A program made the position numbers and the translations under genes. Of a stretch of 64,000 nucleotides of DNA, positions 1 through 64,000 are shown in pieces. Within the stretch, counting starts at the first letter, position 1, and every line of letters begins with the position of its first letter. Source of the DNA: Chitinophagaceae bacterium (GTDB taxonomy: Bacteria; Bacteroidota; Bacteroidia; Chitinophagales; Chitinophagaceae); assembly GCA_019752045.1 (NCBI GenBank), contig JAIEMP010000012.1, forward strand, positions 124,001-188,000, in the 5' to 3' direction. The notes under the pieces were generated by a model that saw only the letters and a program-made list of their open reading frames with translations, searched no databases and had not been told where the DNA came from.

Positions 1-382
1 TATCTTCCAGGTCAGGATCAACAGCAGGCTGTTTTAATTCCCATACATCCATGGCCAGTTTATTCCCGCTTCCATCGAGTTTGTAAAACTTCTCATATAC
101 ACGGGCTGTATCAACCTTATACTTTTTATACTGTGTATATGCCTTTGTATTCACAGAGATCAGGTAACCTTCTGATGTTACGCCGCAGCCTTTTGTAATG
201 GTTACCTGTGTCTGGGCATTATTCACCTGCAGATGCAGTCCGCATACAATACCAATTCCAATGAGGTTGGTACGTGTCATTCGGTTTTGCTCATCGAGAT
301 AACCAAACAACTGGTTCAAATCTTCTGATGTGAGCAACTGATCAGCAACGAACTTCGGAAACTCAACTTGTACCGGAAGCAT
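1..382 (-). CDS. Conserved protein of the eCIS cluster, C-terminus outside window
   Basis: A reading frame open on the minus strand starts at ATG 382-380 and runs without a stop off the left edge, showing 127 residues. The N-terminus reads MLPVQVEFPKFVADQLLTSE, followed by DLNQLFGYLDEQNRMTRTNL and a GIGIVCGL segment. I recall similar openings in hypothetical proteins encoded beside baseplate genes in Bacteroidota contractile injection clusters, but I cannot name a function. There is no signal peptide. It lies 162 bp downstream of the second baseplate gene on the same strand, with an inverted repeat between them, so it is probably the next gene of the eCIS cluster. Reality of the gene: high; role: unknown. 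Confidence 0.75.
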   Translation of the reverse strand, partial: MLPVQVEFPKFVADQLLTSEDLNQLFGYLDEQNRMTRTNLIGIGIVCGLHLQVNNAQTQVTITKGCGVTSEGYLISVNTKAYTQYKKYKVDTARVYEKFYKLDGSGNKLAMDVWELKQPAVDPDLED

Positions 383-423
383 ATGATAAGGTTTTATGTG
401 AGAACTGCGAAAGAAGGTCTATT

Positions 424-513
424 GCCGGGAAGTCGGTAAGACGGAAATAAAAAATGTTTGCTCAAATTATTCTGTGAACAAAAAACATCTTATCGCCTTT
501 CCGTCTTCCCGGC
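424..513. repeat. Inverted repeat between two eCIS genes
   Basis: Two arms, GCCGGGAAG...GACGGAAA (424-447) and TTTCCGTCTTCCCGGC (498-513), are inverted copies. The left arm carries an extra TCGGTAAG. It could fold into a large hairpin acting as a terminator or mRNA stabiliser, but it looks more like a member of the short interspersed repeats seen throughout the window. Confidence 0.5.
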
Positions 514-544
514 GGTTATAAACCATACTTTCAAACAGCCTCGA

Positions 545-3500
545 TTAAATAATCGTATGATCAAGAAATACCCTGTTACTGTCGTCACCATCTATACAAT
601 CATGCAGTCTCGCTTCAGGATATACACTCTTCAATTGTTCAAATACCAATAACAACGCTTTTAATTTTAAATGCAATGCCACTTTATCGGGTTCAGGTTT
701 GGCTAATTCTGACAGCCAATCACAATACAGTTTTTCAAACTCTGCCAATTGCTCATTGGATACCCAACATATCTTAACAGCCAGGTGTGCCGGCACTTCC
801 AATCGAATGGTTTGTTCTGCAAATCGTCTGAATTCAATTCCACTATTAGCAATGCCTGTTTGGCCACTTAATACAACGGTTAAGCGAAAGGAGTAAGGAT
901 CTTCATCACCACACAACTCACAGTTATCCGGAATACATACGGTTAATAAAGGATCGCCCTGTGGAAAATCGGGAGGTGATGGAACATTGCGTGGTCGCAA
1001 TAACAAATGCTCTACCACATACACTTTATCTGCAGCAATTAATTTTATTCCAAATGCAATAATTTCTTCTCTTGCTATTTCAGCAGCCGCCTTTGTTTCG
1101 AATGCCTGTTTACGTGTGGCAATGATCTCTCCTGTTTCATCAGTCAAATTCACTACCCATTTTTTTACTTTCTTTATTTGATAGCGTGCTATCGTTGTAA
1201 TATATTTTTTTACAACCGCTATTTCGGCTTTTGCTTTTTGTTCGCTGATGTCGAGATCAGCATCTGTATAGTTTGTACTGCTGCTGAGTTGAATTTTGCC
1301 TGTTTCATCTTTTAATCTCCATCTGCGTTCAAATGAAACGCCGTCTATATCTTTTTCTTCATACAGTTCAAAAAAACCACCAAAAGCATCCATGCCAAGC
1401 AAACGTTGAATGCGTAATTGCAGGCCGGCTATATTTTCGCTGCTGCAAACATGAACCGGATCTTTATAGTTGATGGCTTTCGCTCTGTTAGAACTCATGA
1501 AAGGAAAATCTTTGAGAAAGTTGATCTTGTCTTTGATCAATTTGGCATCTGCAACGGCTTTACTGCTACTGTATGCATACAACATCAACGCATACTCATT
1601 AAAGTTTTCTGCAAAGCGTGCAAGCAGGTGATCAAGAAAACGGTTGCGCCTGTCAAAGAAAACAGTCTCCGTTTCAACCAGTGAATGAAGGATGTTTGCA
1701 TCCAGTCCGTTGTTGAGATCATCAAACTCTTTGATCTCTGATTCCTGCAACATCCGGCTGAAATACGTTTTTGTAACTGAAGTATCCAATGCAAACAGCT
1801 CTTTTACATTCGTCAATTGTTCCAGGTAATTCACAAGCAATTGTTCATAGAACAATAAATAGGCTTTGAGTTGTTTGGCTTGCGCTCTTCGTTGATCAGA
1901 AACAGTAGATGGCAACCCTGCCTGACCCACACCATAGGTTTGTGGCAATGAATATTGCAAAGGAAAATAATCGTTCAATTGAAAATACTTTCCAACAGGT
2001 ACAGGCAGATCATTTTCAAGCACAGAGTATTTAGGTTGTGCGTGTTGTCCTTTGATTACCTGCAACGTATCGCTTAATTCCAGTTTATCCGGAAGAAAAG
2101 GCAAGCCATTTTTAAACACTAATATTTTTGATGCTTCGAGATAGAGTCTTGGCTGATGGTTGTAGTTGATCTCCATCACCCACTCTTCATTCTTAAACAA
2201 ATTTCCATCTGCATCAAACTTTGTCAGCACAAAATTTTTGATATTTTTCACACCCGGAATATCCATCAGCAGATTGATGATATCGGAGGTGTAAATAAAT
2301 TGTTTTAGATTGGTTGAATCGAGTTGTTCATTATTGATGAAGCCGTTATTCAACTTTGGTCCTTCAAATATTTCATCTACAGGCACACCTGCGTCCATCA
2401 ATTCTTTCAACGAATAGAATTTTATATCCGGACTGAAATACTGATCAATGCGGTAATATGCTTCTGCAAGGATCGCTTCAATATCAGCAGAAGGCTCCAC
2501 TTCCATATCAGCACACACGCCAATATCTTCAACGCCGATTCCTTTGATACTGCAATAGTCTTCGCTGAGGTTACGGTGACTGTGCAATTCAGCCTTTGTT
2601 ATTTTCATTACTTCATCTGCACGATGAATCAATGAAAGGTATTTTGCAAAGATGCCGGAGAGTGATGCATCTTCGATCGCCCGTTTGATATCTTTTAGTT
2701 GTGCCTGCTTACGATCACTGTCGCTCCTGAACCAAACACTCATTGCAATATCTGTAAACTGGATTACTTCAACTGCTGCAAGAGCCTTATCCGGCTTGAA
2801 CTCTACTTTCATGGTTGCAAAAACAGGGCGGCGTAAGACATTCGCCAACTCAGTAACAGGAATATCCTGATCATCATTTTTATTACCGGAGATAAACTCA
2901 ACAGTAACGCTTTTAATTTCACTTTTTGGATTTCTGAAATTTTTATACACTACCGGTTGATCTTCCAGTTGTTGCCAGGCGGGCAAACGCATTTCAATCA
3001 TTGCCGTAGAAAAACCACTGGCTGTTGGAAAAGAATAATTATATTTTACTTTTCCGCTGTTCAAATCGCCTGAAGCTTCTTCATTTTCAAATTCAACCAA
3101 TACATCATAAAACCCTTTAATGATGACAGGATGTTCTGTTGGTTCATACTGCAATACACTGGTGCTGCATTTTGCATAGATGAGCAAATCGTTGCAGGCA
3201 CATTCTTTACACTTAAGCCAGGCGTTTTTAATACCGTTGATATCAACCAATAGTTTTCGAAAGTCTGCTGTTGTCCATGGGTTGACGGTTAAGATTTCTC
3301 TTGCAGTAAAAAAGCCCTGCCGTTCAGGATCAGCTTTTGGAATTTTTGATTCAGGTTCTGCCAGCAAATCTTTTATATCAATGGATGTGCGATAGCCCAG
3401 ATCTGTAATGGCATAAGTCAGTAATTCCAAAACGGTAATACCCGGATCATGAATATTGTAATCGGTCCAGATGCTGCTGCCGAGTTGTTCAATATAATCC

Positions 3501-3580
3501 AACCCTTTCTTACGCAGCAACTCATAGTTACTGCTTTCTGTTAGCACGGGATTTTTTTGTATGGTTATGCTTTCCTGCAT
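545..3580 (-). CDS. eCIS baseplate protein, Afp12-like (second large baseplate component)
   Basis: This 1011-residue protein begins MQESITIQKNPVLTESSNYE and has an early segment SIWTDYNIHDPGITVLELLT that is typical of the large baseplate components of Bacteroidota eCIS. No signal peptide or membrane segment is visible, as expected for a particle assembled in the cytoplasm. A Cys-rich turn (CIPDNCELCGDED) lies about 120 residues before the C-terminus. The gene follows the Afp11-like baseplate gene by 11 bp on the same strand, matching the conserved afp9-10-11-12 order. In Afp/PVC particles the two big baseplate proteins form the wedges that hold the spike and trigger sheath contraction. The assignment as Afp12 rather than a second Afp11 copy rests mainly on gene order. 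Confidence 0.8.
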   Translation of the reverse strand: MQESITIQKNPVLTESSNYELLRKKGLDYIEQLGSSIWTDYNIHDPGITVLELLTYAITDLGYRTSIDIKDLLAEPESKIPKADPERQGFFTAREILTVNPWTTADFRKLLVDINGIKNAWLKCKECACNDLLIYAKCSTSVLQYEPTEHPVIIKGFYDVLVEFENEEASGDLNSGKVKYNYSFPTASGFSTAMIEMRLPAWQQLEDQPVVYKNFRNPKSEIKSVTVEFISGNKNDDQDIPVTELANVLRRPVFATMKVEFKPDKALAAVEVIQFTDIAMSVWFRSDSDRKQAQLKDIKRAIEDASLSGIFAKYLSLIHRADEVMKITKAELHSHRNLSEDYCSIKGIGVEDIGVCADMEVEPSADIEAILAEAYYRIDQYFSPDIKFYSLKELMDAGVPVDEIFEGPKLNNGFINNEQLDSTNLKQFIYTSDIINLLMDIPGVKNIKNFVLTKFDADGNLFKNEEWVMEINYNHQPRLYLEASKILVFKNGLPFLPDKLELSDTLQVIKGQHAQPKYSVLENDLPVPVGKYFQLNDYFPLQYSLPQTYGVGQAGLPSTVSDQRRAQAKQLKAYLLFYEQLLVNYLEQLTNVKELFALDTSVTKTYFSRMLQESEIKEFDDLNNGLDANILHSLVETETVFFDRRNRFLDHLLARFAENFNEYALMLYAYSSSKAVADAKLIKDKINFLKDFPFMSSNRAKAINYKDPVHVCSSENIAGLQLRIQRLLGMDAFGGFFELYEEKDIDGVSFERRWRLKDETGKIQLSSSTNYTDADLDISEQKAKAEIAVVKKYITTIARYQIKKVKKWVVNLTDETGEIIATRKQAFETKAAAEIAREEIIAFGIKLIAADKVYVVEHLLLRPRNVPSPPDFPQGDPLLTVCIPDNCELCGDEDPYSFRLTVVLSGQTGIANSGIEFRRFAEQTIRLEVPAHLAVKICWVSNEQLAEFEKLYCDWLSELAKPEPDKVALHLKLKALLLVFEQLKSVYPEARLHDCIDGDDSNRVFLDHTII

Positions 3581-3591
3581 GATTCAGTACA

Positions 3592-6500
3592 TCAGTGTTT
3601 AATGGTTTGTTTTTTCTGTTCTTCCAGCATGGCACATTCATATTGCTGCTTTGTATTGATAGCATCAACCGGAGTAATATCATGTTTAGATGCCGGCACA
3701 GAAACCAAAATACTTTTTGCAGTTGATGCAATGATCTCATCATTATCCAGCCTAATTACCGATCCATCTTCTGCATAATGACACATTTCTACATCGGTAA
3801 TAAAATCTACATAAGGCCGCTCTTCAATAAAATTGATGAGGACTGATTTGTACACTTTACCACCAAAGCTGATCTCCGCATTATCTGCATATGCCCATGG
3901 TGAAAGAAAAGCCGTGATCTCTTCTCTCAATTTGTTTGAATAAATAGTAAAGTCATCAAAACCTTTTGCCAGTTTCAACTTCAACTTCAACTGCACTTCT
4001 TCAAAAACAGGATTCACTACATGCAACTGCACGTGACAGGAAATGCGTTTACGTATGTATTCGTCTATTGATTGCAGCATTGCCTGACTGGTATAAGGTT
4101 TCAACGGATTAATGTCGTTGCGTTGCTGTAAATCAGGAATAGTGATAATGGTTACATGGCCGGGCAATACTTCATTGTAATCTGCATCCACGCTTTTTGT
4201 ATGATTCAAACATTTTACTTTATGGATCAGTGGAAATGCTTCCAGTATCAGATGCTCATAATCCCAGATAGTAATGGCTCTTGCTTTGTGACGAAGCCGT
4301 TCGCTTACACGTACATAAAATGCATCACTGCTTTCCATGGCTCTGCCACCAAAAGAAGAATAAGGTTGCTTGATTTTTTTAATGGCAGATTGCGGTGTTT
4401 TTAATTTGCTGATGGTTGCAGCAGGTAATGATGTATCGAGAAAATCATCTGCATTCCCGTTATCATTAAATGTAACAATTGCTGCCTGTGCATCTACTGT
4501 AATTAATTTACAAATGGCATCTGTTTTTTCTGCAACCGAAGCTTTGATCCATAAATAACCGGTTGGCAACAAACGATTATCTGTTGTTGCATCTCCAGGA
4601 ATAATAAAACTGATGATACCCGACTGAATCAACTGCATGGTAGCATCACTGATCTCCTGTTGCTTAAAATCTTTCCACTTGTTATTGCTGAGATAACTCC
4701 AGTGAATATGTTCTGTCGGTTTGCTGATGGTGGGATCGGCTGTACCATCCATTACCTGGAATAATACATTCACCGATTGCTTTGCTGAAAGATTTTCAAA
4801 CCCGATATAAAATTCCCCTTCGTGTAATACTGATTTTGAATCTTTATCAGTATGCCTGAACTGGGGCAATAAATAATGTGTTGAATTATTGCTGAGATAA
4901 CTGTGTTGCTCTGCATCACCAAATGGATAGAGATGGAACAGGCTTGCCTGTTTTTGTTTGAATGATGCTTCGGTTGTACTGTTTATATTAATTACATCGC
5001 TGTATGCCGAATAGCTGATATAAATTGATTGGATGACAGGAGTGTATGGCTCTGTTGGTAAAAGCCCTACGTCTCTTGTATAATAAAGACTTTTATTTTT
5101 ATCGATTAAATAAGCAGTCAGATCAGATAAGTACTTTTTGTGCCCAAAGTCTCCGTCTAAAACTAATCGCATAAATCCACTAACTGCATTAGAATCGTAA
5201 GCATACAAATCTGAAAAATAATTTGTTGTTGTCTTTTGATTAATTTTTTGCGTTGAGCTGAATAACTGAATTGTTGAATCTACTCCATCAAACATATCAA
5301 TTGCATTCATCACTACATTATCTCCATTTAAATTACTCCACGAACCATCTGCCAGAAACTGTGTTTTTACTTTTGGATAATAAGGAGTATTCGATTTAGT
5401 TTGCGAAAATTGATACGTGTTGTCGCTTTGTTTAACAGATGCATAAGTAGTATTATAGTTAATATCATAATAGGATGCTGGCAAACCACCCCACTCTATA
5501 TTTAATTTAAAGCTTGCATTCTTTTTACTGAAAACTTCCTTATTACCAAGTACCAGCGTTGCGTCTTTTCTTGGCTGTGCACCAAAAGGCATAAACGGCT
5601 TAGACGTATCAACAGGACCTCCATCTGTACTCACCAGTAATTGTTTCAGCCCCTGTTGATTATAAGCCGATGTTTGCATACCCACTTCCACTGCCACTTC
5701 CAGCTTATTAATCCTGATATCCCGTAATGAAATGTAGTCATAAGGCTGGCTTTCTTCATTCAACAACATAATCTTGAGTACAGGTACTGCAACATTTAAT
5801 GTGCCGCCATGTACTTCTGCATTATAATTGCTGATGGGTGGTTCATCGCCTGTAAGTGTAAATGAAAATTCTGCACAAGGCTCTGTTCCGTTATTGAGAT
5901 TGTTATTTGTAACAACTGTAACAGCAGATGTGATTTTATACCACTCTTTTTCTGTAGTGAGGTATAAGACATAATCTTTACCGGCCAGTGCAGCGTCATT
6001 GTCTGTTGCCACTCTTACCATCACTTTACGCACTCCTTCCTGCAAATACAAGTAATGACTGGCAACAGCAAAGCCAATTTCTGCAACAGGCATCTTCATA
6101 TCAATCACATCACCTTCGGAGTATAAACGATTAGCAATGGGGTGCCATTCTTTGTTTACAGTAGTGAGTTCAGCTTCCACACCATCACCCGAATTGATCA
6201 CGGGTGCTGCAAACATTCTTCCATCGTTATTTACATTCACTGCATGATTATCATCTGCAGTTCCAATATAAACGGAACGCAAACTTTTAACGATTGATTT
6301 ATTAAATGTTGTTTCATTGTTCAATGCATACAACACTTCTTTTCCTTCACTGTCTTTTCCTGCTTTGAACAAGGTATCATCGGCCAGTATATGATCATCA
6401 ACCGGTTTGGACAACTCTGCTATAATATGAGTGCTGTTTGGCAATGCAGCTCTTTGTTTCAGCTGCAACACTTCTTTATAATAAAAATCAAGATGACGGT

Positions 6501-7476
6501 GCGTAATGGTATTAATATCATTCTGTGCAAATCTGAACAAACGCAGAAAGGCCAGGAACAACGCATAATGAGCAGGATGTGTGTTTCTGTTTTCGATGCT
6601 CAGCAACAATTCCTTTTCTGCATCTGCAACCAACTTGCTGTACGCCATCAGGAACTGATCAAAAATACCGGCGAATAAATTATGATTGGCGGCATGGTTC
6701 ATTTTCATGTATTGCACCCATTGTGCCTCTGTATAGTCGGTGGTGGAAGTATATAAACCGGAGAAATAAATATCCAGTGCAGCATTACCAAAAATACTTT
6801 CGTCTTTTGGAATGCCAGTGTAGTAGGCGTTCCATGAAACAGGAGCCGGAGTTTGTTTCCACCATAATTGACTCAACCCATTTCCTTTAACAATCAACTT
6901 CACATCTTTTACAGGCGAGCCCAATACTTTCCAGTTGCTGAATTTGCCTGTTTTTAAATATCCAAAATCTTTAGCTGCTTTATAATAACGTAAGAGTCTG
7001 TTCAATGCAGGCGATAGACTTGTGCGGATAATATTTTCAATTCCTCCTTTTAATGCAATGTCTGCAGGCAGCAAGCGATAGAACTCATCCAACGCTTCAC
7101 AAAAACTCAATACAACACTAAAGAGATCGTTGAGTTTACGTTCCGCTGCGGGTAATATGGTTACATGATCATCGTCTTTCAAAAAATCAAATCGTTCTTT
7201 CACACTTCGTTTATATGCATCTACATCCTGTATCGCAATCGTACCCAGTACAGCCGATACATCGCTGCTGAAGAATGAAACCCAATCGCCGCTTTTTGCA
7301 TTATTCAGTTCATAGTAATGCAGGTATTGAGCAAACTCTTTTGCAAACACAATCCAGTCTGCAAATGTTTTTTCATCTGCCAGCACATATCCTTGCTGCA
7401 AACCGGGTAACATCCGTTCCCTGCGTGCAGTGCCGCTTCGTTGCAATGGAGTTTTTTTATCGCTGCATTTTGCCAT
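3592..7476 (-). CDS. eCIS baseplate protein, Afp11/gpJ-like
   Basis: This is the largest eCIS gene here, 1294 residues. The C-terminal third contains baseplate-J-like features (SSFGGRAMESSDAFYVRVSE followed by RLRHKARAITIWDYEHLILE), a signature of the Afp11/gp6-like wedge family. The N-terminal two thirds are specific to Bacteroidota versions. It starts one base after the gp25-like stop codon (7478) and ends 11 bp before the next baseplate gene, so expression is almost certainly operonic. There is no signal peptide. Known role of the family: baseplate wedge that links the central spike hub to the sheath. The internal region is rich in Asn, Ser and Tyr and is likely beta-structured, but I cannot assign sub-domains there. 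Confidence 0.85.
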   Translation of the reverse strand: MAKCSDKKTPLQRSGTARRERMLPGLQQGYVLADEKTFADWIVFAKEFAQYLHYYELNNAKSGDWVSFFSSDVSAVLGTIAIQDVDAYKRSVKERFDFLKDDDHVTILPAAERKLNDLFSVVLSFCEALDEFYRLLPADIALKGGIENIIRTSLSPALNRLLRYYKAAKDFGYLKTGKFSNWKVLGSPVKDVKLIVKGNGLSQLWWKQTPAPVSWNAYYTGIPKDESIFGNAALDIYFSGLYTSTTDYTEAQWVQYMKMNHAANHNLFAGIFDQFLMAYSKLVADAEKELLLSIENRNTHPAHYALFLAFLRLFRFAQNDINTITHRHLDFYYKEVLQLKQRAALPNSTHIIAELSKPVDDHILADDTLFKAGKDSEGKEVLYALNNETTFNKSIVKSLRSVYIGTADDNHAVNVNNDGRMFAAPVINSGDGVEAELTTVNKEWHPIANRLYSEGDVIDMKMPVAEIGFAVASHYLYLQEGVRKVMVRVATDNDAALAGKDYVLYLTTEKEWYKITSAVTVVTNNNLNNGTEPCAEFSFTLTGDEPPISNYNAEVHGGTLNVAVPVLKIMLLNEESQPYDYISLRDIRINKLEVAVEVGMQTSAYNQQGLKQLLVSTDGGPVDTSKPFMPFGAQPRKDATLVLGNKEVFSKKNASFKLNIEWGGLPASYYDINYNTTYASVKQSDNTYQFSQTKSNTPYYPKVKTQFLADGSWSNLNGDNVVMNAIDMFDGVDSTIQLFSSTQKINQKTTTNYFSDLYAYDSNAVSGFMRLVLDGDFGHKKYLSDLTAYLIDKNKSLYYTRDVGLLPTEPYTPVIQSIYISYSAYSDVININSTTEASFKQKQASLFHLYPFGDAEQHSYLSNNSTHYLLPQFRHTDKDSKSVLHEGEFYIGFENLSAKQSVNVLFQVMDGTADPTISKPTEHIHWSYLSNNKWKDFKQQEISDATMQLIQSGIISFIIPGDATTDNRLLPTGYLWIKASVAEKTDAICKLITVDAQAAIVTFNDNGNADDFLDTSLPAATISKLKTPQSAIKKIKQPYSSFGGRAMESSDAFYVRVSERLRHKARAITIWDYEHLILEAFPLIHKVKCLNHTKSVDADYNEVLPGHVTIITIPDLQQRNDINPLKPYTSQAMLQSIDEYIRKRISCHVQLHVVNPVFEEVQLKLKLKLAKGFDDFTIYSNKLREEITAFLSPWAYADNAEISFGGKVYKSVLINFIEERPYVDFITDVEMCHYAEDGSVIRLDNDEIIASTAKSILVSVPASKHDITPVDAINTKQQYECAMLEEQKKQTIKH

Positions 7477-7477
7477 T

Positions 7478-7927
7478 TCAGTTTCCTAATGGATGATTGC
7501 CGGTTAACAGATCTAATTCAGTCCCTTCTTTGCGGTAGAACGGAAATACAAAATTGTATCTCGAATTGGTAGATGGAATCACATATTCAATTTCAACGAT
7601 GATCTCACCTTCCAGTTCGTTTTGTACGTTCAGTTCAATTTTCTTTGCATCAATGCGAGGTTCATAAAACAGGATGGCTGTTTTAATCCGATCAATGATG
7701 ATTGTTTTAGTTGCAGTATCCAGACTTTCGAACAACAGATCTTCCATGTTGCAACCATAGCGAGGCTGCATGATGCGTTCTCCAATGCTGGTGGTTAAAA
7801 GAATTTGTAAACTTTTTTCAATGTCTTCTACCTTCTCTGTCATCTGCACTTCTTTCAACTGTTTGCTGAATGCAGGTGGAAAACTCCATCCTCTTCCTAA
7901 AAAATTATTTTGTTGATCAAAAGCCAT
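7478..7927 (-). CDS. eCIS baseplate wedge, gp25/Afp9-like
   Basis: This 149-residue protein carries the gp25/W-family core: EDIEKSLQILLTTSIGERIM, then QPRYGCNMEDLLFE, and a terminal beta segment with YNFVFPFYRKE. The 'GER.M.P.YG' motif is diagnostic of gp25-like lysozyme-fold wedge proteins shared by phage T4, T6SS TssE and eCIS Afp9. It lies between the PAAR tip gene (7 bp upstream) and the giant wedge gene (1 bp downstream). Its family initiates sheath polymerisation on the baseplate. The length is normal for the family. Confidence 0.92.
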   Translation of the reverse strand: MAFDQQNNFLGRGWSFPPAFSKQLKEVQMTEKVEDIEKSLQILLTTSIGERIMQPRYGCNMEDLLFESLDTATKTIIIDRIKTAILFYEPRIDAKKIELNVQNELEGEIIVEIEYVIPSTNSRYNFVFPFYRKEGTELDLLTGNHPLGN

Positions 7928-7933
7928 GGTTCA

Positions 7934-8221
7934 TTAATTAATATTTACAGTGGGGCACCCGGCAACTATTGCGCCGCCATGTGCTGTGCTATCGCCCAAT
8001 CTTGCGGCGGACATTCCTCCAATTTTTACGGTTGCTGATCCGGCAGCAATTGTATCTGGCGGACCGGAACAGGTGAGCATATCTCCTACTCTTGCAGCGG
8101 GTTGACCACCAATTAAAACAGTCGGACATCCTGGCGGCATAACGGGACCGCCCACATGTGGTACTGTTCCTGTCAGCATCGGACAGGTATGCATGTCGCC
8201 AACCCTTGCTGCAAGTGGCAT
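7934..8221 (-). CDS. PAAR-domain spike tip protein (Afp10-like)
   Basis: This 95-residue protein is almost entirely a PAAR domain: repeated 'P-[AT]-ARVGD' units (AARVGDMHTC, AARVGDMLTC, AARLGDSTAHGG) and Cys/His residues able to bind the structural metal at the cone tip. PAAR proteins cap the VgrG-like spike and sharpen it; extensions often carry effectors, but this one has none. It sits between the VgrG-like and gp25-like genes. The 238 bp before it contain repeat sequences rather than coding DNA. Confidence 0.93.
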   Translation of the reverse strand: MPLAARVGDMHTCPMLTGTVPHVGGPVMPPGCPTVLIGGQPAARVGDMLTCSGPPDTIAAGSATVKIGGMSAARLGDSTAHGGAIVAGCPTVNIN

Positions 8222-8239
8222 GTGATAAGGTTTAATAAA

Positions 8240-8310
8240 GCCCCTTCCTCCTTCTGAGCTTTGCTCGTAACCTTCGTTCCTCGGTTACCCCAAAAGAGAA
8301 GGAGCGGTGC
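8240..8310. repeat. GC-rich imperfect inverted repeat upstream of PAAR gene
   Basis: CCCCTTCCTCCTTCT near 8240 and AGAGAAGGAGCGG near 8298 are imperfect inverted arms around a T- and C-rich centre. It resembles the family A repeats in composition but not exactly in sequence. No reading frame of note crosses 8222-8459. Confidence 0.4.
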
Positions 8311-8427
8311 TTCAGATTATAAATAAATATTCAATTCTTCCATTTCAACATTTGTACATTAATCAACACATTTCAATCTCTCTGCTTTTAATAGTGCATC
8401 TTAATTAAGCTGGCCTTGTGCTTTATT

Positions 8428-8460
8428 CTCCTCCCCTCGGGGGAGGTTGGGTGGGGCTCC
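8428..8460. repeat. Family A short repeat (CCTCCCC...GGGGAGG type) abutting the VgrG stop codon
   Basis: A CTCCTCCCCTCGGGGGAGG palindrome is followed by TTGGGTGGGGCT. This is the same two-part layout (palindrome plus GGGTGGG tail) as copies at 38831, 41500 and 43069. The element directly touches the stop codon of the spike gene. Confidence 0.7.
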
Positions 8461-10211
8461 TAATTCAAATTCACCATACTACCTTTTACATTCGTTGTAC
8501 CGCCACTTGAAATTTCTGCTCCGCTTCCTCCTTCAACTTTTGTTTGTGAACCACCTTTGAGATTTACATTGCTCCCTCCTTCCATCTTCATATCAGATGC
8601 TGCTTTCATCTTAATGTCTTTAATGCTTTCAATAGTGATTCCATCTTCATTCATCGTGATCTTATTTCCATTCATGTCTTCCAGTTCTATTTTTTTCTGG
8701 TCTTCATCTATTACGACTTTATGTCCGCCCGGTGTTTCGATATTGATGCTTTTTTTATCGTCATTAAAAATCATCTTCATTTTACTCCTGCTCTGATAAC
8801 CTTTTTCATGATTCTCATCTGATGCAGTAAGATGTGCAGGCATTGCACTGCTGTTTAACATACCAAGTACTACTCCATGACGGGGATCATTATTAATGAA
8901 TCCAACAATCACTTCATCATTGATCTCTGGGCGAAAAAACATTCCCCGTTCATTTCCTGCATCCAAAGAACTTATCCTGCACCAGGCTCCTTCATCATCT
9001 TTGTGAATCACCGGTATGCGGACCATGATCCGGTCTTCACCATCGGGATCACTTTCTAATTTTGTTACAACACCTATTTGTAAACCTTCAATAGCTGGTA
9101 ACAATGCACCGGCCATTGGTTGTTGCACATTATATGTTTGAGCAAACCATTCCGGATTAATACCGAATTGAATATTGGTTTGCCAGTTTCCATTTTCATA
9201 TTGCTGACGAACCGCTGTAACAAACAATTTGCCTTCGAATCGTTCACCCACACCCTGCAGTTCAATGATTTGTCCTGGTGCTATCGCTGCTGTGCCGTCA
9301 ATCTTTACCTGCCCACGGATCTTTGCCAAACGGTGTTTCATCATTTTTGCATTCACCCATTGCTGCAATTCAGGTTCTTCAATTTTTCCACTGTGGTATA
9401 ACATAAACTCATCTTCACCCAACACATCTGCCAATGTTGCTCCATCTAAATTTCCTGCCGTTGGCACCGAAGGTTCTTCTGCTTCCACATCAGCCAGCAA
9501 TTCCTGATCGGTGTAATTCCACATGGTTCCTTTTACCGATTTGTATTGAAGTCTTGCATCAATTTCTGCATCCAGTTCATGTACTGTTGCTCCATATTGC
9601 ACACTGAGTACTGTAGCTCCCGCAAAATCGGGTTTCTGAATCGTGATCTTTCCATCGCTTGGTATGCAGAGCAACCCGTTTACATCAGCACGACACAATA
9701 AAAAATCCCAATCGCTGCAATTGTATTGCACCAGCTGCTTATGTTCAATACTGGTTGCTTCAACATCTTTATCCAAACCATAACTGTCAATGAGCTGCTC
9801 CATTACATCACTATCCTTGATCTCTTTAAAATAATTACTCTTATACGCTGCTGTCATCTTTGTTGCCTTGTCTCTGCATTCAATCAACAGCAGCGAATTT
9901 TTTTTTCTTGTTTTAATTGAATGCTTTACCACAATTCCTTTAAACACCGTTTCATTACTTCCTCTGTATCCAAGCTTAATTTCAATTTCCTTTCCCGGTT
10001 CAAACTCTGCCTTGTTACTGATCTCAAAACTTTGAGCTGCCGGATCACCATCTGTGATCACAATGGTTGCAGACGGAATACGGTTCACTTCTTTTTGTAC
10101 AATCACCGACAGAATATTATACGTGCCCGGTATGGCTGTACCACCTGATGTAATCACTGATGTGACAACGGTTTTTGGCTGATCAGATGGTATGGTTCTT
10201 TCGCCGGACAT
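8460..10211 (-). CDS. VgrG-like spike protein (Afp8-like)
   Basis: This 583-residue protein has the VgrG/gp27-gp5 architecture. The N-terminal half is a gp27-like hub (KAEFEPGKEIEIKLGYRG, then LDKDVEATSIEHKQLVQYNC and DWDFLLCRADVNGLL). An OB-fold follows around residues 375-460 (VVTKLESDPDGEDRIMVRIP...GNERGMFFRPEINDEVIVGF). The end is a repetitive beta-helix (MKMEGGSNVNLKGGSQTKVE). No C-terminal effector domain is attached. It lies 5 bp downstream of the LysM adaptor gene. Family role: membrane-puncturing spike on which tube assembly starts. Confidence 0.93.
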   Translation of the reverse strand: MSGERTIPSDQPKTVVTSVITSGGTAIPGTYNILSVIVQKEVNRIPSATIVITDGDPAAQSFEISNKAEFEPGKEIEIKLGYRGSNETVFKGIVVKHSIKTRKKNSLLLIECRDKATKMTAAYKSNYFKEIKDSDVMEQLIDSYGLDKDVEATSIEHKQLVQYNCSDWDFLLCRADVNGLLCIPSDGKITIQKPDFAGATVLSVQYGATVHELDAEIDARLQYKSVKGTMWNYTDQELLADVEAEEPSVPTAGNLDGATLADVLGEDEFMLYHSGKIEEPELQQWVNAKMMKHRLAKIRGQVKIDGTAAIAPGQIIELQGVGERFEGKLFVTAVRQQYENGNWQTNIQFGINPEWFAQTYNVQQPMAGALLPAIEGLQIGVVTKLESDPDGEDRIMVRIPVIHKDDEGAWCRISSLDAGNERGMFFRPEINDEVIVGFINNDPRHGVVLGMLNSSAMPAHLTASDENHEKGYQSRSKMKMIFNDDKKSINIETPGGHKVVIDEDQKKIELEDMNGNKITMNEDGITIESIKDIKMKAASDMKMEGGSNVNLKGGSQTKVEGGSGAEISSGGTTNVKGSMVNLN

Positions 10212-10216
10212 TCAAT

Positions 10217-10897
10217 CTATTTCGTTGTTTTATCAATGGGCGGAAAAAAGATTTCAGATCCGGGTTGCAACTCTCTGAAATTACTCAGTCCGTTTACCTT
10301 TGCTATCTGCCAGTAATATTTTGAATGACCATAAATACGATAACACATCAACGGTAATGTATCGCCTTGCTTCACGGTTCTGTAATGTGTTAAATCCGGA
10401 CTGCTGTTCCGCTCTTCTGCCACTCTCAACTCTTCTTCTTTTAACTCACGGATTGATACTTTGCAAATGGCACGGATGGGTTTACCGTTTGGATTAAACA
10501 GCTTGTATGCAATGTTGAGCAACACACAAATACCTTTCATGAGTGATGTACCCCACACAAACTTGAAAAATTTAGGCTGATGAATCTCCCCTTCGTAACC
10601 CATGAGAAACTGTTTAAAATTTTCAATGTCGGTTGCTATATCACTGCGTGGATTTTTATCAATGATGCCGGTATTATCAAACAAAATTTCAAATGATAAT
10701 TCTTCCGGCGGTTTTAATTTAAACTTCGGCTGACTGCCGCTTGTTCCCTGCCCCTGCCCGTTTTCAAATTCCATTTTAATTTCCTGCGTATAGTTTTCCG
10801 GGTTCATCATTACTGTAAATGGTTCACCCACCTGGGTTTCACAACCCGGATCGCTGTAAGCAAAGATTTTTAATTTTTCAAATTGTCCGTCGGGCAT
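10217..10897 (-). CDS. LysM-domain tube/spike adaptor (Afp7-like)
   Basis: This 226-residue protein has an N-terminal gp53-like region (FEKLKIFAYSDPGCETQVGE...TVMMNPENYTQ) and a C-terminal LysM module from about residue 170 (YRTVKQGDTLPLMCYRIYG...ELQPGSEIFFPP). The 'CETQVG.PF.V..NPE.Y' opening is characteristic of eCIS Afp7-like tail proteins. It starts one base after the stop of the small DUF5908 gene. In related particles this protein joins the inner tube to the baseplate; the LysM fold is structural there and does not need peptidoglycan. Confidence 0.9.
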   Translation of the reverse strand: MPDGQFEKLKIFAYSDPGCETQVGEPFTVMMNPENYTQEIKMEFENGQGQGTSGSQPKFKLKPPEELSFEILFDNTGIIDKNPRSDIATDIENFKQFLMGYEGEIHQPKFFKFVWGTSLMKGICVLLNIAYKLFNPNGKPIRAICKVSIRELKEEELRVAEERNSSPDLTHYRTVKQGDTLPLMCYRIYGHSKYYWQIAKVNGLSNFRELQPGSEIFFPPIDKTTK

Positions 10898-10898
10898 A

Positions 10899-11069
10899 TC
10901 AACGTTCTTTTTTGTTTTCGATCATGCGTAATACTTCTTCCACTGCCTCTCTTACCACCGCTTCTTTTTCATCATTGCCTTCTGCACCTGCATTTGCGTT
11001 GGATGCGGCTTTGTTCTGGTCCTGATTAACCGTTGCTTTAATTACCAGCTCCCGTATTTCAATTGGCAT
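10899..11069 (-). CDS. Small DUF5908-type eCIS protein
   Basis: This ORF is 56 residues long. It starts at ATG 11069-11067 and ends in TGA at 10901-10899. The sequence starts MPIEIRELVIKATV, continues with an acidic/Ala-rich linker, and ends in an amphipathic helix (VVREAVEEVLRMIENKKER). The opening matches what I know as DUF5908, a tiny protein found in Bacteroidota injection-system clusters between tube and LysM genes. It is 6 bp downstream of tube 2 and 1 bp upstream of the LysM gene. The function is unknown; a chaperone or assembly factor for the tube initiator is an inference from position only. Confidence 0.82.
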   Translation of the reverse strand: MPIEIRELVIKATVNQDQNKAASNANAGAEGNDEKEAVVREAVEEVLRMIENKKER

Positions 11070-11075
11070 AACCGT

Positions 11076-11534
11076 TTATTTTACATTGAAATATTTATAA
11101 GCCAGATCTAAGGTTTCAACTACAATTCCGTTTTCCTGTGCGTTGAGATCACTCACACTCCATTTCTTGGGCCATGCATCAATAATTTCCCAATGCTTAA
11201 TGGCTTCATGTTTTTCGTTGAGCAATTGCACATTGATCAAGGCAGGTTTGTTATTTACAAAATCTCTGTCGTGCAAAATGCCCAGTACCCATTTGATGAG
11301 TTTAGAATCGGTGAGCATTCCTCTTTTCAATGAGAGATCGGAATATTTTGAGCGAACAGGAAGTTTGTGTTCAAAACGGTTTTCACCACCTTCTTTAAAG
11401 CTTTCTGTATCGTACTCAACGGTTAAACCACTTACAGATTGAAAGCGGATATCGTTATCATTACCGATACCAACAAACTCAACCTTGAAATGAAAACCAA
11501 CAGGAGGATAATATCCACCGGGTGCAGTTGCCAT
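11076..11534 (-). CDS. Inner tube protein 2 (Afp5-like, T4 gp19 family)
   Basis: This 152-residue protein of the gp19/Hcp-like tube family has the N-terminal GFHFKVEFVG, a SVSGLTVEYDTE strand-loop, the LKRGMLTDSKLIKWV motif shared with tube 1, and the C-terminal NAQENGIVVETLDLAYKYF. Compared with the upstream tube gene it has a longer N-terminal segment (GGYYPPVG). That is typical of the tube paralog that contacts the spike hub. It lies between tube 1 and DUF5908. Confidence 0.92.
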   Translation of the reverse strand: MATAPGGYYPPVGFHFKVEFVGIGNDNDIRFQSVSGLTVEYDTESFKEGGENRFEHKLPVRSKYSDLSLKRGMLTDSKLIKWVLGILHDRDFVNNKPALINVQLLNEKHEAIKHWEIIDAWPKKWSVSDLNAQENGIVVETLDLAYKYFNVK

Positions 11535-11563
11535 GGACTTTTGTGTTTACTTTTTTTATTCTA

Positions 11564-11697
11564 TCCGTCCGACGAGGCGTCTGACGGAAGCATTATACTC
11601 ACATCATTCATCTTTCATTCGTCTGACGAGGACGTCCGACGAAAGCTTCACTCATCACTCATCACTCATCCGTCTGACGAGGGCGTATCCCGTCAGC
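11564..11697. repeat. Three family C repeats between the two tube genes
   Basis: Three copies of an imperfect palindrome of the form TCCGTCYGACGAGG.CGTCYG occur at 11564-11588, 11618-11643 and 11670-11697. They are separated by CATCATTCATC-like spacers. The last copy overlaps the end of tube 1 and supplies its TGA stop. A fourth copy lies far away at 48011-48035, so this is an interspersed family and not a local duplication. Confidence 0.8.
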
Positions 11698-12121
11698 TTA
11701 GAATATTCAATCCTTCATGCGCCAGCTCCAGTGTTTCGATGGCTACTTCGTTGCCATCGCTTTTTAAATCACTTGCCTGCACTTTTACAGGAAATGCATT
11801 CTTTGCTTTCCATGTCATAACCGGTGCATGTGTTTCATTTAATAAACTGATGATGATGTCTCTGCGTTCGGTAACCGTGAGGTTGATGGTGTTTACCCAT
11901 TTATAAAAATCACTGTCGCCCTGGATGGTGCCACGTTTCAACGTGATGTTGCTGAACTTGTGCATACCGGGCATTTTAATTTTTGAATACTCCGGGCTGC
12001 TGCCTTCACGGTATTCAATTGCTTCAACCTGCATATCAAGACCCGTTACTTCTGTAAAACCAATCCGTACTCCACCCCATTGTACCTGGAAATGAAATTT
12101 TGGAAGAGGATATGTTGCCAT
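11693..12121 (-). CDS. Inner tube protein 1 (Afp1-like, T4 gp19 family)
   Basis: This 142-residue protein is a standard major tube subunit: FHFQVQWGGVRIGFTEVTGL, then YSKIKMPGMHKFSNITLKRG, and the C-terminal VAIETLELAHEG. It stacks into hexameric rings inside the sheath in related particles. The stop codon lies inside a family C repeat, so the last residues (ILS) may have been altered by repeat insertion. The gene follows the sheath gene by about 100 bp of AT-rich repeat. Confidence 0.94.
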   Translation of the reverse strand: MATYPLPKFHFQVQWGGVRIGFTEVTGLDMQVEAIEYREGSSPEYSKIKMPGMHKFSNITLKRGTIQGDSDFYKWVNTINLTVTERRDIIISLLNETHAPVMTWKAKNAFPVKVQASDLKSDGNEVAIETLELAHEGLNILS

Positions 12122-12191
12122 AATAATTTAGTTTTTAGTTTGTAGTGAATAGTTTGTAGTTATTGCTCAAGAAAATTTGTAATGATTTATT

Positions 12192-12218
12192 ATTTTCAAA
12201 TCTTCAAATTTTCAAATT
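12192..12218. repeat. AT-rich 9-mer repeat (TTTCAAATC units)
   Basis: Tandem ATTTTCAAA-TCTTCAAA-TTTTCAAAT units lie between the sheath stop and the tube 1 start. The same motif flanks rsmI at 21555-21635. A related TTTGTAGT motif precedes it (12130-12160). Confidence 0.65.
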
Positions 12219-12221
12219 GCA

Positions 12222-14294
12222 TTAACTCTCTGCCATTTTATGTGAGAACTGAAGGATGATAAATTCTGCCGGACGAACAACAGCCATTCCTATTTCAACA
12301 ATCATTCTTCCTTCAAGAATATCCAGAGCTGTCATTGTTTTACCTAAACCAACCGCTACATAAAATGCATGCTCCGGTTTTGCTCCCTGCAATGCACCTT
12401 GTCTCCATAAAACAGTTAAGAAATTTTCAATCATGCCTTGCACTTTCACCCATGTATTGGCATCGTTGGGTTCAAACACAAATGGCTCTGTAGATTTTTT
12501 GCAACTCTCCTCCACCATATTAAAGAAGCGACGCACACTTACATAACGCCATTCATTATCATTACCCATCAATGTTCTTGCACCCCAAACCAATGTACCT
12601 TTACCGGTAAAGGACCGAATAGCATTGATTGATTTACCTGCTACAGCATCCACATTTAAATTCGATTGCTCATCGGCACTGATCATTACAGACGGTCCGG
12701 AAACAGAATTTAAACTTTCATTCGCCGGCGCTTTCCACACACCTCTTGCATTATCAACCCGAGCATATACACCTGCTATAGCTCCGCTTGGCGGCAACTT
12801 GTTCCACTCCCGTTTAATGTTTGCAACAATACTGCTGATGACGGGATGCCTTTCATACAAAGCATCCTGTGCAGCTTTCTTATATGCTTTTGCTGCACTT
12901 AAAACAGTATCTGCATATGCAGAAAGTTTATCAAAAGCTATCTGCAGATCAATGGCAATTAATCTTCCGATCGCTGCATGATTTGTTGCAACGGTAGAAT
13001 CGCCATAGTCTTTTGGAGTAGCAGGCAACACAATCGTTGAAATTAAACCACCTAACCAGATTGCATCAACAGAAGGATACAAACCATCTACTGCTAAAGC
13101 ATTATTTGCAAGACCGGTTAATGCTCTTGTATCTTCATTCCTGTCTGCAAGAATAATGGACTTAGCAGCACCTCTCCACAATGCTTCGGATGTTGCATAG
13201 GAATTCACATCACTACGCAAAGCAGATGGATTGTTTAAGGTTGTATTCAATGTTTGAAACTCAAGCAATGCTTTTCTGCAGAAGTTCATCAATATCACCA
13301 TTCTTGCTTTTGCATCAACTGAATTGGCAGCTGTATCTACCAGTGTTTTAATTTCTCTGAACTTATCTTTTAATGATTGTGCAACCGGAATAGCCCCGCC
13401 ATTTAAATCTCCTGTTGCAGGATCTGCTTTTTTAATCGCTGTGAGAACGGTTTCTACTTTTCCGATTTCTGTAAATGCTGAATTGGTATCTGCCACCAGT
13501 TGATTTAAAACGGGATCGGATGAGAGTGTTCCCAAATCAATAGCCGAACCTCCGCCCGAAGGAGTGACATTGCCTTTAAATGAAGTAAATTCCACTTCTC
13601 TCGGATAGGTTGCATACACCCATGGTGTATAAGCTGCCGCATATTTTAAATTGTTGATGCCGATATTATTTCTGAAATTTTCAACCGCTTTCTTTTGTCC
13701 GCCGGTTACGTTTTCTTTCAGATCAAACAAACCAACTCTGTCCTGCAGTTTCGCACACTGATCCAGTACCATTTGCTGCAGCGAATAAAAACCTGCATCA
13801 TCAGAACCATTTACAACCATGTTCAACGCATCGGGAAAAAGAATGATTGTTGGTTCATCTACTTTTTCCAAAGCTTTCACTCCACCTCTGAAACCGGTAC
13901 CCAACACTTCATCTCCTGCAGCAGGTGCTGCACCATGTTTACCAACAGAAACAATGTAACAATCGCCCCCGCCATTATCAAAAAACAAACGCATACTGTC
14001 GTACATAAAATAGCGCTGTGTGTTGGCCATGCTTACTTCTGTTACTGCATGGTTATTCGCTGTATCCACTTTTACATTGATCGTGGCCGGATTAATATCG
14101 CCGCCATAATATTGCACAAATTCAATTAACGAACTGAGGCGAATGGGTTTGCCGGTAAGACTTTCTCCGCTTCGTTCTGCTTTTTCTGTGTAACCGATAA
14201 AAGCAGGAATTGCTGTTTCAACCTGTGCTACAGATGGGGGCAGCTTGGGAATTTCCTCCACATAAACACCCGGGGTTTTGTACGTAGTTGCCAT
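12222..14294 (-). CDS. eCIS contractile sheath protein (Afp2-4-like)
   Basis: This 690-residue sheath subunit opens with YKTPGVYVEEIPKLPPSVAQ and VETAIPAFIGYTEKAER, the hallmark N-terminus of sheath proteins. It ends with the conserved assembly domain (VSVRRFFNMVEESCKK, FVFEPNDANTWVKV, LTVLWRQGALQGAKPEHAFY). The middle (roughly residues 190-450) is an enlarged surface domain, so the protein is much longer than the roughly 350-450 residues of single Afp sheath types. Only one sheath gene is present, as in AlgoCIS-like systems, whereas Afp has three. Contraction of this polymer drives the tube outward. Confidence 0.95.
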   Translation of the reverse strand: MATTYKTPGVYVEEIPKLPPSVAQVETAIPAFIGYTEKAERSGESLTGKPIRLSSLIEFVQYYGGDINPATINVKVDTANNHAVTEVSMANTQRYFMYDSMRLFFDNGGGDCYIVSVGKHGAAPAAGDEVLGTGFRGGVKALEKVDEPTIILFPDALNMVVNGSDDAGFYSLQQMVLDQCAKLQDRVGLFDLKENVTGGQKKAVENFRNNIGINNLKYAAAYTPWVYATYPREVEFTSFKGNVTPSGGGSAIDLGTLSSDPVLNQLVADTNSAFTEIGKVETVLTAIKKADPATGDLNGGAIPVAQSLKDKFREIKTLVDTAANSVDAKARMVILMNFCRKALLEFQTLNTTLNNPSALRSDVNSYATSEALWRGAAKSIILADRNEDTRALTGLANNALAVDGLYPSVDAIWLGGLISTIVLPATPKDYGDSTVATNHAAIGRLIAIDLQIAFDKLSAYADTVLSAAKAYKKAAQDALYERHPVISSIVANIKREWNKLPPSGAIAGVYARVDNARGVWKAPANESLNSVSGPSVMISADEQSNLNVDAVAGKSINAIRSFTGKGTLVWGARTLMGNDNEWRYVSVRRFFNMVEESCKKSTEPFVFEPNDANTWVKVQGMIENFLTVLWRQGALQGAKPEHAFYVAVGLGKTMTALDILEGRMIVEIGMAVVRPAEFIILQFSHKMAES

Positions 14295-14320
14295 GATGAA
14301 AAGGTTTAATGATGAATGGT

Positions 14321-15523
14321 TTAATAGTTTAAGTATATGTTACAGTAGTAATCTGCTCCTGTTTTGCTGAGCATACCCGATGCATGCACATCGGGATTGG
14401 GTGCCAGCGGAGGTTCAGCACTTACCGGTTGAAAAAGTGTGACTTTAAATTCATGCGGTTCTTCTTTTAACGGAATAGGATGTGTGCTGGTAAAAAAATC
14501 TGCAGGGTTTGCATTGCCGGTAAACGCATAATCAGGATTACTGTCAATGGCCTGTACTCCTTTTTTGGGAATAAGATATTTCCAGAAGGCATAACGGTTC
14601 GCAAAACGGATGCTGAAATTTAACCAGCTGTTTTTACCTGCAATAAACTGATCTTTTAATTTACCTGCGGCATCCAGAAAAGCAAAATCATTTCCATTAG
14701 ATAAATGGTTATACAAATCAATCACAGCAAAGCAATTATTATAAACCGCATCATTACTCATGTAAACTATAGTTTCATTTCCGTTGATGCTCACTTTATA
14801 TTTTGCTTCGGGCAGAGAAGAAAAATCAACCGGAACAGCATCAACTGCTGTTTCAAAATGAAGTGTTTGCTGCAGCACCTGCTCAGTAAAACCATTTGTT
14901 GCCGGATTTAATTGATGAACTGTAACCTGTACATCTGCAGTGGCAGGTAACACCGGAAATATTTGTTGCTGCGGAATAAACTGCAACAGATCTACAGCGG
15001 ATGCATATTCCTGCTTCTGCCGGTTTACCCAAAAACCAGTATTCGGTGGCGTGTTGCCTGTTGATGCACGGATACATTCATACACAACATTCGATTGTTT
15101 TACAAAATCACCGGGCAAATAATTTGCTGCAGCCGCATAAGCAGCAACCGGGGTTGATAAATACAGCAGATCTGTATTTATTGCAATGTTCACTTTATTC
15201 TGGTGCAGATTGGTAAAATAAAAACGCTTGCCTTGTAATGCTTTCAACTCCAGGTTTGACACGGTCATAAACAACGGCTTCATCAGCTCCATAAAAAACG
15301 TAAACCGGTCAGAAGCTTTTGGTTCTACAAACGGCTTTCCTGTTTCATCTGTCTTCATCAACACAATCAGTTTGTTGCCAACAGTTTTGCACAGCGCTTT
15401 ATAATTGGCCAGCAGTTTTGAAGTAGCAGCAGAAGGCACTATACGAAAATCCCGACAGGTTCCATCTTTGTAGAAATCATGCATTAGCTCCGTCATGAAT
15501 AATATTTTGTACGTGGTTGTCAT
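14321..15523 (-). CDS. eCIS-associated protein with carbohydrate-binding-like module
   Basis: I do not recognise the whole 400-residue protein, although it sits at a conserved place between the DUF4255 and sheath genes. Its start overlaps the upstream stop (ATGA, 15520-15523), so it is translationally coupled. Residues about 129-167 read YAAAANYLPGDFVKQSNVVY then ECIRASTGNTPPNTGFW. This fits the CBM5/12 or chitin-binding type 3 pattern (Y..GD.V...N.VYEC......G..P.....W). The flanks (1-125 and 180-400) look like mixed alpha/beta with no signal peptide. A particle decoration or surface-binding role is inference; a purely structural role is equally possible. Confidence 0.7.
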   Translation of the reverse strand: MTTTYKILFMTELMHDFYKDGTCRDFRIVPSAATSKLLANYKALCKTVGNKLIVLMKTDETGKPFVEPKASDRFTFFMELMKPLFMTVSNLELKALQGKRFYFTNLHQNKVNIAINTDLLYLSTPVAAYAAAANYLPGDFVKQSNVVYECIRASTGNTPPNTGFWVNRQKQEYASAVDLLQFIPQQQIFPVLPATADVQVTVHQLNPATNGFTEQVLQQTLHFETAVDAVPVDFSSLPEAKYKVSINGNETIVYMSNDAVYNNCFAVIDLYNHLSNGNDFAFLDAAGKLKDQFIAGKNSWLNFSIRFANRYAFWKYLIPKKGVQAIDSNPDYAFTGNANPADFFTSTHPIPLKEEPHEFKVTLFQPVSAEPPLAPNPDVHASGMLSKTGADYYCNIYLNY

Positions 15524-16119
15524 GATACCGGAATTTTCATTTGATCGTTGAGCTGTATTTCTTTGATAAAGCCACTTTCGCTGATGGTTGCATTTTCATC
15601 CATTGTTACCTGCCGCACTTTATACATCACAGAAGGAAAATATTTTCCTCCCAAGATGCTCCACATATGATTGGTTTGTTCAAAGCTCATATTATGCAGA
15701 TCCACTACAATCCGTTGAATTCGGCTATCCAGTCCCGGATGAGTAATGGGCGTAAAGACATATTGATGTTGAAAAAATTGCACAATGCCTCCGAGAAGTT
15801 TTAATGAATCATCATAATTTCTTCTGTTCATGGAGAACAACACATACAGGTTGAGATAAAGCGGCGGATTTTTATAAACAGTTGAAAGATCAGTCCTGGT
15901 ATAGTTTTCCTGCTGTTTGGCAATACGGTCTTCTTCTACATTTATGAGACTCAGTACAGCTTTGTCTTTGATATCGGGTAAAATATCTGCAGTGGTATCC
16001 GATGACAGAGATATATTACTCACCACCAGTCTTGCAACAGTTGGTGTTGGATTTGTAATTTTTAAATTCAAATACTTATTCACTTCCTCACCGAGGAACT
16101 TCAATGATTCGTGGATCAT
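15520..16119 (-). CDS. DUF4255 / Pvc16-like tube-sheath terminator
   Basis: This 199-residue protein has the DUF4255 (Pvc16 N-terminal) pattern: an N-terminal helix (IHESLKFLGEEVNKYL), a short-strand core with ALSLINVEEDRIAKQQ, NPPLYLNLYVLFSMN and the W-containing end NHMWSILGGKYFPSVMYKVR. In Afp/PVC this family (Afp16) caps the distal end of the sheath and tube and sets length. It is the first gene of the visible eCIS operon, with a candidate promoter about 75-100 bp upstream. Confidence 0.9.
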   Translation of the reverse strand: MIHESLKFLGEEVNKYLNLKITNPTPTVARLVVSNISLSSDTTADILPDIKDKAVLSLINVEEDRIAKQQENYTRTDLSTVYKNPPLYLNLYVLFSMNRRNYDDSLKLLGGIVQFFQHQYVFTPITHPGLDSRIQRIVVDLHNMSFEQTNHMWSILGGKYFPSVMYKVRQVTMDENATISESGFIKEIQLNDQMKIPVS

Positions 16120-16190
16120 TGCTAAAGGTTTAATGGTTAATGGTACAGAGGAAAAAAATGCTTACAATGGATGTTGGGAGAATGGTAAAA

Positions 16191-16221
16191 CAAGATTAAG
16201 CGAAAAAAAAACTTTTGTCAA
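16191..16221 (-). promoter_or_regulatory. Candidate promoter of the eCIS operon
   Basis: On the minus strand TTGACA (16221-16216) is followed after 17 bases by TAATCTTG (16198-16191), close to the Bacteroidota -7 motif TAnnTTTG. It sits 72 bp upstream of the first eCIS ATG in a gene-free stretch. The rest of 16120-16480 shows only AT-rich DNA. Confidence 0.4.
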
Positions 16222-16482
16222 TACTACTATCAGGTATTTTTTTTGCACATTTTATTTCTTCTTAAAAATCTATTGAGCTGCTGAAAGCCTGTTTACTGAA
16301 AATGCTTTGCAGACAAGCATCTCCATAACAGCTTGTGCAAAAAAGGAACTGAAAATAGCTGTTACGGTTAACAATTAATTGATATAAATCGTAAAATATG
16401 CAGCACTTGTTTCGATGTAAAACAGTAAAATTACGAGGTTAACTTTTCGCTGATCAGAAAATGAAGAGATGTATTGTAATAA

Positions 16483-16508
16483 AAAAGCGATGAAAATTCA
16501 TCGCTTTT
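16483..16508 (-). terminator. Rho-independent terminator after the T9SS hydrolase gene
   Basis: A 12-bp stem AAAAGCGATGAA / TTCATCGCTTTT with a 2-base centre lies 17 bp past the stop of the minus-strand hydrolase gene. It is nearly symmetrical, so it could also end transcripts from the other side. Confidence 0.7.
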
Positions 16509-16524
16509 AATTTATACTATCATT

Positions 16525-18828
16525 TTATTGTTTGATAAATGAAATCGTTCGCCAAAAAGTTCCGTCGAATGCTTTGAGGAAATAAACACCCTCTGGAAGA
16601 TTATTTAAATTGATGAAAGCTCTTCTTGAATTAGGCGGATAATTCCATTCTTTTTTCACATTACCAAACCGATCTAATATTCTCAGTTTGATAAAGTATG
16701 TATTATTCAATGCTTCCACATTGGCAGATGAACCTGCAGGATTTGGTGAAATACGCAACAGAATCGGTCCCCCACCGCCGCCTCCATCACAGTTTGGGAC
16801 AGGACCTACTGTCATACTTACAGTCGTACTCGGATCACTTAAACCACATACATTCTTTGCTTGCACAGTTAGATAATTATAATAGGTTTGACCTTGCTGC
16901 GGTGTATTTACCAATGGAGCCGTATAGAAATAATCACTTCCATAGCCGCTCATGTCCTGAATAATTTGACCGAAATTAAAATTCCACACCAAGCTTGTTG
17001 CTCCTGTTGGTGTACTTGAGTATGCTTCTGCAAATGTGCCACACTGAGCATCATAGTTAGAGGCAAAAATTATTGGTGTAGTTGGTGTATTACTAATGTT
17101 TATTGATTTAAAAATTTCTGAATCTGCTCCGCAAGGGTTAACAATTTTAGCTTTAATTGACCCTGCACCGATGGATAAAGCTTTTACTGTAATTGAAGCA
17201 GAACTTGAAGACATTACCTGAAGATTTGAGGAAACTATCCATTGAACAGAAGTTCCAGCAGGAGCTGCAATATCCAATGTATAGGTTGAAGTACTGTTTA
17301 CACATAATTCATTAACTCCACCTGATAAAGAAAATGTACATATAGTTGGGCAGCCTGGCTGGCCCTTATCTATTTCCTGTATAACCCAGTTTACATTTGC
17401 CTCAGTTAGAAAAATATGTTTTTCATTTGTCGGCGGCATAAAATAACCATCAAAATTAATTTCATTGTTGCACAAAAGATTCCTGTTATCAACTCTTGTA
17501 TGCCAGTTGCTGACAGGTTGTTTAAAACCAAGGGCACTTATTGTTGGAACAAAACAAAATTCTTTGTTATAAATTGCCCAATGCGTAGATGAAAATTTGG
17601 AACTTTCGTCTACTCCTTTTCTTATACCAGGTATTACATTGTCGTTATGGCTTCCTTGAACAGCATCCATACTCCCTCTTGAATTAGTGTTGGTAACATT
17701 CCTTTTCGACCATATGTATACCGGAGGGAAAGGATTAAGCACCAATGTATATGATAATAACTGAGATGTGCTGTAAGTGGGCATAAACCAATTCTCAATA
17801 TCAAGTACTTTAATTTCAGGGCCAAATATGCGCTTAAAACCTTCACCACTTAAATTATGCGCTCCCGGACTAAGTGTATTTGTGCCGTTTCCCGTGCCGT
17901 TCAAAAGGTTTACTTTTCTTACATTCATTGGAAAACCTCCTGAATTGGTTAAGCCATTATTTTTAAGATTTGTATAAAATGTGTTGTGGTATGAATTGGT
18001 GGAGTTAAGCCCATCAACTTGTTCAATCAATTGCTGTCGTGCAGCAATTGAACGTAACTTTTTTTCGTAATTATATTTTACACCCTGTTCCCCGGTAACA
18101 ATGGCAAGAAAACGAATGCTATGCTGTGCAGCAGGAGAAATATTGGCGCCATCATGCGGGCTGTCAAAACTTACCCAAACTCTGCAGTTATGGTTCATGT
18201 TGGGTGCTCCAAGTGATTGTTGTTTTTCCATATAGGAAAGTGCATACCTGCTAATTAGCCCTCCCATGCTTGGGCCAACAATTACTAATTTTTCTGTACT
18301 TCCATTTGCTAATAAGGTAGCATTAACCTGCTGTATCAGTTTTACAAGCAACATGGCATTACGTTCAATATAATCGGCACCACCATCACGGCCGTTTTCG
18401 AGAACTACAGTTGAAGTACCGTTTACTTTTACATAGGCCGGGATTGGTAAATTGGGAACACCTTGAAGCCCATCAATAGTACTACCTAACTTAGGAAAGT
18501 TTAAGATGATTACATCATAACCTTTGTCCCGTAACTCATCACCAAGAAGAGTCGGAGTTCCGCTTTTAGTATAGCTTAAAAACTCATTATAAAGTTTAGT
18601 ATAACTTCTTTCATTTTGAGGGTCAAACCCATCCACAATAATTATGGGTTTGCGTAAAACGGGTTCGCAATCGGTTGCTGTAGGACTTTGCGTATGATAA
18701 TAGATATGATAATCGGCGTGGCTGTTGGTAGCATATGTTTCAGCATATCCCTGGAAGGGTATGTCTGAAGTGAGTAATACATTTGTTGGTGTGCAGTTTG
18801 CACCAATAGGGTTTAATGTAGCTTCACT
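16525..18828 (-). CDS. Alpha/beta hydrolase with T9SS sorting domain, 3' part of an amber-split gene
   Basis: The frame is open from just after a TAG (18831-18829) to the stop at 16525, about 767 codons. It is in the same frame as the preceding signal-peptide ORF. The hydrolase core begins KPIIIVDGFDPQNERS and shows the nucleophile elbow VGPSMGGLISRYALSY (G-x-S-x-G). A PKD/Ig-like region follows (CTFSLSGG...VQWIVSS), and the end is a type A T9SS domain (LRISPNPAGSS...EGVYFLKAFDG). Expected role when intact: secreted or surface lipase/esterase. A GTG at 18636 cannot be a sensible start because it lies inside the core strand. If TAG is a true stop, this part lacks a signal peptide and would be non-functional. 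Confidence 0.75.
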   Translation of the reverse strand, partial: SEATLNPIGANCTPTNVLLTSDIPFQGYAETYATNSHADYHIYYHTQSPTATDCEPVLRKPIIIVDGFDPQNERSYTKLYNEFLSYTKSGTPTLLGDELRDKGYDVIILNFPKLGSTIDGLQGVPNLPIPAYVKVNGTSTVVLENGRDGGADYIERNAMLLVKLIQQVNATLLANGSTEKLVIVGPSMGGLISRYALSYMEKQQSLGAPNMNHNCRVWVSFDSPHDGANISPAAQHSIRFLAIVTGEQGVKYNYEKKLRSIAARQQLIEQVDGLNSTNSYHNTFYTNLKNNGLTNSGGFPMNVRKVNLLNGTGNGTNTLSPGAHNLSGEGFKRIFGPEIKVLDIENWFMPTYSTSQLLSYTLVLNPFPPVYIWSKRNVTNTNSRGSMDAVQGSHNDNVIPGIRKGVDESSKFSSTHWAIYNKEFCFVPTISALGFKQPVSNWHTRVDNRNLLCNNEINFDGYFMPPTNEKHIFLTEANVNWVIQEIDKGQPGCPTICTFSLSGGVNELCVNSTSTYTLDIAAPAGTSVQWIVSSNLQVMSSSSASITVKALSIGAGSIKAKIVNPCGADSEIFKSINISNTPTTPIIFASNYDAQCGTFAEAYSSTPTGATSLVWNFNFGQIIQDMSGYGSDYFYTAPLVNTPQQGQTYYNYLTVQAKNVCGLSDPSTTVSMTVGPVPNCDGGGGGGPILLRISPNPAGSSANVEALNNTYFIKLRILDRFGNVKKEWNYPPNSRRAFINLNNLPEGVYFLKAFDGTFWRTISFIKQ

Positions 18829-19587
18829 CTAACCAATATCCTTTACAGCAATGTATTGATGGCTTATATAGCTCGATCCATTGCTGAGGGTGATTGCAAA
18901 ACGAAGCAAATGATTGCCCGCCGTTGTAAACTGAATTGTTTGTGCTGTGTTTGCTGCTAATGTATATTGGATGTTGGAAGTGAGGTTTGTTACAACAATA
19001 TTTTGGAGTGAAAGAGATGTATTGTTGAGTATTAAAGAACTGCTGTATTGTAAAGCATAATTTTTATTTGCTATTACTTCCTCGGTTGCAAGACCTGCAA
19101 AAGTTACCTGCTTACTGAAATAAGGGCTTGCATTATTGTTATCGGTTAAAATGCCATTTACAATACTCATTCTTCCATCGTTCAAAGCATTACTGTCAAT
19201 AAATCCAAACTGGTAATTAAAAGCAAGCAGGGGGAGTTTTACCTCGTACAATTGTTGCTGTACAATATCTCTCATTGTTAAATAGTAATTGGGCCTTACC
19301 GTTGAATCCATTACTGCATTTTCTGCATCATACAATGTTTGAAACAAACGGCTTGCCGTAAGAGTATCAGAATTGTTCCAATCATTCAAAGCACTCCAGC
19401 CATAAACCCGATCCATTAAAATACCATAAGGAATTCTGCCTGGTATTAAGCCGGTTGCTAAACTGTCGAAGATTTGGCTGTAAGTTCTTCCGTTGACTTC
19501 AATTTCAGGAATGGCTTGCGTTTGAGCATTGTTGAAATAGAAAAGAAAAAACAGTGTGCAAAACAAGGTTAAGTATGATTTTCTCAT
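18829..19587 (-). CDS. Signal-peptide-bearing 5' part of amber-split T9SS hydrolase gene
   Basis: This 252-residue ORF has a clear signal peptide (MRKSYLTLFCTLFFLFYFNN, Ala-rich cleavage region after it). Its N-terminal domain is of unknown type, with DIVQQQLYEVKLPLLAFNYQ and an Ig-like end (GNHLLRFAITLSNGSSYISH). It stops at a TAG after AVKDIG. The frame continues without any further stop into the hydrolase domain, so the natural gene would encode about 1020 residues. No adaptation of the end as a separate protein is visible. It lies directly downstream of the frameshifted lipoprotein gene and may share its transcript. Confidence 0.75.
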   Translation of the reverse strand: MRKSYLTLFCTLFFLFYFNNAQTQAIPEIEVNGRTYSQIFDSLATGLIPGRIPYGILMDRVYGWSALNDWNNSDTLTASRLFQTLYDAENAVMDSTVRPNYYLTMRDIVQQQLYEVKLPLLAFNYQFGFIDSNALNDGRMSIVNGILTDNNNASPYFSKQVTFAGLATEEVIANKNYALQYSSSLILNNTSLSLQNIVVTNLTSNIQYTLAANTAQTIQFTTAGNHLLRFAITLSNGSSYISHQYIAVKDIG

Positions 19588-19623
19588 GTGATGTTATTTT
19601 GGGTGAAAATTAAATTGCGAATT

Positions 19624-20173
19624 TTAAGGCCATGCAATATCAAAGCGGCCATCTGTAATTTTTATGATTTGTCCATTTGCATTTACAGCTTCCATTTCAA
19701 ATGTGCCGGCAACAATAGTACTTCCCCGCAATGGATTAATACTGCCATTTGCGAATTTGATATTTACGATCCCTTTATAGATATCATTCGTTTGATAAAG
19801 ATTTGAATTACCAGGAATGGTTCCATTTGAATTATCCTGGAAAAATCCATAATATGTGGTATTGGCCAAAGTGTAATGAAAACCAATATTACCAGAGTAT
19901 TTAATTGAAATATAAAGCTCAAAATTCTGTATGCTATTTGAAGCACCAATCTTTATTGCAGTATCACTATATGGCCCCCCCCCATACGCTTTCGTTTGAT
20001 AATAAACCTCCTTCGCCCCTTGAAGTATAAATTTTTCCGTTAATCTTAAAGCCAAGTGTATTTGCACCTATTTGTGTTTCAGGAGGCAACTGCGGTCCGG
20101 ATTCTTTTTTACATTTAAGATGAATGAATAAAGGAGCAAGGAGTAATAACAGTATAAGTTGTTTGTTTTTCAT
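19624..20173 (-). pseudogene. Lipoprotein gene frameshifted in a G9 tract
   Basis: The 5' part encodes a lipoprotein signal (MKNKQLILLLLLAPLFIHLK, Cys after) and NTLGFKINGKIYTSRGEGG, then runs into a stop shortly after a run of nine G (C on the plus strand, 19975-19983). Deleting one G joins it to the second frame, which continues GPYSDTAIKIGASNSIQNFE through to DGRFDIAWP. The restored protein would be about 182 residues, a single beta-rich lipoprotein similar to small Bacteroidota surface lipoproteins. Alternatives are a sequencing indel, a real null allele, or slipped-strand phase variation. Nothing downstream of the tract is broken. Confidence 0.75.
19975..19983. repeat. Mononucleotide tract C9 (G9 on coding strand)
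   Basis: Nine C in a row sit inside the lipoprotein gene exactly at the frame change. This is the longest G/C run I noticed in the window and a classical slippage site. Confidence 0.85.
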
Positions 20174-20415
20174 TTGCTTTTTTTAAATCATAATAAAAGA
20201 AATTGAATTAAGAGCTGATGAATTTAAAATGACGGAATTATATAATAGTAATAATGTTGTTTTCACTTTGTGTAAAGTAACTTCTGAATTAGATACACTA
20301 AGTAAACCTCTAACAAATTACATATCTATTGTAAAAGTTACAATACCCTAAACCGGGTAGTAATAATGTTTAGCGAATGATCTTTAAGTATGTTTTTCCT
20401 CAGCAGAATATTATT

Positions 20416-20859
20416 TTACAACCCAATCAACTCTTCATACAACCTGCCCTTCGCATCAAAGACCAGGATTTTTTTATTGAGCGCTGATTTCTGAACCACA
20501 ATTTTATATTCATTGGCTTCTGCCCGTGGCTTTGTAACAGAAACGGTTTCTTTCACTGTCCAGTCTTTATACTTACTGTCTTTAAACCCATCCTGCACTG
20601 CTTTTGGAAGTTCGGTCATTTCTACTTTTGTTTCTGTCCATGCCCAATCACCTTTTGGTGCGTAACTGGCTTTCATTTTTTTATCGCCCAGTGTAAACCG
20701 AACCGTATGGTTATCTAAACCATCACTCCATTTGGCATCCTTTGCATCAGGGTATTGTTTGGCGAATGTTTGTTTTACAATTTCAGGAACTGAAAAGAGT
20801 TGCGCATTGGTTGCTGTAGTAAAAAGAAAGCAGGTTATAAGAATAAGAAGATGTTTCAT
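20416..20859 (-). CDS. PepSY-like / BLIP-type periplasmic protein
   Basis: This 147-residue protein has a signal peptide (MKHLLILITCFLFTTATNAQ) and a PepSY-like repeat structure: FAKQYPDAKDAKWSDG, YAPKGDWAWTETKVEM and FKDSKYKDWTVKETVSV, ending KILVFDAKGRLYEE. Members of this putative beta-lactamase-inhibitor-like group are common in Bacteroidota and have no firm biochemical role. It stands alone, 26 bp upstream of the rsmI stop on the same strand's downstream side. About 240 bp upstream of it (20174-20415 lies on its 3' side) hold nothing I can call. Confidence 0.8.
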   Translation of the reverse strand: MKHLLILITCFLFTTATNAQLFSVPEIVKQTFAKQYPDAKDAKWSDGLDNHTVRFTLGDKKMKASYAPKGDWAWTETKVEMTELPKAVQDGFKDSKYKDWTVKETVSVTKPRAEANEYKIVVQKSALNKKILVFDAKGRLYEELIGL

Positions 20860-20885
20860 GTGTTCTTTTTTTGATGAGTATAAAA

Positions 20886-21554
20886 TTACTCATCTTTTCC
20901 TGCAACCACAATCACAATCTCGCCTTTCACCGCTTTTGCTTCAAAGTGATCGTGTACTTCTTTTAAAGTACCCCGTTTATTCTCTTCAAATTTTTTGGTG
21001 AGCTCACGGCTTACACAACACAAACGATCCTCACCAAAGTATTGCATGAAATCAGAAAGGGTTTTCACTAAACGAAAAGGAGATTCATAAAAGATCATGG
21101 TACGTTCTTCTTCCTGCAATTGTTTCAGTGCAGTTTGCCGGCCTTTTTTCTGCGGAAGAAATCCTTCAAATGTAAAACGGGTGGCAGGTAACCCGCTGTT
21201 GACCAAAGCAGGAACAAATGCCGTTGCTCCGGGAAGTGTTTCAACAACAATATCATTCTTTACACATTCACGCACCAGCAAATAAGCAGGATCGCTGATG
21301 CCCGGTGTTCCGGCATCGGTTAATAAGGCCATCTTCTTTCCTTCTTTTAACTGATCAACGAGGTGCTGCACAATTTTATGTTCATTATGCTGGTGATAGG
21401 GAGAAAGTGATTTCTGAATCTGGTAATGATTCAGCAATACAGAACTTGTGCGTGTATCTTCTGCCAGAATAAGATCCACCTCTTTGAGCACTTCCAATGC
21501 ACGGAGTGTAATGTCTTTGAGATTGCCGATTGGAGTGGGAATGATGAACAACAC
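20886..21554 (-). CDS. rsmI: 16S rRNA (cytidine-1402 2'-O) methyltransferase RsmI
   Basis: This 222-residue tetrapyrrole-methylase-fold protein shows the RsmI signatures: LFIIPTPIGNLKDITLRALE at the start, LILAEDTRTSSVLLNHY, and the SAM-binding MALLTDAGTPGISDPAYLLV. TRFTFEGFLPQKKGRQTALK and MIFYESPFRL follow in the expected order. It 2'-O-methylates C1402 in the ribosomal P site. The length is slightly below the enterobacterial enzyme but normal for Bacteroidota. AT-rich 9-mer repeats directly flank its start. Confidence 0.93.
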   Translation of the reverse strand: MLFIIPTPIGNLKDITLRALEVLKEVDLILAEDTRTSSVLLNHYQIQKSLSPYHQHNEHKIVQHLVDQLKEGKKMALLTDAGTPGISDPAYLLVRECVKNDIVVETLPGATAFVPALVNSGLPATRFTFEGFLPQKKGRQTALKQLQEEERTMIFYESPFRLVKTLSDFMQYFGEDRLCCVSRELTKKFEENKRGTLKEVHDHFEAKAVKGEIVIVVAGKDE

Positions 21555-21635
21555 AATTTGAAAATTTGAAAATGAAATAATTTGAGATTGAAAACCGAAC
21601 CTGTTTGAATTTTCAAATCTTCAAATCTTCAAATT
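21555..21635. repeat. AT-rich 9-mer repeats between rsmI and purS
   Basis: TTTGAAAATTTGAAAATG (about 21557-21574) and TTTCAAATCTTCAAATCTTC (about 21611-21630) are opposing arrays of the same unit found at 12192-12218. They fill the whole intergenic space and touch the purS stop codon. Confidence 0.65.
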
Positions 21636-21879
21636 ACTGAACATTTATTTCATATTGCTCCATTACAGGATTCGCCAAGAGTTTCTTCGCTGCTTCTTCT
21701 GCAATGGCTTTTGCTGCGTCGGCTGAATCTGCATTAATCTGCATGCTGATGTTTTTACCAATACGTACATCAGCCACTGCTTTTAAACCTAAATTAGATA
21801 ATCCACCCATTACGGCTTTTCCCTGCGGATCTAATAAATCTTTGAGTGGCATTACTTTTACCTGAACTGTATAAGTCAT
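21634..21879 (-). CDS. purS: Phosphoribosylformylglycinamidine synthase subunit PurS
   Basis: This 81-residue protein matches PurS: YTVQVKVMPLKDLLDPQGKA, VMGGLSNLGLKAVADVRIGK and a C-terminal KKLLANPVMEQYEI. PurS bridges PurL and PurQ in the small-type FGAM synthase of purine synthesis. No purL or purQ is adjacent, so it is detached from its partners here. It lies 15 bp downstream of pssA on the same strand. Confidence 0.93.
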   Translation of the reverse strand: MTYTVQVKVMPLKDLLDPQGKAVMGGLSNLGLKAVADVRIGKNISMQINADSADAAKAIAEEAAKKLLANPVMEQYEINVQ

Positions 21880-21894
21880 TGTATAAATATTGTA

Positions 21895-22656
21895 TTACTG
21901 AATCTGTTTTCGGAAGAGCAAAGATAAAGCAACATAGGTTACATAAATAAGCGGAATGGCTGCCCACTGAAAAATCAACAGCAAACCAATTGCCAGCACC
22001 AGCAACAGAAATATTGGCCGGTTATTTTTAAAGCTGACATCTTTAAACTTCAGGCTCATAATGGGTACATCTGAGACCATCAATAAACTGATGACGAGTA
22101 TAATTGCATACAACACCCAACGGTTAACGATCACTGATGCCAGATCCCACTGATTATACCAGATCACCAACGGCAATGCGGCTACCACCATGGCTGTAAT
22201 AGGTGTAGGTACTCCACGAAATGAAGTTGTTTGACGTTCATCAATATTAAACTTGGCCAAACGCCAGGCTGCGCAACAGGCAATCAATAAGGCAGGCAAC
22301 ATATAAAGGATGGAAGTGTCTAATGCGGTTTCTTCTTTGAGATAACTCATCCGCAGTAACTGGTACATGATCATGGCAGGTGCCACACCAAATGTAACCA
22401 CATCACTTAATGAGTCGAGTTGTTTGCCCATGCCCGATGTAGCTTTCATGAGCCGGGCTAAAAAACCATCGAGGAAATCAACAATACCGGCGGCGAAAAT
22501 AAAATAAGATGCAAGCATGATCTTCTCCGGCAAATTGATCACCAGGTTACTGCCGTCAATTGCAGTAATATTTTCGCCGGGTTGCAGAATAAGAATGATG
22601 GCGATACAGCCAAATACAAGATTGAGCAGAGTGAAAAGGTTTGGGATTTTTTTCAT
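21895..22656 (-). CDS. pssA: CDP-diacylglycerol-serine O-phosphatidyltransferase
   Basis: This integral membrane CDP-alcohol phosphotransferase has the motif D..DG..AR...G...D...D visible as VDFLDGFLARLMKATSGMGK followed by QLDSLSD. Several hydrophobic segments follow and precede it. I chose the ATG at 22656 (MKKIPNLFTLLNLVFGC). An upstream in-frame ATG at 22680 would add MDHRLWTI, which is translated heptamer repeat. It makes phosphatidylserine, the precursor of phosphatidylethanolamine. Length about 253 residues, normal for the short Bacteroidota type. Confidence 0.92.
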   Translation of the reverse strand: MKKIPNLFTLLNLVFGCIAIILILQPGENITAIDGSNLVINLPEKIMLASYFIFAAGIVDFLDGFLARLMKATSGMGKQLDSLSDVVTFGVAPAMIMYQLLRMSYLKEETALDTSILYMLPALLIACCAAWRLAKFNIDERQTTSFRGVPTPITAMVVAALPLVIWYNQWDLASVIVNRWVLYAIILVISLLMVSDVPIMSLKFKDVSFKNNRPIFLLLVLAIGLLLIFQWAAIPLIYVTYVALSLLFRKQIQ

Positions 22657-22660
22657 GATA

Positions 22661-22692
22661 GTCCACAGTCGATGGTCCATAGACCACAGACG
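22661..22692. repeat. Heptamer array, left flank of the four-helix-bundle gene
   Basis: Units GTCCACA-GTCGATG-GTCCATA-GACCACA-GAC have a strict 7-base period anchored by GTC/GAC. The matching array is on the other side of the gene at 23099. Confidence 0.8.
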
Positions 22693-22704
22693 AGTGTTTT
22701 AGTT

Positions 22705-23061
22705 TTAATCGTTTATTGAATTTATTAGTGCCTGAATCATTTTTACTAAGGTTTCAATTTGGTTATACAGTTTTGTAAACAACTCTTTCTCTACATAATT
22801 TCTTCGCTTTGCCAAAAATAAACAGCCAACAACTTCAAGTGCCGATCGGTTTGCAATGGAAAGAAATCGCCTAAACTCTGCGTTGGATAATCCTGTAGAA
22901 CCCTCAACAATATTCAAGGATACAGAGTTTGCAGCTTTGCGCATTTGACTTGACAACGAATAAAGCTCATGCGAAGGAAATGATTTTGCCAAAAAATCAA
23001 CATCATCCGTTAACTCTAACGATAGCTGCCACACTTTCAGATTTTCAAACTTAAACGCCAT
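22705..23061 (-). CDS. Four-helix-bundle protein, S23/23S rRNA intervening-sequence family
   Basis: This 118-residue helical protein from ATG 23061 (MAFKFENLKVWQLSLELTDD) carries the family pattern F..L.VW..S..L, LSSQMRKAANSVSLNIVEGS and a C-terminal helix. An in-frame ATG at 23088 lies upstream, but MAFKFENL is the usual family start. Family members were first seen inside intervening sequences of 23S rRNA genes and are now known as free-standing genes in Bacteroidota; the function is not established. Heptamer repeats lie on both sides, which hints that gene and repeats form one mobile or expanding unit. It interrupts the otherwise housekeeping stretch pssA to pepP. Confidence 0.88.
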   Translation of the reverse strand: MAFKFENLKVWQLSLELTDDVDFLAKSFPSHELYSLSSQMRKAANSVSLNIVEGSTGLSNAEFRRFLSIANRSALEVVGCLFLAKRRNYVEKELFTKLYNQIETLVKMIQALINSIND

Positions 23062-23098
23062 GTATAATTGATGACTTAAACATATCAAACTCTGCTAT

Positions 23099-23126
23099 CG
23101 ACCATTGACTGTTGACTGTCGACTAC
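23099..23126. repeat. Heptamer array, right flank of the four-helix-bundle gene
   Basis: C-GACCATT-GACTGTT-GACTGTC-GACTAC has the same 7-base period and GAC anchor as the array at 22661. It lies just before the aminopeptidase stop codon. Confidence 0.8.
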
Positions 23127-23127
23127 T

Positions 23128-24417
23128 TCATCTCTTCATCAACGCTTCAATCTCATCCACCGTCATCGGAATATTTTTCATGAGATCTTTATTTCCTGTT
23201 TTGGTGATCCACAGATTATTTTCAATACGTACCCCCATTTGTTCTTCTTCAATATAAATTCCGGGCTCTACTGTAAACACCATCCCTGCTTTGATGGGTT
23301 CTGTTTTTGTGCCAAGATCATGTACATCAATACCCAGATGATGCGAAATACCATGATATAAATATTTGCGGTAAGCTCTGTTCTCCGGGTCTTCATTTTT
23401 TACATCTGTTTTTTTCAATAACCCGATTTTTAAAAACTGCTGTGTCGCTTCTTCACCAACTTTATCTGTATAATCAACAATGGTAATACCCGGCTTCAAT
23501 AAACTTTTTGCATAATCATGCAAATGCAAACAGGCATTGTAAATTGTTTTCTGACGGCGACCAAATTTTCCACTCACCGGAACTGTACGTGTTAAATCTG
23601 CATTGTAGCCGCCATACTCCGCACCAAAATCCATCAATATCAATTCGCCTTCTTTACATTCCTGGTTATTGCTTACGTAGTGTAAGGTTCTGGCTCTGTC
23701 TCCACCTGCAATGATACTGCCGTAAGCCGGACCTGTTGAACCTTGTGATAAAAATGAATGATAAATCTCTGCTTCAATTTCATTTTCCAATATTCCCGGT
23801 TTTATAAACTGCAACAACCGGCGGAAAGCAACTTCAGTTATATCAATTGCTTTTTGAATCAGCTCCACTTCTTCTGCTGTTTTAACAGCACGCAGCTCTT
23901 TCATGATCTTTGCTGCACGTTGAAAATTGTGCAAGGGATATTTGTTTTTCATTTCATCAATGAAACGATAATCTCTGCTGCGGATGGATGATGCTTTGCG
24001 GTCGTTCTCATTGCTGCTTAAATAAATTGTATCTGCTAAATGAACCCATGTTTGCAACAAGGCTTCTATACTATCTAACCAAACAATTGTTTCAATTCCT
24101 GAAATGGCTCTTGCTTCATTTGCACGCAAACGTTTCCCATCCCATTTTTCTTTTAATTCGTTGGGACGAACCAACACCAGCACTTCTCTATACTTCGGAT
24201 CCGGATGATCGGGAAATAAAATTACCATACTGTCTTCCTGCATCACACCACTTAACCAAAACAGATCGCTGTTTTGTTTAAATGCATGCAGAGCATCGGC
24301 ATTCATGGGCCACTCATCGTTACTTACAAAAATGGCAATTGATTGAGGAAGCATTGCTTTTATAAAACGTTCCCTGTTTTTGCTGAAGAGCGCTGGTTTG
24401 ATGGGCTGAAATTTCAT
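23128..24417 (-). CDS. Xaa-Pro aminopeptidase (aminopeptidase P, M24B)
   Basis: This 429-residue protein has an N-terminal creatinase-like domain (residues 1-165) and a C-terminal pita-bread metallopeptidase. The dinuclear metal ligands are visible: Asp in LILMDFGAEYGGY, Asp in NADLTRTVPVSGK, His in YHGISHHLGIDVHDLG, Glu in VFTVEPGIYIEEE, Glu in MGVRIENNLWI. It cleaves N-terminal residues preceding proline. The length matches the family. It is monocistronic in appearance; TATTTTGC about 20 bp upstream of its start may be part of a promoter. Confidence 0.94.
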   Translation of the reverse strand: MKFQPIKPALFSKNRERFIKAMLPQSIAIFVSNDEWPMNADALHAFKQNSDLFWLSGVMQEDSMVILFPDHPDPKYREVLVLVRPNELKEKWDGKRLRANEARAISGIETIVWLDSIEALLQTWVHLADTIYLSSNENDRKASSIRSRDYRFIDEMKNKYPLHNFQRAAKIMKELRAVKTAEEVELIQKAIDITEVAFRRLLQFIKPGILENEIEAEIYHSFLSQGSTGPAYGSIIAGGDRARTLHYVSNNQECKEGELILMDFGAEYGGYNADLTRTVPVSGKFGRRQKTIYNACLHLHDYAKSLLKPGITIVDYTDKVGEEATQQFLKIGLLKKTDVKNEDPENRAYRKYLYHGISHHLGIDVHDLGTKTEPIKAGMVFTVEPGIYIEEEQMGVRIENNLWITKTGNKDLMKNIPMTVDEIEALMKR

Positions 24418-24652
24418 CCTTTATGTATTAGGTGTGCAAAATAGCATTTCGGTACTGCCTGCCCAATTCTGTGATGAAATAATCCACAGAAGGCATTAAA
24501 CTAACATGCGTTTGGATAAAGTTTATAAACCATCTACCCTCTCTTAGAATTAATTTAAAATACTCGTTCAATTGTTTTCAATTATTGAAAATATTTCATC
24601 ATTACAATTAAATTTCAGAATACTTTCTAATCGCAAACGGTTTCGGAATTTT

Positions 24653-24680
24653 TTTGGTTCTTGCTAAGCCTTTACATTTG
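24653..24680 (+). promoter_or_regulatory. Candidate promoter of pckA
   Basis: TTTG at 24653-24656 and TACATTTG at 24673-24680 match the Bacteroidota -33/-7 elements, with a rather short 16-base spacer. The ATG lies 27 bp past the -7 box. The rest of the 24418-24707 gap shows no other signal. Confidence 0.55.
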
Positions 24681-24707
24681 GCGCTGAATTAATACTCAAC
24701 AATTGCA

Positions 24708-26312
24708 ATGTCTATTCCAGGTATTTTTTTCCCGGAGCAAAAGCTCATTAAGCTGGGTTTAACGCATTCTGACAATATCCATTACCAGCTGGGCCCCGAA
24801 GAATTAGCTGCACAAACTGTTGCCCGTGGTCAAGGTGTTTATAATCATACGGGAGCGTTGTGCATTAATACCGGAAAGTTTACCGGCCGGTGCCCCAAGG
24901 ATAAGTTTATTGTTGAAGATCATCTCACTAAAGATACTGTTCACTGGAACGATTTCAATCAGCCCATTGATGAAAAGTACTTCCACATCCTGTACAAAAA
25001 GATGATGGATTATCTCGGTACCAAGGAGGAAATTTGGGTGAGAGATGCGTACGCCTGTGCCGATCCTGCATACCGGTTAAACATTCGTGTGATTAACGAA
25101 AATCCATGGAGCAATTTATTTGCACATAATTTATTTCTTCGTCCAACAGAAGATGAGCTTGAACATTTTGAAGCCGACTGGCATATTATTCAGGCACCGC
25201 ACTTTTATGCAAACCCCGAAACAGATGGTGTTCGCAGCAGCAATTTTTCTGTGGTAAGCTTTTCGCATAAAATGATTTTGATTGGCGGCTCCGGATACAC
25301 CGGTGAAATGAAGAAAGGAATTTTTACCGTTTTAAATTATCTGCTTCCTCAGAATAAAAAAGTATTAAGCATGCACTGCAGCGCCAATGTGGGTGAAGCT
25401 GGTGATGTTGCTGTGTTCTTTGGTTTAAGCGGAACAGGTAAAACAACTTTGAGTGCCGATCCGCACCGCAAACTGATTGGTGATGATGAACATGGCTGGG
25501 ATGAGCAGGGCATATTTAATTTTGAAGGAGGTTGTTATGCCAAGTGTATTGATTTGAGTGAAGAAAAAGAACCTGAAATTTTTAATGCAATTAAACCGGG
25601 TGCATTGGTTGAAAATATTCAGTTCTTTGCCGGTACAGATGAAATTGATTTCAGCAATAAATCCATTACTGAAAATACGAGAGTCAGTTACCCGTTACAT
25701 TTTATCAGCAATGCCTTGCATCCGGCGGTTGGCGGATTACCAAAAAATATTTTCTTTTTAACCTGCGATGCTACAGGAGTGTTGCCTCCGGTTGCAAAAT
25801 TAACGGAAGGACAGGCCATGTACCAGTTCATCAGCGGATATACAGCAAAAGTTGCAGGAACAGAAGCAGGAGTTACAGAACCAAAGAGTACGTTCAGTGC
25901 ATGTTTCGGTGCACCGTTTCTCCCTTTACATCCTGCAAAATATGCTGAGATGTTGGGTAAAAAAATGAAAGAACAGAAAGTGAATGTGTGGCTCATCAAC
26001 ACCGGTTGGACGGGTGGCAGTTACGGTACAGGCGAACGCATAAAACTTTCTTATACCAGAGCTTTGATCTGTGCTGTACTGAACGGCAGATTAAATAATG
26101 TGGCTTTTGAAAACATGCCCATCTTTAATTTTTCAATTCCGGTTGCATGCGATGGCGTTCCTGCAGAAATACTGAATCCTAAAAACACATGGACAGATAA
26201 AGCAGCTTATGATCAAAAAGCAAATGCTTTAGCTGAACAGTTTACAACTAATTTTAAAAAGTATGCTTCCGGCAGCGGTGAAGAAATTTTATCCGCAGCG
26301 CCGCAAGTGTAA
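24708..26312 (+). CDS. pckA: Phosphoenolpyruvate carboxykinase (ATP)
   Basis: This 534-residue protein carries the ATP-dependent PEPCK signatures: a substrate-binding ALCINTGKFTGRCPKDKFIV, the metal/PEP segment KKVLSMHCSANVGEAGD, the kinase-1a P-loop VFFGLSGTGKTTLSADPHRK, kinase-2 LIGDDEHGWDEQGIFNFEGG and the late adenine-binding TRVSYPLHFI. It converts oxaloacetate to PEP in gluconeogenesis, or runs backwards in PEP carboxylation in some Bacteroidota. The length is canonical. It is a single-gene unit between its promoter and a strong terminator. Confidence 0.97.
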   Translation: MSIPGIFFPEQKLIKLGLTHSDNIHYQLGPEELAAQTVARGQGVYNHTGALCINTGKFTGRCPKDKFIVEDHLTKDTVHWNDFNQPIDEKYFHILYKKMMDYLGTKEEIWVRDAYACADPAYRLNIRVINENPWSNLFAHNLFLRPTEDELEHFEADWHIIQAPHFYANPETDGVRSSNFSVVSFSHKMILIGGSGYTGEMKKGIFTVLNYLLPQNKKVLSMHCSANVGEAGDVAVFFGLSGTGKTTLSADPHRKLIGDDEHGWDEQGIFNFEGGCYAKCIDLSEEKEPEIFNAIKPGALVENIQFFAGTDEIDFSNKSITENTRVSYPLHFISNALHPAVGGLPKNIFFLTCDATGVLPPVAKLTEGQAMYQFISGYTAKVAGTEAGVTEPKSTFSACFGAPFLPLHPAKYAEMLGKKMKEQKVNVWLINTGWTGGSYGTGERIKLSYTRALICAVLNGRLNNVAFENMPIFNFSIPVACDGVPAEILNPKNTWTDKAAYDQKANALAEQFTTNFKKYASGSGEEILSAAPQV

Positions 26313-26343
26313 GTGGTCGTAATCGATTGTTTGCTAAGAACAA

Positions 26344-26369
26344 AAACCCCTCCATTCCTGGAGGGGTTT
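26344..26369. terminator. Bidirectional terminator between pckA and a convergent gene
   Basis: A 10-bp stem AAACCCCTCC / GGAGGGGTTT with loop ATTCCT is followed on the plus strand by AATTTTTT and on the minus strand by a T-rich stretch. It sits between two convergent genes. Confidence 0.88.
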
Positions 26370-26376
26370 AATTTTT

Positions 26377-26808
26377 TCATTCGTTTATTTTAATTCTTTT
26401 CCATGCTCGTACGCAGTGTCCATTCTGTTTTGCAGGAAACCATTTTCCTGACTTCTCAATGAGTTCAATCAGGTATTCCTCATATTTAGATGTTAGTCCT
26501 CTCGGAGTAATAATTTGTGTTTTACTGGTTTCACCATTCAACTCCACTATAAACCAAATTTCAATTACACCATCATAATTTTTTGGCTTTTTGAAATTTT
26601 TAGAAATATATTTTGCCCAGATTTCTTTACCGCCCGGGTACTGTGGCGGCTCCTGTACTATTGTGAAAACACTTTCTGGTGAATAAGACTCAGAAATTTT
26701 ACAGGTCATTGTATCACTACCAAAACGATAAACAGTATCAACTTTGTCTTGCGCAAATATGGCAAGAAAGGCAATTGTGAAAACTATAGTTAGTATTGGC
26801 TTTTTCAT
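26377..26808 (-). CDS. Secreted TonB C-terminal-like protein
   Basis: This 143-residue protein has a signal peptide (MKKPILTIVFTIAFLAIFAQ). The body contains PQYPGGKEIWAKYISKNFKK, then GVIEIWFIVELNGETSKTQI and ends with GKWFPAKQNGHCVRAWKRIK. This is the layout of the TonB C-terminal domain as found in many free periplasmic Bacteroidota proteins (P.YPGG......I......P......G.V...F.V...G). There is no membrane anchor or Pro-rich spacer, so it is not a full TonB. The partner is unknown. Its own gene seems to be followed by dNK on the same strand 15 bp upstream. Confidence 0.75.
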   Translation of the reverse strand: MKKPILTIVFTIAFLAIFAQDKVDTVYRFGSDTMTCKISESYSPESVFTIVQEPPQYPGGKEIWAKYISKNFKKPKNYDGVIEIWFIVELNGETSKTQIITPRGLTSKYEEYLIELIEKSGKWFPAKQNGHCVRAWKRIKINE

Positions 26809-26823
26809 ACACCGGAATAAAGA

Positions 26824-27459
26824 TTAAAACAATCCGTATAACTGTGAATCAATCTTGTTGATAATTTCGCCAAGATCTTCTTCGTTTTCTGCAAACTTGT
26901 TTTTATCAACATCAATCACCAGCAAACTGCCTTCTTTATAATTTTCAATCCACTTGTTGTAATACTCGTTGAGTTTTTTCAAATAATCAAGGCGGATATT
27001 TTCTTCGTACTCTCTTCCTCTTTTTTGAATTTGTGCAACCAATGTTGGCACCGATGCTTTGAGATAAATCAACAGATCGGGAGGCGATACCATGGTTTTA
27101 AGTGTTGCGAAAAAGGAGAAGTAATTATCAAAATCACGCTTGCCCATTAAACCCATGTCGTGCAGGTTGGGTGCAAAAATATGTGCATCTTCAAAAATGG
27201 TACGATCCTGAATAACAGTTTCGGTACCACGCTGTATATCCAGCACCTGATTTAATCGGTTGTTCAAAAAATAGATCTGCAGGTTAAAACTCCAGCGGGG
27301 CATATCCTCATAAAAATCGTTGAGGTAGGGATTATGATCCACGTCTTCAAACTGAGGGATCCATTTGTAATGCTTGGCCAGCATCTCCGTTAAGGTTGTT
27401 TTTCCGGCGCCGATGTTACCGGCTATTGCCACATGTTTTGGTTTTTTACTTTTTGCCAT
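26824..27459 (-). CDS. Deoxynucleoside kinase (dNK family)
   Basis: This 211-residue P-loop kinase shows Walker A at about residues 14-21 (AGNIGAGKTTLTEMLAKH), the deoxyribose-binding DHNPYLNDFYEDMPRW, the ERS/DR-type motif VIQDRTIFEDAHIF, and the LID arginine segment KRGREYEENIRLDYLKKLNE. It phosphorylates deoxyadenosine, deoxyguanosine or deoxycytidine for dNTP salvage; the exact substrate cannot be read from sequence. A family A repeat is 1 bp upstream of the start. Confidence 0.92.
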   Translation of the reverse strand: MAKSKKPKHVAIAGNIGAGKTTLTEMLAKHYKWIPQFEDVDHNPYLNDFYEDMPRWSFNLQIYFLNNRLNQVLDIQRGTETVIQDRTIFEDAHIFAPNLHDMGLMGKRDFDNYFSFFATLKTMVSPPDLLIYLKASVPTLVAQIQKRGREYEENIRLDYLKKLNEYYNKWIENYKEGSLLVIDVDKNKFAENEEDLGEIINKIDSQLYGLF

Positions 27460-27460
27460 A

Positions 27461-27485
27461 TAACCCCTATCCCCAAAGGGGAATG
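27461..27485. repeat. Family A short repeat next to the dNK start codon
   Basis: TAACCCCTATCCCCAAAGGGG is a short palindrome of the CCCC...GGGG family, directly upstream of the kinase ATG. Confidence 0.6.
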
Positions 27486-27546
27486 ATTTATGAGTTTACA
27501 ATTTATAATTTACTACATCCATTAAAAACTAAGATAGATTTTTTTT

Positions 27547-27570
27547 GCTCCCCTTCAGGGGATGGGGGCA
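27547..27570. repeat. Family A short repeat overlapping the trpS 3' end
   Basis: CTCCCCTTCAGGGGATGGGGG is the inverted counterpart of the copy at 27461. It contains the trpS stop codon, so the last TrpS residues (APIP) are encoded by the repeat. Confidence 0.65.
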
Positions 27571-28592
27571 AAATAATTCAGCCCTATTGCCTGTCTTACA
27601 AGCTCAATTGTTTTTCGTGCACTGATACCTGCTTTTTCAGCCCCTTTCAGCATCACATTTTTTAAATATACTTCATCATGCTGGATAGCGATTGCTTTTT
27701 CACGGATAGGTGCAACAAACAGAGCAATGTCTTCGCCCAGTTGTTTTTTCATATCACCATAGCGAATGGTACAAGTGTTGAAATCTTCCTCAAATTTCTG
27801 CACAGCATCGGGGCTGCTCACCAATCGCATCAGCTGAAAAAGATTCTCAATATAATCAGGCTTTACTGCGTTGGGTTCGATTGGTCCGGCATCCGTTTTT
27901 GCTTTCAACACTTTCTTCTTAATCACTTCATCGGTATCGGCCAGATAAATGGTTGCATTCTGGTTTTCGCTCTTACTCATTTTTCCTGTACCATCAAGAC
28001 TGGGCACCTTCACCAGTTCGCCACCAAAATTAAATGCCACGGGTTCGGGAAACACATCACCATAACGATGGTTGAAACGGTTGGCAAATGTGCGGGCCAT
28101 TTCCAGATGTTGTTCCTGATCTTTCCCTACAGGAACATATGTAGCACGGTGTAAAATAATATCGGCTGTTTGTAAAACAGGATAGGTTAATAAACCTGCA
28201 TTTACATTCTCCGGCTGTAACCGAACTTTATCTTTAAAGGTGGTGGTTTTCTCCAGCTCGCCTTTATACGCCATCATATTTAAATACAAATACAGTTCGG
28301 CTGTTTCATGAATATGACTCTGGCAATAGAAAGCAACTTTTTCCGGATCTAATCCACAGGCAATGTTTTCTGCAAACACTCTTTTTACATTTTCCCGCAG
28401 CTCTTTTGTATCGGGATGGGTTGTTAACGAATGCAGATCGGCCACCATAAAATAACACTCATACTGCTCCTGCATTTTTACATAATTCTGCATGGCACCA
28501 AAATAATTACCCAGATGCAAATAACCGGTTGGGCGGATGCCACTCATGACAATCTGTTTGCCTGCAGGCATGGTTTCTGTCTGACTACTCAT
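27555..28592 (-). CDS. trpS: Tryptophanyl-tRNA synthetase
   Basis: This 345-residue class I synthetase shows the HIGH-like segment RPTGYLHLGNYFGAMQNYVK at about residue 20-38, the KMSKS loop in DGTGKMSKSENQNATIYL near residue 203, and PVGKDQEQHLEMARTFANRF. It charges tRNA-Trp. The C-terminus ends in repeat-derived APIP, replacing the usual tail. A -7-like TATCTTCG lies about 35 bp upstream. The start at MSSQTETMPAGKQIV gives about ten residues more than many family members, so MPAGKQ is an alternative. Confidence 0.96.
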   Translation of the reverse strand: MSSQTETMPAGKQIVMSGIRPTGYLHLGNYFGAMQNYVKMQEQYECYFMVADLHSLTTHPDTKELRENVKRVFAENIACGLDPEKVAFYCQSHIHETAELYLYLNMMAYKGELEKTTTFKDKVRLQPENVNAGLLTYPVLQTADIILHRATYVPVGKDQEQHLEMARTFANRFNHRYGDVFPEPVAFNFGGELVKVPSLDGTGKMSKSENQNATIYLADTDEVIKKKVLKAKTDAGPIEPNAVKPDYIENLFQLMRLVSSPDAVQKFEEDFNTCTIRYGDMKKQLGEDIALFVAPIREKAIAIQHDEVYLKNVMLKGAEKAGISARKTIELVRQAIGLNYFAPIP

Positions 28593-28626
28593 ATATCTTC
28601 TAAAATTTCAGCCTTTTGTAAGTGGG

Positions 28627-28634
28627 CGAAGATA
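28627..28634 (-). promoter_or_regulatory. Candidate -7 element of trpS
   Basis: TATCTTCG on the minus strand, one base off TAnnTTTG, ends 35 bp before the trpS ATG. Confidence 0.4.
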
Positions 28635-28682
28635 ATGAGAGTTTTGCAGGAAAGAGTAGCGCATTTTCATGTGCTTTAAAAC

Positions 28683-28714
28683 ACAAAACCCTCTTGCATG
28701 CAAGAGGGTTTTGT
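28683..28714 (-). terminator. Perfect 32-bp palindrome acting as terminator of the OmpA-family gene
   Basis: ACAAAACCCTCTTGCA is followed at once by its exact reverse complement. The hairpin is 17 bp past the porin stop codon, and the arms provide U-rich ends in both directions. Confidence 0.82.
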
Positions 28715-28730
28715 TATCATTCAAAAACGA

Positions 28731-30071
28731 TTAATAACTTCTGAGCTTTAATTCTACACGGCGGTTTTTAGATTTACCTGCAGCAGTTTTATTATCTGCA
28801 ACCGGACGATCAGGGCCATATCCCGCAGCTGTTAAACGGGTACCTTCTACACCTTGTGCAATGAGGTAAGCTTTTACAGCCGAAGCTCTGTTTTCTGAAA
28901 GCATTTGATTTTTTGTTGCATCTCCTGTGTTATCGGTATGTCCTTCTACATCTAACTGAAGAGTAGGATTTTCTTTCAGGATTTTTGCTACCTCATTTAA
29001 AGGTGCATATGATTTTTTCTGCAGTTGATAACTTCCTGTGTTGAAGAATACATTCTTTGCAGCAAACTCTACTTTTTTAATCACTTCAGGTTTAATTTCA
29101 GGGCAACCTGCGTTTGCTGCTACACCAACCACAGCAGGGCATTTGTCTTCTTCATCATTCACACCATCACCATCGCTGTCAGGGATAGGACAGCCATTGT
29201 AACGGGCAACACCTGCAACCGTTACACACTTATCTTCTTCATCATTAATACCATCTTTATCTGTATCAGGAACAGGGCAGCCGTTGTAACGGGCCATACC
29301 TGCCTGGTTTGGACATTTATCATCTTTATCTGCAATACCATCTTTGTCAGAATCAGGGCATCCACGCAAGGCAGATAAACCTGCAACATCAGGACACATA
29401 TCGTTTTCATCTAACACACCATCGCCATCTTTATCTTTTGGAGGCTCCGGTGCAGGAGGTGGTGGTGGCGGCGGAGGAGTTTGCTTTCTTTCAGCAACAG
29501 GAATACTTACACCAATTGAATGAAAGAGGCTGTAATTTGCTCTTGAACTAACGGGAACACGATAACCTGTGTTGATATGTAAAAACCCGCCATCCCAAAG
29601 ATTAACCTGTAGTCCGGCACCAATAGGCAAATATGCCATCCAGTTGGTACGTTCTTTTGACAAACCAACTCCTGCCTGTAAATATGGAACCACCCAGTAA
29701 TTATCAGTAAGAAGTTTGAGATTAATATTCGCATCTGCTTCCAGATAAAAGCGATCATTCAGATTAACAGAGGTTGTGTTGCGGGAAGGATAGGCAAGAA
29801 AAGCACCCGATAAACGTGTCATTACATCAAAATGCTGACTGAGCCCCTGTGAGTAACTTAAAGTAATGGCAGGATTTAAACGCTCAGCTCTTCTCCATTG
29901 TTTTTCACGTACAACGGTTGCAATGTTTTTTGTACGCAGATCCTGGGCTGTTTTAAAATCAATACCTGTAAAGTGGATACCGAAAGAAGGGTTCTTTTTG
30001 AGATTGTTTTCTTGTCCGTTTACAGCAATGAAGCAGTTAACAGCAAGAATCAACACACACAATTGTTTCAT
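28731..30071 (-). CDS. OmpA-family outer membrane protein with thrombospondin type 3 repeats
   Basis: This 446-residue protein is arranged as follows. Residues 1-20 are the signal peptide (MKQLCVLILAVNCFIAVNGQ), about 20-195 an 8-strand-type beta-barrel, and about 200-210 a proline run. About 212-325 hold four calcium-binding TSP3 repeats (DKDGDGVLDENDMCPD, DSDKDGIADKDDKCPN and two more). The peptidoglycan-binding OmpA domain runs from about 335 (NVFFNTGSYQLQ..., DVEGHTDNTGDATKNQMLSE, SKNRRVEL). It tethers the outer membrane to the wall. The gene is monocistronic with its own promoter and terminator. Confidence 0.95.
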   Translation of the reverse strand: MKQLCVLILAVNCFIAVNGQENNLKKNPSFGIHFTGIDFKTAQDLRTKNIATVVREKQWRRAERLNPAITLSYSQGLSQHFDVMTRLSGAFLAYPSRNTTSVNLNDRFYLEADANINLKLLTDNYWVVPYLQAGVGLSKERTNWMAYLPIGAGLQVNLWDGGFLHINTGYRVPVSSRANYSLFHSIGVSIPVAERKQTPPPPPPPPAPEPPKDKDGDGVLDENDMCPDVAGLSALRGCPDSDKDGIADKDDKCPNQAGMARYNGCPVPDTDKDGINDEEDKCVTVAGVARYNGCPIPDSDGDGVNDEEDKCPAVVGVAANAGCPEIKPEVIKKVEFAAKNVFFNTGSYQLQKKSYAPLNEVAKILKENPTLQLDVEGHTDNTGDATKNQMLSENRASAVKAYLIAQGVEGTRLTAAGYGPDRPVADNKTAAGKSKNRRVELKLRSY

Positions 30072-30093
30072 ATAAGAATTGTTTTGGAATGAG

Positions 30094-30101
30094 CAAAAGT
30101 A
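30094..30101 (-). promoter_or_regulatory. Candidate -7 element of the OmpA-family gene
   Basis: TACTTTTG on the minus strand fits TAnnTTTG exactly and ends 22 bp upstream of the ATG. Confidence 0.5.
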
Positions 30102-30161
30102 AAGGTAGGTGGGGTAATCATGAAATTATTTACGCACATTCTTTCCTTGTTCACAGATTGA

Positions 30162-30581
30162 TCACTTTACAGGCGGCTTTTTACCGAGTACTTCCAGTTT
30201 TACTCGGGTTAACCCGCTTTTAATAAATCCGAGTTTAGTGGCTGCTGCCCTTGTAAGATCAATAACACGTTTGTTACGATGGTGCAGCCGGTCGTTAATT
30301 TTTACCACCACCGTGCGGCCGTTTCGTAAATTGGTAACCCTTACATAAGTACCCAGCGGAAGCGAATTATGTGCAGCTGTAAATTTTTGCTGGCTGAAAA
30401 TTTCTCCGTTGGCAGTTTTGCGGCCGTTAAATTTATTGGAATAAAAGCTGGCTACACCGTATTGAATTTTTGCTTTTCCGCTGCTGCCCTTTTTGCCTTT
30501 TACAGTTGCAGTATCCTGCGCCAGAAGGGGGTGAACAAAAAGGAAAAGAAAGAAGCTGAATAGCGACAGAATTTTAATCAT
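30162..30581 (-). CDS. RlpA-like septal ring lytic transglycosylase family protein
   Basis: This 139-residue protein has a signal peptide (MIKILSLFSFFLFLFVHPLL) and one double-psi beta-barrel domain: YGVASFYSNKFNGRKTANGE, AAHNSLPLGTYVRVTNLRNG, VVVKINDRLHHRNKRVIDLT. The Asp in INDR corresponds to the catalytic acid of RlpA. There is no SPOR domain, as is common in short Bacteroidota members. It follows the L,D-transpeptidase gene by 6 bp on the same strand, so the two wall-remodelling enzymes are likely co-expressed. Confidence 0.92.
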   Translation of the reverse strand: MIKILSLFSFFLFLFVHPLLAQDTATVKGKKGSSGKAKIQYGVASFYSNKFNGRKTANGEIFSQQKFTAAHNSLPLGTYVRVTNLRNGRTVVVKINDRLHHRNKRVIDLTRAAATKLGFIKSGLTRVKLEVLGKKPPVK

Positions 30582-30587
30582 TCCTGT

Positions 30588-32294
30588 TTATTTGGTAGAA
30601 AAATAAGCTTCACGTGCTGCTTTGTCTTCGTTATAGATATCTTCAAAAAAAACAATTCTGCCATTTCTTACGGATGCAGTAAAGTAACGGAAATAAACGG
30701 GAATTTTTGACTTTACCTTAATGATATGCTTTTCCTTTCGCTGCAGCCACTGTTTGATGGAATCCTGCGGCACAAGGCTGGTATCTTCAGCAAAACCTGC
30801 ACTGTCAACCGCAGAAATATAGTAGGTGAGCTTTTCCCACTCCTGCACTCGAACACATCCGTGACTCAGTGCCCGTTTTTCGTTTTTAAACAGATAACGT
30901 TGATTGGTATCGTGCAAATACACCGAATACTTATTGGGAAAATTAAATTTTAAAATTCCCAATGCATTATCATCGCCGCTGCCCTGCACAATACGATATG
31001 GAATGCCTTTTTTATATTTTGTCCAGTCAACTGTATAAGGATCTACCAGTTCTCCATCCCATGTCATTAAAGCATATCCTTTTCTGGCAAGGTATCCGGG
31101 ATTTTTTCTTAAGGCAGGCACTATCTCTTTCATGATAATGCTGTTGGGTATAGTCCACTGCGGATAGGTAACCATATCGCTGATCTGGCTGGTAAGCAGT
31201 GGCGTTCTTGTATTGGGTTTACCAATGACTACTTTACTTTCAAGCTGTAAGGAATCATCATCCCACAACTCCAGTTTATATGCAGGAAGGTTAACCCAGA
31301 TATACCGTTTGGGCATTTGCGGCGGCAATACTTTATACCTGTCTAAATTAATGGCGATGCGTTTAAATTTTTCTGCATCTGTGTTATTGAGAGTGCGGAT
31401 GAGTTGTGCTCCATATCTGCCATCTGTTGCAAGCTTACGTTTTTGCTGAACCTGAAAAATGGCGTCTCTTAACTGTATAGAATCAACCTGTTTGGTTTTC
31501 CAGCTGATGACTCCTTCTTCTTTGAGACGCTTAATGAGGGTTTTTATAAATACCGCAGAATCTTTATACGGATACGATACATAGGTATACCGGGATGTAA
31601 AATTGGCACTGTCAAGAAATGACTGGATTGATTTACGCAAGAGCTGATAGCCCTTATGCTGTGGTTCTAAGGCATGGATAACCTGATAGAATGTTTGATT
31701 GCTCAGTATCTCCTGCAGATTTTTATGATAAAACTGATCTGTTAAACTTGAATCGGGATTCATGTATGTACTGTCAACCCCTAAACGGCCAATGTGCAGG
31801 TGAGAAGCAATTCTGAAAAACGCATCTGTCAGTAACAGATCGGCTTTACCCCACAGAGCAGCATCCTGCCGGTCGCCCACGGCAGCAGTATCTGCAGCAA
31901 AACGAACGGCAACAGTCTGCAATACATGCTGGTGATAATCATCCGGAAACAATCCATATCTTCTTGCTGTTAAAATAAACTGCAGTAATGTATCAGCAAG
32001 CGGCAACCAGTTTTCTTTACTGCTCCAGATATTTTTGTAATTCGTTTCTTTATAAAAATCATTTACTGCTGAAGTAAGCCATAAATGAGTTGTATCATCG
32101 AGCTCCCCTTTTTTTGATGCTGCTCTGTTTAGCAACTGCTCAATATTTTTTGTAACCCGTGCATCCATCTGTTCAGGTTCAGCAACCAGGTCCTGTTTAT
32201 TTTCCCCTTCTGTATTTGCACAATGTTGCAACAGGGAACAGCAAAGCAACAGTACAACTATGAATGAAGGAGAAAGGGGCGATGGATGTTTCAT
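30588..32294 (-). CDS. L,D-transpeptidase, YcbB/LdtD-like
   Basis: This 568-residue protein begins with a lipoprotein-like signal (SFIVVLLLCCSLLQHC; the Cys could be lipidated). An extended alpha-helical N-terminal region follows, then a peptidoglycan-binding-like part, and the YkuD catalytic domain with YPQWTIPNSIIMKEIVPALR and the active site ALSHGCVRVQ around residue 480 (His, Cys, Arg visible). It forms 3-3 cross-links in peptidoglycan. The size and two-part layout match YcbB. Divergent from the vanX-like gene, with 85 bp between the starts. Confidence 0.92.
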   Translation of the reverse strand: MKHPSPLSPSFIVVLLLCCSLLQHCANTEGENKQDLVAEPEQMDARVTKNIEQLLNRAASKKGELDDTTHLWLTSAVNDFYKETNYKNIWSSKENWLPLADTLLQFILTARRYGLFPDDYHQHVLQTVAVRFAADTAAVGDRQDAALWGKADLLLTDAFFRIASHLHIGRLGVDSTYMNPDSSLTDQFYHKNLQEILSNQTFYQVIHALEPQHKGYQLLRKSIQSFLDSANFTSRYTYVSYPYKDSAVFIKTLIKRLKEEGVISWKTKQVDSIQLRDAIFQVQQKRKLATDGRYGAQLIRTLNNTDAEKFKRIAINLDRYKVLPPQMPKRYIWVNLPAYKLELWDDDSLQLESKVVIGKPNTRTPLLTSQISDMVTYPQWTIPNSIIMKEIVPALRKNPGYLARKGYALMTWDGELVDPYTVDWTKYKKGIPYRIVQGSGDDNALGILKFNFPNKYSVYLHDTNQRYLFKNEKRALSHGCVRVQEWEKLTYYISAVDSAGFAEDTSLVPQDSIKQWLQRKEKHIIKVKSKIPVYFRYFTASVRNGRIVFFEDIYNEDKAAREAYFSTK

Positions 32295-32379
32295 GTATTG
32301 ATTACATTTAATGCACCATTTCTGATTTGTTGCAGCAATGGGCGTCTTTCAGATAATTAAAGTAACAAATCGGTTGCAT

Positions 32380-33087
32380 ATGGCAAGAGCACTTCTTTTC
32401 TTTTTTTTATTTTTCCCGGTATGGGCTGGTGCACAAGTGTTTAAAACCGGTCAATACGGTGTAAAATATATCGCAACAGAAAAAAGCTACCGTATATCTG
32501 TAAATAAAGACAGTGCTAAACAGATGATTGAATTAAAACATCTGATACCGGGTATCATCTATTCGTTACGCTACGCAGGCAAAGATAATTTTGTTCAGCA
32601 ACCGCTTTATCCCACAAATACAAATACTACTTTTTTACGTTTACCTGCTGCAAAAGCATTACAAAAAGTACAATACGAATTGTATGAAAAAGGATTGGGA
32701 CTGAAAATTTTTGATGCCTATCGCCCCTACTCTGTTACTGTAAAATTCTGGGAGTTGATTAAAGATGAACGTTACGTTGCCAACCCCGCAAAAGGAAGCG
32801 GGCATAACCGTGGTCTGGCAGTTGACTTAACCATTGTTGATTTAAAAACAGGTTTTGAGTTAGATATGGGAACGGGTTTTGATCATTTTACCGATACAGC
32901 TCATCATACATTCACACAACTATCAACAACAGTTTTGCAAAACAGAAAACTATTGAAAGAAGTGATGCTGAAATACGGTTTCAATTTGTTTGAAACAGAA
33001 TGGTGGCATTACTATTGGCCGAATGACAGGAATTATGAAGTGCTGGATCTTGATTTTAAGAAGCTGAAAAAGCTTTCTTCTAATTAA
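32380..33087 (+). CDS. D-alanyl-D-alanine dipeptidase (VanX/DdpX family)
   Basis: The Zn ligands of the family are present: His and Asp in GSGHNRGLAVDLTIVD (about H142, D149) and the catalytic Glu and His in ETEWWHYYW (E207, H210). The substrate arginine segment KIFDAYRPYSVTVKFWELIK is also present. I chose ATG 32380 because a signal peptide starts there (MARALLFFFLFFPVWAGAQ); an in-frame ATG at 32338 would add 14 residues. It hydrolyses D-Ala-D-Ala in cell-wall turnover. No van resistance genes are nearby, so this is probably a housekeeping recycling enzyme. Its 3' end overlaps the convergent DUF952 gene by 8 bp. Confidence 0.92.
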   Translation: MARALLFFFLFFPVWAGAQVFKTGQYGVKYIATEKSYRISVNKDSAKQMIELKHLIPGIIYSLRYAGKDNFVQQPLYPTNTNTTFLRLPAAKALQKVQYELYEKGLGLKIFDAYRPYSVTVKFWELIKDERYVANPAKGSGHNRGLAVDLTIVDLKTGFELDMGTGFDHFTDTAHHTFTQLSTTVLQNRKLLKEVMLKYGFNLFETEWWHYYWPNDRNYEVLDLDFKKLKKLSSN

Positions 33088-33382
33088 TTGCTACAACATC
33101 CACCACTGCATCCACATTAATCGCTCCGTACACATGCGGAAATGTATCTTCAGTGGAAGGGCTCCATTCAAATACAAAACGACTGGTGAGCTTATCAGTA
33201 TCAATCACAAGCTTTACCAGATCAGTTTTGCTGACGAAATAACGTTCCAGCACACCTGCAACCTGGTTTTCCTGTGAGCAATGAATAAACCCTTCGGCTT
33301 TCAACGAGGGAGATTCGTAAGCACCAATTTGTTTTGCTGCATTCCATTCAGCAGCGGTGGTAACATGATAAATAATGGGCAT
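33080..33382 (-). CDS. DUF952 family protein
   Basis: This 100-residue protein has the DUF952 signature: YHVTTAAEWNAAKQIGAYES, LKAEGFIHCSQENQVAGVLE and the end FPHVYGAINVDAVVDV. The fold resembles ADP-ribosyltransferase-like domains in the literature, but no activity is established. It lies 2 bp after the VOC gene and is likely part of the aro transcript's tail. Confidence 0.9.
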   Translation of the reverse strand: MPIIYHVTTAAEWNAAKQIGAYESPSLKAEGFIHCSQENQVAGVLERYFVSKTDLVKLVIDTDKLTSRFVFEWSPSTEDTFPHVYGAINVDAVVDVVAIN

Positions 33383-33384
33383 CG

Positions 33385-33828
33385 TTAACGTTTTACTTCG
33401 TTCAGTTCAATAAGGTAACCATCGGGGTCGGCAAGATAAATCTGCACAGCGCCATCAAAACGCACCTGTTTGTGAAAACTCAATTTGTTTAGCGTTAAAT
33501 ATTTTTCAACAGCAGTAATTGAGGTAACAAACAATGCAAAGTGACTGCCGTTGCGATCGTTCTTTACTTTAAACTTTCTTCCTGCCAGTAAATGGATTTG
33601 TTGATCTGTTCCTAATTTAAACCAGGAACGGATTGCTTTCAGTGAATCAGGAACCGGAACAGGCTCAAGCCCCATTACATCTTTATAAAATTTAGTGCTG
33701 GCTGCAATATCTTTTACGTGTAAAGCAACATGATTGTGTTTCACCACTTCAATCTTTGCGTCTGTTTGTGCAAATGAAAACGTTGTGATGAATAAGGCAA
33801 AAAAAGCAATCATTAATCGTTGAAGCAT
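33385..33828 (-). CDS. Secreted VOC/glyoxalase-fold protein
   Basis: This 147-residue protein has a signal peptide (MLQRLMIAFFALFITTFSFA) and a VOC domain: VVKHNHVALHVKDIAASTKF, YKDVMGLEPVPVPDSLKAIR, and YLADPDGYLIELNEVKR. His in NHVALHV and Glu in LIELNE are metal-ligand positions of the family. A periplasmic location is unusual for glyoxalases, so the substrate cannot be inferred. It lies 9 bp downstream of aroC. Confidence 0.85.
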   Translation of the reverse strand: MLQRLMIAFFALFITTFSFAQTDAKIEVVKHNHVALHVKDIAASTKFYKDVMGLEPVPVPDSLKAIRSWFKLGTDQQIHLLAGRKFKVKNDRNGSHFALFVTSITAVEKYLTLNKLSFHKQVRFDGAVQIYLADPDGYLIELNEVKR

Positions 33829-33837
33829 ATTGTAAAG

Positions 33838-34833
33838 TTAAGAGACGATTCGTTTGATACGTTGTTCCAGCAACATCAAATCAGCTAATACAATGGCTGT
33901 GGCAGCTTCTACAATAACTGGTGCCCGCAAAGCCACACACAGATCATGACGGCCTTTAATGGAAAATTTTTCCATCTGTTCTGTATCCCAGTTTAAACTC
34001 GTTTGTTCTTTTGGTGTAGATGATGTTGGCTTGATGGCAATACGAAATACAAGTTCATTTCCATTGGTAATACCACCTACCACACCACCGGCATGATTGG
34101 TCACTGTTTGACCGTCCATTTTTTCAATGGCATCATTATGTTCGCTGCCAAACATTTTCGCCGCAGCAAAACCGGTTCCGAATTCCACAGCACGTACAGC
34201 AGGTATGGTGAACATCATTTGTGCAAGCAACGATTCTACTGAATCGAAGTATGGTTCGCCTAAACCAACAGGTAAACCTGTTACTCTGCATTCAACCAAA
34301 CCACCTACTGAATCTTTCGCATCAATGGCATTTTGCAAACCTTTTTCTAAATCTTTTTCGCCACCTATTTCAATTACTTTGGCATGAATGGCGACACCAG
34401 TCATCAGCTTCTTTGCTATTGCGCCGGCAGTAACCAATCCTGTTGTAAGGCGTGCACTGAAATGCCCGCCACCACGATAATCTTCATGGCCGCCAAATTT
34501 TTGATGGGCTACCCAATCAGCATGACCGGGACGTGGAATACTTCGTTGCTTATTATAATCTTCGCTTCGTGTATTATTATTTTCAAAGAAGATAGCAATC
34601 GGAAAACCGGTCGTTTTATCATTGAACAAACCACTTTTAAAAAAAGGATAATCTGCTTCCTGTCGTGGAGTAGTTCCTTTTTGCTTACCACCTTTTCTGC
34701 GTTCGAGATCGGGCAAGAGATCATCAACCGTTAAGGCAAGACCTGCAGGACAACCATCTACCACAATACCTACACTTTCGCCATGCGATTCGCCAAAGAT
34801 GGATACACGAAATAATTTACCGAATGAGTTCAA
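33838..34833 (-). CDS. aroC: Chorismate synthase
   Basis: This 331-residue protein shows all three AroC signatures: GESHGESVGIVVDGCPAGLA, the RPGHADWVAHQKFGGHEDYR GGGHFSARLT segment with its two His, and the C-terminal RHDLCVALRAPVIVEAATAI. It converts EPSP to chorismate using reduced FMN. It is about 20-30 residues shorter than the E. coli enzyme, mostly in the C-terminus, but the catalytic segments are complete. It lies 15 bp after aroA in the aromatic block. Confidence 0.96.
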   Translation of the reverse strand: MNSFGKLFRVSIFGESHGESVGIVVDGCPAGLALTVDDLLPDLERRKGGKQKGTTPRQEADYPFFKSGLFNDKTTGFPIAIFFENNNTRSEDYNKQRSIPRPGHADWVAHQKFGGHEDYRGGGHFSARLTTGLVTAGAIAKKLMTGVAIHAKVIEIGGEKDLEKGLQNAIDAKDSVGGLVECRVTGLPVGLGEPYFDSVESLLAQMMFTIPAVRAVEFGTGFAAAKMFGSEHNDAIEKMDGQTVTNHAGGVVGGITNGNELVFRIAIKPTSSTPKEQTSLNWDTEQMEKFSIKGRHDLCVALRAPVIVEAATAIVLADLMLLEQRIKRIVS

Positions 34834-34848
34834 AGTTGAATGGTTTGA

Positions 34849-36168
34849 TTATAAAGATACGTTTGCACCCAATACTTTCAAATGCTCATAAAAATCAGGA
34901 TAGGATTTATTGATCGCTTCAGCTTCTTCGATCGTGACACTTCCTTCTGCTTTTAACGCAGCAACTGCACAAGCCATTGCAATACGATGATCGTGGCGTG
35001 AATGTACAGTTGCTCCTTTCAATCCGCCACCGCCATTAACGATCATGAGGTCATCCTGCAGCTCAATTGTTACACCCAGCTTCGCAAATTCTTCCTGCAA
35101 GGTGATTGCACGGTTGCTTTCTTTATGCGTTAAACGTGTTGTGCCTTCTATCACTGTTTTTCCATTGCAATAAGCTGCCAACGCAACCAACGGCGGAAAC
35201 AGATCCGGACATTCTGTTGCATTAAAATGAAAGCCCCTAACCCCTAAAGGGGGATAACCAATTTCTATCTGTTCATTACTTACAGATAGTATGCATCCGC
35301 AATCCATTAATGCTTCAAGAATTTTTTTATCGGCTTGTGTTGAAAACACATCCAATCCTTTCACCACAATATTTCCTGCAACCGCACCTGCAACAAGTAA
35401 GAATGCAGCACCACTCCAATCGCCTTCTACTGTGTAAGTCCTGAGCGAAGTCGAAGGATTTACATCGGAAGATTGAGCGGAGTCGAAATCTGCAGCGGAG
35501 TCGAAATCTGATTTCGCAAAATAAAACGATTCGTAATTTTTATTCTCCGGCACTTTCAAACCAAACTGTTTCATTACATCGAGTGTAAGATCAATATATG
35601 GTTTGCTTTTAAGATTGGTAACTGTAATGGATACATCACTTGCATTGCTTGCCGCATATGCCAGCAACAATCCGGTTAAGAACTGCGAGCTGAGTGAACC
35701 ATCAATGGTAATATTTTTTGGAACAATTGGGCCTTGAATATTCAAAGGCAATTTGCCTTGATTGCTTTTTACATGAACATCAAGCTGTGGCAAGATCTCA
35801 TCAAAGAAATCCATTGGTCTTGTTGTTAAACTGCCAGTACCATTTACTGTAAGTGCATGATTGCTTAACGCAACCAATGGTGTAAACATGCGGATGCTCA
35901 AACCACTTTCTCCGCAATTAATTTCACTGCTTACCGGTTGCACGCCATTGCTTTCAATGATGAGTTCGCTTCCGTTATTTGTAACAGTGGCGCCTAAGCG
36001 TTGCGTAATATCCATCGCCGCTTTATCATCGTTACTATGACCGGGATTATTAATAATGCTTTTACCCTTTGCAACCAACGCAGCAGCACATGCACGCTGC
36101 ATCGAACTTTTTGATGCGTTCGATTGAATGGTTCCTGTGAGTGTGGATGGTTGTATTGTTACTTTCAT
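34849..36168 (-). CDS. aroA: EPSP synthase (3-phosphoshikimate 1-carboxyvinyltransferase) with two repeat insertions
   Basis: This 439-residue enzyme has NASKSSMQRACAAAL, GESGLSIRMFTPLVALS, the GSLSSQFLTGLLLA segment, VEGDWSGAAFLLVAGA, ECPDLFPPLVALAAYC and DHRIAMACAVAAL. Two stretches do not belong to the family. About residues 219-244 are translated from CTTCGACT-type repeats (family B: three GAGCGRAGTCGAA cores, nt 35438-35510). About 304-313 come from a family A repeat (YPPLGVRGF, nt 35229-35257). Both keep the frame and fall near loop or strand borders (just before VEGDW and just before the ATECPD segment). The enzyme is probably still active. Confidence 0.95.
   Translation of the reverse strand: MKVTIQPSTLTGTIQSNASKSSMQRACAAALVAKGKSIINNPGHSNDDKAAMDITQRLGATVTNNGSELIIESNGVQPVSSEINCGESGLSIRMFTPLVALSNHALTVNGTGSLTTRPMDFFDEILPQLDVHVKSNQGKLPLNIQGPIVPKNITIDGSLSSQFLTGLLLAYAASNASDVSITVTNLKSKPYIDLTLDVMKQFGLKVPENKNYESFYFAKSDFDSAADFDSAQSSDVNPSTSLRTYTVEGDWSGAAFLLVAGAVAGNIVVKGLDVFSTQADKKILEALMDCGCILSVSNEQIEIGYPPLGVRGFHFNATECPDLFPPLVALAAYCNGKTVIEGTTRLTHKESNRAITLQEEFAKLGVTIELQDDLMIVNGGGGLKGATVHSRHDHRIAMACAVAALKAEGSVTIEEAEAINKSYPDFYEHLKVLGANVSL
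35229..35257. repeat. Family A repeat inside aroA
   Basis: AAAGCCCCTAACCCCTAAAG followed by GGGG lies within the coding sequence and is translated in frame. It resembles the copies at 37245 and 38510. Confidence 0.8.
35438..35510. repeat. Three family B repeat cores inside aroA
   Basis: Cores GTCCTGAGCGAAGTCGAAGG (35438-35457), TTGAGCGGAGTCGAAATC (35473-35490) and GCAGCGGAGTCGAAATCTG (35492-35510) lie in direct orientation. They are the same family that flanks the GIY-YIG gene at 60.3-60.9 kb. Confidence 0.85.
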
Positions 36169-36175
36169 AACACAA

Positions 36176-36218
36176 TGCGGTGGGTCACCCGCTTTTCTTT
36201 ACGGGTGGCTCACCGGCT
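36176..36218. repeat. Family D paired hairpin upstream of aroA
   Basis: GCGGTGGGTCACCCGC, an 8-base spacer with T and C, then GGGTGGCTCACCGGC. The two halves are inverted copies of each other and each also contains a small palindrome. A near-identical element is at 39869-39911. Confidence 0.75.
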
Positions 36219-36224
36219 AAATAG

Positions 36225-37244
36225 TTAAAGCTGATGAATAATTTTTTCTAATTGTGTTAACGGAATATTCTTCACTACTCCCTTGCCGATCTTATTCAGC
36301 AATACATAACTCATTTCCGTTTTCACTTTCTTTTTGTCTTTTTGCAAAATATCAAATGCCTTCTTCTTATTAAACTCAGCATAGGTGGGCAAACCATACT
36401 TGCTTAACAAGTTCACAACTTTCTCTGTTTGTTTAAATCCTGCGAGTTGTTCAGAAATATGACAGGCATAGGTCATACCAATTGAAATGGCTTGACCATG
36501 TGATAATTCATACATGTTTTCAATTGCATGCCCCAATGTATGTCCGTAGTTCAATAATTTACGGTCGCCACTTTCAAATTCATCTGCCTGTACCACTTTG
36601 GTTTTAATAAGTGTATTGCGTTTAATCAGTGCCGCCATCAGGCTTTTCTTTTTCTGATAGTCAGCCAGTGTATGCGCTTCCAGTTCCTTGAACATGGCTG
36701 CATCTTTAATACATGCATGTTTAATGATCTCAGCAAAACCATTCTCCCATTCGCTTTGCGGCAAAGTAGAAAGCAACGATAGATCATGCAATAAAAAAGA
36801 AGGCTGACGAATAACGCCCACCATATTCTTATACACGCCCACATCAATTCCATTTTTTCCACCAATGCTTGCATCAACCAATGCCAATACTGTTGTCGGC
36901 ACAAACCCGAATTTGATGCCACGCATATACACCGATGCTACATAACCTGTAAGATCAGTGATCACACCACCGCCAATGCCAACCAACGTTGATTTACGAT
37001 CTGCACCTAATTCAATCAACTGTTCTACAATGGTATCAACAGTTGCCTGAATTTTAAATTCTTCGCCTGCCTTTAATACAATCGTATTCCAGTTTTTCAG
37101 CTTGTTGCCATGTGCTTTGAAAATGTTTTCATCAGTAATAATGACCGTATGAGTTTTATCAACGATTTTACTTAGCTGAGAAAGCTGTCCTTCAAAGTAG
37201 TAATCAACAGAAGCAGTTGAGAATTTGTATGTTTTTTTTATCAT
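36225..37244 (-). CDS. aroB: 3-dehydroquinate synthase
   Basis: From ATG 37244 (MIKKTYKFSTASVDYYFEGQ) the protein has 339 residues. The NAD-binding GIGGGVITDLTGYVASVYMR and the TTVLALVDASIGGKNGIDVG segment are present, together with the metal ligands of LNYGHTLGHAIENMYELSHG. It makes dehydroquinate from DAHP. The reading frame is open 32 codons further upstream (to 37340), but that stretch contains a family A repeat and is not family-like. The repeat therefore sits directly before the start codon, where it may affect translation. Confidence 0.95.
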   Translation of the reverse strand: MIKKTYKFSTASVDYYFEGQLSQLSKIVDKTHTVIITDENIFKAHGNKLKNWNTIVLKAGEEFKIQATVDTIVEQLIELGADRKSTLVGIGGGVITDLTGYVASVYMRGIKFGFVPTTVLALVDASIGGKNGIDVGVYKNMVGVIRQPSFLLHDLSLLSTLPQSEWENGFAEIIKHACIKDAAMFKELEAHTLADYQKKKSLMAALIKRNTLIKTKVVQADEFESGDRKLLNYGHTLGHAIENMYELSHGQAISIGMTYACHISEQLAGFKQTEKVVNLLSKYGLPTYAEFNKKKAFDILQKDKKKVKTEMSYVLLNKIGKGVVKNIPLTQLEKIIHQL

Positions 37245-37267
37245 GCCTCCATCCCCTAAAGGGAAGT
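37245..37267. repeat. Family A repeat directly before the aroB start codon
   Basis: GCCTCCATCCCCTAAAGGG begins at the base next to the ATG. It occupies the place of the ribosome-binding region. Confidence 0.65.
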
Positions 37268-37400
37268 AATTAAATGTATGAATAGTTGTTACAATAAAGA
37301 TGAATAGCGTTACAGAAAGTACAAGTGTGCGACGCAACAAAAGACGAATAGCAGCAATGCAGTTTGTAACAAAAAACTACAAACCACAAACTTCAAACAC

Positions 37401-38489
37401 TCAGCTATCCAACACCTTCTTCTGATGATTGATACTCTCCATATGCACCGCATCAAAATACTTAGTGATGAAATCTTTGCTCAATCCTTTTCGCTCACCT
37501 TCTTTAAATGCACGTTCAAGAATTTCGTTCCAGCGGTTTGTTTGTAAGATGGTGATGTTGTTATCTTTTTTATACTGACCAATGTTCTCAGCAATTTTCA
37601 TACGCTGACCAAGGATCTGCATCAACTCATCATCAAGCTGGTTAATTTGCTGACGCAATTTTTCCAATGCCTGGTGAAACTCTGCTGATGCTACATCTTC
37701 TTTACGCCAGATGATGCTGCTGAGCATTTCTGCCAAACGCTCAGGCGTAACCTGTTGTTTCGCATCGCTCCATGCATTGTCCGGATCAATATGACTTTCA
37801 ATCATCAAACCATCAAAATCGAGATCGATAGCTTTCTGTGCTGTCTCTTGTAAAATATCTCTGCGTCCGCAAATGTGCGAAGGATCGTTAATGATGATCT
37901 GATCAGGATTACGACGCTTCATTTCAATGGCCAAATGCCACATCGGTGCATTGCGATATTCTGTATTACCATAAGAAGAAAATCCACGATGAATTAAACC
38001 AATTTGTTTGATGCCTGCACGAGCCACACGTTCAACTGCACCACTCCACAATTCAAGATCAGGATTGATCGGGTTTTTGATCAACACCGGTATATCAACA
38101 CCACGTAATGCATCAGCAACTTCCTGAACGCTGAAAGGGTTTACAGTTGTGCGTGCACCAATCCACAACACATCTACTTCAAAGTTCAATGCATCCTCCA
38201 CCTGCTTGCCCGTTGCAACTTCAACAGTTGTTGGCAAGCCCGTTAATGATTTTGCTTTTTGCAACCAAGGCAACCCTTTTGCGCCAATCCCTTCAAACAT
38301 GCCGGGTTTGGTACGAGGTTTCCAGATACCTGCACGCAACATATTTATTTTTCCTGTTGCTGCCAAGCGCTGTGCGGTTGATACTAATTGCTCTTCTGTT
38401 TCGGCGCTGCATGGTCCGCCAATGATGAGCGGTTTCTTACTCCATGCTTCCTGCACTTTTTCTTTCATGTTTGCTTCGATTGTTTGCAT
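37401..38489 (-). CDS. Bifunctional DAHP synthase / chorismate mutase (type II CM)
   Basis: From ATG 38489 (MQTIEANMKEKVQEAWSKKP) the protein has 362 residues. The N-terminal aldolase-type DAHP synthase domain covers about 1-265 (PLIIGGPCSAETEEQLVSTA, LWIGARTTVNPFSVQEVADA, IGLIHRGFSSYGNTEYRN, IINDPSHICGRRD). The C-terminal AroQ-type chorismate mutase begins around 275 (LEKLRQQINQLDDELMQILG, QRMKIAENIGQYKKDN). It catalyses the first committed step of the shikimate pathway and the branch to prephenate. The frame is open upstream to 38672 but contains a family A repeat; those residues are not family-like. Regulation by the fused mutase is known for this architecture. Confidence 0.95.
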   Translation of the reverse strand: MQTIEANMKEKVQEAWSKKPLIIGGPCSAETEEQLVSTAQRLAATGKINMLRAGIWKPRTKPGMFEGIGAKGLPWLQKAKSLTGLPTTVEVATGKQVEDALNFEVDVLWIGARTTVNPFSVQEVADALRGVDIPVLIKNPINPDLELWSGAVERVARAGIKQIGLIHRGFSSYGNTEYRNAPMWHLAIEMKRRNPDQIIINDPSHICGRRDILQETAQKAIDLDFDGLMIESHIDPDNAWSDAKQQVTPERLAEMLSSIIWRKEDVASAEFHQALEKLRQQINQLDDELMQILGQRMKIAENIGQYKKDNNITILQTNRWNEILERAFKEGERKGLSKDFITKYFDAVHMESINHQKKVLDS

Positions 38490-38509
38490 TGTTATTGGTT
38501 GTAAAGTTA

Positions 38510-38530
38510 AACCCCCGCCCCTAAAGGGGA
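38510..38530. repeat. Family A repeat upstream of DAHP synthase
   Basis: ACCCCCGCCCCTAAAGGGG is a palindromic core 20 bp before the start codon. The surrounding 38490-38830 stretch (341 bp) has no convincing gene, only this and two further repeats. Confidence 0.65.
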
Positions 38531-38599
38531 ACAAAGGACTATGATTATTTATTTTGTTACGAACACTTGTTCTGCTATGTTTCTTTTGTTGCGTCGCAC

Positions 38600-38631
38600 T
38601 CCCGTCCGAACGGCGTTCAGCCGGGCGGGCT
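38600..38631. repeat. GC-rich imperfect palindrome CCCGTCCG...CCGGGCGGG
   Basis: Outer arms CCCGTCCG / CCGGGCGGG and an inner GAACG/CGTTC pair form a compact hairpin unlike family A. Possibly a member of another interspersed family; only one copy seen here. Confidence 0.5.
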
Positions 38632-38693
38632 TGTGCGTTCATGATTCTATTCAGCTCACCCACCCCTATCAATCATTCTTTATGTTTTGCACC

Positions 38694-38718
38694 CTGCTAC
38701 CCCTCCGGGGAGGGGATA
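38694..38718. repeat. Family A repeat in the DAHPS-DUF559 gap
   Basis: CTACCCCTCCGGGGAGGGGAT is a good copy of the palindromic core. Confidence 0.75.
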
Positions 38719-38830
38719 AACATTCTCATTGCTTATCACTAATTATTCATCTTCAACTTCAGTCAATATGTTGATCGTTGGTTTGTTGCTAAAAACAAAA
38801 ACAACTGTTGCACATCATTCTTCCGCCGGG

Positions 38831-38864
38831 TTATCCCCTCCCGGGAGGGGCTTGGGGTGGGTTA
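38831..38864. repeat. Full-length family A repeat at the DUF559 3' end
   Basis: TTATCCCCTCCCGGGAGGGG is followed by CTTGGGGTGGGTTATC, the best consensus copy: a perfect CCCCTCCCGGGAGGGG palindrome plus a GGGGTGGG tail. It encodes the last residues and stop of the DUF559 gene. Confidence 0.85.
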
Positions 38865-39307
38865 TCACGTTTTCTGCTTTTGGGAAGCTCCAAAAGTTTT
38901 CTTTTACGTTTAACCATTTCACTCACCCCATTCTTTTCTTCAAACTCAAAGATCCAGTTCTCAATAGTTCTTATTACATTTTTCATATCATGCACAACAT
39001 CTAATGCATTAAACCGAAGAAATGAAATTCCATACACTTCTATTTCATCCTGTCGTATCGGATCCTTCAACAATACTTTTTCATCTTCATGAGTGATGCC
39101 ATCCACTTCAATTGCAAGCATTAAGTCTTTACAATAAAAATCAACGATATAGTTCAGCATGGGTTTTTGCCTATCGAAATCATAACCCATCATACTTCCG
39201 TTTCTTAACTCCATCCACAACTTCACTTCAGAGTAGGTCATATTTTGCCGGAGGCGTTTTGCATACTCCATTGCCTGTTGCGTGTATGGAATGATTTTAC
39301 GTTTCAT
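38831..39307 (-). CDS. DUF559 (Vsr/REase-like) endonuclease-domain protein
   Basis: From ATG 39307 (MKRKIIPYTQQAMEYAKRLR) the protein has 158 residues. The nuclease fold motifs are E in MTYSEVKLWMELRN, the conserved MGYDFDRQKPMLNYIVDFYC with the catalytic Asp, and the E-x-D of LMLAIEVDGITHEDE. The last ten residues (DNPPQAPPGRG end) are translated from a family A repeat. An upstream TTG extends the frame but also into a repeat. Related DUF559 genes are widespread and unassigned; they are similar to very-short-patch-repair nucleases. It breaks up the aromatic block and lies between family A copies at 38831 and 39351. Confidence 0.9.
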   Translation of the reverse strand: MKRKIIPYTQQAMEYAKRLRQNMTYSEVKLWMELRNGSMMGYDFDRQKPMLNYIVDFYCKDLMLAIEVDGITHEDEKVLLKDPIRQDEIEVYGISFLRFNALDVVHDMKNVIRTIENWIFEFEEKNGVSEMVKRKRKLLELPKSRKRDNPPQAPPGRG

Positions 39308-39350
39308 GTTTACCCACCCCTGTTGATTAGTATGCAAGTTTTACACGCTG

Positions 39351-39371
39351 CAGCCCCTCCAGTGAGGGGAT
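39351..39371. repeat. Family A repeat upstream of DUF559
   Basis: CAGCCCCTCCAGTGAGGGGAT lies upstream of the nuclease start, so the gene is flanked by the same family on both sides. Confidence 0.75.
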
Positions 39372-39396
39372 AGACACTCCGATAACTCATCACTGA

Positions 39397-39861
39397 TTAT
39401 TCATCACTCATCTTCTGCATCTGTTTCATCTCTTTAAATCTTGGTTCCGGCATTTCAAACTTTATTTCCCCTTTTCCATACAGCCCTGTTTCGATCCATC
39501 CTTGCTTACGATAAAATGTTTCAGCTCTTGTACCCGGACTTGTACTCAACCACACTGTTTCACTTGTCTGTTCGAAATACCAGTTCAACATCAGATTGTG
39601 CAATTGCTTACCGATTCCTTTTGCTTCACTGCTGGGATCAACAAACAACGCCCAAATATTATGTTCCACTAAATCAGCAATAGAAAAACCAACCACCATA
39701 TCATCAATTATACAAACCCAACCTTTTCCTCTTCGTGTGATATAGTCTTCCACATCTTTATCCGGAACCAATGCCGGATTGCTCAATGTGTTTTCTTTTA
39801 CAGCGTTGCGTACAACCTGTATCTGCTGAATGTCCTGTATCGTTGCTTCTCGAAAAATCAT
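39397..39861 (-). CDS. GNAT family N-acetyltransferase
   Basis: This 154-residue protein shows the GNAT layout: REATIQDIQQIQVVRNAVKE, motif B/A core WALFVDPSSEAKGIGKQLHN (Q/R-x-x-G-x-G/A acetyl-CoA loop as AKGIGKQL), and TSPGTRAETFYRKQGWIETG. The substrate is unknown. It lies in the aromatic block between tyrA and the DUF559 gene with a family D hairpin 8 bp upstream. There is no evidence that it acts on aromatic metabolites. Confidence 0.9.
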   Translation of the reverse strand: MIFREATIQDIQQIQVVRNAVKENTLSNPALVPDKDVEDYITRRGKGWVCIIDDMVVGFSIADLVEHNIWALFVDPSSEAKGIGKQLHNLMLNWYFEQTSETVWLSTSPGTRAETFYRKQGWIETGLYGKGEIKFEMPEPRFKEMKQMQKMSDE

Positions 39862-39868
39862 TTTGTTT

Positions 39869-39911
39869 TGCGGTGAGTCACCCGCCTGTATTTTGGGTGG
39901 CTCACCGGCTT
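39869..39911. repeat. Family D paired hairpin upstream of the GNAT gene
   Basis: GCGGTGAGTCACCCGC, spacer, then GGGTGGCTCACCGGC. This matches 36176-36218 except for a few bases. It fills the space between tyrA's stop and the GNAT start. Confidence 0.75.
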
Positions 39912-39912
39912 T

Positions 39913-40761
39913 TTATTTAATTATGTGTCTAATTTTGTTTGCGTGTTCAATTAAATTCTGCAAGTCCGTTCCTTTATCATCACGGATGCTGTCTCTGAAT
40001 TTTGTTAACTGTTGAATATGTTCATTCAACACATCCAGCACATTTACCTTATTCTGCAAAAAAATGGGCACCCACATAGCAGAATTACTTTTCGCTAAAC
40101 GCACCGTGCTTTCAAAACCTGCACTCGCCATTTCGAAAATGGCATTGTCTTCTTTCTCTTTTTCTAATACCGTATTTGCTAATGCAAAGGATGTGATGTG
40201 TGAAATATGACTTACATAAGCTGCATGCAGATCATGTGCTTTTGCTTCCATGCTCAACAAGTGCATACCGATTTTATTGTACATGTATTTTGTCCACTCC
40301 AATGCGTCCGCATCACTTTCATCTTCATTGCAAATAATGACTGCTTTATTTTCAAAAGCCCCCCGAACTGCTGCTGCCGGACCGCTATACTCCGTACCCC
40401 ACATGGGATGCGTGGCAACATATCGTCCACGTTTTGGATGATTCGCTACGGCGTCTGTTAATTGTGATTTGGTAGAACCCAGATCAATGACGATTTGCTG
40501 ATCAACTTTATCAAGAACAGAAGGTAACAATCCTACCATCAGATCAACCGGAAAAGCAAGGATCACAACTTCACTTTGTGCGATGGCTTCTTCTAACGGT
40601 AATATCTCATCTACCAATTCCAGCTCTAAAGCTTTTGCTTCATGTTCTTTACTCACATCTACACCAATCAAACGTGATGAGATTTTTTTCTCATGCAGTT
40701 GAATAGCAAGTGAACCCCCAATTAAGCCCACTCCAATGATTGCAATCTTTTTTCTTTCCAT
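39913..40761 (-). CDS. tyrA: Prephenate dehydrogenase
   Basis: This 282-residue protein has the NAD-binding Rossmann start KIAIIGVGLIGGSLAIQLHE and the family motif VVILAFPVDLMVGLLPSV. VDQQIVIDLGSTKSQLTDAV and ATHPMWGTEYSGPAAA, with the catalytic His, also match. It oxidises prephenate to 4-hydroxyphenylpyruvate for tyrosine. No chorismate mutase or ACT domain is fused. It lies between the aminotransferase and GNAT genes in the aromatic operon. Confidence 0.94.
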   Translation of the reverse strand: MERKKIAIIGVGLIGGSLAIQLHEKKISSRLIGVDVSKEHEAKALELELVDEILPLEEAIAQSEVVILAFPVDLMVGLLPSVLDKVDQQIVIDLGSTKSQLTDAVANHPKRGRYVATHPMWGTEYSGPAAAVRGAFENKAVIICNEDESDADALEWTKYMYNKIGMHLLSMEAKAHDLHAAYVSHISHITSFALANTVLEKEKEDNAIFEMASAGFESTVRLAKSNSAMWVPIFLQNKVNVLDVLNEHIQQLTKFRDSIRDDKGTDLQNLIEHANKIRHIIK

Positions 40762-40764
40762 ATT

Positions 40765-40856
40765 ATTTCAGGGCTAAAGCCCTTCGTTTTTTTTCTCTAT
40801 AACCCCGGCCTTAAGGCCGGGGTTATAGCTTGATTTAAATGGGCTTTAGCCCTGAA
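40765..40856. repeat. Nested palindromes between tyrA and the aminotransferase gene
   Basis: The outer arms TTCAGGGCTAAAGCCC (40765-40780) and GGGCTTTAGCCCTGAA (40841-40856) are inverted copies and each is itself palindromic. Between them lies a perfect 32-bp palindrome, CTATAACCCCGGCCTT and its reverse complement (40797-40828). The right outer arm supplies the aminotransferase stop codon. It could act as terminator, mRNA stabiliser or mobile unit. Confidence 0.8.
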
Positions 40857-42045
40857 TTCTTTTTATTGCCTGTTCAAAACGTTCAACAGGCGCACATAAA
40901 CTCACCCGTATATATCCATCACCTGCATTTCCAAAAATGCCACCCGGTGTTATAAAGACATTACTGTTGTACAACACTTCATCACTCAACTCATATCCTG
41001 TTTTATATTTCGCAGGAATCTTTGCCCACACAAACATACCTGCCTGATCTTTTGAATAAACACAATTCAACAGATCGAGTAATTCAAATACTTTTTCTCT
41101 GCGTTCACGGTAAATCTTGTTTACGCTATCGTACCAATCTTTACCGAGGTTCAACGCAGTTGCTGCTGCTAATTGCAAGGGTAAAAACATACCACTATCC
41201 ATATTACTTTTAAAACGAAGGACTTCATCTATACGTTCTTTTGCTCCACTCAACATACCCACTCTCCAGCCCGCCATGTTCTGACTTTTGCTGAGTGAGT
41301 TTAATTCCAGTACACAATCTTTTGCACCTTCAATGCTTAATAAACTCATCGGATGTTCATTCAAAATAAAACTATACGGATTATCATGAATGATGAGGAT
41401 ACCTGTTTTCTTTCCGAATGCAACAAGTTGTTCAAACAATGTTCTATCTGGCAATTGACCTGTTGGCATCTGCGGATAATTTACGAACATTAACTTAAAC
41501 CCACCCCAACCCCTCCCGGGAGGGGATGTCAACGCACCAGCCTCACTATTCAACGACTCTAATTGTTTTTCAATTTCATTAAAACCGGGAGCGTAATTAT
41601 TTTCTTCTTTCAAATCATATTCAACACAAACTCCTCCAGCTAACTTAACAGCACTTCTGTATGTTGGATAACCGGGGTTCGGCACCAACACTTTATCACC
41701 TTCATTCAAATACGTCATACAAATGTGCATGATCCCTTCCTTACTACCAATGAGCGGAAGAATTTCTGTATCAGCATTCAATTCAACATTGTACCATTTC
41801 TTATACCAATCACTCATGGCTTTACGCAACACAATTGAACCTTTGTACGATTGATAGCCGTGTACAGTTGGTTTTAAACTCTCTTCCTGTAATGTTTTTA
41901 TAACATCAGGATGCGGCGGCAGATCAGGACTGCCAATACCAAGGTTGATGATCTGTTTACCTTGTTTGTTCAGTTCATCAATCTCACGCAACTTCTGCGA
42001 AAAATAATATTCACCAATTCCATCCAATCGTTTTGCTGTTTGCAT
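40846..42045 (-). CDS. Class I/II aminotransferase (aromatic/aspartate-type) with in-frame repeat insertion
   Basis: From ATG 42045 (MQTAKRLDGIGEYYFSQKLR) the protein has 399 residues. Visible are NLGIGSPDLPPHPDVIKTLQ, GSKEGIMHICMTYLNEGDKV, PNPGYPTYRSAVKLAGG and the PLP-lysine segment ELNSLSKSQNMAGWRVGMLS. About residues 172-182 (LTSPPGRGWGG) are translated from a family A repeat and interrupt the loop before KLMFVNYPQMPTG. The C-terminal QG-stop is also repeat DNA. In this block it probably makes Tyr/Phe from their keto acids. LL-diaminopimelate or aspartate aminotransferase are alternatives. The frame is open upstream to 42153 but through the ATTCGTG repeat. Confidence 0.93.
   Translation of the reverse strand: MQTAKRLDGIGEYYFSQKLREIDELNKQGKQIINLGIGSPDLPPHPDVIKTLQEESLKPTVHGYQSYKGSIVLRKAMSDWYKKWYNVELNADTEILPLIGSKEGIMHICMTYLNEGDKVLVPNPGYPTYRSAVKLAGGVCVEYDLKEENNYAPGFNEIEKQLESLNSEAGALTSPPGRGWGGFKLMFVNYPQMPTGQLPDRTLFEQLVAFGKKTGILIIHDNPYSFILNEHPMSLLSIEGAKDCVLELNSLSKSQNMAGWRVGMLSGAKERIDEVLRFKSNMDSGMFLPLQLAAATALNLGKDWYDSVNKIYRERREKVFELLDLLNCVYSKDQAGMFVWAKIPAKYKTGYELSDEVLYNSNVFITPGGIFGNAGDGYIRVSLCAPVERFEQAIKRIQG
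41500..41528. repeat. Family A repeat inside the aminotransferase gene
   Basis: CCCACCCCAACCCCTCCCGG followed by GAGGGG is a near-consensus copy translated in frame. Confidence 0.85.
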
Positions 42046-42047
42046 AC

Positions 42048-42130
42048 CACTAATTTTTCGAATTCCACGAATTGCACTAATTAAATTCATTCGTGTAATT
42101 CGTGTAATGATTTTTTTAATTCGTGTTTTT
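42048..42130. repeat. ATTCGTG repeat cluster between pheA and the aminotransferase
   Basis: Units such as TTCGAATTCCACGAATTGCA and TTCGTGTAATTCGTGTAATG recur with AATTCGTG cores in both orientations. The stop codon of pheA (ACGAATTAA) lies inside it. Confidence 0.7.
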
Positions 42131-43021
42131 CTTCCCGTTTTTATAAACCCCATAAATCTTCAACTCAACAGTTGAAGGTTTGATTGCTTCAATTACTTTC
42201 TGAAACTGCTCAATTGTTTCAAACTCCATATCTGCATGAAAGCTGTATTTAAAATCTGTTCCCGGAATAGGGAAACTTTGCAGCTTACTTAAATTAATAC
42301 CTCCATCTGCAATTTGTCCAAGTACTCTTGCCAAACTTCCTTTTGAATGATCGGTAACAAAATTCACCGATGCTTTATTGGCATGTTCAATCGAACCGTT
42401 TTGTTCACGTTGTAAAATGAGAAACCTTGTATAGTTGTTCTTCATGGTTTGAATACCGGGTGCAATTACATTCAATCCATATAATTCAGCAGCCAGTTTA
42501 CTGGCAATAGCTGCAATATGTTTGCTTTTATGCTGATGAATATGCTTTGCACTCAAAGCTGTGTCTTCAGTTTCAACCAACTTCCATTTATGTTTATCAA
42601 GATAATCGTAGCACTGCTGCAAGGCCATCGTGTGCGAATGCACTTCTTTAATGTCTTCAAGTTTTACACCTTTATTTACAAGTAAATTTTGTTTGATGTG
42701 CAGGTACACTTCACCCACAATCACCAGATTACTTTTCTGCAATAAATTATAGTTCGGCAAAATGCTGCCAGCAATAGAATTTTCAATGGCCATCACTGCG
42801 CCGTCACTTTCTTTTTTGCTGGTGCCGATCTTTACCACTTCCCTGAATGTGGCACAGGGAATAACTTCTACATCCTTCCCAAAGAATTGCCTTGCCGCTT
42901 CCTGGTGAAAACTGCCTTCGTAACCTTGTATAGCAACGGCCCCTCCCAGCCTCCCCAAAGGGGAGGAGTTCATCTCACCGTGCTCACTTTTTTGAGACTC
43001 TGATTTTTCTTGTACTCCCAT
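42116..43021 (-). CDS. pheA: Prephenate dehydratase with ACT domain
   Basis: This 301-residue protein has the dehydratase motifs AIQGYEGSFHQEAARQFF, GAVMAIENSIAGSILPNYNL, HSHTMALQQCYDYLDKHKW and EDTALSAKHI. The C-terminal ACT domain has LARVLGQIADGGINLSKLQS, with QSFPIPG at the place of the ESRP motif that binds Phe in other bacteria; QS.P variants are common in Bacteroidota. The N-terminal residues about 18-28 (SSPLGRLGG) are translated from a family A repeat. The start could be ATG 43021 or ATG 42973; both precede the repeat. It converts prephenate to phenylpyruvate. Confidence 0.93.
   Translation of the reverse strand: MGVQEKSESQKSEHGEMNSSPLGRLGGAVAIQGYEGSFHQEAARQFFGKDVEVIPCATFREVVKIGTSKKESDGAVMAIENSIAGSILPNYNLLQKSNLVIVGEVYLHIKQNLLVNKGVKLEDIKEVHSHTMALQQCYDYLDKHKWKLVETEDTALSAKHIHQHKSKHIAAIASKLAAELYGLNVIAPGIQTMKNNYTRFLILQREQNGSIEHANKASVNFVTDHSKGSLARVLGQIADGGINLSKLQSFPIPGTDFKYSFHADMEFETIEQFQKVIEAIKPSTVELKIYGVYKNGKKNTN
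42939..42968. repeat. Family A repeat inside the pheA N-terminus
   Basis: GCCCCTCCCAGCCTCCCCAA followed by AGGGGAGGAG is translated in frame upstream of the first conserved motif. Confidence 0.8.
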
Positions 43022-43068
43022 CTTTCTTATTTATTACAAATAAAGTATTCTAAATTCTCGGCAACCTA

Positions 43069-43100
43069 AGCCCCTCCTCTGGAGGGGTTTGGGGAGGCCT
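43069..43100. repeat. Family A repeat upstream of pheA
   Basis: AGCCCCTCCTCTGGAGGGG followed by TTTGGGGAGG is a good copy 48 bp before the pheA start. The wider 43022-43436 gap (415 bp) contains this, the next hairpin and otherwise AT-rich DNA. Confidence 0.8.
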
Positions 43101-43106
43101 TAAATG

Positions 43107-43136
43107 ACGAATCCCGACCTTTTGGCCGGGATTCGT
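43107..43136. terminator. Hairpin ACGAATCCCG / CGGGATTCGT
   Basis: A 13-bp stem with one mismatch and a TTTT loop lies next to a family A repeat. It may be a terminator for transcription entering from the right or another interspersed palindrome. Confidence 0.5.
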
Positions 43137-43436
43137 TATGTTGATTCGTTTCGTTCGCTTAGTTCGCATTCAACAACAGATTTCCCGGCTTCCTTTTATA
43201 GTAAAAGAAACTAAAATAAAAGAAACGGTATCCTTTGTTGTTTGTCATTACAGTTCAAATATAAAATAGGAGATTGATAAAACAAGTGTTAGTTGTAAAA
43301 AAAGCAGGAAAACGAAAAAAGCCATTCCAGGAATGGAACGGCCGTTAACGATTGCTTGCCATATGAAAATTTTATTCAGGCTTCACTTTTGCCCGCAAGC
43401 TGGGTAATCACTCTTCACGAAAGCCATCGGCTAAGA

Positions 43437-43622
43437 TTACTTCTTAGTTGTATCAACTGCAGCAGGAGCTGTAGTATCTTTTGCTGTAGTGTCAGCAGCA
43501 ACCGGAGCTGTAGTGTCAGCAACAACTGGAGCAGCTGTAGTATCAGCAGCTTCTGTTTTTTCACCTTCATTGTTACAAGCTACAAAACCGAGGATAGCGA
43601 ACGCTAATAAAACCTTTTTCAT
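43437..43622 (-). CDS. Small Thr/Ala-rich lipoprotein
   Basis: This 61-residue protein has a lipoprotein signal (MKKVLLAFAILGFVACNN, lipobox GFVAC). The mature part is a low-complexity chain of AADTTAAPVVADTTAPV-type units, then Lys. Similar tiny lipoproteins are common in Bacteroidota and have no known role. It is divergent from the sigma factor gene; the two starts are about 140 bp apart. About 100 bp downstream lies an imperfect CCATTCC/GGAATGG hairpin (about 43323-43337). Confidence 0.75.
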   Translation of the reverse strand: MKKVLLAFAILGFVACNNEGEKTEAADTTAAPVVADTTAPVAADTTAKDTTAPAAVDTTKK

Positions 43623-43763
43623 TCTTTGTTAATTTTAAAGTTTAAGATAATTATCAAGGGGTTAATACAAAAAGCGGAAAAAGGTAACCCGCAGTTGAAA
43701 ATAAATTTTTTTAAGCCCTTTTTGGGTTACAATTTTGCCTTTACAGTATTAAACACAGAGAAA

Positions 43764-44330
43764 GTGAAATCGAACTCCAAAGAACTGGATCTTTTAGATG
43801 GCTTGGCACATAACGACAGGAAGGCGATTGAGACGCTGTACAAGGACAATTTTGGAATGATCCAGACCTTTATCCTGAATAACAACGGTACTACAGACGA
43901 TGCAAGAGACATTTTTCAGGAGGCGATGATTCTTTTATATGAAAAAGCAAGAGGAGGCAATTTTGAACTAACCAGCCAGATTAAGACCTACATCTATTCT
44001 GTATGCAGGCGGCTATGGCTCAAACGTTTACAGCAACTCCAACGATTTGGCACTCCTGTAGAAAGTATGGAGGAAGTTGTACCAATTGAAGAAGAACTTG
44101 AGGAGCAGGACCGGAAAAATGAGGCGTTTGGAATTATGGATAAAGCGTTGAGTCATTTGGGCGAACCTTGTAAGAGCCTGCTGGAGGCCTATTATATACA
44201 GAAGAAGCAAATGCAGGATATTGCTGAAGGATTTGGCTACACCAATGCTGATAATGCCAAGAACCAGAAGTACAAGTGTTTGATGCGATTGAAGAAATTA
44301 TTCTTTGCTCAATATAAAAAGGGAGACTGA
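43764..44330 (+). CDS. ECF-type RNA polymerase sigma factor
   Basis: From GTG 43764 the protein has 188 residues. Region 2 shows TLYKDNFGMIQTFILNNNGT and DDARDIFQEAMILLYEKARG (region 2.2-2.4), and region 4 shows LLEAYYIQKKQMQDIAEGFG then NADNAKNQKYKCLMRLKKLF. The frame is open upstream to an ATG at 43626, but that part is not family-like and contains a promoter-like TTACAATTTTGC. I therefore prefer the GTG. The stop lies one base before the start of the protease gene with GGGAG in between, so translation is coupled. That partner is probably its regulator. Confidence 0.9.
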   Translation: MKSNSKELDLLDGLAHNDRKAIETLYKDNFGMIQTFILNNNGTTDDARDIFQEAMILLYEKARGGNFELTSQIKTYIYSVCRRLWLKRLQQLQRFGTPVESMEEVVPIEEELEEQDRKNEAFGIMDKALSHLGEPCKSLLEAYYIQKKQMQDIAEGFGYTNADNAKNQKYKCLMRLKKLFFAQYKKGD

Positions 44331-44331
44331 A

Positions 44332-45429
44332 ATGGATGAAATTTTATTACTGGATGCTACTGAGCGTTACCTGAACGGGGAAATGAATGCAGAAGAAAAG
44401 GCACTGTTTGAGCAACTGAGGCAAACAAATCCCGAAGTTGATCAACTGGTGGTGGAGCATACATTTTTCTTACAGGAGTTTCAGCGTTATGGTGGAGTGC
44501 GTGAGATGAAACATTCAGTGCATGAGGTGCATAATCAATTGCTGCAGGATGGTGCCATTAAGGAAGAAGTTCTTTCGAAAGGTGCACAGGTAGTAAATAT
44601 CTGGAAACGTTACAAACGTACCATTACCATTGCTGCTTCTATTGCCGGTATTACCGCCCTCTCTATCAGTGGCATGACTTTGTTACTTGGTCCGAAAAAC
44701 AACAGCAAGGCGTTAACGGATTTAAGTAAAAAAGTAAATTACCTTGAACTGAAGCAAAAACAACAGGACAATAAGATTAATACTGTTATCGGCAAACTGG
44801 ACCCCGGCACAATCATTAAAGAAAGCGGTTCTGCTTTTTTAGTTGATGGAAAAGGTTACCTGGTTACAAATGCACATGTGGTTAAAAATGCAAAAGGTGC
44901 AATTGTACTCAACAATAAAGGTGAAGAATTTAAAGCCATCATTATTAAAATTGATGCAGCAAAAGACATTGCCATTTTAAAAATTGAGGATAAGGACTTT
45001 AAACCCATGGGCAACCTGCCATATGGTATCCGCAAATCTTCTACTGATATTGCTGAACCCATTTTTACACTCGGTTATCCCCGTAATGAAATTGTTTATG
45101 GTGAAGGTTACCTGAGTGCTAAAACAGGTTTTAACGGCGATACCCTCAGCTGCCAGATTGCTGTTGCAGCGAATCCCGGTAACAGTGGCGGACCTGTATT
45201 TAATAAAAGTGGTGAAGTAATTGGAATTCTCAGTACAAAAGAAACAAAAGCTGATGGTGTTGTATTCGCCATCCAGTCGAAATACATTATTGAAACCGTG
45301 AATCAATTAAAGAAAGATGATTCAACCGTTGAATTGAAACTTCCTTCCAAATCATCTGTAAAGGGCATGGGGGCAAGTGAACAGGTGAAGAAAATTCAGG
45401 ATTATGTTTATATGGTGAAAGTTTATTAA
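44332..45429 (+). CDS. Membrane-tethered trypsin-like serine protease with anti-sigma-like N-terminus
   Basis: From ATG 44332 (MDEILLLDATERYLNGEMNA) the protein has 365 residues. Residues 1-95 are helical and resemble the short anti-sigma N-terminal segment seen in Bacteroidota (ERYLNGEM..EEK..FEQL). A transmembrane helix follows at about 97-119 (TITIAASIAGITALSISGMT), and the remainder would be periplasmic. The S1C catalytic triad is complete: H182 in TNAHVVKNAK, D212 in AAKDIAILKI, S285 in NPGNSGGPVF. There is no PDZ domain. It could regulate the sigma factor by binding it and release it after proteolysis; that is inference. Confidence 0.88.
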   Translation: MDEILLLDATERYLNGEMNAEEKALFEQLRQTNPEVDQLVVEHTFFLQEFQRYGGVREMKHSVHEVHNQLLQDGAIKEEVLSKGAQVVNIWKRYKRTITIAASIAGITALSISGMTLLLGPKNNSKALTDLSKKVNYLELKQKQQDNKINTVIGKLDPGTIIKESGSAFLVDGKGYLVTNAHVVKNAKGAIVLNNKGEEFKAIIIKIDAAKDIAILKIEDKDFKPMGNLPYGIRKSSTDIAEPIFTLGYPRNEIVYGEGYLSAKTGFNGDTLSCQIAVAANPGNSGGPVFNKSGEVIGILSTKETKADGVVFAIQSKYIIETVNQLKKDDSTVELKLPSKSSVKGMGASEQVKKIQDYVYMVKVY

Positions 45430-45458
45430 TTCGTTTTTCTGTCCGGTTATGAAACTAA

Positions 45459-45483
45459 AAACCCCCGACGAGTCGGGGGTTTC
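45459..45483. terminator. Terminator between the protease gene and the convergent DUF3276 gene
   Basis: Stem AAACCCCCGAC / TCGGGGGTTT (with a 3-4 base loop) is followed by CTTTT on the plus strand. On the minus strand it is followed by TTTAG. It serves two convergent genes. Confidence 0.88.
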
Positions 45484-45506
45484 TTTTATCAGTTAGTTTT
45501 GGTTGC

Positions 45507-45974
45507 TTACCATTTATCTACTTCTTCATTGGCCAAACCATTGTCATGGTTTTCAACTTCAGCTGCAGGGGCTGCTGTTGGTTCTGCTTCTGCCACCGGT
45601 GCAGGAGCCGGAGCTGCTGTCGTACTGTTTCCATTTGAAGATGATTCTGCAGGAGTATATTCACCATCTCCACTTGAAGGAGCATCGTCATGATTAAATG
45701 CATCAAAATCAAAATCAGGCATCAATTCTGTTTTTACATAATCAACTGCCTCACTCAATCCTTTAATAAATTTATTGAAATCTTCTTTGTAAAGGAAAAT
45801 TTTGTGACGATCGTACCCTTCACCTGTAAAGCGTTTACGGCTCTCCGTAATGGTTAAGTAATAATCGTTACCACGTGTAGATCTTACATCAAAGAAATAC
45901 GTTCTTCTCTTTCCTGCACGGATCCGTTTGCTGTAAATGCTTTCCATCCGTTTGTCATTGTTTTCGTACGCCAC
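45507..45974 (-). CDS. DUF3276 PUR-alpha-like nucleic-acid-binding protein
   Basis: This 155-residue protein has an N-terminal PUR-like domain of about 85 residues: SIYSKRIRAGKRRTYFFDVR, GNDYYLTITESRKRFTGEGY, HKIFLYKEDFNKFIKGLSEA. The C-terminal part is acidic, Ala/Pro-rich and low complexity. The domain is the bacterial relative of eukaryotic Pur-alpha and binds single-stranded DNA/RNA in a characterised homologue. The disordered tail is typical of Bacteroidota. A well-formed promoter lies just upstream. Confidence 0.93.
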   Translation of the reverse strand: MAYENNDKRMESIYSKRIRAGKRRTYFFDVRSTRGNDYYLTITESRKRFTGEGYDRHKIFLYKEDFNKFIKGLSEAVDYVKTELMPDFDFDAFNHDDAPSSGDGEYTPAESSSNGNSTTAAPAPAPVAEAEPTAAPAAEVENHDNGLANEEVDKW

Positions 45975-46016
45975 AGTTTTTAGGTTTTAGTTTGCAATGC
46001 TTTTTTCAAACAGCGA

Positions 46017-46047
46017 CAAAGATATATTTCTTTTCGATTTGGCAAAA
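46017..46047 (-). promoter_or_regulatory. Promoter of the DUF3276 gene
   Basis: On the minus strand TTTTG (46047-46043) and, after 18 bases, TATCTTTG (46024-46017), which matches the Bacteroidota -33/-7 consensus exactly. The ATG is about 42 bp further. Confidence 0.68.
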
Positions 46048-46084
46048 TTTTCCAAACACTCCTTAAAACATGAGGAAAGCCTGT

Positions 46085-47905
46085 TCAGGAACGGGTTTCT
46101 TCCAGTTGCTGACGGTTATACAAATCTGCATAAAGGCCTTGTTTTTTCAGCAGTTCTGCATGTGTTCCCTGTTCGGCAATAGCTCCGTCATCCATAACAA
46201 TAATCCGGTCGAATTGAAGTAACGAAAAAATACGATGTGTAATGACTATAGCCGTTTTATCCTGCAGGTAGCCCGATAAATGAGTAAGAATTTCACGTTC
46301 GGTTCTTGCATCAACTGCATTTAAACAATCGTCCAGAATAATTAGTCCGGGATCTTTCACCAAAGCACGTGCAATAGAAATCCGTTGTTTTTGACCTCCG
46401 CTTAAAGTAACACCCCGCTCTCCTACCATTGTCTGGTAACCCGCAGCAAATGATTGAATATCTCTGTGCACTGCTGCCGATGTTGCTGCTGATTGAATTC
46501 TTTCATCGGCCTGGGCAACAGAACCAAATGAAATATTGTTGGCAATACTGTCGCTGAATAAAAATACTTCCTGTGGAATATAACTTACCTGACTGCGGTA
46601 ATGCTGCAATTGCAACTGATGCAATGTAATGCAATCCACTTTTACAGTTCCTTTTGTTGGATCGTAAAAACGGAGCAGCAGTTGTGCAATGGTTGATTTA
46701 CCGGAACCCGTTCTTCCAATTACTGCAATTTTTTCTCCCTTGCGTATATGAAGATTAAAGTTTTTTAACGCTTCAATACCTGTATGCGGATACACAAAAC
46801 TTACATTGCTGAACTCTATATCACCCTGCAATTCATGTTCAATTGGTTGATGTGGTTGTTGAATGGTTGAAGCGGTTAATAAAAATTCGTTCAGTCTTTT
46901 TTGTGATGCTGCTGCACGTTGAATGGTGCTGGCCACCCAGCCAATGGCACTTACCGGAAAAGCCATCATAGTTAAGTACATAATAAATGCCGCCATATCA
47001 CCAAAGTTGATCTGGCCCTGCATGTATTTTAATCCACCCACCAATATCACCAATAATGTACTGATGCCGATGATTAATCCCATGATTGGAAAATATACCG
47101 CTTCCACTTTATACAGACTCATGGCATTGCTGCGGTATTGCTCACTGTTTGTTTTAAAAAAACGAAGCATGGCCGATTCCTGAACGAAAGATTTAATTAC
47201 ACGTATTCCTGAATAAGCCTGTTGCGCATTGGTGGTGAGATCGGATAATTTTTTTTGTACTTCTTCGCTTTTTTTATTGATGATATTGTTTACATAATAA
47301 ATGGTAATAGCCAGAATGGGCAATGGTGCCAGTACATACAACGACAGTTCTGCATTTTTCTTAACCATATAAAATACACTCAGCGAAATAAGTGCAATAA
47401 GGTTGATGAGATACATAATGGCAGGGCCTGTATACATCCGTACACGGCTCACATCCTCTGCCATACGGTTCATGAGATCGCCGGTTTCATGTGTTTTATA
47501 AAAATTGGTATCGAGTTGCAGGTAATGTTGAAACACTTCGTTCTTTTGATCGAACTCGATATGCCTGCTCATAACAATAATCGTTTGGCGCATCAGAAAC
47601 ATAAAAAAGCCCCGCAGAATTGCAAAGACTAATAATACAATACCAAAAAGTGCAACAATACCTGTAAAAGAAAAGGAAAGCGTTTCAATTTTTTTGACTA
47701 TTGATGTGACCAGCCAGTCGTTCTGTTGAATGATTTTATTTTGCGGACTGTTTGTTAGATAAGCCTGCACCTTATCAATAATATATCCGGTTACCTGTGG
47801 GGCAAGTACTGCAAAATAGTTGGAGATAAAGATGAAAATGATTCCCAGTAATAACCGAACCCTGTATTTCCAGAAATATTTATTGAGATAAGAAAGCTGC
47901 TTCAT
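46085..47905 (-). CDS. ABC exporter half-transporter with degenerate ATPase site
   Basis: This 606-residue protein has an N-terminal six-helix exporter domain (1-330, beginning LSYLNKYFWKYRVRLLLGII) and a C-terminal ATPase. Walker A is VIGRTGSGKSTIAQLLLRFY near 400, the signature is GVTLSGGQKQRISIARALVK near 500 and Walker B is LIILDDCLNAVDARTE. The catalytic Glu after Walker B is Asp here, and the D-loop differs from DEPTSALD. This is the pattern of the degenerate half in heterodimeric exporters such as YheI-type proteins. A partner half is not visible nearby. The drug or lipid substrate is unknown. Confidence 0.93.
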   Translation of the reverse strand: MKQLSYLNKYFWKYRVRLLLGIIFIFISNYFAVLAPQVTGYIIDKVQAYLTNSPQNKIIQQNDWLVTSIVKKIETLSFSFTGIVALFGIVLLVFAILRGFFMFLMRQTIIVMSRHIEFDQKNEVFQHYLQLDTNFYKTHETGDLMNRMAEDVSRVRMYTGPAIMYLINLIALISLSVFYMVKKNAELSLYVLAPLPILAITIYYVNNIINKKSEEVQKKLSDLTTNAQQAYSGIRVIKSFVQESAMLRFFKTNSEQYRSNAMSLYKVEAVYFPIMGLIIGISTLLVILVGGLKYMQGQINFGDMAAFIMYLTMMAFPVSAIGWVASTIQRAAASQKRLNEFLLTASTIQQPHQPIEHELQGDIEFSNVSFVYPHTGIEALKNFNLHIRKGEKIAVIGRTGSGKSTIAQLLLRFYDPTKGTVKVDCITLHQLQLQHYRSQVSYIPQEVFLFSDSIANNISFGSVAQADERIQSAATSAAVHRDIQSFAAGYQTMVGERGVTLSGGQKQRISIARALVKDPGLIILDDCLNAVDARTEREILTHLSGYLQDKTAIVITHRIFSLLQFDRIIVMDDGAIAEQGTHAELLKKQGLYADLYNRQQLEETRS

Positions 47906-47965
47906 TCAGCTCCAAAGGTACAAAGTGAAAAGCCATGGCAAGGCCGTTCATCAAATGATGTATTT

Positions 47966-47993
47966 GTCCCACTTGCTGCAGGCAGGTGGGACA
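47966..47993. repeat. Palindrome TGTCCCACTTGCTGCAGGCA (family E)
   Basis: Imperfect palindrome with core CCCAC[CT]TGC.GCAGG[CT]GGG. A related CCTGC[CT]TG..GGCAAGCAGG hairpin lies upstream of dnaK at 53939. Confidence 0.5.
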
Positions 47994-48010
47994 GCGATGT
48001 TTAACAATTC

Positions 48011-48035
48011 TCCGTCCGACGAGGGCGTCTGACGG
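48011..48035. repeat. Family C repeat copy
   Basis: TCCGTCCGACGAGGGCGTCT followed by GACGG is the same element found three times between the tube genes at 11.6 kb. Confidence 0.75.
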
Positions 48036-48048
48036 GTGTAGAGCAAGT

Positions 48049-48477
48049 TTATGATTGAATGTAATTCTGGAGTTGCTCAATGGTTTCTTTTTGAGAAAGA
48101 ATAGTTTCTGTAACCACATCATTAATGGAAATGATACCGCAAACCTCATCATTTTCAAAAACAGGCAGGTAACGGATATTGCTTTCGCTCATAATGTGCA
48201 TGCAGGTTTCAATGGAATTATCAGGAGTAATGCGGGGCAAACCCGTTGTCATAATATCTTTTACAAAGGTTTCGGTTGATGATTTTCCTTTTAGGATTAC
48301 TTTACGTGCATAGTCCCGTTCTGTTAATACGCCCAGATATTCATGATTCTCCATCACCATCACCGAACCAATATTTTTATCGGCCATTAATTGCAATGCA
48401 TTTATTACAGGTAAGCCCGGCTCAACTGAAATTACATTTTTTCCTTTGCGCTGAAGGATGTGTGACACTTTTCTCAT
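48049..48477 (-). CDS. CBS-pair domain protein
   Basis: This 142-residue protein consists of two CBS motifs: VISVEPGLPVINALQLMADK, IGSVMVMENHEYLGVLTERD in the first and GLPRITPDNSIETCMHIMSE, VCGIISINDVVTETI in the second. Such stand-alone pairs sense adenosine nucleotides, but no ligand is inferable here. Its 3' end is 14 bp from a family C repeat. Confidence 0.92.
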   Translation of the reverse strand: MRKVSHILQRKGKNVISVEPGLPVINALQLMADKNIGSVMVMENHEYLGVLTERDYARKVILKGKSSTETFVKDIMTTGLPRITPDNSIETCMHIMSESNIRYLPVFENDEVCGIISINDVVTETILSQKETIEQLQNYIQS

Positions 48478-48520
48478 CGTACATAATTTAATTCCGGTTT
48501 AAGTTAACAAAATTCTATAA

Positions 48521-48551
48521 AAAAAGATGTGTTGGGTTCACACATCTTTTT
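48521..48551 (-). terminator. Terminator of the cupin gene
   Basis: Stem AAAAAGATGTG / CACATCTTTTT with a GGTT-type loop lies 24 bp after the minus-strand stop. Confidence 0.75.
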
Positions 48552-48574
48552 CGTATTATTTATTTAAACTCTGT

Positions 48575-49066
48575 TCATCTTCCAAAATCATCCTGTAAAC
48601 GCACAATATCATTTTCATCTGATGGGTTTGCAGGATCGGTATGTTGCCATATTTCTGCAACCACACCCCAATCGTTTAAACCCACCAGCCGGTGACGCTT
48701 TCCGTTTTCAAGCACAATTATATCGCCCGGTTCAAATATATTTACTTCTGTTTGGTCGTCGTTATCACTCATCACTACACCCACTTCACCTTCAGCTACA
48801 CGCCATATTTCTGCACGGCGGTGATGAAACTGCCAGGATAAACGTTGGTTTGGACCAACGACCAAAACTTTGGGGCTCAGTTTATTTCCCAGCATCAGGT
48901 CTTCTTTTTTAAATGTTGGAAAATACATTTCAATAAACTGATCGGCCTGTGTTTCATCCAACACAAAAAAACCTCCCCATGGGCGTGCAAAATCTTTTGA
49001 CTGAATTTTAAATCCTTCGTTCAGTAATTCGGTTTCAATTCTTTTCTCTACCTCTTCTTTAAACAT
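48575..49066 (-). CDS. Cupin protein, mannose-6-phosphate isomerase type II-like
   Basis: This 163-residue protein has the beta-barrel cupin core of type II phosphomannose isomerases: RPWGGFFVLDETQADQFIEM, KVLVVGPNQRLSWQFHHRRA, EIWRVAEGEVGVVMSDNDDQ, DIIVLENGKRHRLVGLNDWG. The metal ligands appear as His, His and Glu in FHHRRAEIW, plus His in KRHRL. It is shorter than the fused GDP-mannose enzyme, so it may be a free-standing isomerase or a sugar-binding relative. Confidence 0.85.
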   Translation of the reverse strand: MFKEEVEKRIETELLNEGFKIQSKDFARPWGGFFVLDETQADQFIEMYFPTFKKEDLMLGNKLSPKVLVVGPNQRLSWQFHHRRAEIWRVAEGEVGVVMSDNDDQTEVNIFEPGDIIVLENGKRHRLVGLNDWGVVAEIWQHTDPANPSDENDIVRLQDDFGR

Positions 49067-49112
49067 GTGCGAATATCTTTTTTTAACATCATAAAAAGTT
49101 CATAAAAATAAA

Positions 49113-49131
49113 AACCCCCAAAAAGGGGGTT
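49113..49131 (-). terminator. Terminator of the tandem membrane-protein gene
   Basis: Stem AACCCCC / GGGGGTT with an A5 loop is followed on the minus strand by TTTTATTTTTAT, 20 bp beyond the stop. Confidence 0.85.
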
Positions 49132-49150
49132 CTTATTAAAAAATGTTTTT

Positions 49151-49660
49151 TTAATACATTGAATTTACTGCACGGCTGTAACTAGCGAAAACTGCTACGT
49201 ACAAAATAATCCATAACAGCAAACCAATTCCGGCACCAATCCATGCAGATTTAACACGATTGTCATCGCTACCTTCTCTGGTTAAATAAGCAATTAAAAC
49301 ACCTACCCAGCTCAGCACAAGACCAACAATCAACCACAGGAAATTAATACCGCCACCGGCTTTCTTTCCCATTTCGGCCATGTTTACTTCTTTGCCTTTT
49401 TTCAATTGTTTTTTTACCTCCATTTGTGCCATTTTCAAAGAAACCTTTTGGCCAAATGTCATTTTCTTTCCGGTAAGTTCCTGCACTTTTGCAGGCGTTA
49501 GTGAAAGAAAAGTTTTTGCATCTAACTGACCCAATACATTTGCAGCAGAAGTTTTTCCGGCTTTCGCATTGTCAGTTGAATTTGATGGAACATAAATCAT
49601 TCCTGCGTTAGATGAGATGCTGAACGCAACAGCGAGTAATAAGATGGTAATCTTTCTCAT
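49151..49660 (-). CDS. Small membrane protein, tandem paralog A
   Basis: This 169-residue protein has a signal peptide (MRKITILLLAVAFSISSNAG) and a variable mature start (MIYVPSNSTDNAKAGKTSAA). A conserved Lys-rich region follows (LTGKKMTFGQKVSLKMAQME, VKKQLKKGKEVNMAEMGKKA), then GGGINFLWLIVGLVLSWVGV and a last hydrophobic segment. Topology: periplasmic N-domain with two C-terminal TM segments. I do not recognise a functional family, though proteins with similar GGGINFLWLIVG regions are common in Bacteroidota. It is about 80% identical to the next gene, so the pair is a recent tandem duplication. Confidence 0.75.
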   Translation of the reverse strand: MRKITILLLAVAFSISSNAGMIYVPSNSTDNAKAGKTSAANVLGQLDAKTFLSLTPAKVQELTGKKMTFGQKVSLKMAQMEVKKQLKKGKEVNMAEMGKKAGGGINFLWLIVGLVLSWVGVLIAYLTREGSDDNRVKSAWIGAGIGLLLWIILYVAVFASYSRAVNSMY

Positions 49661-49782
49661 AGCAGAGTCTTATTTTTGGTTAATAATACATGCAAAATAA
49701 GCAAACAGTTGATAATACCAAATACCAATTAATCAGTATTTTACAACGTTTATGTATTTATGTGGATAAATCAGTTTCTGTA

Positions 49783-50292
49783 TTAATATTCATACACAGC
49801 AGAGCTGGCTAATAAAACAAAAAACACCACATAAAAAACAATCACCAAGAGTGCAGAAATACCAAAACCGATCCAGGCTGATTTAAGACGGTTATCATCT
49901 GATCCTTCATTTGTAAGATAAGCAATCAACACACCAATTAACCCAAGTGCAAAGCCAACAATCAACCAAAGAAAGTTAATACCGCCGCCGGCTTTCTTTC
50001 CTATTTCGGCCATGTTAACGGCTTTTCCTTTTTTCAATTGTTTTTTTACTTCGAGCTGAGCCATTTTTAAGGTAACCTTTTGACCAAAGTTGAGTCTGGT
50101 TCCTGTAAGTTCCTGCACTTTGGCAGGTGTTAATGCAAGAAAGGTTTTTACATCTAACTGTCCCAATACATTTGCTGCGGAAGTCTTCCCTGCTTTTGCA
50201 TTATCAGTAGAATTTGCAGGTACATAAATCAATCCGGCATGGGCGGAAATGCTGCATACCGCAGCAAGAATAAAGAGTGAAATTACTTTCAT
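49783..50292 (-). CDS. Small membrane protein, tandem paralog B
   Basis: This 169-residue copy of the gene downstream on the same strand has the same signal-peptide layout and LTGTRLNFGQKVTLKMAQLE, VKKQLKKGKAVNMAEIGKKA, GGGINFLWLIVGFALGLIGV, NEGSDDNRLKSAWIGFG. Differences cluster in the last TM segment and the tail (VFFVLLASSAVYEY). The 122-bp gap between the two is AT-rich without a clear terminator, so they may be transcribed together. Function unknown. Confidence 0.75.
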   Translation of the reverse strand: MKVISLFILAAVCSISAHAGLIYVPANSTDNAKAGKTSAANVLGQLDVKTFLALTPAKVQELTGTRLNFGQKVTLKMAQLEVKKQLKKGKAVNMAEIGKKAGGGINFLWLIVGFALGLIGVLIAYLTNEGSDDNRLKSAWIGFGISALLVIVFYVVFFVLLASSAVYEY

Positions 50293-50412
50293 AAGCTGTT
50301 GAAATTTGAGTTATAAAAGTTGCAATATCAGTAAAAGCCTTTAATACAGCTTTGTATTCAACACTTCTTTAACAGGAATAATTTTCCACATCCAACTGAC
50401 TCAAACAATCAC

Positions 50413-50438
50413 TTTTTAAATGCCTTCCCTTATCTTCG
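50413..50438 (+). promoter_or_regulatory. Candidate promoter of a 50-residue membrane-protein ORF
   Basis: TTTTT at 50413-50417 and TATCTTCG at 50431-50438 resemble -33/-7 boxes. The ATG lies 15 bp later. Confidence 0.4.
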
Positions 50439-50453
50439 CAAAAATTATTACGC

Positions 50454-50606
50454 ATGGAAAAGAAATCATCGGCACTCAACTGGATTCTGTTTTTTGTTTC
50501 TGTAGCTGCTTTTGTACTTCTTTACATCAGCCCCTATGCAAATTATATTACAGCAACATTGCCGTTTATTGTGTATTACCTGGCAAAAGCTCTGGATTTA
50601 ATTTAA
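50454..50606 (+). CDS. Small membrane protein (50 residues)
   Basis: ATG 50454 to TAA 50606 encodes MEKKSSALNWILFFVSVAAF then VLLYISPYANYITATLPFIV and a short end. It has two hydrophobic segments separated by a Tyr/Asn-containing turn. It is below common gene-caller length limits. A promoter-like element lies just upstream and codon use looks like neighbours, so it is likely real. Function unknown. Confidence 0.55.
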   Translation: MEKKSSALNWILFFVSVAAFVLLYISPYANYITATLPFIVYYLAKALDLI

Positions 50607-50692
50607 TACTTACAGACTGAATCATATTGAAACCCTTTACTGAAAAGTGAAGGTTTTTTTTGTAAGTTTATTGAATGGAGCTTAGGCTAAAT

Positions 50693-50827
50693 ATGAAAAA
50701 AAAGACACTCGCTACAAAAAAGAAACAGATTCTCCTGAATCTTAAAAAGTCAGTTGGCTTTGTGAATTCATTTCATATGAAAAAAACAAAGGAAAAATCA
50801 CTTCAACAACTTCTTCAAGAACTTTAG
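50693..50827 (+). CDS. Lys-rich 44-residue ORF
   Basis: ATG 50693 to TAG 50827 encodes MKKKTLATKKKQILLNLKKS followed by VGFVNSFHMKKTKEKSLQQL and a short end. It is strongly basic and has no signal peptide. It resembles the leader-like composition of some Bacteroidota peptide precursors, but there are no modification enzymes nearby. I call it only as a possible small protein. Confidence 0.3.
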   Translation: MKKKTLATKKKQILLNLKKSVGFVNSFHMKKTKEKSLQQLLQEL

Positions 50828-50870
50828 TGGAGCTTAAAAGTTGAAATCAATGTGACGCAGATTTCAAAAG

Positions 50871-51074
50871 CTAATCCTGGTATAAATCTTCTTCCTCAGC
50901 TATCCAGAACCGAAAGCTGTCTTCATCGGAATGATAGTTACGAAGCTGTGAACGATCATTACTGATCTCATCTGAAACAATAATTTCAACGCTTTTATCT
51001 TTAAACGCTTCTTTAATGGAATCGAGCAATTCCACAGTTAATTCGTTGATATGAAGCCGGTAGGTAGTTACCAT
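50871..51074 (-). CDS. Antitoxin-like small protein
   Basis: This 67-residue protein starts MVTTYRLHINELTVELLDSI, has a short beta strand, then helix KEAFKDKSVEIIVSDEISND and an acidic, aromatic tail (SFRFWIAEEEDLY). The shape (N-terminal strand-helix, then acidic toxin-wrapping tail) is like many antitoxins, but no toxin gene follows. Orphan antitoxins are frequent. Function unknown otherwise. Confidence 0.6.
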   Translation of the reverse strand: MVTTYRLHINELTVELLDSIKEAFKDKSVEIIVSDEISNDRSQLRNYHSDEDSFRFWIAEEEDLYQD

Positions 51075-51153
51075 TGTTTGAAGTTACATAAGATATGGGA
51101 ATGAGTTGTATGCGGTTGGTCGGGAGAGGGTGACCAACCTCGGTGTAGAAAAT

Positions 51154-51792
51154 TTATTTTTTCCTTGAGTTTAAAAAATAACCCACTCGTATTCCAAAAA
51201 CTTTATTCCTTGCAATATCATTTTCTTCAGTAGAAATATTATTTAGGGTAGTATAATAATTTAAAGAAATGAACAAGCCATTACTGAGTTCATAACATGC
51301 CACCAAATTTCCTCCCAAATCTATCGGTTTATAGTCGTTACTATTGTCACTACCAAATTCAAGATCAATGCTGAAGTCTCCACGTTTAGTTTGACCGTTG
51401 ATTGCTAATCCAAAAGAGGGCCCCGCACCAATAAAAAATTTCCCCTTTCCGGCTTTTATTTTATACACAAAGTTTAAAGGAAGTTCAAGGTAATTTAGTG
51501 TATAAAAAATATCTTCCCCTGGACCTATACCTAAATCCGTACTTTTAAATTTTCCGCCTTTTTGTATAAAATTTAGAGCGGGCTGAAACGAAAACTTATC
51601 AGAAATCAAAACATCAGCTATTATGCCTAAGGTTAACCCGGCTTTCGAATCGGATGTAAAAGAAAAATTACCTTCTTTCCATTTCTGAGAAGCAATTGAT
51701 AGCCCACCGGTAAATCCAATACGGTCTGTTTGTGCTTTCATATTTACTGCAAAGCAAAAACACAACATAAAAACAAATAAAAGCTTTTTCAT
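51154..51792 (-). CDS. Outer-membrane beta-barrel protein, PorT-like family
   Basis: This 212-residue protein has a signal peptide (MKKLLFVFMLCFCFAVNMKA) and a chain of alternating strands typical of an 8- to 10-stranded barrel: FTGGLSIASQKWKEGNFSFT, LTLGIIADVLISDKFSFQPA, LELPLNFVYKIKAGKGKFFI, GISLNYY...KVFGIRVGYF. It ends with aromatic and basic residues (GYFLNSRKK). The family is structural or adhesive in many cases; no specific role is evident. It has no close neighbour on its strand. Confidence 0.85.
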   Translation of the reverse strand: MKKLLFVFMLCFCFAVNMKAQTDRIGFTGGLSIASQKWKEGNFSFTSDSKAGLTLGIIADVLISDKFSFQPALNFIQKGGKFKSTDLGIGPGEDIFYTLNYLELPLNFVYKIKAGKGKFFIGAGPSFGLAINGQTKRGDFSIDLEFGSDNSNDYKPIDLGGNLVACYELSNGLFISLNYYTTLNNISTEENDIARNKVFGIRVGYFLNSRKK

Positions 51793-51971
51793 ATTTTATA
51801 CGTATAACTGAGGATGTAAAGATCTTATTTGTTTTTGTATTCAAATTTTTTTTCCGCACTTCGGGTTTCCAAACTTCGAAGATCATCCAAATATGCTTTA
51901 ACTGTTTACGAAAATGATGTGAGAGAAATCGGGCGACTTTGCAGAGCGAGAAGAAAAATTATGCTTAAAGA

Positions 51972-51997
51972 AAAGCCGCAACTTTCGTTGCGGCTTT
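51972..51997 (-). terminator. Terminator of dnaK
   Basis: Stem AAAGCCGCAAC / GTTGCGGCTTT with TTTC loop lies 21 bp beyond the dnaK stop. The minus-strand arm ends in TTTCTTTAAG. Confidence 0.88.
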
Positions 51998-52017
51998 CTG
52001 CTAAATATTATTTTTCT

Positions 52018-53919
52018 TTATTTCACCTCTTCAAACTGTGCATCCTCCACATTATCATTTTTAGGAGAGCCTTCAGTTGATGCACCCGGATCTGCACCCG
52101 GCTGTGCACCTGCTTCCTGTGTTGCTTTGTACATTTCTTCACTGGCTGCTGTCCATGCAGTATTCATTTCTGTCATAGCTGCATCAATGGCTGCAACATC
52201 CTGCGACTTGTGTGCTTCTTTCAGTTTTTCAAGCGCTGCTTCAATCGGTGCTTTTTTATCTGCAGAAATCTTCTCACCATATTCCTTCAGTTGTTTTTCT
52301 GTCTGGAAAATTAAACTGTCGGCCATATTAATCTTCTCTACTTTTTCTTTCTCTGCTTTATCATTGGCTTCGTTGGCTTTTGCTTCATTCTTCATCTTTT
52401 CAATTTCCTCTTTGGTTAAGCCACTGCCTGCTTCAATACGGATCTTCTGTTCTTTACCGGTGCCTTTGTCTTTTGCACTTACATGCAGCAAACCGTTGGC
52501 ATCAATATCAAAGGTTACTTCAATTTGCGGAACACCACGTGGTGCCGGCGGAATACCATCGAGATTGAAAATACCCAAGCTCTTATTATCCTTACTCATT
52601 GGTCTTTCACCCTGCAGAATATGTATTTGTACGCCGGGCTGGTTATCTGCAGCCGTACTGAAGGTTTCTGATTTCTTAGAAGGGATGGTGGTGTTACTTG
52701 GAATCAATGTAGTCATTACACCACCCAATGTTTCAATACCTAAGCTGAGAGGCGTAACATCGAGCAACAACACATCTTTTACTTCTCCGGTTAATACCGC
52801 ACCCTGAATTGCAGCACCAATGGCCACCACCTCATCAGGATTAACACTGCGGTTTGGCTTCTTGCCAAAGAATTTTTCTACTATCTCCTGTACTTTCGGA
52901 ATACGTGTGCTACCACCAACTAAAATGACTTCGTCAATATCTGATGTAGATAAACCTGCATCTTTTAAAGCCACTTCGCAGGGCTTTAAGCAACGCTCAA
53001 ATAATTTATCAGCTAATGATTCAAATTTTGCACGGCTTAATTTAATTACTAAGTGCTTGGGAACACCATCTACTGCTGTTACATACGGCAGGTTAATTTC
53101 TGTTTCGCTGGAAGATGATAATTCAACCTTTGCTTTTTCAGCTGCTTCTTTTAAACGCTGCAAAGCCATCGGGTCTTTCCGCAAATCAATGGCTTCCTGA
53201 TTTTTAAACTCATCAGCCAACCAGTCAATGATTACTTTATCAAAATCATCACCACCAAGGTGTGTATCGCCGTTGGTAGATTTTACTTCAAACACACCTT
53301 CACCCAATTCCAATACCGAAATATCAAACGTACCACCACCCAGATCAAACACAGCAATCTTTTGATCTTTGTGTTTTTTATCCAGACCATAAGCCAATGC
53401 AGCAGCGGTTGGTTCGTTTACAATACGACGAACATTCAAACCTGCAATTTCACCTGCTTCTTTAGTAGCCTGGCGCTGAGCATCATTAAAGTATGCAGGC
53501 ACAGTGATCACTGCTTCTGTTACTTCCTGCCCAAGATAATCTTCGGCTGTTTTTTTCATTTTCTGCAGCACCATCGCAGAAATTTCCTGCGGGGTGTAGA
53601 GTCTGCCATCTATGTCAATACGAACGGTATTATTGTCACCTTGTGCTACTTTGTAACTCCAATGTTTGATCTCTTCGCCTACCTCATTAAACTGGCGGCC
53701 CATAAAACGCTTTACGGAGCTGATGGTGTTAACGGGGTTGGTGATTGCCTGACGCTTTGCCGGATCACCTACTTTACGTTCTCCATTTTTCAGAAAAGCT
53801 ACGATAGACGGGGTTGTACGACGGCCCTCATCATTTGCAATTACCACCGGTTCTGCTCCTTCCATTACGGATACACAGCTATTGGTAGTTCCTAAGTCGA
53901 TTCCTATAATCTTTCCCAT
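52018..53919 (-). CDS. dnaK: Chaperone DnaK (Hsp70)
   Basis: This 633-residue protein has [20 protein letters not shown] at the start, the ATPase motifs [20 protein letters not shown] and [20 protein letters not shown], the hinge [20 protein letters not shown], the substrate-binding beta domain and the helical lid. It ends with the EEV-K tail (DAQFEEVK). No dnaJ or grpE is adjacent, so it is uncoupled from its co-chaperones in this window. An upstream palindrome (53939) and a -7-like TATCATTG (53982-53975) may affect expression. Confidence 0.97.
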
Positions 53920-53938
53920 GATATAATTTTATTTTAAG

Positions 53939-53962
53939 CCTGCCTGTCGGCAAGCAGGTTCA
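53939..53962. repeat. Palindrome CCTGCCTGTCGGCAAGCAGG upstream of dnaK
   Basis: An imperfect hairpin (CCTGC[CT]TG arms) sits 20 bp before the start codon in the untranslated leader. It could be a regulatory hairpin or an interspersed repeat. I cannot see a CIRCE-type element. Confidence 0.55.
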
Positions 53963-54069
53963 GCTTCCTTTACTCAATGATAGTGCCATGGGGTAATGAG
54001 GTGAAAAATTGGCAGAAAAGCACGTATTGAGATGGAGGCTTTCATATTTTTTTAACCCCTGAGCTATTG

Positions 54070-54135
54070 TTCCCGCTGCTCCGGGCTCCGCTTTGCTTTG
54101 GCCTTGCAGGCCAAGTTCTTTGCATCGGGCAGCCG
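54070..54135. other. GC-rich block in the dnaK-lysC gap
   Basis: The 436-bp gap 53920-54355 has no credible gene. Its centre (54070-54135) is unusually GC-rich for the region and contains the palindrome GGCCTTGCAGGCC at 54100-54112 and CCGCTGCTCCGGGCTCCGCT. It looks like a further interspersed repeat. Confidence 0.45.
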
Positions 54136-54321
54136 GTTAACTGAAGAATCAATGCTCAGCATAAATAATCACGGTTTCATTTTTCATTAGAGTTTTATTT
54201 TGTATTCACTTCTACCAACATGCCTACAATTTCCTATTCAATTCACCCTTTAAAAAATTTCACTGCCCCAACTGTTTTGGTGTTCAAATTTAAGAGTACG
54301 ATTAAGAGGGGCTTCCCTCCA

Positions 54322-54329
54322 TATCTTTG
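54322..54329 (+). promoter_or_regulatory. Candidate -7 element of aspartate kinase
   Basis: TATCTTTG followed by C matches TAnnTTTGC exactly, 26 bp before the ATG, with a T-rich stretch about 33 bp upstream. Confidence 0.6.
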
Positions 54330-54355
54330 CCACTCAACTAACATCTTCCTTTCCC

Positions 54356-55618
54356 ATGCAGGTTTTCAAATTCGGTGGCGCCAGTGTAAGTAACTATGAA
54401 AAAATTAAAAATGTTGGACATATTGTTCAGCATTTCCCTGCGCAAAAAATGATGATTGTGATTTCGGCCATGGGCAAAACCACTAATGCGCTGGAAAAAG
54501 TAACCGATGCTTTTTTTGCAGGTAAAAAAGAAGAAGCCTTAGAATTATTCCGTGCTGTAAAACTGCAACACCTGGATGAAGCAAAGTTTTTACTGGTTAC
54601 TCATTTTAATCCATTGATGGAACAGTACAATCATTTTTTTACAGAAGTGGAATGGTTGCTGCACGACAAACCTGTTCGTTCCTACGATTATTATTATGAT
54701 CAGATTGTTTGTGTGGGCGAATTAATGAGCACTGCATTGGTTAGTGCTTACCTCAACGAAATTGCTGTACACAATCAGTGGATTGATGTGCGTGATATTT
54801 TTCGTACTGATGATAATTTTCGTGATGCAGGGATTGATTTTGCATTTACTCAACAACAGGTTCATGAACAGATACAGCCGCTTTTCAACAAAACAAATAT
54901 TGTAATCACACAAGGCTTCATAGGCTGTACCGATGAAAACGAAAGTACCACACTTGGCCGTGAAGGAAGTGATTACTCTGCCGCTCTGTTTGCAAATATG
55001 CTCAATGCACAACATCTCACCATCTGGAAAGATGTAAAGGGTGTGATGAATGCCGATCCGAAAGCATTTGCTGATGCACAATACATTGGTGAACTGAATT
55101 ATGATGAAGTAATTGAGATGGCATATTATGGCGCACAGGTGATTCACCCCAAAACCATCAAGCCACTGCAGAACAAAAATATTCCGTTGATTGTAAAATG
55201 TTTTTCTGATCCTTCATTACCCGGCACAACCATTCATAATCATCCGGTAAAAAACCTGCCACCCATTATTGTTGTAAAACAAAACCAGGTGCTGCTGCAG
55301 TTACACACAAAAGATTTTTCGTTTATTGGTGAACAACCCATGAGTGATCTGTACGAAATGATGGCGAAGCTGAAAATAAAACCGAATCTGATTCAAACAC
55401 ATGCGGTGAGCCTGCAACTGTGCCTCGATGACCGTTCTGATAAAATTGAACAGTTGGCCTTAGCTGCTTCAGTAGCTTTTGATGTGCAGGTTGAAAAAGG
55501 ATTAACGCTCCTGAGTATCCGCCACTACACAAACGAACTGTTGAAAAAAATGACGGAAGGAAAAACCATTGAACTGCAGCAACAAAGTCCGGATACAGTA
55601 CAGATTCTAATGATGTAA
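54356..55618 (+). CDS. lysC: Aspartate kinase
   Basis: This 420-residue protein begins MQVFKFGGASVSNYEKIKNV (KFGG[AT]SV signature). It shows DYYYDQIVCVGELMSTALVS, GFIGCTDENESTTLGREGSD with the phosphotransfer segment, and NADPKAFADAQYIGELNYDE. The C-terminal part (about 290-420) is ACT-like. It phosphorylates aspartate for lysine, threonine and methionine. It is monofunctional, not fused to homoserine dehydrogenase, and monocistronic here. The regulatory domain is shorter than the E. coli LysC's, but isozyme identity cannot be read from sequence. Confidence 0.94.
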   Translation: MQVFKFGGASVSNYEKIKNVGHIVQHFPAQKMMIVISAMGKTTNALEKVTDAFFAGKKEEALELFRAVKLQHLDEAKFLLVTHFNPLMEQYNHFFTEVEWLLHDKPVRSYDYYYDQIVCVGELMSTALVSAYLNEIAVHNQWIDVRDIFRTDDNFRDAGIDFAFTQQQVHEQIQPLFNKTNIVITQGFIGCTDENESTTLGREGSDYSAALFANMLNAQHLTIWKDVKGVMNADPKAFADAQYIGELNYDEVIEMAYYGAQVIHPKTIKPLQNKNIPLIVKCFSDPSLPGTTIHNHPVKNLPPIIVVKQNQVLLQLHTKDFSFIGEQPMSDLYEMMAKLKIKPNLIQTHAVSLQLCLDDRSDKIEQLALAASVAFDVQVEKGLTLLSIRHYTNELLKKMTEGKTIELQQQSPDTVQILMM

Positions 55619-55636
55619 AAAGTTGAATGACTTTTT
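55617..55636. terminator. Weak terminator after aspartate kinase
   Basis: AAAAAGT / ACTTTTT arms with a 6-base loop directly follow the lysC stop. The stem is AT-rich, so efficiency is uncertain. Confidence 0.45.
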
Positions 55637-55659
55637 TTGAAAGCTTCGGTACTGAGCAA

Positions 55660-57597
55660 TTATTGCTTCACCATTTTACCGATGTACAATTCATCGTTCA
55701 TGTATACACGAATGGTATAAGTGCCGGCAGTTAAATGCTCCAGTTGCAGGATAGTGTATGACTGATTGTTGATATCAAGTTCTTTTTTCATTACCTGTTT
55801 GCCTGTATAATCAAACATTGCAATAAAAGTTTTACCTCTTGCAGCAGGCAGTTCAATCCTAAGTTCATCCGTTACAGGGTTTGGATAAATGTTTAATCGT
55901 TTTACTTTTTGCCGGTCGAAAAATAATTGTGCGGAGTATTCTTTATTTCCGGTTTTTAATTTCAACATCAATCTGTAGGTTGCAGGAAACGTTGTGCCTG
56001 CATCAAGAAAATTATACGCTCCATCTTGCGGCTGCAGATACGTTTTGATTGTTGTAAAGCCACCCCGCACTTGTTTTTTCTGGAGTTCTATTTCCTGGAC
56101 AACATGTGATTGTTCTAAAGTCCAAGATAATTGTATGCCATCAGTTACACGTTTACCCACCCAGTTTTTTAAAGATCCAAACGGCAAAATACCTCCGCAA
56201 TTAAACAGTGTTCCTTCAACTATTTGAAATCCTGTTTGAACAATTCCGTTTGTACCTGCTGCAGCGCCATTTGGCAACCCTTCGCAGGGAGGGTTTTGTG
56301 CCGGTGCATTTTTAATAACACCACTTGCACCTGCGCTTACATTTGTTATAACTGTTCCGGGTAATAAGCCGCTGTACCAAATAACACCACCACCACCACC
56401 ACCACCGGGACCCGGACAGGCATTTTGAAAACCTACACTTGAACCATTGGCTCCTCTTGCATGTACATTTAATGAAGTTGTATACGTTGCAACATCTAAC
56501 AGCACCACACCACCTGCACCACCTCCACCACCACCATCACCACTGCCTTCTGTTTTTACAATTTGAAAAGGATTTACACCCTGTGCACCGTTTGCAGAAA
56601 TGGTCTGATTATTTCCTATCAGTTCGTTACATTTTATAAAAACTATTCCACCGCCATCGCCGCCTGGTGTACCTGCTCCCGGTGGATTCATACCATCATG
56701 AAAATTATTCATTTCACCACAACCACCGCCACCACCAAAAAAAATTCGATTGCTGCCAATTGTGTATCCAAAGCTGCTTAAGGAAACACCACCTTGTCCA
56801 AACGTAGCAGAATTACAAAAAGTAGTATTTGATTTCTGACCTCCGTTTCCTCCTGCACCATAATTACTTCCGCCTCCTCCACCGGTTTCATCAACATTAC
56901 CCCCACCACCACCATTTGATTGTTTAGCTCTGCCGTATTCTTTACCTGTAATATATGCGGCAACCCCTTCTCCTTTTGGAGCTCCGCCTAAATTTGTGCC
57001 GGATGATTGAGCTAATGAATAATACCAATTGCTTCGGGGCCCGCAACGATTGGTTGCATTCATAAAAAGTCCGCCACCTTTATATCCTGCACTATCTGCT
57101 GAAATGCCTGCGTTTAATGTAATTGTTCCGGTTGCTTCAATTGCAATAACACCACCTGTACCTGTTGCCGGGTTCCATTCCTGCGTCAGTAATGTTCCGT
57201 TGATGGTTACATCTGTATAAACAGGCACATAAACAAGCTGAACAGACTTTGTAAAATCGTATGTGTTTATGAATTCCCGTTCAAAAATAACAGTGTCGTT
57301 CAAAAAGCCGCAGATGGTTGCAAACTCATAAAGGCCTGCCGGCCCAATACCAGAAACTGCACCAAAAGAAGCGGATTGTGTTTCATCAATGGATGCTCCC
57401 TTCATTTGAATAATGAGCACTCTGTTCCCGGTATTTAATCCGGAAACATTTTGCAAACGCACTCCATTATAAAGTGGAACAAAATCGGTAACCTGATGAT
57501 AGCTGTTTACAATACCCGAAATAGTTTGTCCGCTACTCTGTTTAGAACATAAACAGACAGTGAAGATTACAGAAATAATATACAAACCGGGTTTCAT
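55660..57597 (-). CDS. Glycine-rich T9SS cargo protein
   Basis: From ATG 57597 (MKPGLYIISVIFTVCLCSKQ) the protein has 645 residues with a signal peptide. Middle residues about 220-440 are rich in Gly and Asn (repeats of GGGGGGxN or GGGGG). The end is a type A T9SS sorting domain (LNIYPNPVTDELRIELPAAR...TYTIRVYMND). Upstream in-frame ATG at 57627 would add ten non-signal residues. Such Gly-rich proteins are usually adhesive or matrix-forming; no catalytic motif is visible. The gene stands alone. Confidence 0.88.
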   Translation of the reverse strand: MKPGLYIISVIFTVCLCSKQSSGQTISGIVNSYHQVTDFVPLYNGVRLQNVSGLNTGNRVLIIQMKGASIDETQSASFGAVSGIGPAGLYEFATICGFLNDTVIFEREFINTYDFTKSVQLVYVPVYTDVTINGTLLTQEWNPATGTGGVIAIEATGTITLNAGISADSAGYKGGGLFMNATNRCGPRSNWYYSLAQSSGTNLGGAPKGEGVAAYITGKEYGRAKQSNGGGGGNVDETGGGGGSNYGAGGNGGQKSNTTFCNSATFGQGGVSLSSFGYTIGSNRIFFGGGGGCGEMNNFHDGMNPPGAGTPGGDGGGIVFIKCNELIGNNQTISANGAQGVNPFQIVKTEGSGDGGGGGGAGGVVLLDVATYTTSLNVHARGANGSSVGFQNACPGPGGGGGGGVIWYSGLLPGTVITNVSAGASGVIKNAPAQNPPCEGLPNGAAAGTNGIVQTGFQIVEGTLFNCGGILPFGSLKNWVGKRVTDGIQLSWTLEQSHVVQEIELQKKQVRGGFTTIKTYLQPQDGAYNFLDAGTTFPATYRLMLKLKTGNKEYSAQLFFDRQKVKRLNIYPNPVTDELRIELPAARGKTFIAMFDYTGKQVMKKELDINNQSYTILQLEHLTAGTYTIRVYMNDELYIGKMVKQ

Positions 57598-57668
57598 GTA
57601 GTGGTTTAGTTTCCACAGGTTGTACATGTTGTTGCATGAACAATGGATCGAATGGTGTAAATATAAGC

Positions 57669-58829
57669 TTACAGATCTTCAGGTGCAGTTATATTCAGAT
57701 TCTGCTTTAATTTAGAATTTACAGGCTTGCCGTCTTTTGTTGCAGGAGTCCATTTTAATTCTTTCTCAAATTTTTCTTTTACCACTTTATTTAGTTCAGC
57801 ATAACCTCCACGTATAACCGTTGCCAATGCTGTTTTGCCTTCTTTATCTACAATAAATTCAACCTGTAAAGACATGGATGCATTGCCATTGAGCATTGGT
57901 ACTAACTCCTTGCTCAAATTAAACAACCAACGTTGCAATGCTGCATTGCCGTCTTTATAAAAAGGAACAATATCAACTTTATCTTCCAGACTCCAGGCGA
58001 CGTATGGATCAGCGGGATTGTTGGTTTCAATAATTTTTATCCTTGTGATTTTTGGTGTTTCAGGATTGGTTGCTACAACGTATCCGCCGTTTTTTCCAAT
58101 CAATACAGTTGGCAACTGATGCGTATCTTCAAAATATTCGTATGCCTCTCTGATTTCAGATGCAAACTTCTGCACCTCCTGCTTGTTTTTTGTTTTGTTG
58201 CTGAACAATTCAATTGCTTTGCTATTATCGTAACGCAACGGATAAATATGCACGGGTATAAAATCCTGACCCTGTTCTTTTACAACTGATGCCAGATAAT
58301 AAACCTGTTCAATTAGTGAATCAGTTAAAGGCAAACAACCAATGGTTACACAATTACCATGAATATAAATATCACCACCGGGTTTATGCTGATCACTCAA
58401 AATAGCATCCGATGCATTTGGATAATTTAAACCCAGCGCCAGATGATAATTACTGTTGGGATTAAACTCATTGATGTAATAAAATCCTTCGGGTATTTGT
58501 TTATCGCCTTCTTTACGTTTAGGACCGTAAGTTCCTGAAGTAGCACAAACCTTATATACCTTAAACAGGCTGAAGGTTTCTTTCCAGTCGTTCTTAACCC
58601 AAACCTCCATTTGCTTTTCATGCTTAAAGGCTCTTACATACATGTACTTTGCAGGCCAGTGCAATCCTTTTTCCTTAAACTCTTTTTTTAATGAATCTTC
58701 CACCTTCGCAAACATGGAAGGGGCTTTGAACAGTTTTACGGGAGAACCCTCTACAGCATATTGCGCAGAAAGATCTGCAACAATAACAGTAGATAGAAAA
58801 AAGAAGAATAAAAAGACTTTTTGAAGCAT
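57669..58829 (-). CDS. Secreted YkuD L,D-transpeptidase fused to a TonB C-terminal-like domain
   Basis: This 386-residue protein has a signal peptide (MLQKVFLFFFFLSTVIVADL). The catalytic YkuD part spans about 60-200: PEGFYYINEFNPNSNYHLAL, and the active site IYIHGNCVTIGCLPLTD with H157 and C165 visible. About 290-386 resemble a TonB C-terminal/energy-transducer-like domain (MSLQVEFIVDKEGKTALATV, LKWTPATKDGKPVNSKLKQN). The fusion is unusual to me. It likely modifies cell-wall cross-links in the periplasm. The neighbour downstream on the same strand is the Gly-rich T9SS gene, 40 bp away. Confidence 0.87.
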   Translation of the reverse strand: MLQKVFLFFFFLSTVIVADLSAQYAVEGSPVKLFKAPSMFAKVEDSLKKEFKEKGLHWPAKYMYVRAFKHEKQMEVWVKNDWKETFSLFKVYKVCATSGTYGPKRKEGDKQIPEGFYYINEFNPNSNYHLALGLNYPNASDAILSDQHKPGGDIYIHGNCVTIGCLPLTDSLIEQVYYLASVVKEQGQDFIPVHIYPLRYDNSKAIELFSNKTKNKQEVQKFASEIREAYEYFEDTHQLPTVLIGKNGGYVVATNPETPKITRIKIIETNNPADPYVAWSLEDKVDIVPFYKDGNAALQRWLFNLSKELVPMLNGNASMSLQVEFIVDKEGKTALATVIRGGYAELNKVVKEKFEKELKWTPATKDGKPVNSKLKQNLNITAPEDL

Positions 58830-58976
58830 ACTGGATTTTTAATGAACGATGCAGGTTCAAAAATATTTCAAAATGTTGATAAAATTAAACGAAATGAGCC
58901 GTAAGAGGAAGATCATTCGTTGAACCGGTTCAAAACGAAGTTGTTGCGGCTGAAATGAGGAAGATTTAATACATGA

Positions 58977-58999
58977 AAAGGGGGCAGTAAAACTGCCCC
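58977..58999 (-). terminator. Terminator of HPPD gene
   Basis: Stem GGGGCAGT / ACTGCCCC with a 3-base loop; the minus-strand arm is followed by TTTTCAT. Confidence 0.8.
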
Positions 59000-59005
59000 G
59001 TATTT

Positions 59006-60136
59006 TTACAGATTTCCTCTTGCCTCCTGCTCTCTTTCTATTGCTTCGAATAACGCTTTAAAATTGCCTTTACCAAAACTTTGTGCGCCTTTTCGTTGAA
59101 TGATTTCAAAAAACAAGGTTGGGCGGTCTTCTACCGGTTTGGTAAAAATCTGCAGCAAATATCCTTCCTCATCTCTGTCAACCAAAATACCCAGCTCTTT
59201 CAATGGTTGCAGGTCTTCATCAATATGCCCTACACGGTCTAATAAATCATCATAATAAGAGGTGGGCACCTGCAGAAATTCTACCCCTCTGCTGCGCAGA
59301 GCCATTACTGTTTCAACAATATTGTTGGTAGCCATTGCCACATGCTGTACACCTTCGCCATTATAATAATCCAGATATTCTTCTACCTGCGATTTTTTCT
59401 TTCCTTCAGCAGGTTCATTAATGGGAAATTTTACATAACCATTTCCATTACTCATCACCTTGCTCATTAAAGCTGAATATTCTGTTGAAATATCGTTATC
59501 ATCAAACGTTAAAATATTCCGGAAACCCATTACGTTTTCGTAAAACTGTACCCATGGATTCATCTGGTTCCATCCTACATTCCCTACACAATGATCTACA
59601 TACTGCAATCCTGTTTCTTCAACTTTAAAATAAGGATTGCTCCATGCACGATAGCCGGGCAGAAATACACCCTTGTAATTTTTTCGTTCAACAAACAAAT
59701 GAACGGTATCTCCGTAGGTATGAATACCACTGATGACTACTTCTCCTTCTGCATCTGAAAGAACAGTTGCTTCTTTGTATGGCCTTGCCCCACGGATGGT
59801 TGTTTCATTAAATGCACTCTTTGCATCATCTACTTTTAACGCTAATACTTTTACTCCGTCGCCATGTTTATAAATATGATCGGCCATTTCATTTCCCGAA
59901 CGAAGCGGTGTAGTTAATACAATCGTTAATTTATTTTGACGCACAGCATAACTGGCGATCTCTTTCATTCCTGTTTCGGGGCCCGCATATGCCAATGGCT
60001 GAAAACCAAAAGCAGAGATATAATAATGTGCCGCCTGTTTGGCATTACCTACATAAAATTCTACGTAATCTGTTCCGTGAAGAGGAAGAAAATCGTTTTG
60101 TACAGCTTCTTTTCTGTTAACTGCTATGGTTGACAT
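59006..60136 (-). CDS. hppD: 4-Hydroxyphenylpyruvate dioxygenase
   Basis: This 376-residue protein has two VOC modules. The iron ligands are visible as His in QYVDHCVGNV, His in GVQHVAMATNN and Glu in TLFFEIIQRKG near the C-terminus. RPTLFFEIIQRKGAQSFGKG is the family end. It converts 4-hydroxyphenylpyruvate (the TyrA product) to homogentisate in tyrosine breakdown. No homogentisate dioxygenase is adjacent. The length matches the family. Confidence 0.95.
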   Translation of the reverse strand: MSTIAVNRKEAVQNDFLPLHGTDYVEFYVGNAKQAAHYYISAFGFQPLAYAGPETGMKEIASYAVRQNKLTIVLTTPLRSGNEMADHIYKHGDGVKVLALKVDDAKSAFNETTIRGARPYKEATVLSDAEGEVVISGIHTYGDTVHLFVERKNYKGVFLPGYRAWSNPYFKVEETGLQYVDHCVGNVGWNQMNPWVQFYENVMGFRNILTFDDNDISTEYSALMSKVMSNGNGYVKFPINEPAEGKKKSQVEEYLDYYNGEGVQHVAMATNNIVETVMALRSRGVEFLQVPTSYYDDLLDRVGHIDEDLQPLKELGILVDRDEEGYLLQIFTKPVEDRPTLFFEIIQRKGAQSFGKGNFKALFEAIEREQEARGNL

Positions 60137-60205
60137 GATTGTTATTTTTTATTCAATAAAAGTGAAACAAAAACCGGTTCGGCAGAATGAACCTTTCTCA
60201 AACAA

Positions 60206-60295
60206 TCAGATAGCGTCAATGGCCAATACTTCCATCAGCAAACAATAGTTGCTGCGTTTATCGTTGAAGCGTTTACTGGCATAATCGGGATGCAT
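60206..60295 (-). pseudogene. Short frame resembling the 3' end of a lost gene
   Basis: A minus-strand frame gives MHPDYASKRFNDKRSNYCLL and MEVLAIDAI before TGA 60208-60206. The frame is open upstream but runs at once into family B repeats (60333 on). It may be a gene remnant cut by repeat insertion, a tiny ORF, or chance. I do not recognise a family. Confidence 0.2.
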
Positions 60296-60332
60296 GAAGC
60301 AAAGGTAATTATTTATTTGAACGTGATGCAAG

Positions 60333-60381
60333 ACCCTGAGCGGAGTCGAAGGGGCGGTTCAGGAAATCGAGCGGAGTCGAG
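60333..60381. repeat. Two family B repeats upstream of the GIY-YIG gene
   Basis: ACCCTGAGCGGAGTCGAAGG (60333-60352) and ATCGAGCGGAGTCGAG (60366-60381) are direct copies of the core found in aroA at 35438-35510. Confidence 0.85.
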
Positions 60382-60410
60382 ATTTACAGAACAAATATTT
60401 AACTTAACAT

Positions 60411-60749
60411 ATGGTTTACAAAGACATTGTGCAGGAGGTATATTACGTTTACATTATCGAATGCAAAGATGGTTCATTTTACACGGGACTAACAAATGAT
60501 TTGATTCGGCGATTCAATGAACACTGTGATGGAATGTATCCTTCCTGTTATACATTTAAACGAAGACCTCTTTTGCTGAAATATTATGAAACAATCCCTT
60601 TTTTGTTAGAAGCTACACAAAGAGAACTGCAATTAAAAGGTTGGTCGAGAGCAAAAAAAATTGCTTTGGTGGAAAATAATTTTCATAAACTCACTTTACT
60701 GGCTCAATGTCAAAATTTATCTCATTCTAAGTTTAAGGATTTTAAATAA
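60411..60749 (+). CDS. GIY-YIG endonuclease family protein
   Basis: This 112-residue protein has the GIY-YIG core VYYVYIIECKDGSFYTGLTN (Y and Y-T-G motifs), NDLIRRFNEHCDGMYPSCYT and FLLEATQRELQLKGWSRAKK with the conserved Glu and Arg/Lys (KGWSRAKK). Family members in Bacteroidota are small and of unknown role; some relatives are repair or mobile-element nucleases. The gene sits between family B repeats on both sides (60333-60381, 60751-60823), the only coding DNA between them. A promoter could not be found. The ATG at 60411 could be preceded by an earlier one at 60290, but the core starts here. Confidence 0.88.
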   Translation: MVYKDIVQEVYYVYIIECKDGSFYTGLTNDLIRRFNEHCDGMYPSCYTFKRRPLLLKYYETIPFLLEATQRELQLKGWSRAKKIALVENNFHKLTLLAQCQNLSHSKFKDFK

Positions 60750-60750
60750 A

Positions 60751-60770
60751 GTTCTCGACTTCGCTCGAAC
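60751..60770. repeat. Family B half-palindrome after the GIY-YIG gene
   Basis: GTTCTCGACTTCGCTCGAAC lies directly after the nuclease stop codon, in opposite orientation to the copies upstream. Confidence 0.75.
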
Positions 60771-60781
60771 TTTATACATGA

Positions 60782-60823
60782 CCCTTCGACTCCCGTAAAA
60801 GACGGGACAGGTTCGCTCAGGGC
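60782..60823. repeat. Family B repeat with an internal hairpin
   Basis: CCCTTCGACTCCCGTAAAAG followed by ACGGGACAGGTTCGCTCAGG and G forms a stem (CCCT...AGGG) around CCCGT/ACGGG. It is the most complete copy in the window. Confidence 0.8.
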
Positions 60824-60872
60824 CAAACATCCTACCTTACAATAACCTCACTCAGCGTCAGGCCTCCTGCCT

Positions 60873-60880
60873 TATCTTTG
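60873..60880 (+). promoter_or_regulatory. -7 element of purK deciding its start
   Basis: TATCTTTG followed by C is a perfect TAnnTTTGC box. The first ATG (60885) is only four bases downstream, upstream of any plausible transcription start. Transcription would start around 60887, so the ATG at 60900 is preferred. Confidence 0.6.
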
Positions 60881-60899
60881 CGCCATGCACTCTTCGACT

Positions 60900-62024
60900 A
60901 TGCTCAGAATTGGTATCCTCGGCGGCGGACAATTAGGCCGTATGTTATTACAGGCAGCTGCAAATTATCCGGTTGAAACATTTGTTCTTGAAAACGATGA
61001 GCATTGCCCTGCAGCACATCTCTGTCATCATTTTACAAAAGGCGACATTACAGATTTTGAAACTGTTTACAATTTCGGAAAAGGTCTTGATGCATTAACC
61101 ATCGAAATTGAACGTGTAAATGTAGAAGCGCTTGAAAAATTAGAAGCAGAAGGAGTGAAAGTATTTCCAAAACCATCTGCACTTCGTATCATCAACAATA
61201 AAATTGAACAAAAGAAATTTTATCAGCAACATCATATCCCAACTGCAGAATTTATAATCACCCATAATAAAAGCGATCTCAAAACACATCTCTCCTTTTT
61301 ACCTGCAGCGCACAAATTAGGCATAGGTGGTTATGATGGAAGAGGTGTAGAGCTATTAAGAAACGAAGCCGATCTTGAAAAAGGGTTTGATGAACCATCG
61401 GTTCTGGAAAAACTGGTGAATATTCAAACAGAAATTGCTGTAATTGTTGCTGTGGCACAAAATGGAGAAACTACCATGTATCCCCCCGCCGAAATGGTGT
61501 TTGATCCACATTTAAATTTACTGGACTATCAGATTTCGCCTGCTCAACTTTCTGAAAAAACATTGTGGAAAACAGAAGCCATTGCGATGGAACTTGTTCG
61601 CAAATTTAATTCGCCCGGCTTATTTGCTGTTGAACTGTTTGTAGATAAAAACGGCAATGTGCTGGTAAACGAAACTGCTCCCAGAGTACACAACAGCGGC
61701 CATCACAGTATTGAAGGTAATTACTCATCGCAGTTTGACATGTTGTGGCGCATCATGCTGGGTTATCCGCTTGGTTGTACCGATGCTGTTTTACCTGCAG
61801 TGATCTTAAATATTATTGGTGAAAAAGGTTACAGTGGACCGGCTTATTATGAAGGACTGGAAGATGTATTAAAAATGGAACATGTATTTGTACACCTCTA
61901 CGGAAAAGCACAAACAAAACCCGGACGTAAAATGGGCCATGCTACGGTTATAGGTAAAGATCGCAGCGAACTAACGTATAAAGCCAACCGTATTAAACAT
62001 TTATTAAAAGTAAAAACGATCTGA
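60900..62024 (+). CDS. purK: 5-(Carboxyamino)imidazole ribonucleotide synthase
   Basis: From ATG 60900 (MLRIGILGGGQLGRMLLQAA) the protein has 374 residues. It is an ATP-grasp enzyme with LTIEIERVNVEALEKLEAEG, LGIGGYDGRGVELLRNEADL, VLVNETAPRVHNSGHHSIEG and the end HVFVHLYGKAQTKPGRKMGH. It carboxylates AIR with ATP and bicarbonate in purine synthesis. A family B-like repeat (TCTTCGACTATGCTCAG, 60891-60907) overlaps the start codon, so the start may be repeat-derived. purE is not adjacent. The upstream in-frame ATG at 60885 lies too close to the -7 box. Confidence 0.95.
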   Translation: MLRIGILGGGQLGRMLLQAAANYPVETFVLENDEHCPAAHLCHHFTKGDITDFETVYNFGKGLDALTIEIERVNVEALEKLEAEGVKVFPKPSALRIINNKIEQKKFYQQHHIPTAEFIITHNKSDLKTHLSFLPAAHKLGIGGYDGRGVELLRNEADLEKGFDEPSVLEKLVNIQTEIAVIVAVAQNGETTMYPPAEMVFDPHLNLLDYQISPAQLSEKTLWKTEAIAMELVRKFNSPGLFAVELFVDKNGNVLVNETAPRVHNSGHHSIEGNYSSQFDMLWRIMLGYPLGCTDAVLPAVILNIIGEKGYSGPAYYEGLEDVLKMEHVFVHLYGKAQTKPGRKMGHATVIGKDRSELTYKANRIKHLLKVKTI

Positions 62025-62138
62025 TTCTCCCAACCTGATAAAGCTTCCCAAAGCTTTGCTGGGTTTGCCTTAACAATATTTCTGCACAACTGTTTTTACC
62101 ACTCATCCATTGATGGCATGTACAAAAAGCTGATTGCT

Positions 62139-62146
62139 TAACTTTA
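62139..62146 (+). promoter_or_regulatory. Candidate -7 element of the RND operon
   Basis: TAACTTTA followed by GC is one base off TAnnTTTG and lies 16 bp before the adaptor gene's ATG. Confidence 0.4.
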
Positions 62147-62162
62147 GCGCATCTATAAACAC

Positions 62163-63209
62163 ATGAGAAGTATACAATTGATCGCAGTTGCTGCCATTCT
62201 AACGGCTGTAAGCTGCAAAGAGAAAAAAAATGCCGCACCCGCTGCTGCAGGCGGCCAGAGACAACAAGGCCCCATGGTTGTAGTTGGCTATATCGTTAAA
62301 ACAGGATCGGTAAGCGAACCCTTGCAATTACCCGGCTCTTTACTGCCCATGGAAGAAACCGAAATACATACCGAAGTAAGCGGCCGTGTAGTTGGTTTGT
62401 ACATTAACGAAGGTGCTTCTGTAAACAAAGGTGCTTTGCTGGTAAAATTGTTTGATGGCGATCTGCAGGCGCAATTGAAAAAATTACAGGTACAATTACA
62501 AATTGCTGAAAAAACCGAAGAACGTAACAAAGAGTTGCTGAAGATAAATGGTATCAGTCAGCAGGATTATGATCTCAGCTTTTTGCAGGTAAGTAACATT
62601 AATGCAGATATTGATTTACTAAAAACGAATATTTCGAAAACAGAAATCCGTGCACCCTTCAATGGCCGCATTGGGTTCAGAAATATTTCTACGGGTGCGT
62701 ACATCACCCCGGCTACCATCATCTGTAATATCCGCCAGGTAAACACACTCAAACTGCAGTTTAGTGTTCCGGAAAAATATACTTCTAAAATTAAGCAAGG
62801 GCAAATGATCTCTTTCTCTACAGACGGAAGTGCTAAAAAGTTTCTTGCAAAAGTGTATGCAACAGAATCTACAGTTAGTGAAACCACACGTGGTATGAAT
62901 GTACGCTGTGTTGTTCAGCAAAGCAACACATCACTTGTTGCCGGCGGTTTTGCAAAGGTTGATATGGATTTTGCACGGAATGATGCTGCTATACTTGTAC
63001 CATCACAAGCCATTCTACCGCAGGCAAGAAGTAAAAAACTGATCTTATACAAAGATGGCATCGCCAAATTTGTGGATGTGCAAACAGGCATCCGTGATTC
63101 TGCAAACATTGAAATACTGAGTGGAGTAAAACCCGGCGATACCATTGTTACAACCGGTTTGCTTGGTTTAAGACCTGAAGCAAAAATCAAACTTTCAAAA
63201 GTGAACTAG
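62163..63209 (+). CDS. RND efflux periplasmic adaptor subunit
   Basis: This 348-residue membrane-fusion protein has a possible lipoprotein signal (IAVAAILTAVSCKEKKN; the Cys is a lipidation candidate). The MFP core is PGSLLPMEETEIHTEVSGRV, the biotinyl/lipoyl half VNKGALLVKLFDGDLQAQLK, the coiled-coil hairpin (about 95-135), the second lipoyl half KTEIRAPFNGRIGFRNISTG and the beta-barrel with NTLKLQFSVPEKYTSKIKQG. It connects an inner-membrane RND pump to an outer-membrane channel. It is followed by the pump gene 2 bp later. Confidence 0.94.
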   Translation: MRSIQLIAVAAILTAVSCKEKKNAAPAAAGGQRQQGPMVVVGYIVKTGSVSEPLQLPGSLLPMEETEIHTEVSGRVVGLYINEGASVNKGALLVKLFDGDLQAQLKKLQVQLQIAEKTEERNKELLKINGISQQDYDLSFLQVSNINADIDLLKTNISKTEIRAPFNGRIGFRNISTGAYITPATIICNIRQVNTLKLQFSVPEKYTSKIKQGQMISFSTDGSAKKFLAKVYATESTVSETTRGMNVRCVVQQSNTSLVAGGFAKVDMDFARNDAAILVPSQAILPQARSKKLILYKDGIAKFVDVQTGIRDSANIEILSGVKPGDTIVTTGLLGLRPEAKIKLSKVN

Positions 63210-63211
63210 TT

Positions 63212-64000
63212 ATGACGATCAGCGAACTGAGTTTGAAACGACCTGTTCTGGCAATTGTAATGAACATCCTCATTATATTGTTTGGAGTCATTGGTTTTCG
63301 TTTTTTAGGTATCAGAGATTATCCTGCCATTGATCCGCCCAATATCAGCGTACGTACATCATACCCCGGTGCTAATGCCGATGTTATTGAATCGCAGATT
63401 ACCGAACCATTAGAGAAATCAATCAATGGTATTGCAGGTGTAAAAAATATTACCAGCAGCAGCAGCCAGGGCAACAGCAATATTAATGTAGAGTTTGAAC
63501 TGGGTTTTAATTTAGAAGAAGCGGCTAACGATGTGCGGGATAAGGTTTCACAAACGGTACGCTCCTTACCTTCTGATCTGGATGCACCGCCTGTTGTTAC
63601 AAAAGCCGATGCCAGCAGCGATCCTATTCTTTCCATGACGATCCAGAGTGAGAGCCGTAATCCATTACAGGTTACAGAGTATGCAACCAACAATTTACTG
63701 GAACGCATACAAACAATTCCGGGTGTAAGTACCGTAAACATCTGGGGCGAAAAAAGATATGCAATGCGTATCTGGTTTCAGCCCGAAAAACTGCTGGCAT
63801 ACAACTTAACAGCAAGGGATGTACAAAGTGCGCTGCTCCGTGAAAATATAGAACTGCCATCCGGAAAAATTTCGGGCGATAACACAGAGCTAACAGTAAG
63901 AACATTTGGACGTTTAAATACAGAAGAGGATTTCAACAACCTCATCATTAAAAATATTGGCGGCCGTGATATTAAACTTAACGATGTAGGTTATGCCATC
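63212..64000 (+). CDS. RND efflux transporter permease (AcrB/MexB-like), N-terminal part
   Basis: The frame starts at ATG 63212 (MTISELSLKRPVLAIVMNIL) and stays open to the window end, 263 residues. It shows the typical first TM helix, the porter-domain motifs RDYPAIDPPNISVRTSYPGA, NADVIESQITEPLEKSINGI, GVKNITSSSSQGNSNINVEF and VRDKVSQTVRSLPSDLDAPP. It pumps drugs, bile salts or other amphiphiles with proton coupling. Substrate cannot be inferred. The remainder, and any outer-membrane channel gene, lie beyond the window. Confidence 0.95.
   Translation, partial: MTISELSLKRPVLAIVMNILIILFGVIGFRFLGIRDYPAIDPPNISVRTSYPGANADVIESQITEPLEKSINGIAGVKNITSSSSQGNSNINVEFELGFNLEEAANDVRDKVSQTVRSLPSDLDAPPVVTKADASSDPILSMTIQSESRNPLQVTEYATNNLLERIQTIPGVSTVNIWGEKRYAMRIWFQPEKLLAYNLTARDVQSALLRENIELPSGKISGDNTELTVRTFGRLNTEEDFNNLIIKNIGGRDIKLNDVGYAI

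Follow-up and report, generated by a model that had tools for sequence, protein, structure and literature searches.

Three small genes of Chitinophagaceae between class-specific inverted repeats: candidate one-gene mobile cassettes

Introduction

In a stretch of 64,000 nucleotides from a Chitinophagaceae bacterium (hereafter, the window), an S23-type four-helix-bundle gene, a DUF559 nuclease gene and a GIY-YIG nuclease gene each lie between copies of a different short repeat. An earlier note, made from the letters of the window, proposed that each gene may be the helper or the beneficiary of its repeat family. The question raised by this locus is whether each gene and its repeats belong together and, if so, what kind of element they form.

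Results

Genes and Repeats in the Window

The presence of the three genes between their repeats was confirmed by sequence inspection and by Pfam (PF05635, PF04480 and PF01541). The S23 (23S_rRNA_IVP) gene (22705..23088, minus strand; PF05635, E 1.4e-32) has as its nearest solved structure PDB 2gsc, i.e., Xcc0516 (E 3e-12). Sequence inspection places it between a left (22658..22692) and a right (23099..23126) inverted heptamer array, neither assigned to a strand, in an element of about 470 bp whose neighbours are CDP-OH_P_transf and M24/AMP_N peptidase genes (Pfam). Judged by eye, its probable start is an ATG near 23061, later than that of the longest open reading frame; the same holds for the DUF559 gene, with a probable ATG near 39307.

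The latter (38831..39337, minus strand; PF04480, E 6.3e-27, plus a weaker MTES_1575 match; PDB 3hrl, E 5.3e-14) encodes a Vsr-like nuclease, which we take to be of the Vsr/PD-(D/E)XK-like family. Its cassette, about 580 bp long, is bounded by two family A repeats recognised by sequence inspection, the inverted palindrome P2 on the left (38828..38864, minus strand), containing the stop codon of the frame, and P3 on the right (39311..39380, plus strand). A direct copy, P1 (38659..38725, plus strand), is located outside the cassette and corresponds in the alignment to the one copy that the congener G083 retains.

The GIY-YIG gene (60411..60749, plus strand; UPF0213-like single domain; PF01541, E 1.7e-16; PDB 1zg2, E 1.8e-12) is preceded by two family B hairpins on the plus strand, CCCT-GAG-N6-CGA-AGGG (60334..60353) and AAATC-GAG-N6-CGA-GATTT (60364..60385), and followed on the minus strand by a family B hairpin in which the gene has its stop codon (60747..60774) and by a family B-like element interrupted by a second small hairpin (60782..60822). 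Taken singly, several window hairpins have an unremarkable DNA folding energy. Within the window, GAC-type heptamer arrays occur around S23 only; family A copies are also found away from DUF559 (at 26347, 41510, 42940 and 43071), and one family B copy away from GIY-YIG (35443-35496).

Class Specificity of the Flanks

A sample of 190 gene copies (63 S23, 63 DUF559 and 64 GIY-YIG) was drawn from 147 genomes of Chitinophagaceae, the family of the window. The exact window motifs being too narrow as a general detector across genomes, class detectors were used instead. These were built after the flanks of loci L001-L090 had been read; the two-sided and any-flank class counts pool such loci with held-out ones, and the cleanest independent counts are therefore those of the 100 held-out loci, of 29 phylum-wide DUF559 loci and of the controls.

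Period-7 arrays on both sides were found at 24/63 S23 loci, at none of the 63 DUF559 and 64 GIY-YIG loci, and in 4/1000 random control placements. C/T-G/A hairpins on both sides characterised 47/63 DUF559 loci (being absent as a two-sided feature from the other 16/63), 0/63 S23 loci, 1/64 GIY-YIG loci and 0/1000 placements. The hairpin [stem]-GAG-N-CGA-[stem'] was present on any flank at 26/64 GIY-YIG loci, 1/63 S23 loci, 0/63 DUF559 loci and 2/1000 placements, and on both flanks at 17/64 GIY-YIG loci and 0/1000 placements; in its strict form it is absent at 38/64 GIY-YIG loci.

In the held-out set, the left and right flanks were compared by a motif-free inverted-match score, the threshold being set, for each class, at the 95th percentile of 660 control placements; 99 of the 100 loci were scored, one GIY-YIG locus with a short flank being dropped. 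The threshold was exceeded by 25/33 S23, 22/33 DUF559 and 20/33 GIY-YIG loci, more than expected by chance. An equal density of repeats around unrelated genes, which would have spoken against the earlier proposal, was not found: the same detectors revealed none of the three repeat types at 30 ParE loci (0/30), used as a negative control. RAYT-type (Y1) genes, the positive control, had inverted flanks at 15/30 loci, and gave 0/30 for two-sided family A hairpins, 0/30 for two-sided heptamer arrays and 0/30 for GAG..CGA hairpins on any side. Hence, it is strongly supported that the pairing of gene and repeat is general and class-specific, each gene class having its own type of flank.

DUF559 Cassettes inside Host Enzymes

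More than half of the DUF559 copies (35/63) are embedded in an open frame over 230 aa, measured from stop to stop. The 20 of these frames typed by Pfam revealed LeuRS, MetRS, AroC, MetH, GcpE and other hosts, with recurring sites; about a dozen unrelated host families are split or adjoined, including four loci (L127, L148, L142 and L130) where the host domain is recognised on one side of DUF559 only, so that a fusion or a run-on frame, and not an insertion, may be present. Within conserved enzymes the repeats are translated through in frame, and no intein/Hint family appeared among the Pfam matches (E <= 1e-8) of the 20 scanned frames. Residues E16, D46, E57, D59 and H63, which we take to be catalytic, are kept in 63/63 copies, and both palindromes were found at 24/29 phylum-wide loci.

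In LeuRS, point 1 is filled in 14/29 and point 2 in 5/29 aligned rows, values that are not frequencies since the genomes were chosen in part for having DUF559. Different genera share these points, separate DUF559 lineages occur at one of them, and short palindrome-like inserts can also be seen by eye in LeuRS. The congener G083 carries a 77%-identical DUF559 cassette elsewhere, and its syntenic place holds one solo repeat; since this "empty" place keeps one palindrome, a P1 x P3 deletion explains the case as well as an insertion.

It might be argued that the in-frame DUF559 is an immobile, functional domain of the host enzyme, such as an editing or regulatory module, and some insertions are indeed common to members of one genus, as in the case of MetH, where G040 and G130 share an insertion with nearly identical DUF559 sequences. 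Nevertheless, the same nuclease enters or adjoins such a variety of unrelated hosts, LeuRS point 1 is filled in G000 and empty in its same-genus relative G083, copies from different hosts interleave in the DUF559 tree, and free-standing copies carry the same palindromes as in-frame ones, all of which makes this explanation very improbable.

GIY-YIG Hairpins

Residues Y25, G27, R35, H39 and E76, presumably catalytic, are kept in 58 of the 59 GIY-YIG rows without a stop (64 rows in total). The hairpin stems covary: a stem of at least 4 was found in 81/183 cases, in 2.2% of mispaired arms and in 19/1177 cases elsewhere.

S23 and Its Private Arrays

The genome of the window harbors 16 S23 matches, one of them below the family cut-off and one with an internal stop. 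For 14/16 copies the best match of a flank is the opposite flank of the same copy (0/20000 permutations); S23 arrays are thus mostly a private pair for each paralog and not one dispersed family. Across sites, protein and array covary weakly (rho 0.083, a value reached or exceeded in 13/500 permutations), and no nuclease domain was found in S23.

S23 is co-directional with both neighbours in 51/59 called copies, i.e., it sits in operons. In the family set, the mean energy of the flank RNA duplex is -42.1 kcal/mol for matched flanks vs -28.2 kcal/mol for mispaired ones, and 35/77 duplexes fall below the mispaired 5th percentile. Since the gene is co-directional with its operon and its ends can pair in RNA, the transcript might be excised as a stem. 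Gene-less array hairpins were recognised by eye at equivalent sites in short-gap rows, most of the other "empty-looking" rows being long gaps, at loci whose S23 is missing from the S23 table. The gene names argC-argD and leuA-leuB were assigned by eye.

S23 genes with inverted flanks also occur in metagenome-assembled genomes (MAGs) of other phyla and in four cyanobacterial plasmids. Among relatives of the S23 protein of locus L005, a GGCA array on any flank was present in 9/9 at an identity of at least 70% (L005 included), 38/68 at 60-70%, 2/20 at 50-60% and 3/65 below 50%, the background being 37/1452. The best 80 of at least 557 confirmed relatives comprise 54 from Bacteroidota and 26 "others" (25 titled as other phyla and one as "uncultured bacterium" only); in these 80 the GGCA array is found in 26/26 "others" vs 15/54 Bacteroidota, and all 26 are MAG contigs, so that misbinning may explain their phylum labels. 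By eye, the array unit differs in many of the relatives from Flavobacterium and Aquimarina. In the same best 80 of at least 557, the inverted-flank test was positive for 43/54 Bacteroidota and 22/26 "others", and the two-sided lag-7 test for 0/54 and 1/26, because the unit is often of 8 bp (by eye).

The operon location of S23, together with the GC-rich, terminator-like appearance of the hairpins and the reading of heptamer arrays near start codons of Beggiatoaceae as regulatory in the accessible text of PMC4679880, would be in keeping with ordinary intergenic features that border small accessory genes by chance, be they terminators, phase-variable regulators or stabilisers of RNA. This appears improbable, given that translation of conserved enzymes passes in frame through DUF559 repeats, that the repeats are absent at the 30 ParE loci and two-sided in only 4, 0 and 0 of 1000 random placements, and that neither the inverted symmetry of the two sides nor the private pairs of S23 arrays would be explained.

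Repeats and Genes across Genomes

The earlier note had also linked the presence of a repeat family to that of its gene, and this was borne out in part. The repeats are commoner where the gene is present: the family A pattern was found in 33/76 genomes with DUF559 vs 7/71 without it, the AAGT heptamer in 50/112 with S23 vs 2/35 without it, and the family B pattern in 56/85 with GIY-YIG vs 23/62 without a GIY-YIG match, in tallies whose Fisher tests ignore phylogeny and genome size. However, some gene-less genomes do have repeats, and 6 of the 62 without a GIY-YIG match contain at least 10 family B copies.

Many repeat copies, in the window and in whole genomes, are far from the three genes, and Y1 transposases are frequent (107/147 genomes of the family, with 8 matches in the genome of the window). 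Together with the single palindrome retained in G083, this might suggest that a RAYT or another transposase moves or amplifies the repeats, and that the small genes are passengers, which came to lie between copies through recombination or by chance and were then carried along. Such an explanation is unlikely, even if it deserves more weight than the two considered above: each repeat type is nearly lacking from the other gene classes, none of the three types was found at 30 RAYT-type and 30 ParE loci, and both nucleases keep catalytic residues that a mere passenger would not need.

Discussion

Comparison with Known Systems

In REP/RAYT systems, the gene of a Y1 HUH transposase lies between inverted copies of short hairpin repeats, solo copies of which are scattered elsewhere. 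The elements described here share the short hairpin repeats, the gene between inverted copies and the solo copies; they differ in encoding, in place of the transposase, a four-helix bundle or a nuclease (DUF559 or GIY-YIG), and where Y1 loci of Chitinophagaceae are flanked by inverted repeats, these are of other types. The parallel REP-like systems previously envisaged for all three genes may thus hold for DUF559 and GIY-YIG, whereas S23, with a private pair per paralog, seems better matched by the intervening sequence (IVS) of 23S rRNA.

In the case of homing endonucleases and inteins, a patchily distributed nuclease gene recurs at conserved sites within essential genes. DUF559 resembles them in its patchy recurrence at conserved sites of essential genes and in its retained active-site residues, but there is no intron and no intein: it stays in the open frame of the host, flanked by palindromes. 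Homing nucleases borne by rRNA genes have also been described (PMC11270868, accessible part). In-frame palindromes in unrelated protein genes, seen here in DUF559 cassettes and, by eye, in the short LeuRS inserts, recall the Rickettsia palindromic elements. The latter measure about 150 bp, and the accessible text of PMC10969869 mentions no nuclease for them, whereas the DUF559 cassette of the window is of about 580 bp, with a conserved nuclease between two palindromes.

As for S23, the accessible part of PMC4990558 describes a 23S rRNA IVS of 428 nt with an S23 ORF, its excision by RNase III, and the function and origin of S23 proteins and IVSs as unclear. The similarity lies in the single S23 ORF, the inverted ends able to form a stem and the comparable size; the differences are that S23 is located here in protein operons rather than in an rRNA gene, with up to 16 matches per genome, and that the ends are arrays of short units varying with the paralog. 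TAACTGA heptamer repeats of Beggiatoaceae, Cyanobacteria and Bacteroidetes (PMC4679880) are likewise intergenic arrays in overlapping phyla, but in the accessible text of that paper one heptamer is central and S23 has 0 occurrences, whereas here the units are many and S23 lies between inverted arrays. Among the titles and abstract beginnings searched (preprints and most subscription papers being outside the scope), no paper joins these genes to these repeats.

Proposed Mechanism and Significance

On the whole, it is probable (roughly 60%) that we are dealing, in all three cases, with a minimal mobile cassette: one gene between cognate inverted repeats, which its protein would recognise. The class-specific pairing, the inverted layout, the recurrence of DUF559 at the LeuRS points, the gene-less repeats and the differently placed cassette of the congener support this reading. 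We infer that each protein recognises the repeats flanking its gene and is responsible for their spread. DUF559 and GIY-YIG might nick or cut DNA, either at an unoccupied site or at a hairpin of the repeat, after which the cassette would be copied in by repair. Such homing or REP-like mobilisation would involve no intron, intein or HUH transposase; with repeat ends that are in frame and free of stops, DUF559 could be carried within LeuRS, AroC or MetH as a loop that the enzyme tolerates. The S23 protein would bind the private arrays of its gene, and the S23 transcript might be excised as a stem by RNase III, by analogy with S23-carrying 23S rRNA IVSs.

A broader proposal, suggested by the sequences and somewhat less likely to be right than wrong, is that bacteria contain one-gene mobile elements of three or more independent classes, which follow one plan and use no known transposase. 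DUF559 would be a splicing-free homing nuclease living as a translated loop in essential enzymes; GIY-YIG would recognise not a sequence but a fold (a conserved GAG..CGA top on any stem); S23 would represent many specificities, each paralog being marked on either side by a short-unit address of its own, with 23S rRNA IVSs as the special case seen first.

If true, abundant short repeats and three protein families of unclear function would gain a partner and a testable role; S23 proteins and 23S rRNA IVSs would be connected with a widespread type of element whose inverted arrays are private; and a nuclease would be shown to spread among essential genes by remaining in frame instead of splicing.

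Three Genes with Their Own Repeats

As the earlier note had claimed, three genes of the window lie between copies of their own repeats: the S23/IVP gene (22705..23088, minus strand) has heptamer arrays inverted on its two sides, the DUF559 gene (38831..39337, minus strand) is enclosed by inverted family A palindromes (CCCCTCC/GGAGGGG), and the GIY-YIG gene (60411..60749, plus strand) has family B hairpins (GAG-N-CGA) on its left and right. Families A and B are also present in the window apart from the DUF559 and GIY-YIG genes; no GAC-type heptamer array was found within the window away from S23. The window also contains two 47-bp direct copies (11602-11699) in which CATCACTCATC-like units run into a CGTCTGACG-type stretch, and two neighbouring 300-bp stretches (49188-49487 and 49820-50119) that are 75% identical, suggestive of a tandem duplication.

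S23 was detected in 112 of 147 genomes of the window's family, DUF559 in 76 and, with the window protein as query, GIY-YIG in 85. Thirty loci per class were inspected by eye, and a held-out set of 100 loci (33 S23, 33 DUF559 and 34 GIY-YIG, stretches of at most 20 kb) was scored for the strongest inverted local match of the left with the right 300 bp, independently of any motif, one GIY-YIG locus being left out for its short flank. With 660 random placements per class as background, 25/33 S23, 22/33 DUF559 and 20/33 GIY-YIG loci scored above the 95th percentile.

In the 190 loci, read and held-out together, two-sided period-7 arrays occur at 24/63 S23 loci (DUF559 0/63, GIY-YIG 0/64, control 4/1000) and two-sided pyrimidine/purine hairpins at 47/63 DUF559 loci (S23 0/63, GIY-YIG 1/64, control 0/1000). 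A GAG-N-CGA top on a stem of at least 4 is found in any flank of 26/64 GIY-YIG loci (S23 1/63, DUF559 0/63, control 2/1000) and on both sides of 17/64 (S23 0, control 0); the pair (GAG,CGA), reverse complement counted in, is the highest among all inner trinucleotide pairs. Inverted flanks were detected at 15 of 30 Y1/RAYT-type loci of the family, which we take to be REP carriers, and at 2 of 30 ParE loci; the class detectors found none of the three repeat types at either control set. Scored in the same way, and with short-flank loci excluded, 49/62 S23, 44/63 DUF559 and 39/61 GIY-YIG loci have inverted flanks. The repeats are thus class-specific rather than equally dense around unrelated genes, each type being almost absent from the other classes, ParE loci and random placements. 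A literature search, with preprints and most subscription papers outside its scope, turned up no paper linking S23, DUF559 or GIY-YIG genes to these repeats in its title or the start of its abstract. DUF559 is mentioned in 14 papers of the literature covered, always outside title and abstract.

By eye, the RAYT-type genes at L373, L385, L388 and other Y1 loci have repeats of their own, of GTCCCGTAGGGAC and GCTCCTACGGAGC types, and the RAYT-type repeats of the family are distinct from the S23, DUF559 and GIY-YIG types. In one genome (G116), a Y1 transposase occurs at ten places with equal score, as in a recent amplification.

The proposed co-occurrence across whole genomes was borne out in part. 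In strong form, the repeats are commoner where the gene is present: family A in 33/76 genomes with DUF559 vs 7/71 without (p 5e-6), the AAGT heptamer in 50/112 vs 2/35 for S23 (p 1e-5), and family B in 56/85 vs 23/62 for GIY-YIG (p 8e-4), all p values being uncorrected for phylogeny. However, they also occur in genomes lacking the gene, and six genomes without a GIY-YIG match have at least 10 family B copies. The reversed heptamer pattern, used as a control, also gave numerous matches in some genomes, probably because it is another array unit.

GIY-YIG Hairpins

Complementary arms of at least 4 were found in 81/183 GAG-N3..7-CGA occurrences of GIY-YIG flanks; the value was 2.2% for mispaired arms, and 19/1177 outside these flanks in the held-out loci. 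When all 183 occurrences are counted, chance pairs included, each of six arm positions shows every one of the four Watson-Crick pairs, and the hairpins have 23 different inner stems. The complementary arms and varied stem letters argue that the GIY-YIG repeat is a fold, with a free stem sequence and a constant GAG..CGA top. To judge by the letters, GAG and CGA facing each other could make a tandem G.A motif with a closing G-C pair. The hairpin is present in 20/22 loci closest-ranked to the window gene and absent at 38/64 GIY-YIG loci, mostly the more distant ones. A tandem trio of GIY-YIG matches, spaced by ~370 bp, lies in G051 (C19:258626-259574).

S23 Paralogs and Their Arrays

The window genome contains 16 S23 matches, 15 of them above cut-off. 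By eye, the array unit varies among the paralogs and is mirrored left and right of each gene; in 14/16 copies the left flank matches its own right flank better than any other, and the observed flank-pair sum was reached by 0/20000 permutations. The S23 paralogs, judged by their flanks, bear private arrays. Across different sites, protein and array similarity are weakly related (rho 0.083, 78 copies). GGCA arrays, in any flank, accompany 9/9 genes with at least 70% identity to the S23 locus L005 (itself counted in), 38/68 at 60-70%, 2/20 at 50-60% and 3/65 below. Among 80 named L005 relatives (56-80% identity), the best of at least 557 confirmed, 26 are MAG contigs not titled Bacteroidota; inverted flanks above the control 95th percentile occur in 43/54 Bacteroidota and 22/26 others, and GGCA arrays in 15/54 and 26/26, respectively.

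Four cyanobacterial plasmids, taken from 31 plasmid records with an S23 match, carry S23 genes with inverted short arrays, by eye. One such gene (L358, Anabaena sp. 90 plasmid pANA02) lies in a type I-D CRISPR locus with cas6 on one side and cas4 on the other, consistent with the S23-type genes noted in cas loci in PMC3936711.

In 51/59 called S23 copies, the gene and both its neighbours are co-directional (GIY-YIG 21/53, DUF559 17/37). RNA pairing of S23 flanks is stronger than that of mispaired flanks, 35/77 falling below the mispaired 5th percentile. Equivalent sites, by eye, contain inverted arrays without the gene (L127, L228), an array remnant (L148, L098, L112), or neither gene nor array (L136, L181). 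Two A/T-rich short-unit arrays of the window (12192-12218 and 21609-21635), of ATTTTCAAATCTTCAAAT type, match the kind bordering S23 copies L239 and L242 and are probably solo S23-type arrays.

DUF559 Cassettes

Open frames of more than 230 aa hold 35/63 DUF559 copies. Pfam, run on 20 of these 35, recognised domains on both sides of DUF559 in LeuRS, MetRS, AroC, MetH, homocysteine methyltransferase, methylmalonyl-CoA mutase/MeaB, GcpE, CinA, an Lhr-type helicase and HsdR, and on one side only in amino-acid kinase, M23 peptidase and nucleotidyl transferase. One type I restriction HsdR ORF (L031, G052:C9) has both GIY-YIG and DUF559 domains.

Two insertion points recur in LeuRS: the first (14 of 29 rows) directly after GAEI.F, before the editing domain, and the second (5 of 29) directly before ETNTMPG. 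The first is occupied in G000 and empty in its congener G083; at the second, G000, G044, G133, G124 and G059 have a short insert only, resembling, by eye, a translated palindrome. In the DUF559 tree, hosts and insertion points are interleaved, many forks being weak, and E16, D46, E57, D59 and H63 are conserved in 63/63 copies.

In G083, the sequences flanking the window DUF559 are contiguous, with one palindrome between them, and another contig harbors a cassette 77% identical to window 38795-39376, both palindromes included. The single palindrome fits both an insertion and a deletion between direct copies, namely P1 (38659..38725, outside the cassette) and P3, the right cassette end. Across the phylum, DUF559 is present in 109/198 genomes; palindromes enclose the gene at 24 of 29 new loci and border it on at least one side at 28, and the 11 in frames of more than 230 aa are all enclosed. 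The DUF559 loci compared here indicate a probably mobile cassette that often lies in frame.

Parallels and Possible Mechanism

The nearest solved structures are Xcc0516 (2gsc) for S23, 3hrl for DUF559 and 1zg2 for GIY-YIG. In the 23S rRNA intervening sequence (IVS) treated in PMC4990558, an S23 ORF lies between inverted ends, as in the S23 elements described here: terminal inverted repeats form a 28-bp stem around the ORF, RNase III excises the element in vitro, and the S23 protein is suggested not to be made in vivo; the IVS origin is given there as unresolved, a mobile-element hypothesis being among the proposals. The favoured reading of S23 would be an IVS-like element, whereas for DUF559 and GIY-YIG it would be homing or REP-like mobilisation through cutting of the repeat fold or of the unoccupied site. 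Pairing, inverted anatomy, site recurrence, within-genus patchiness and conserved nuclease residues point to the three gene-repeat units being small selfish cassettes.
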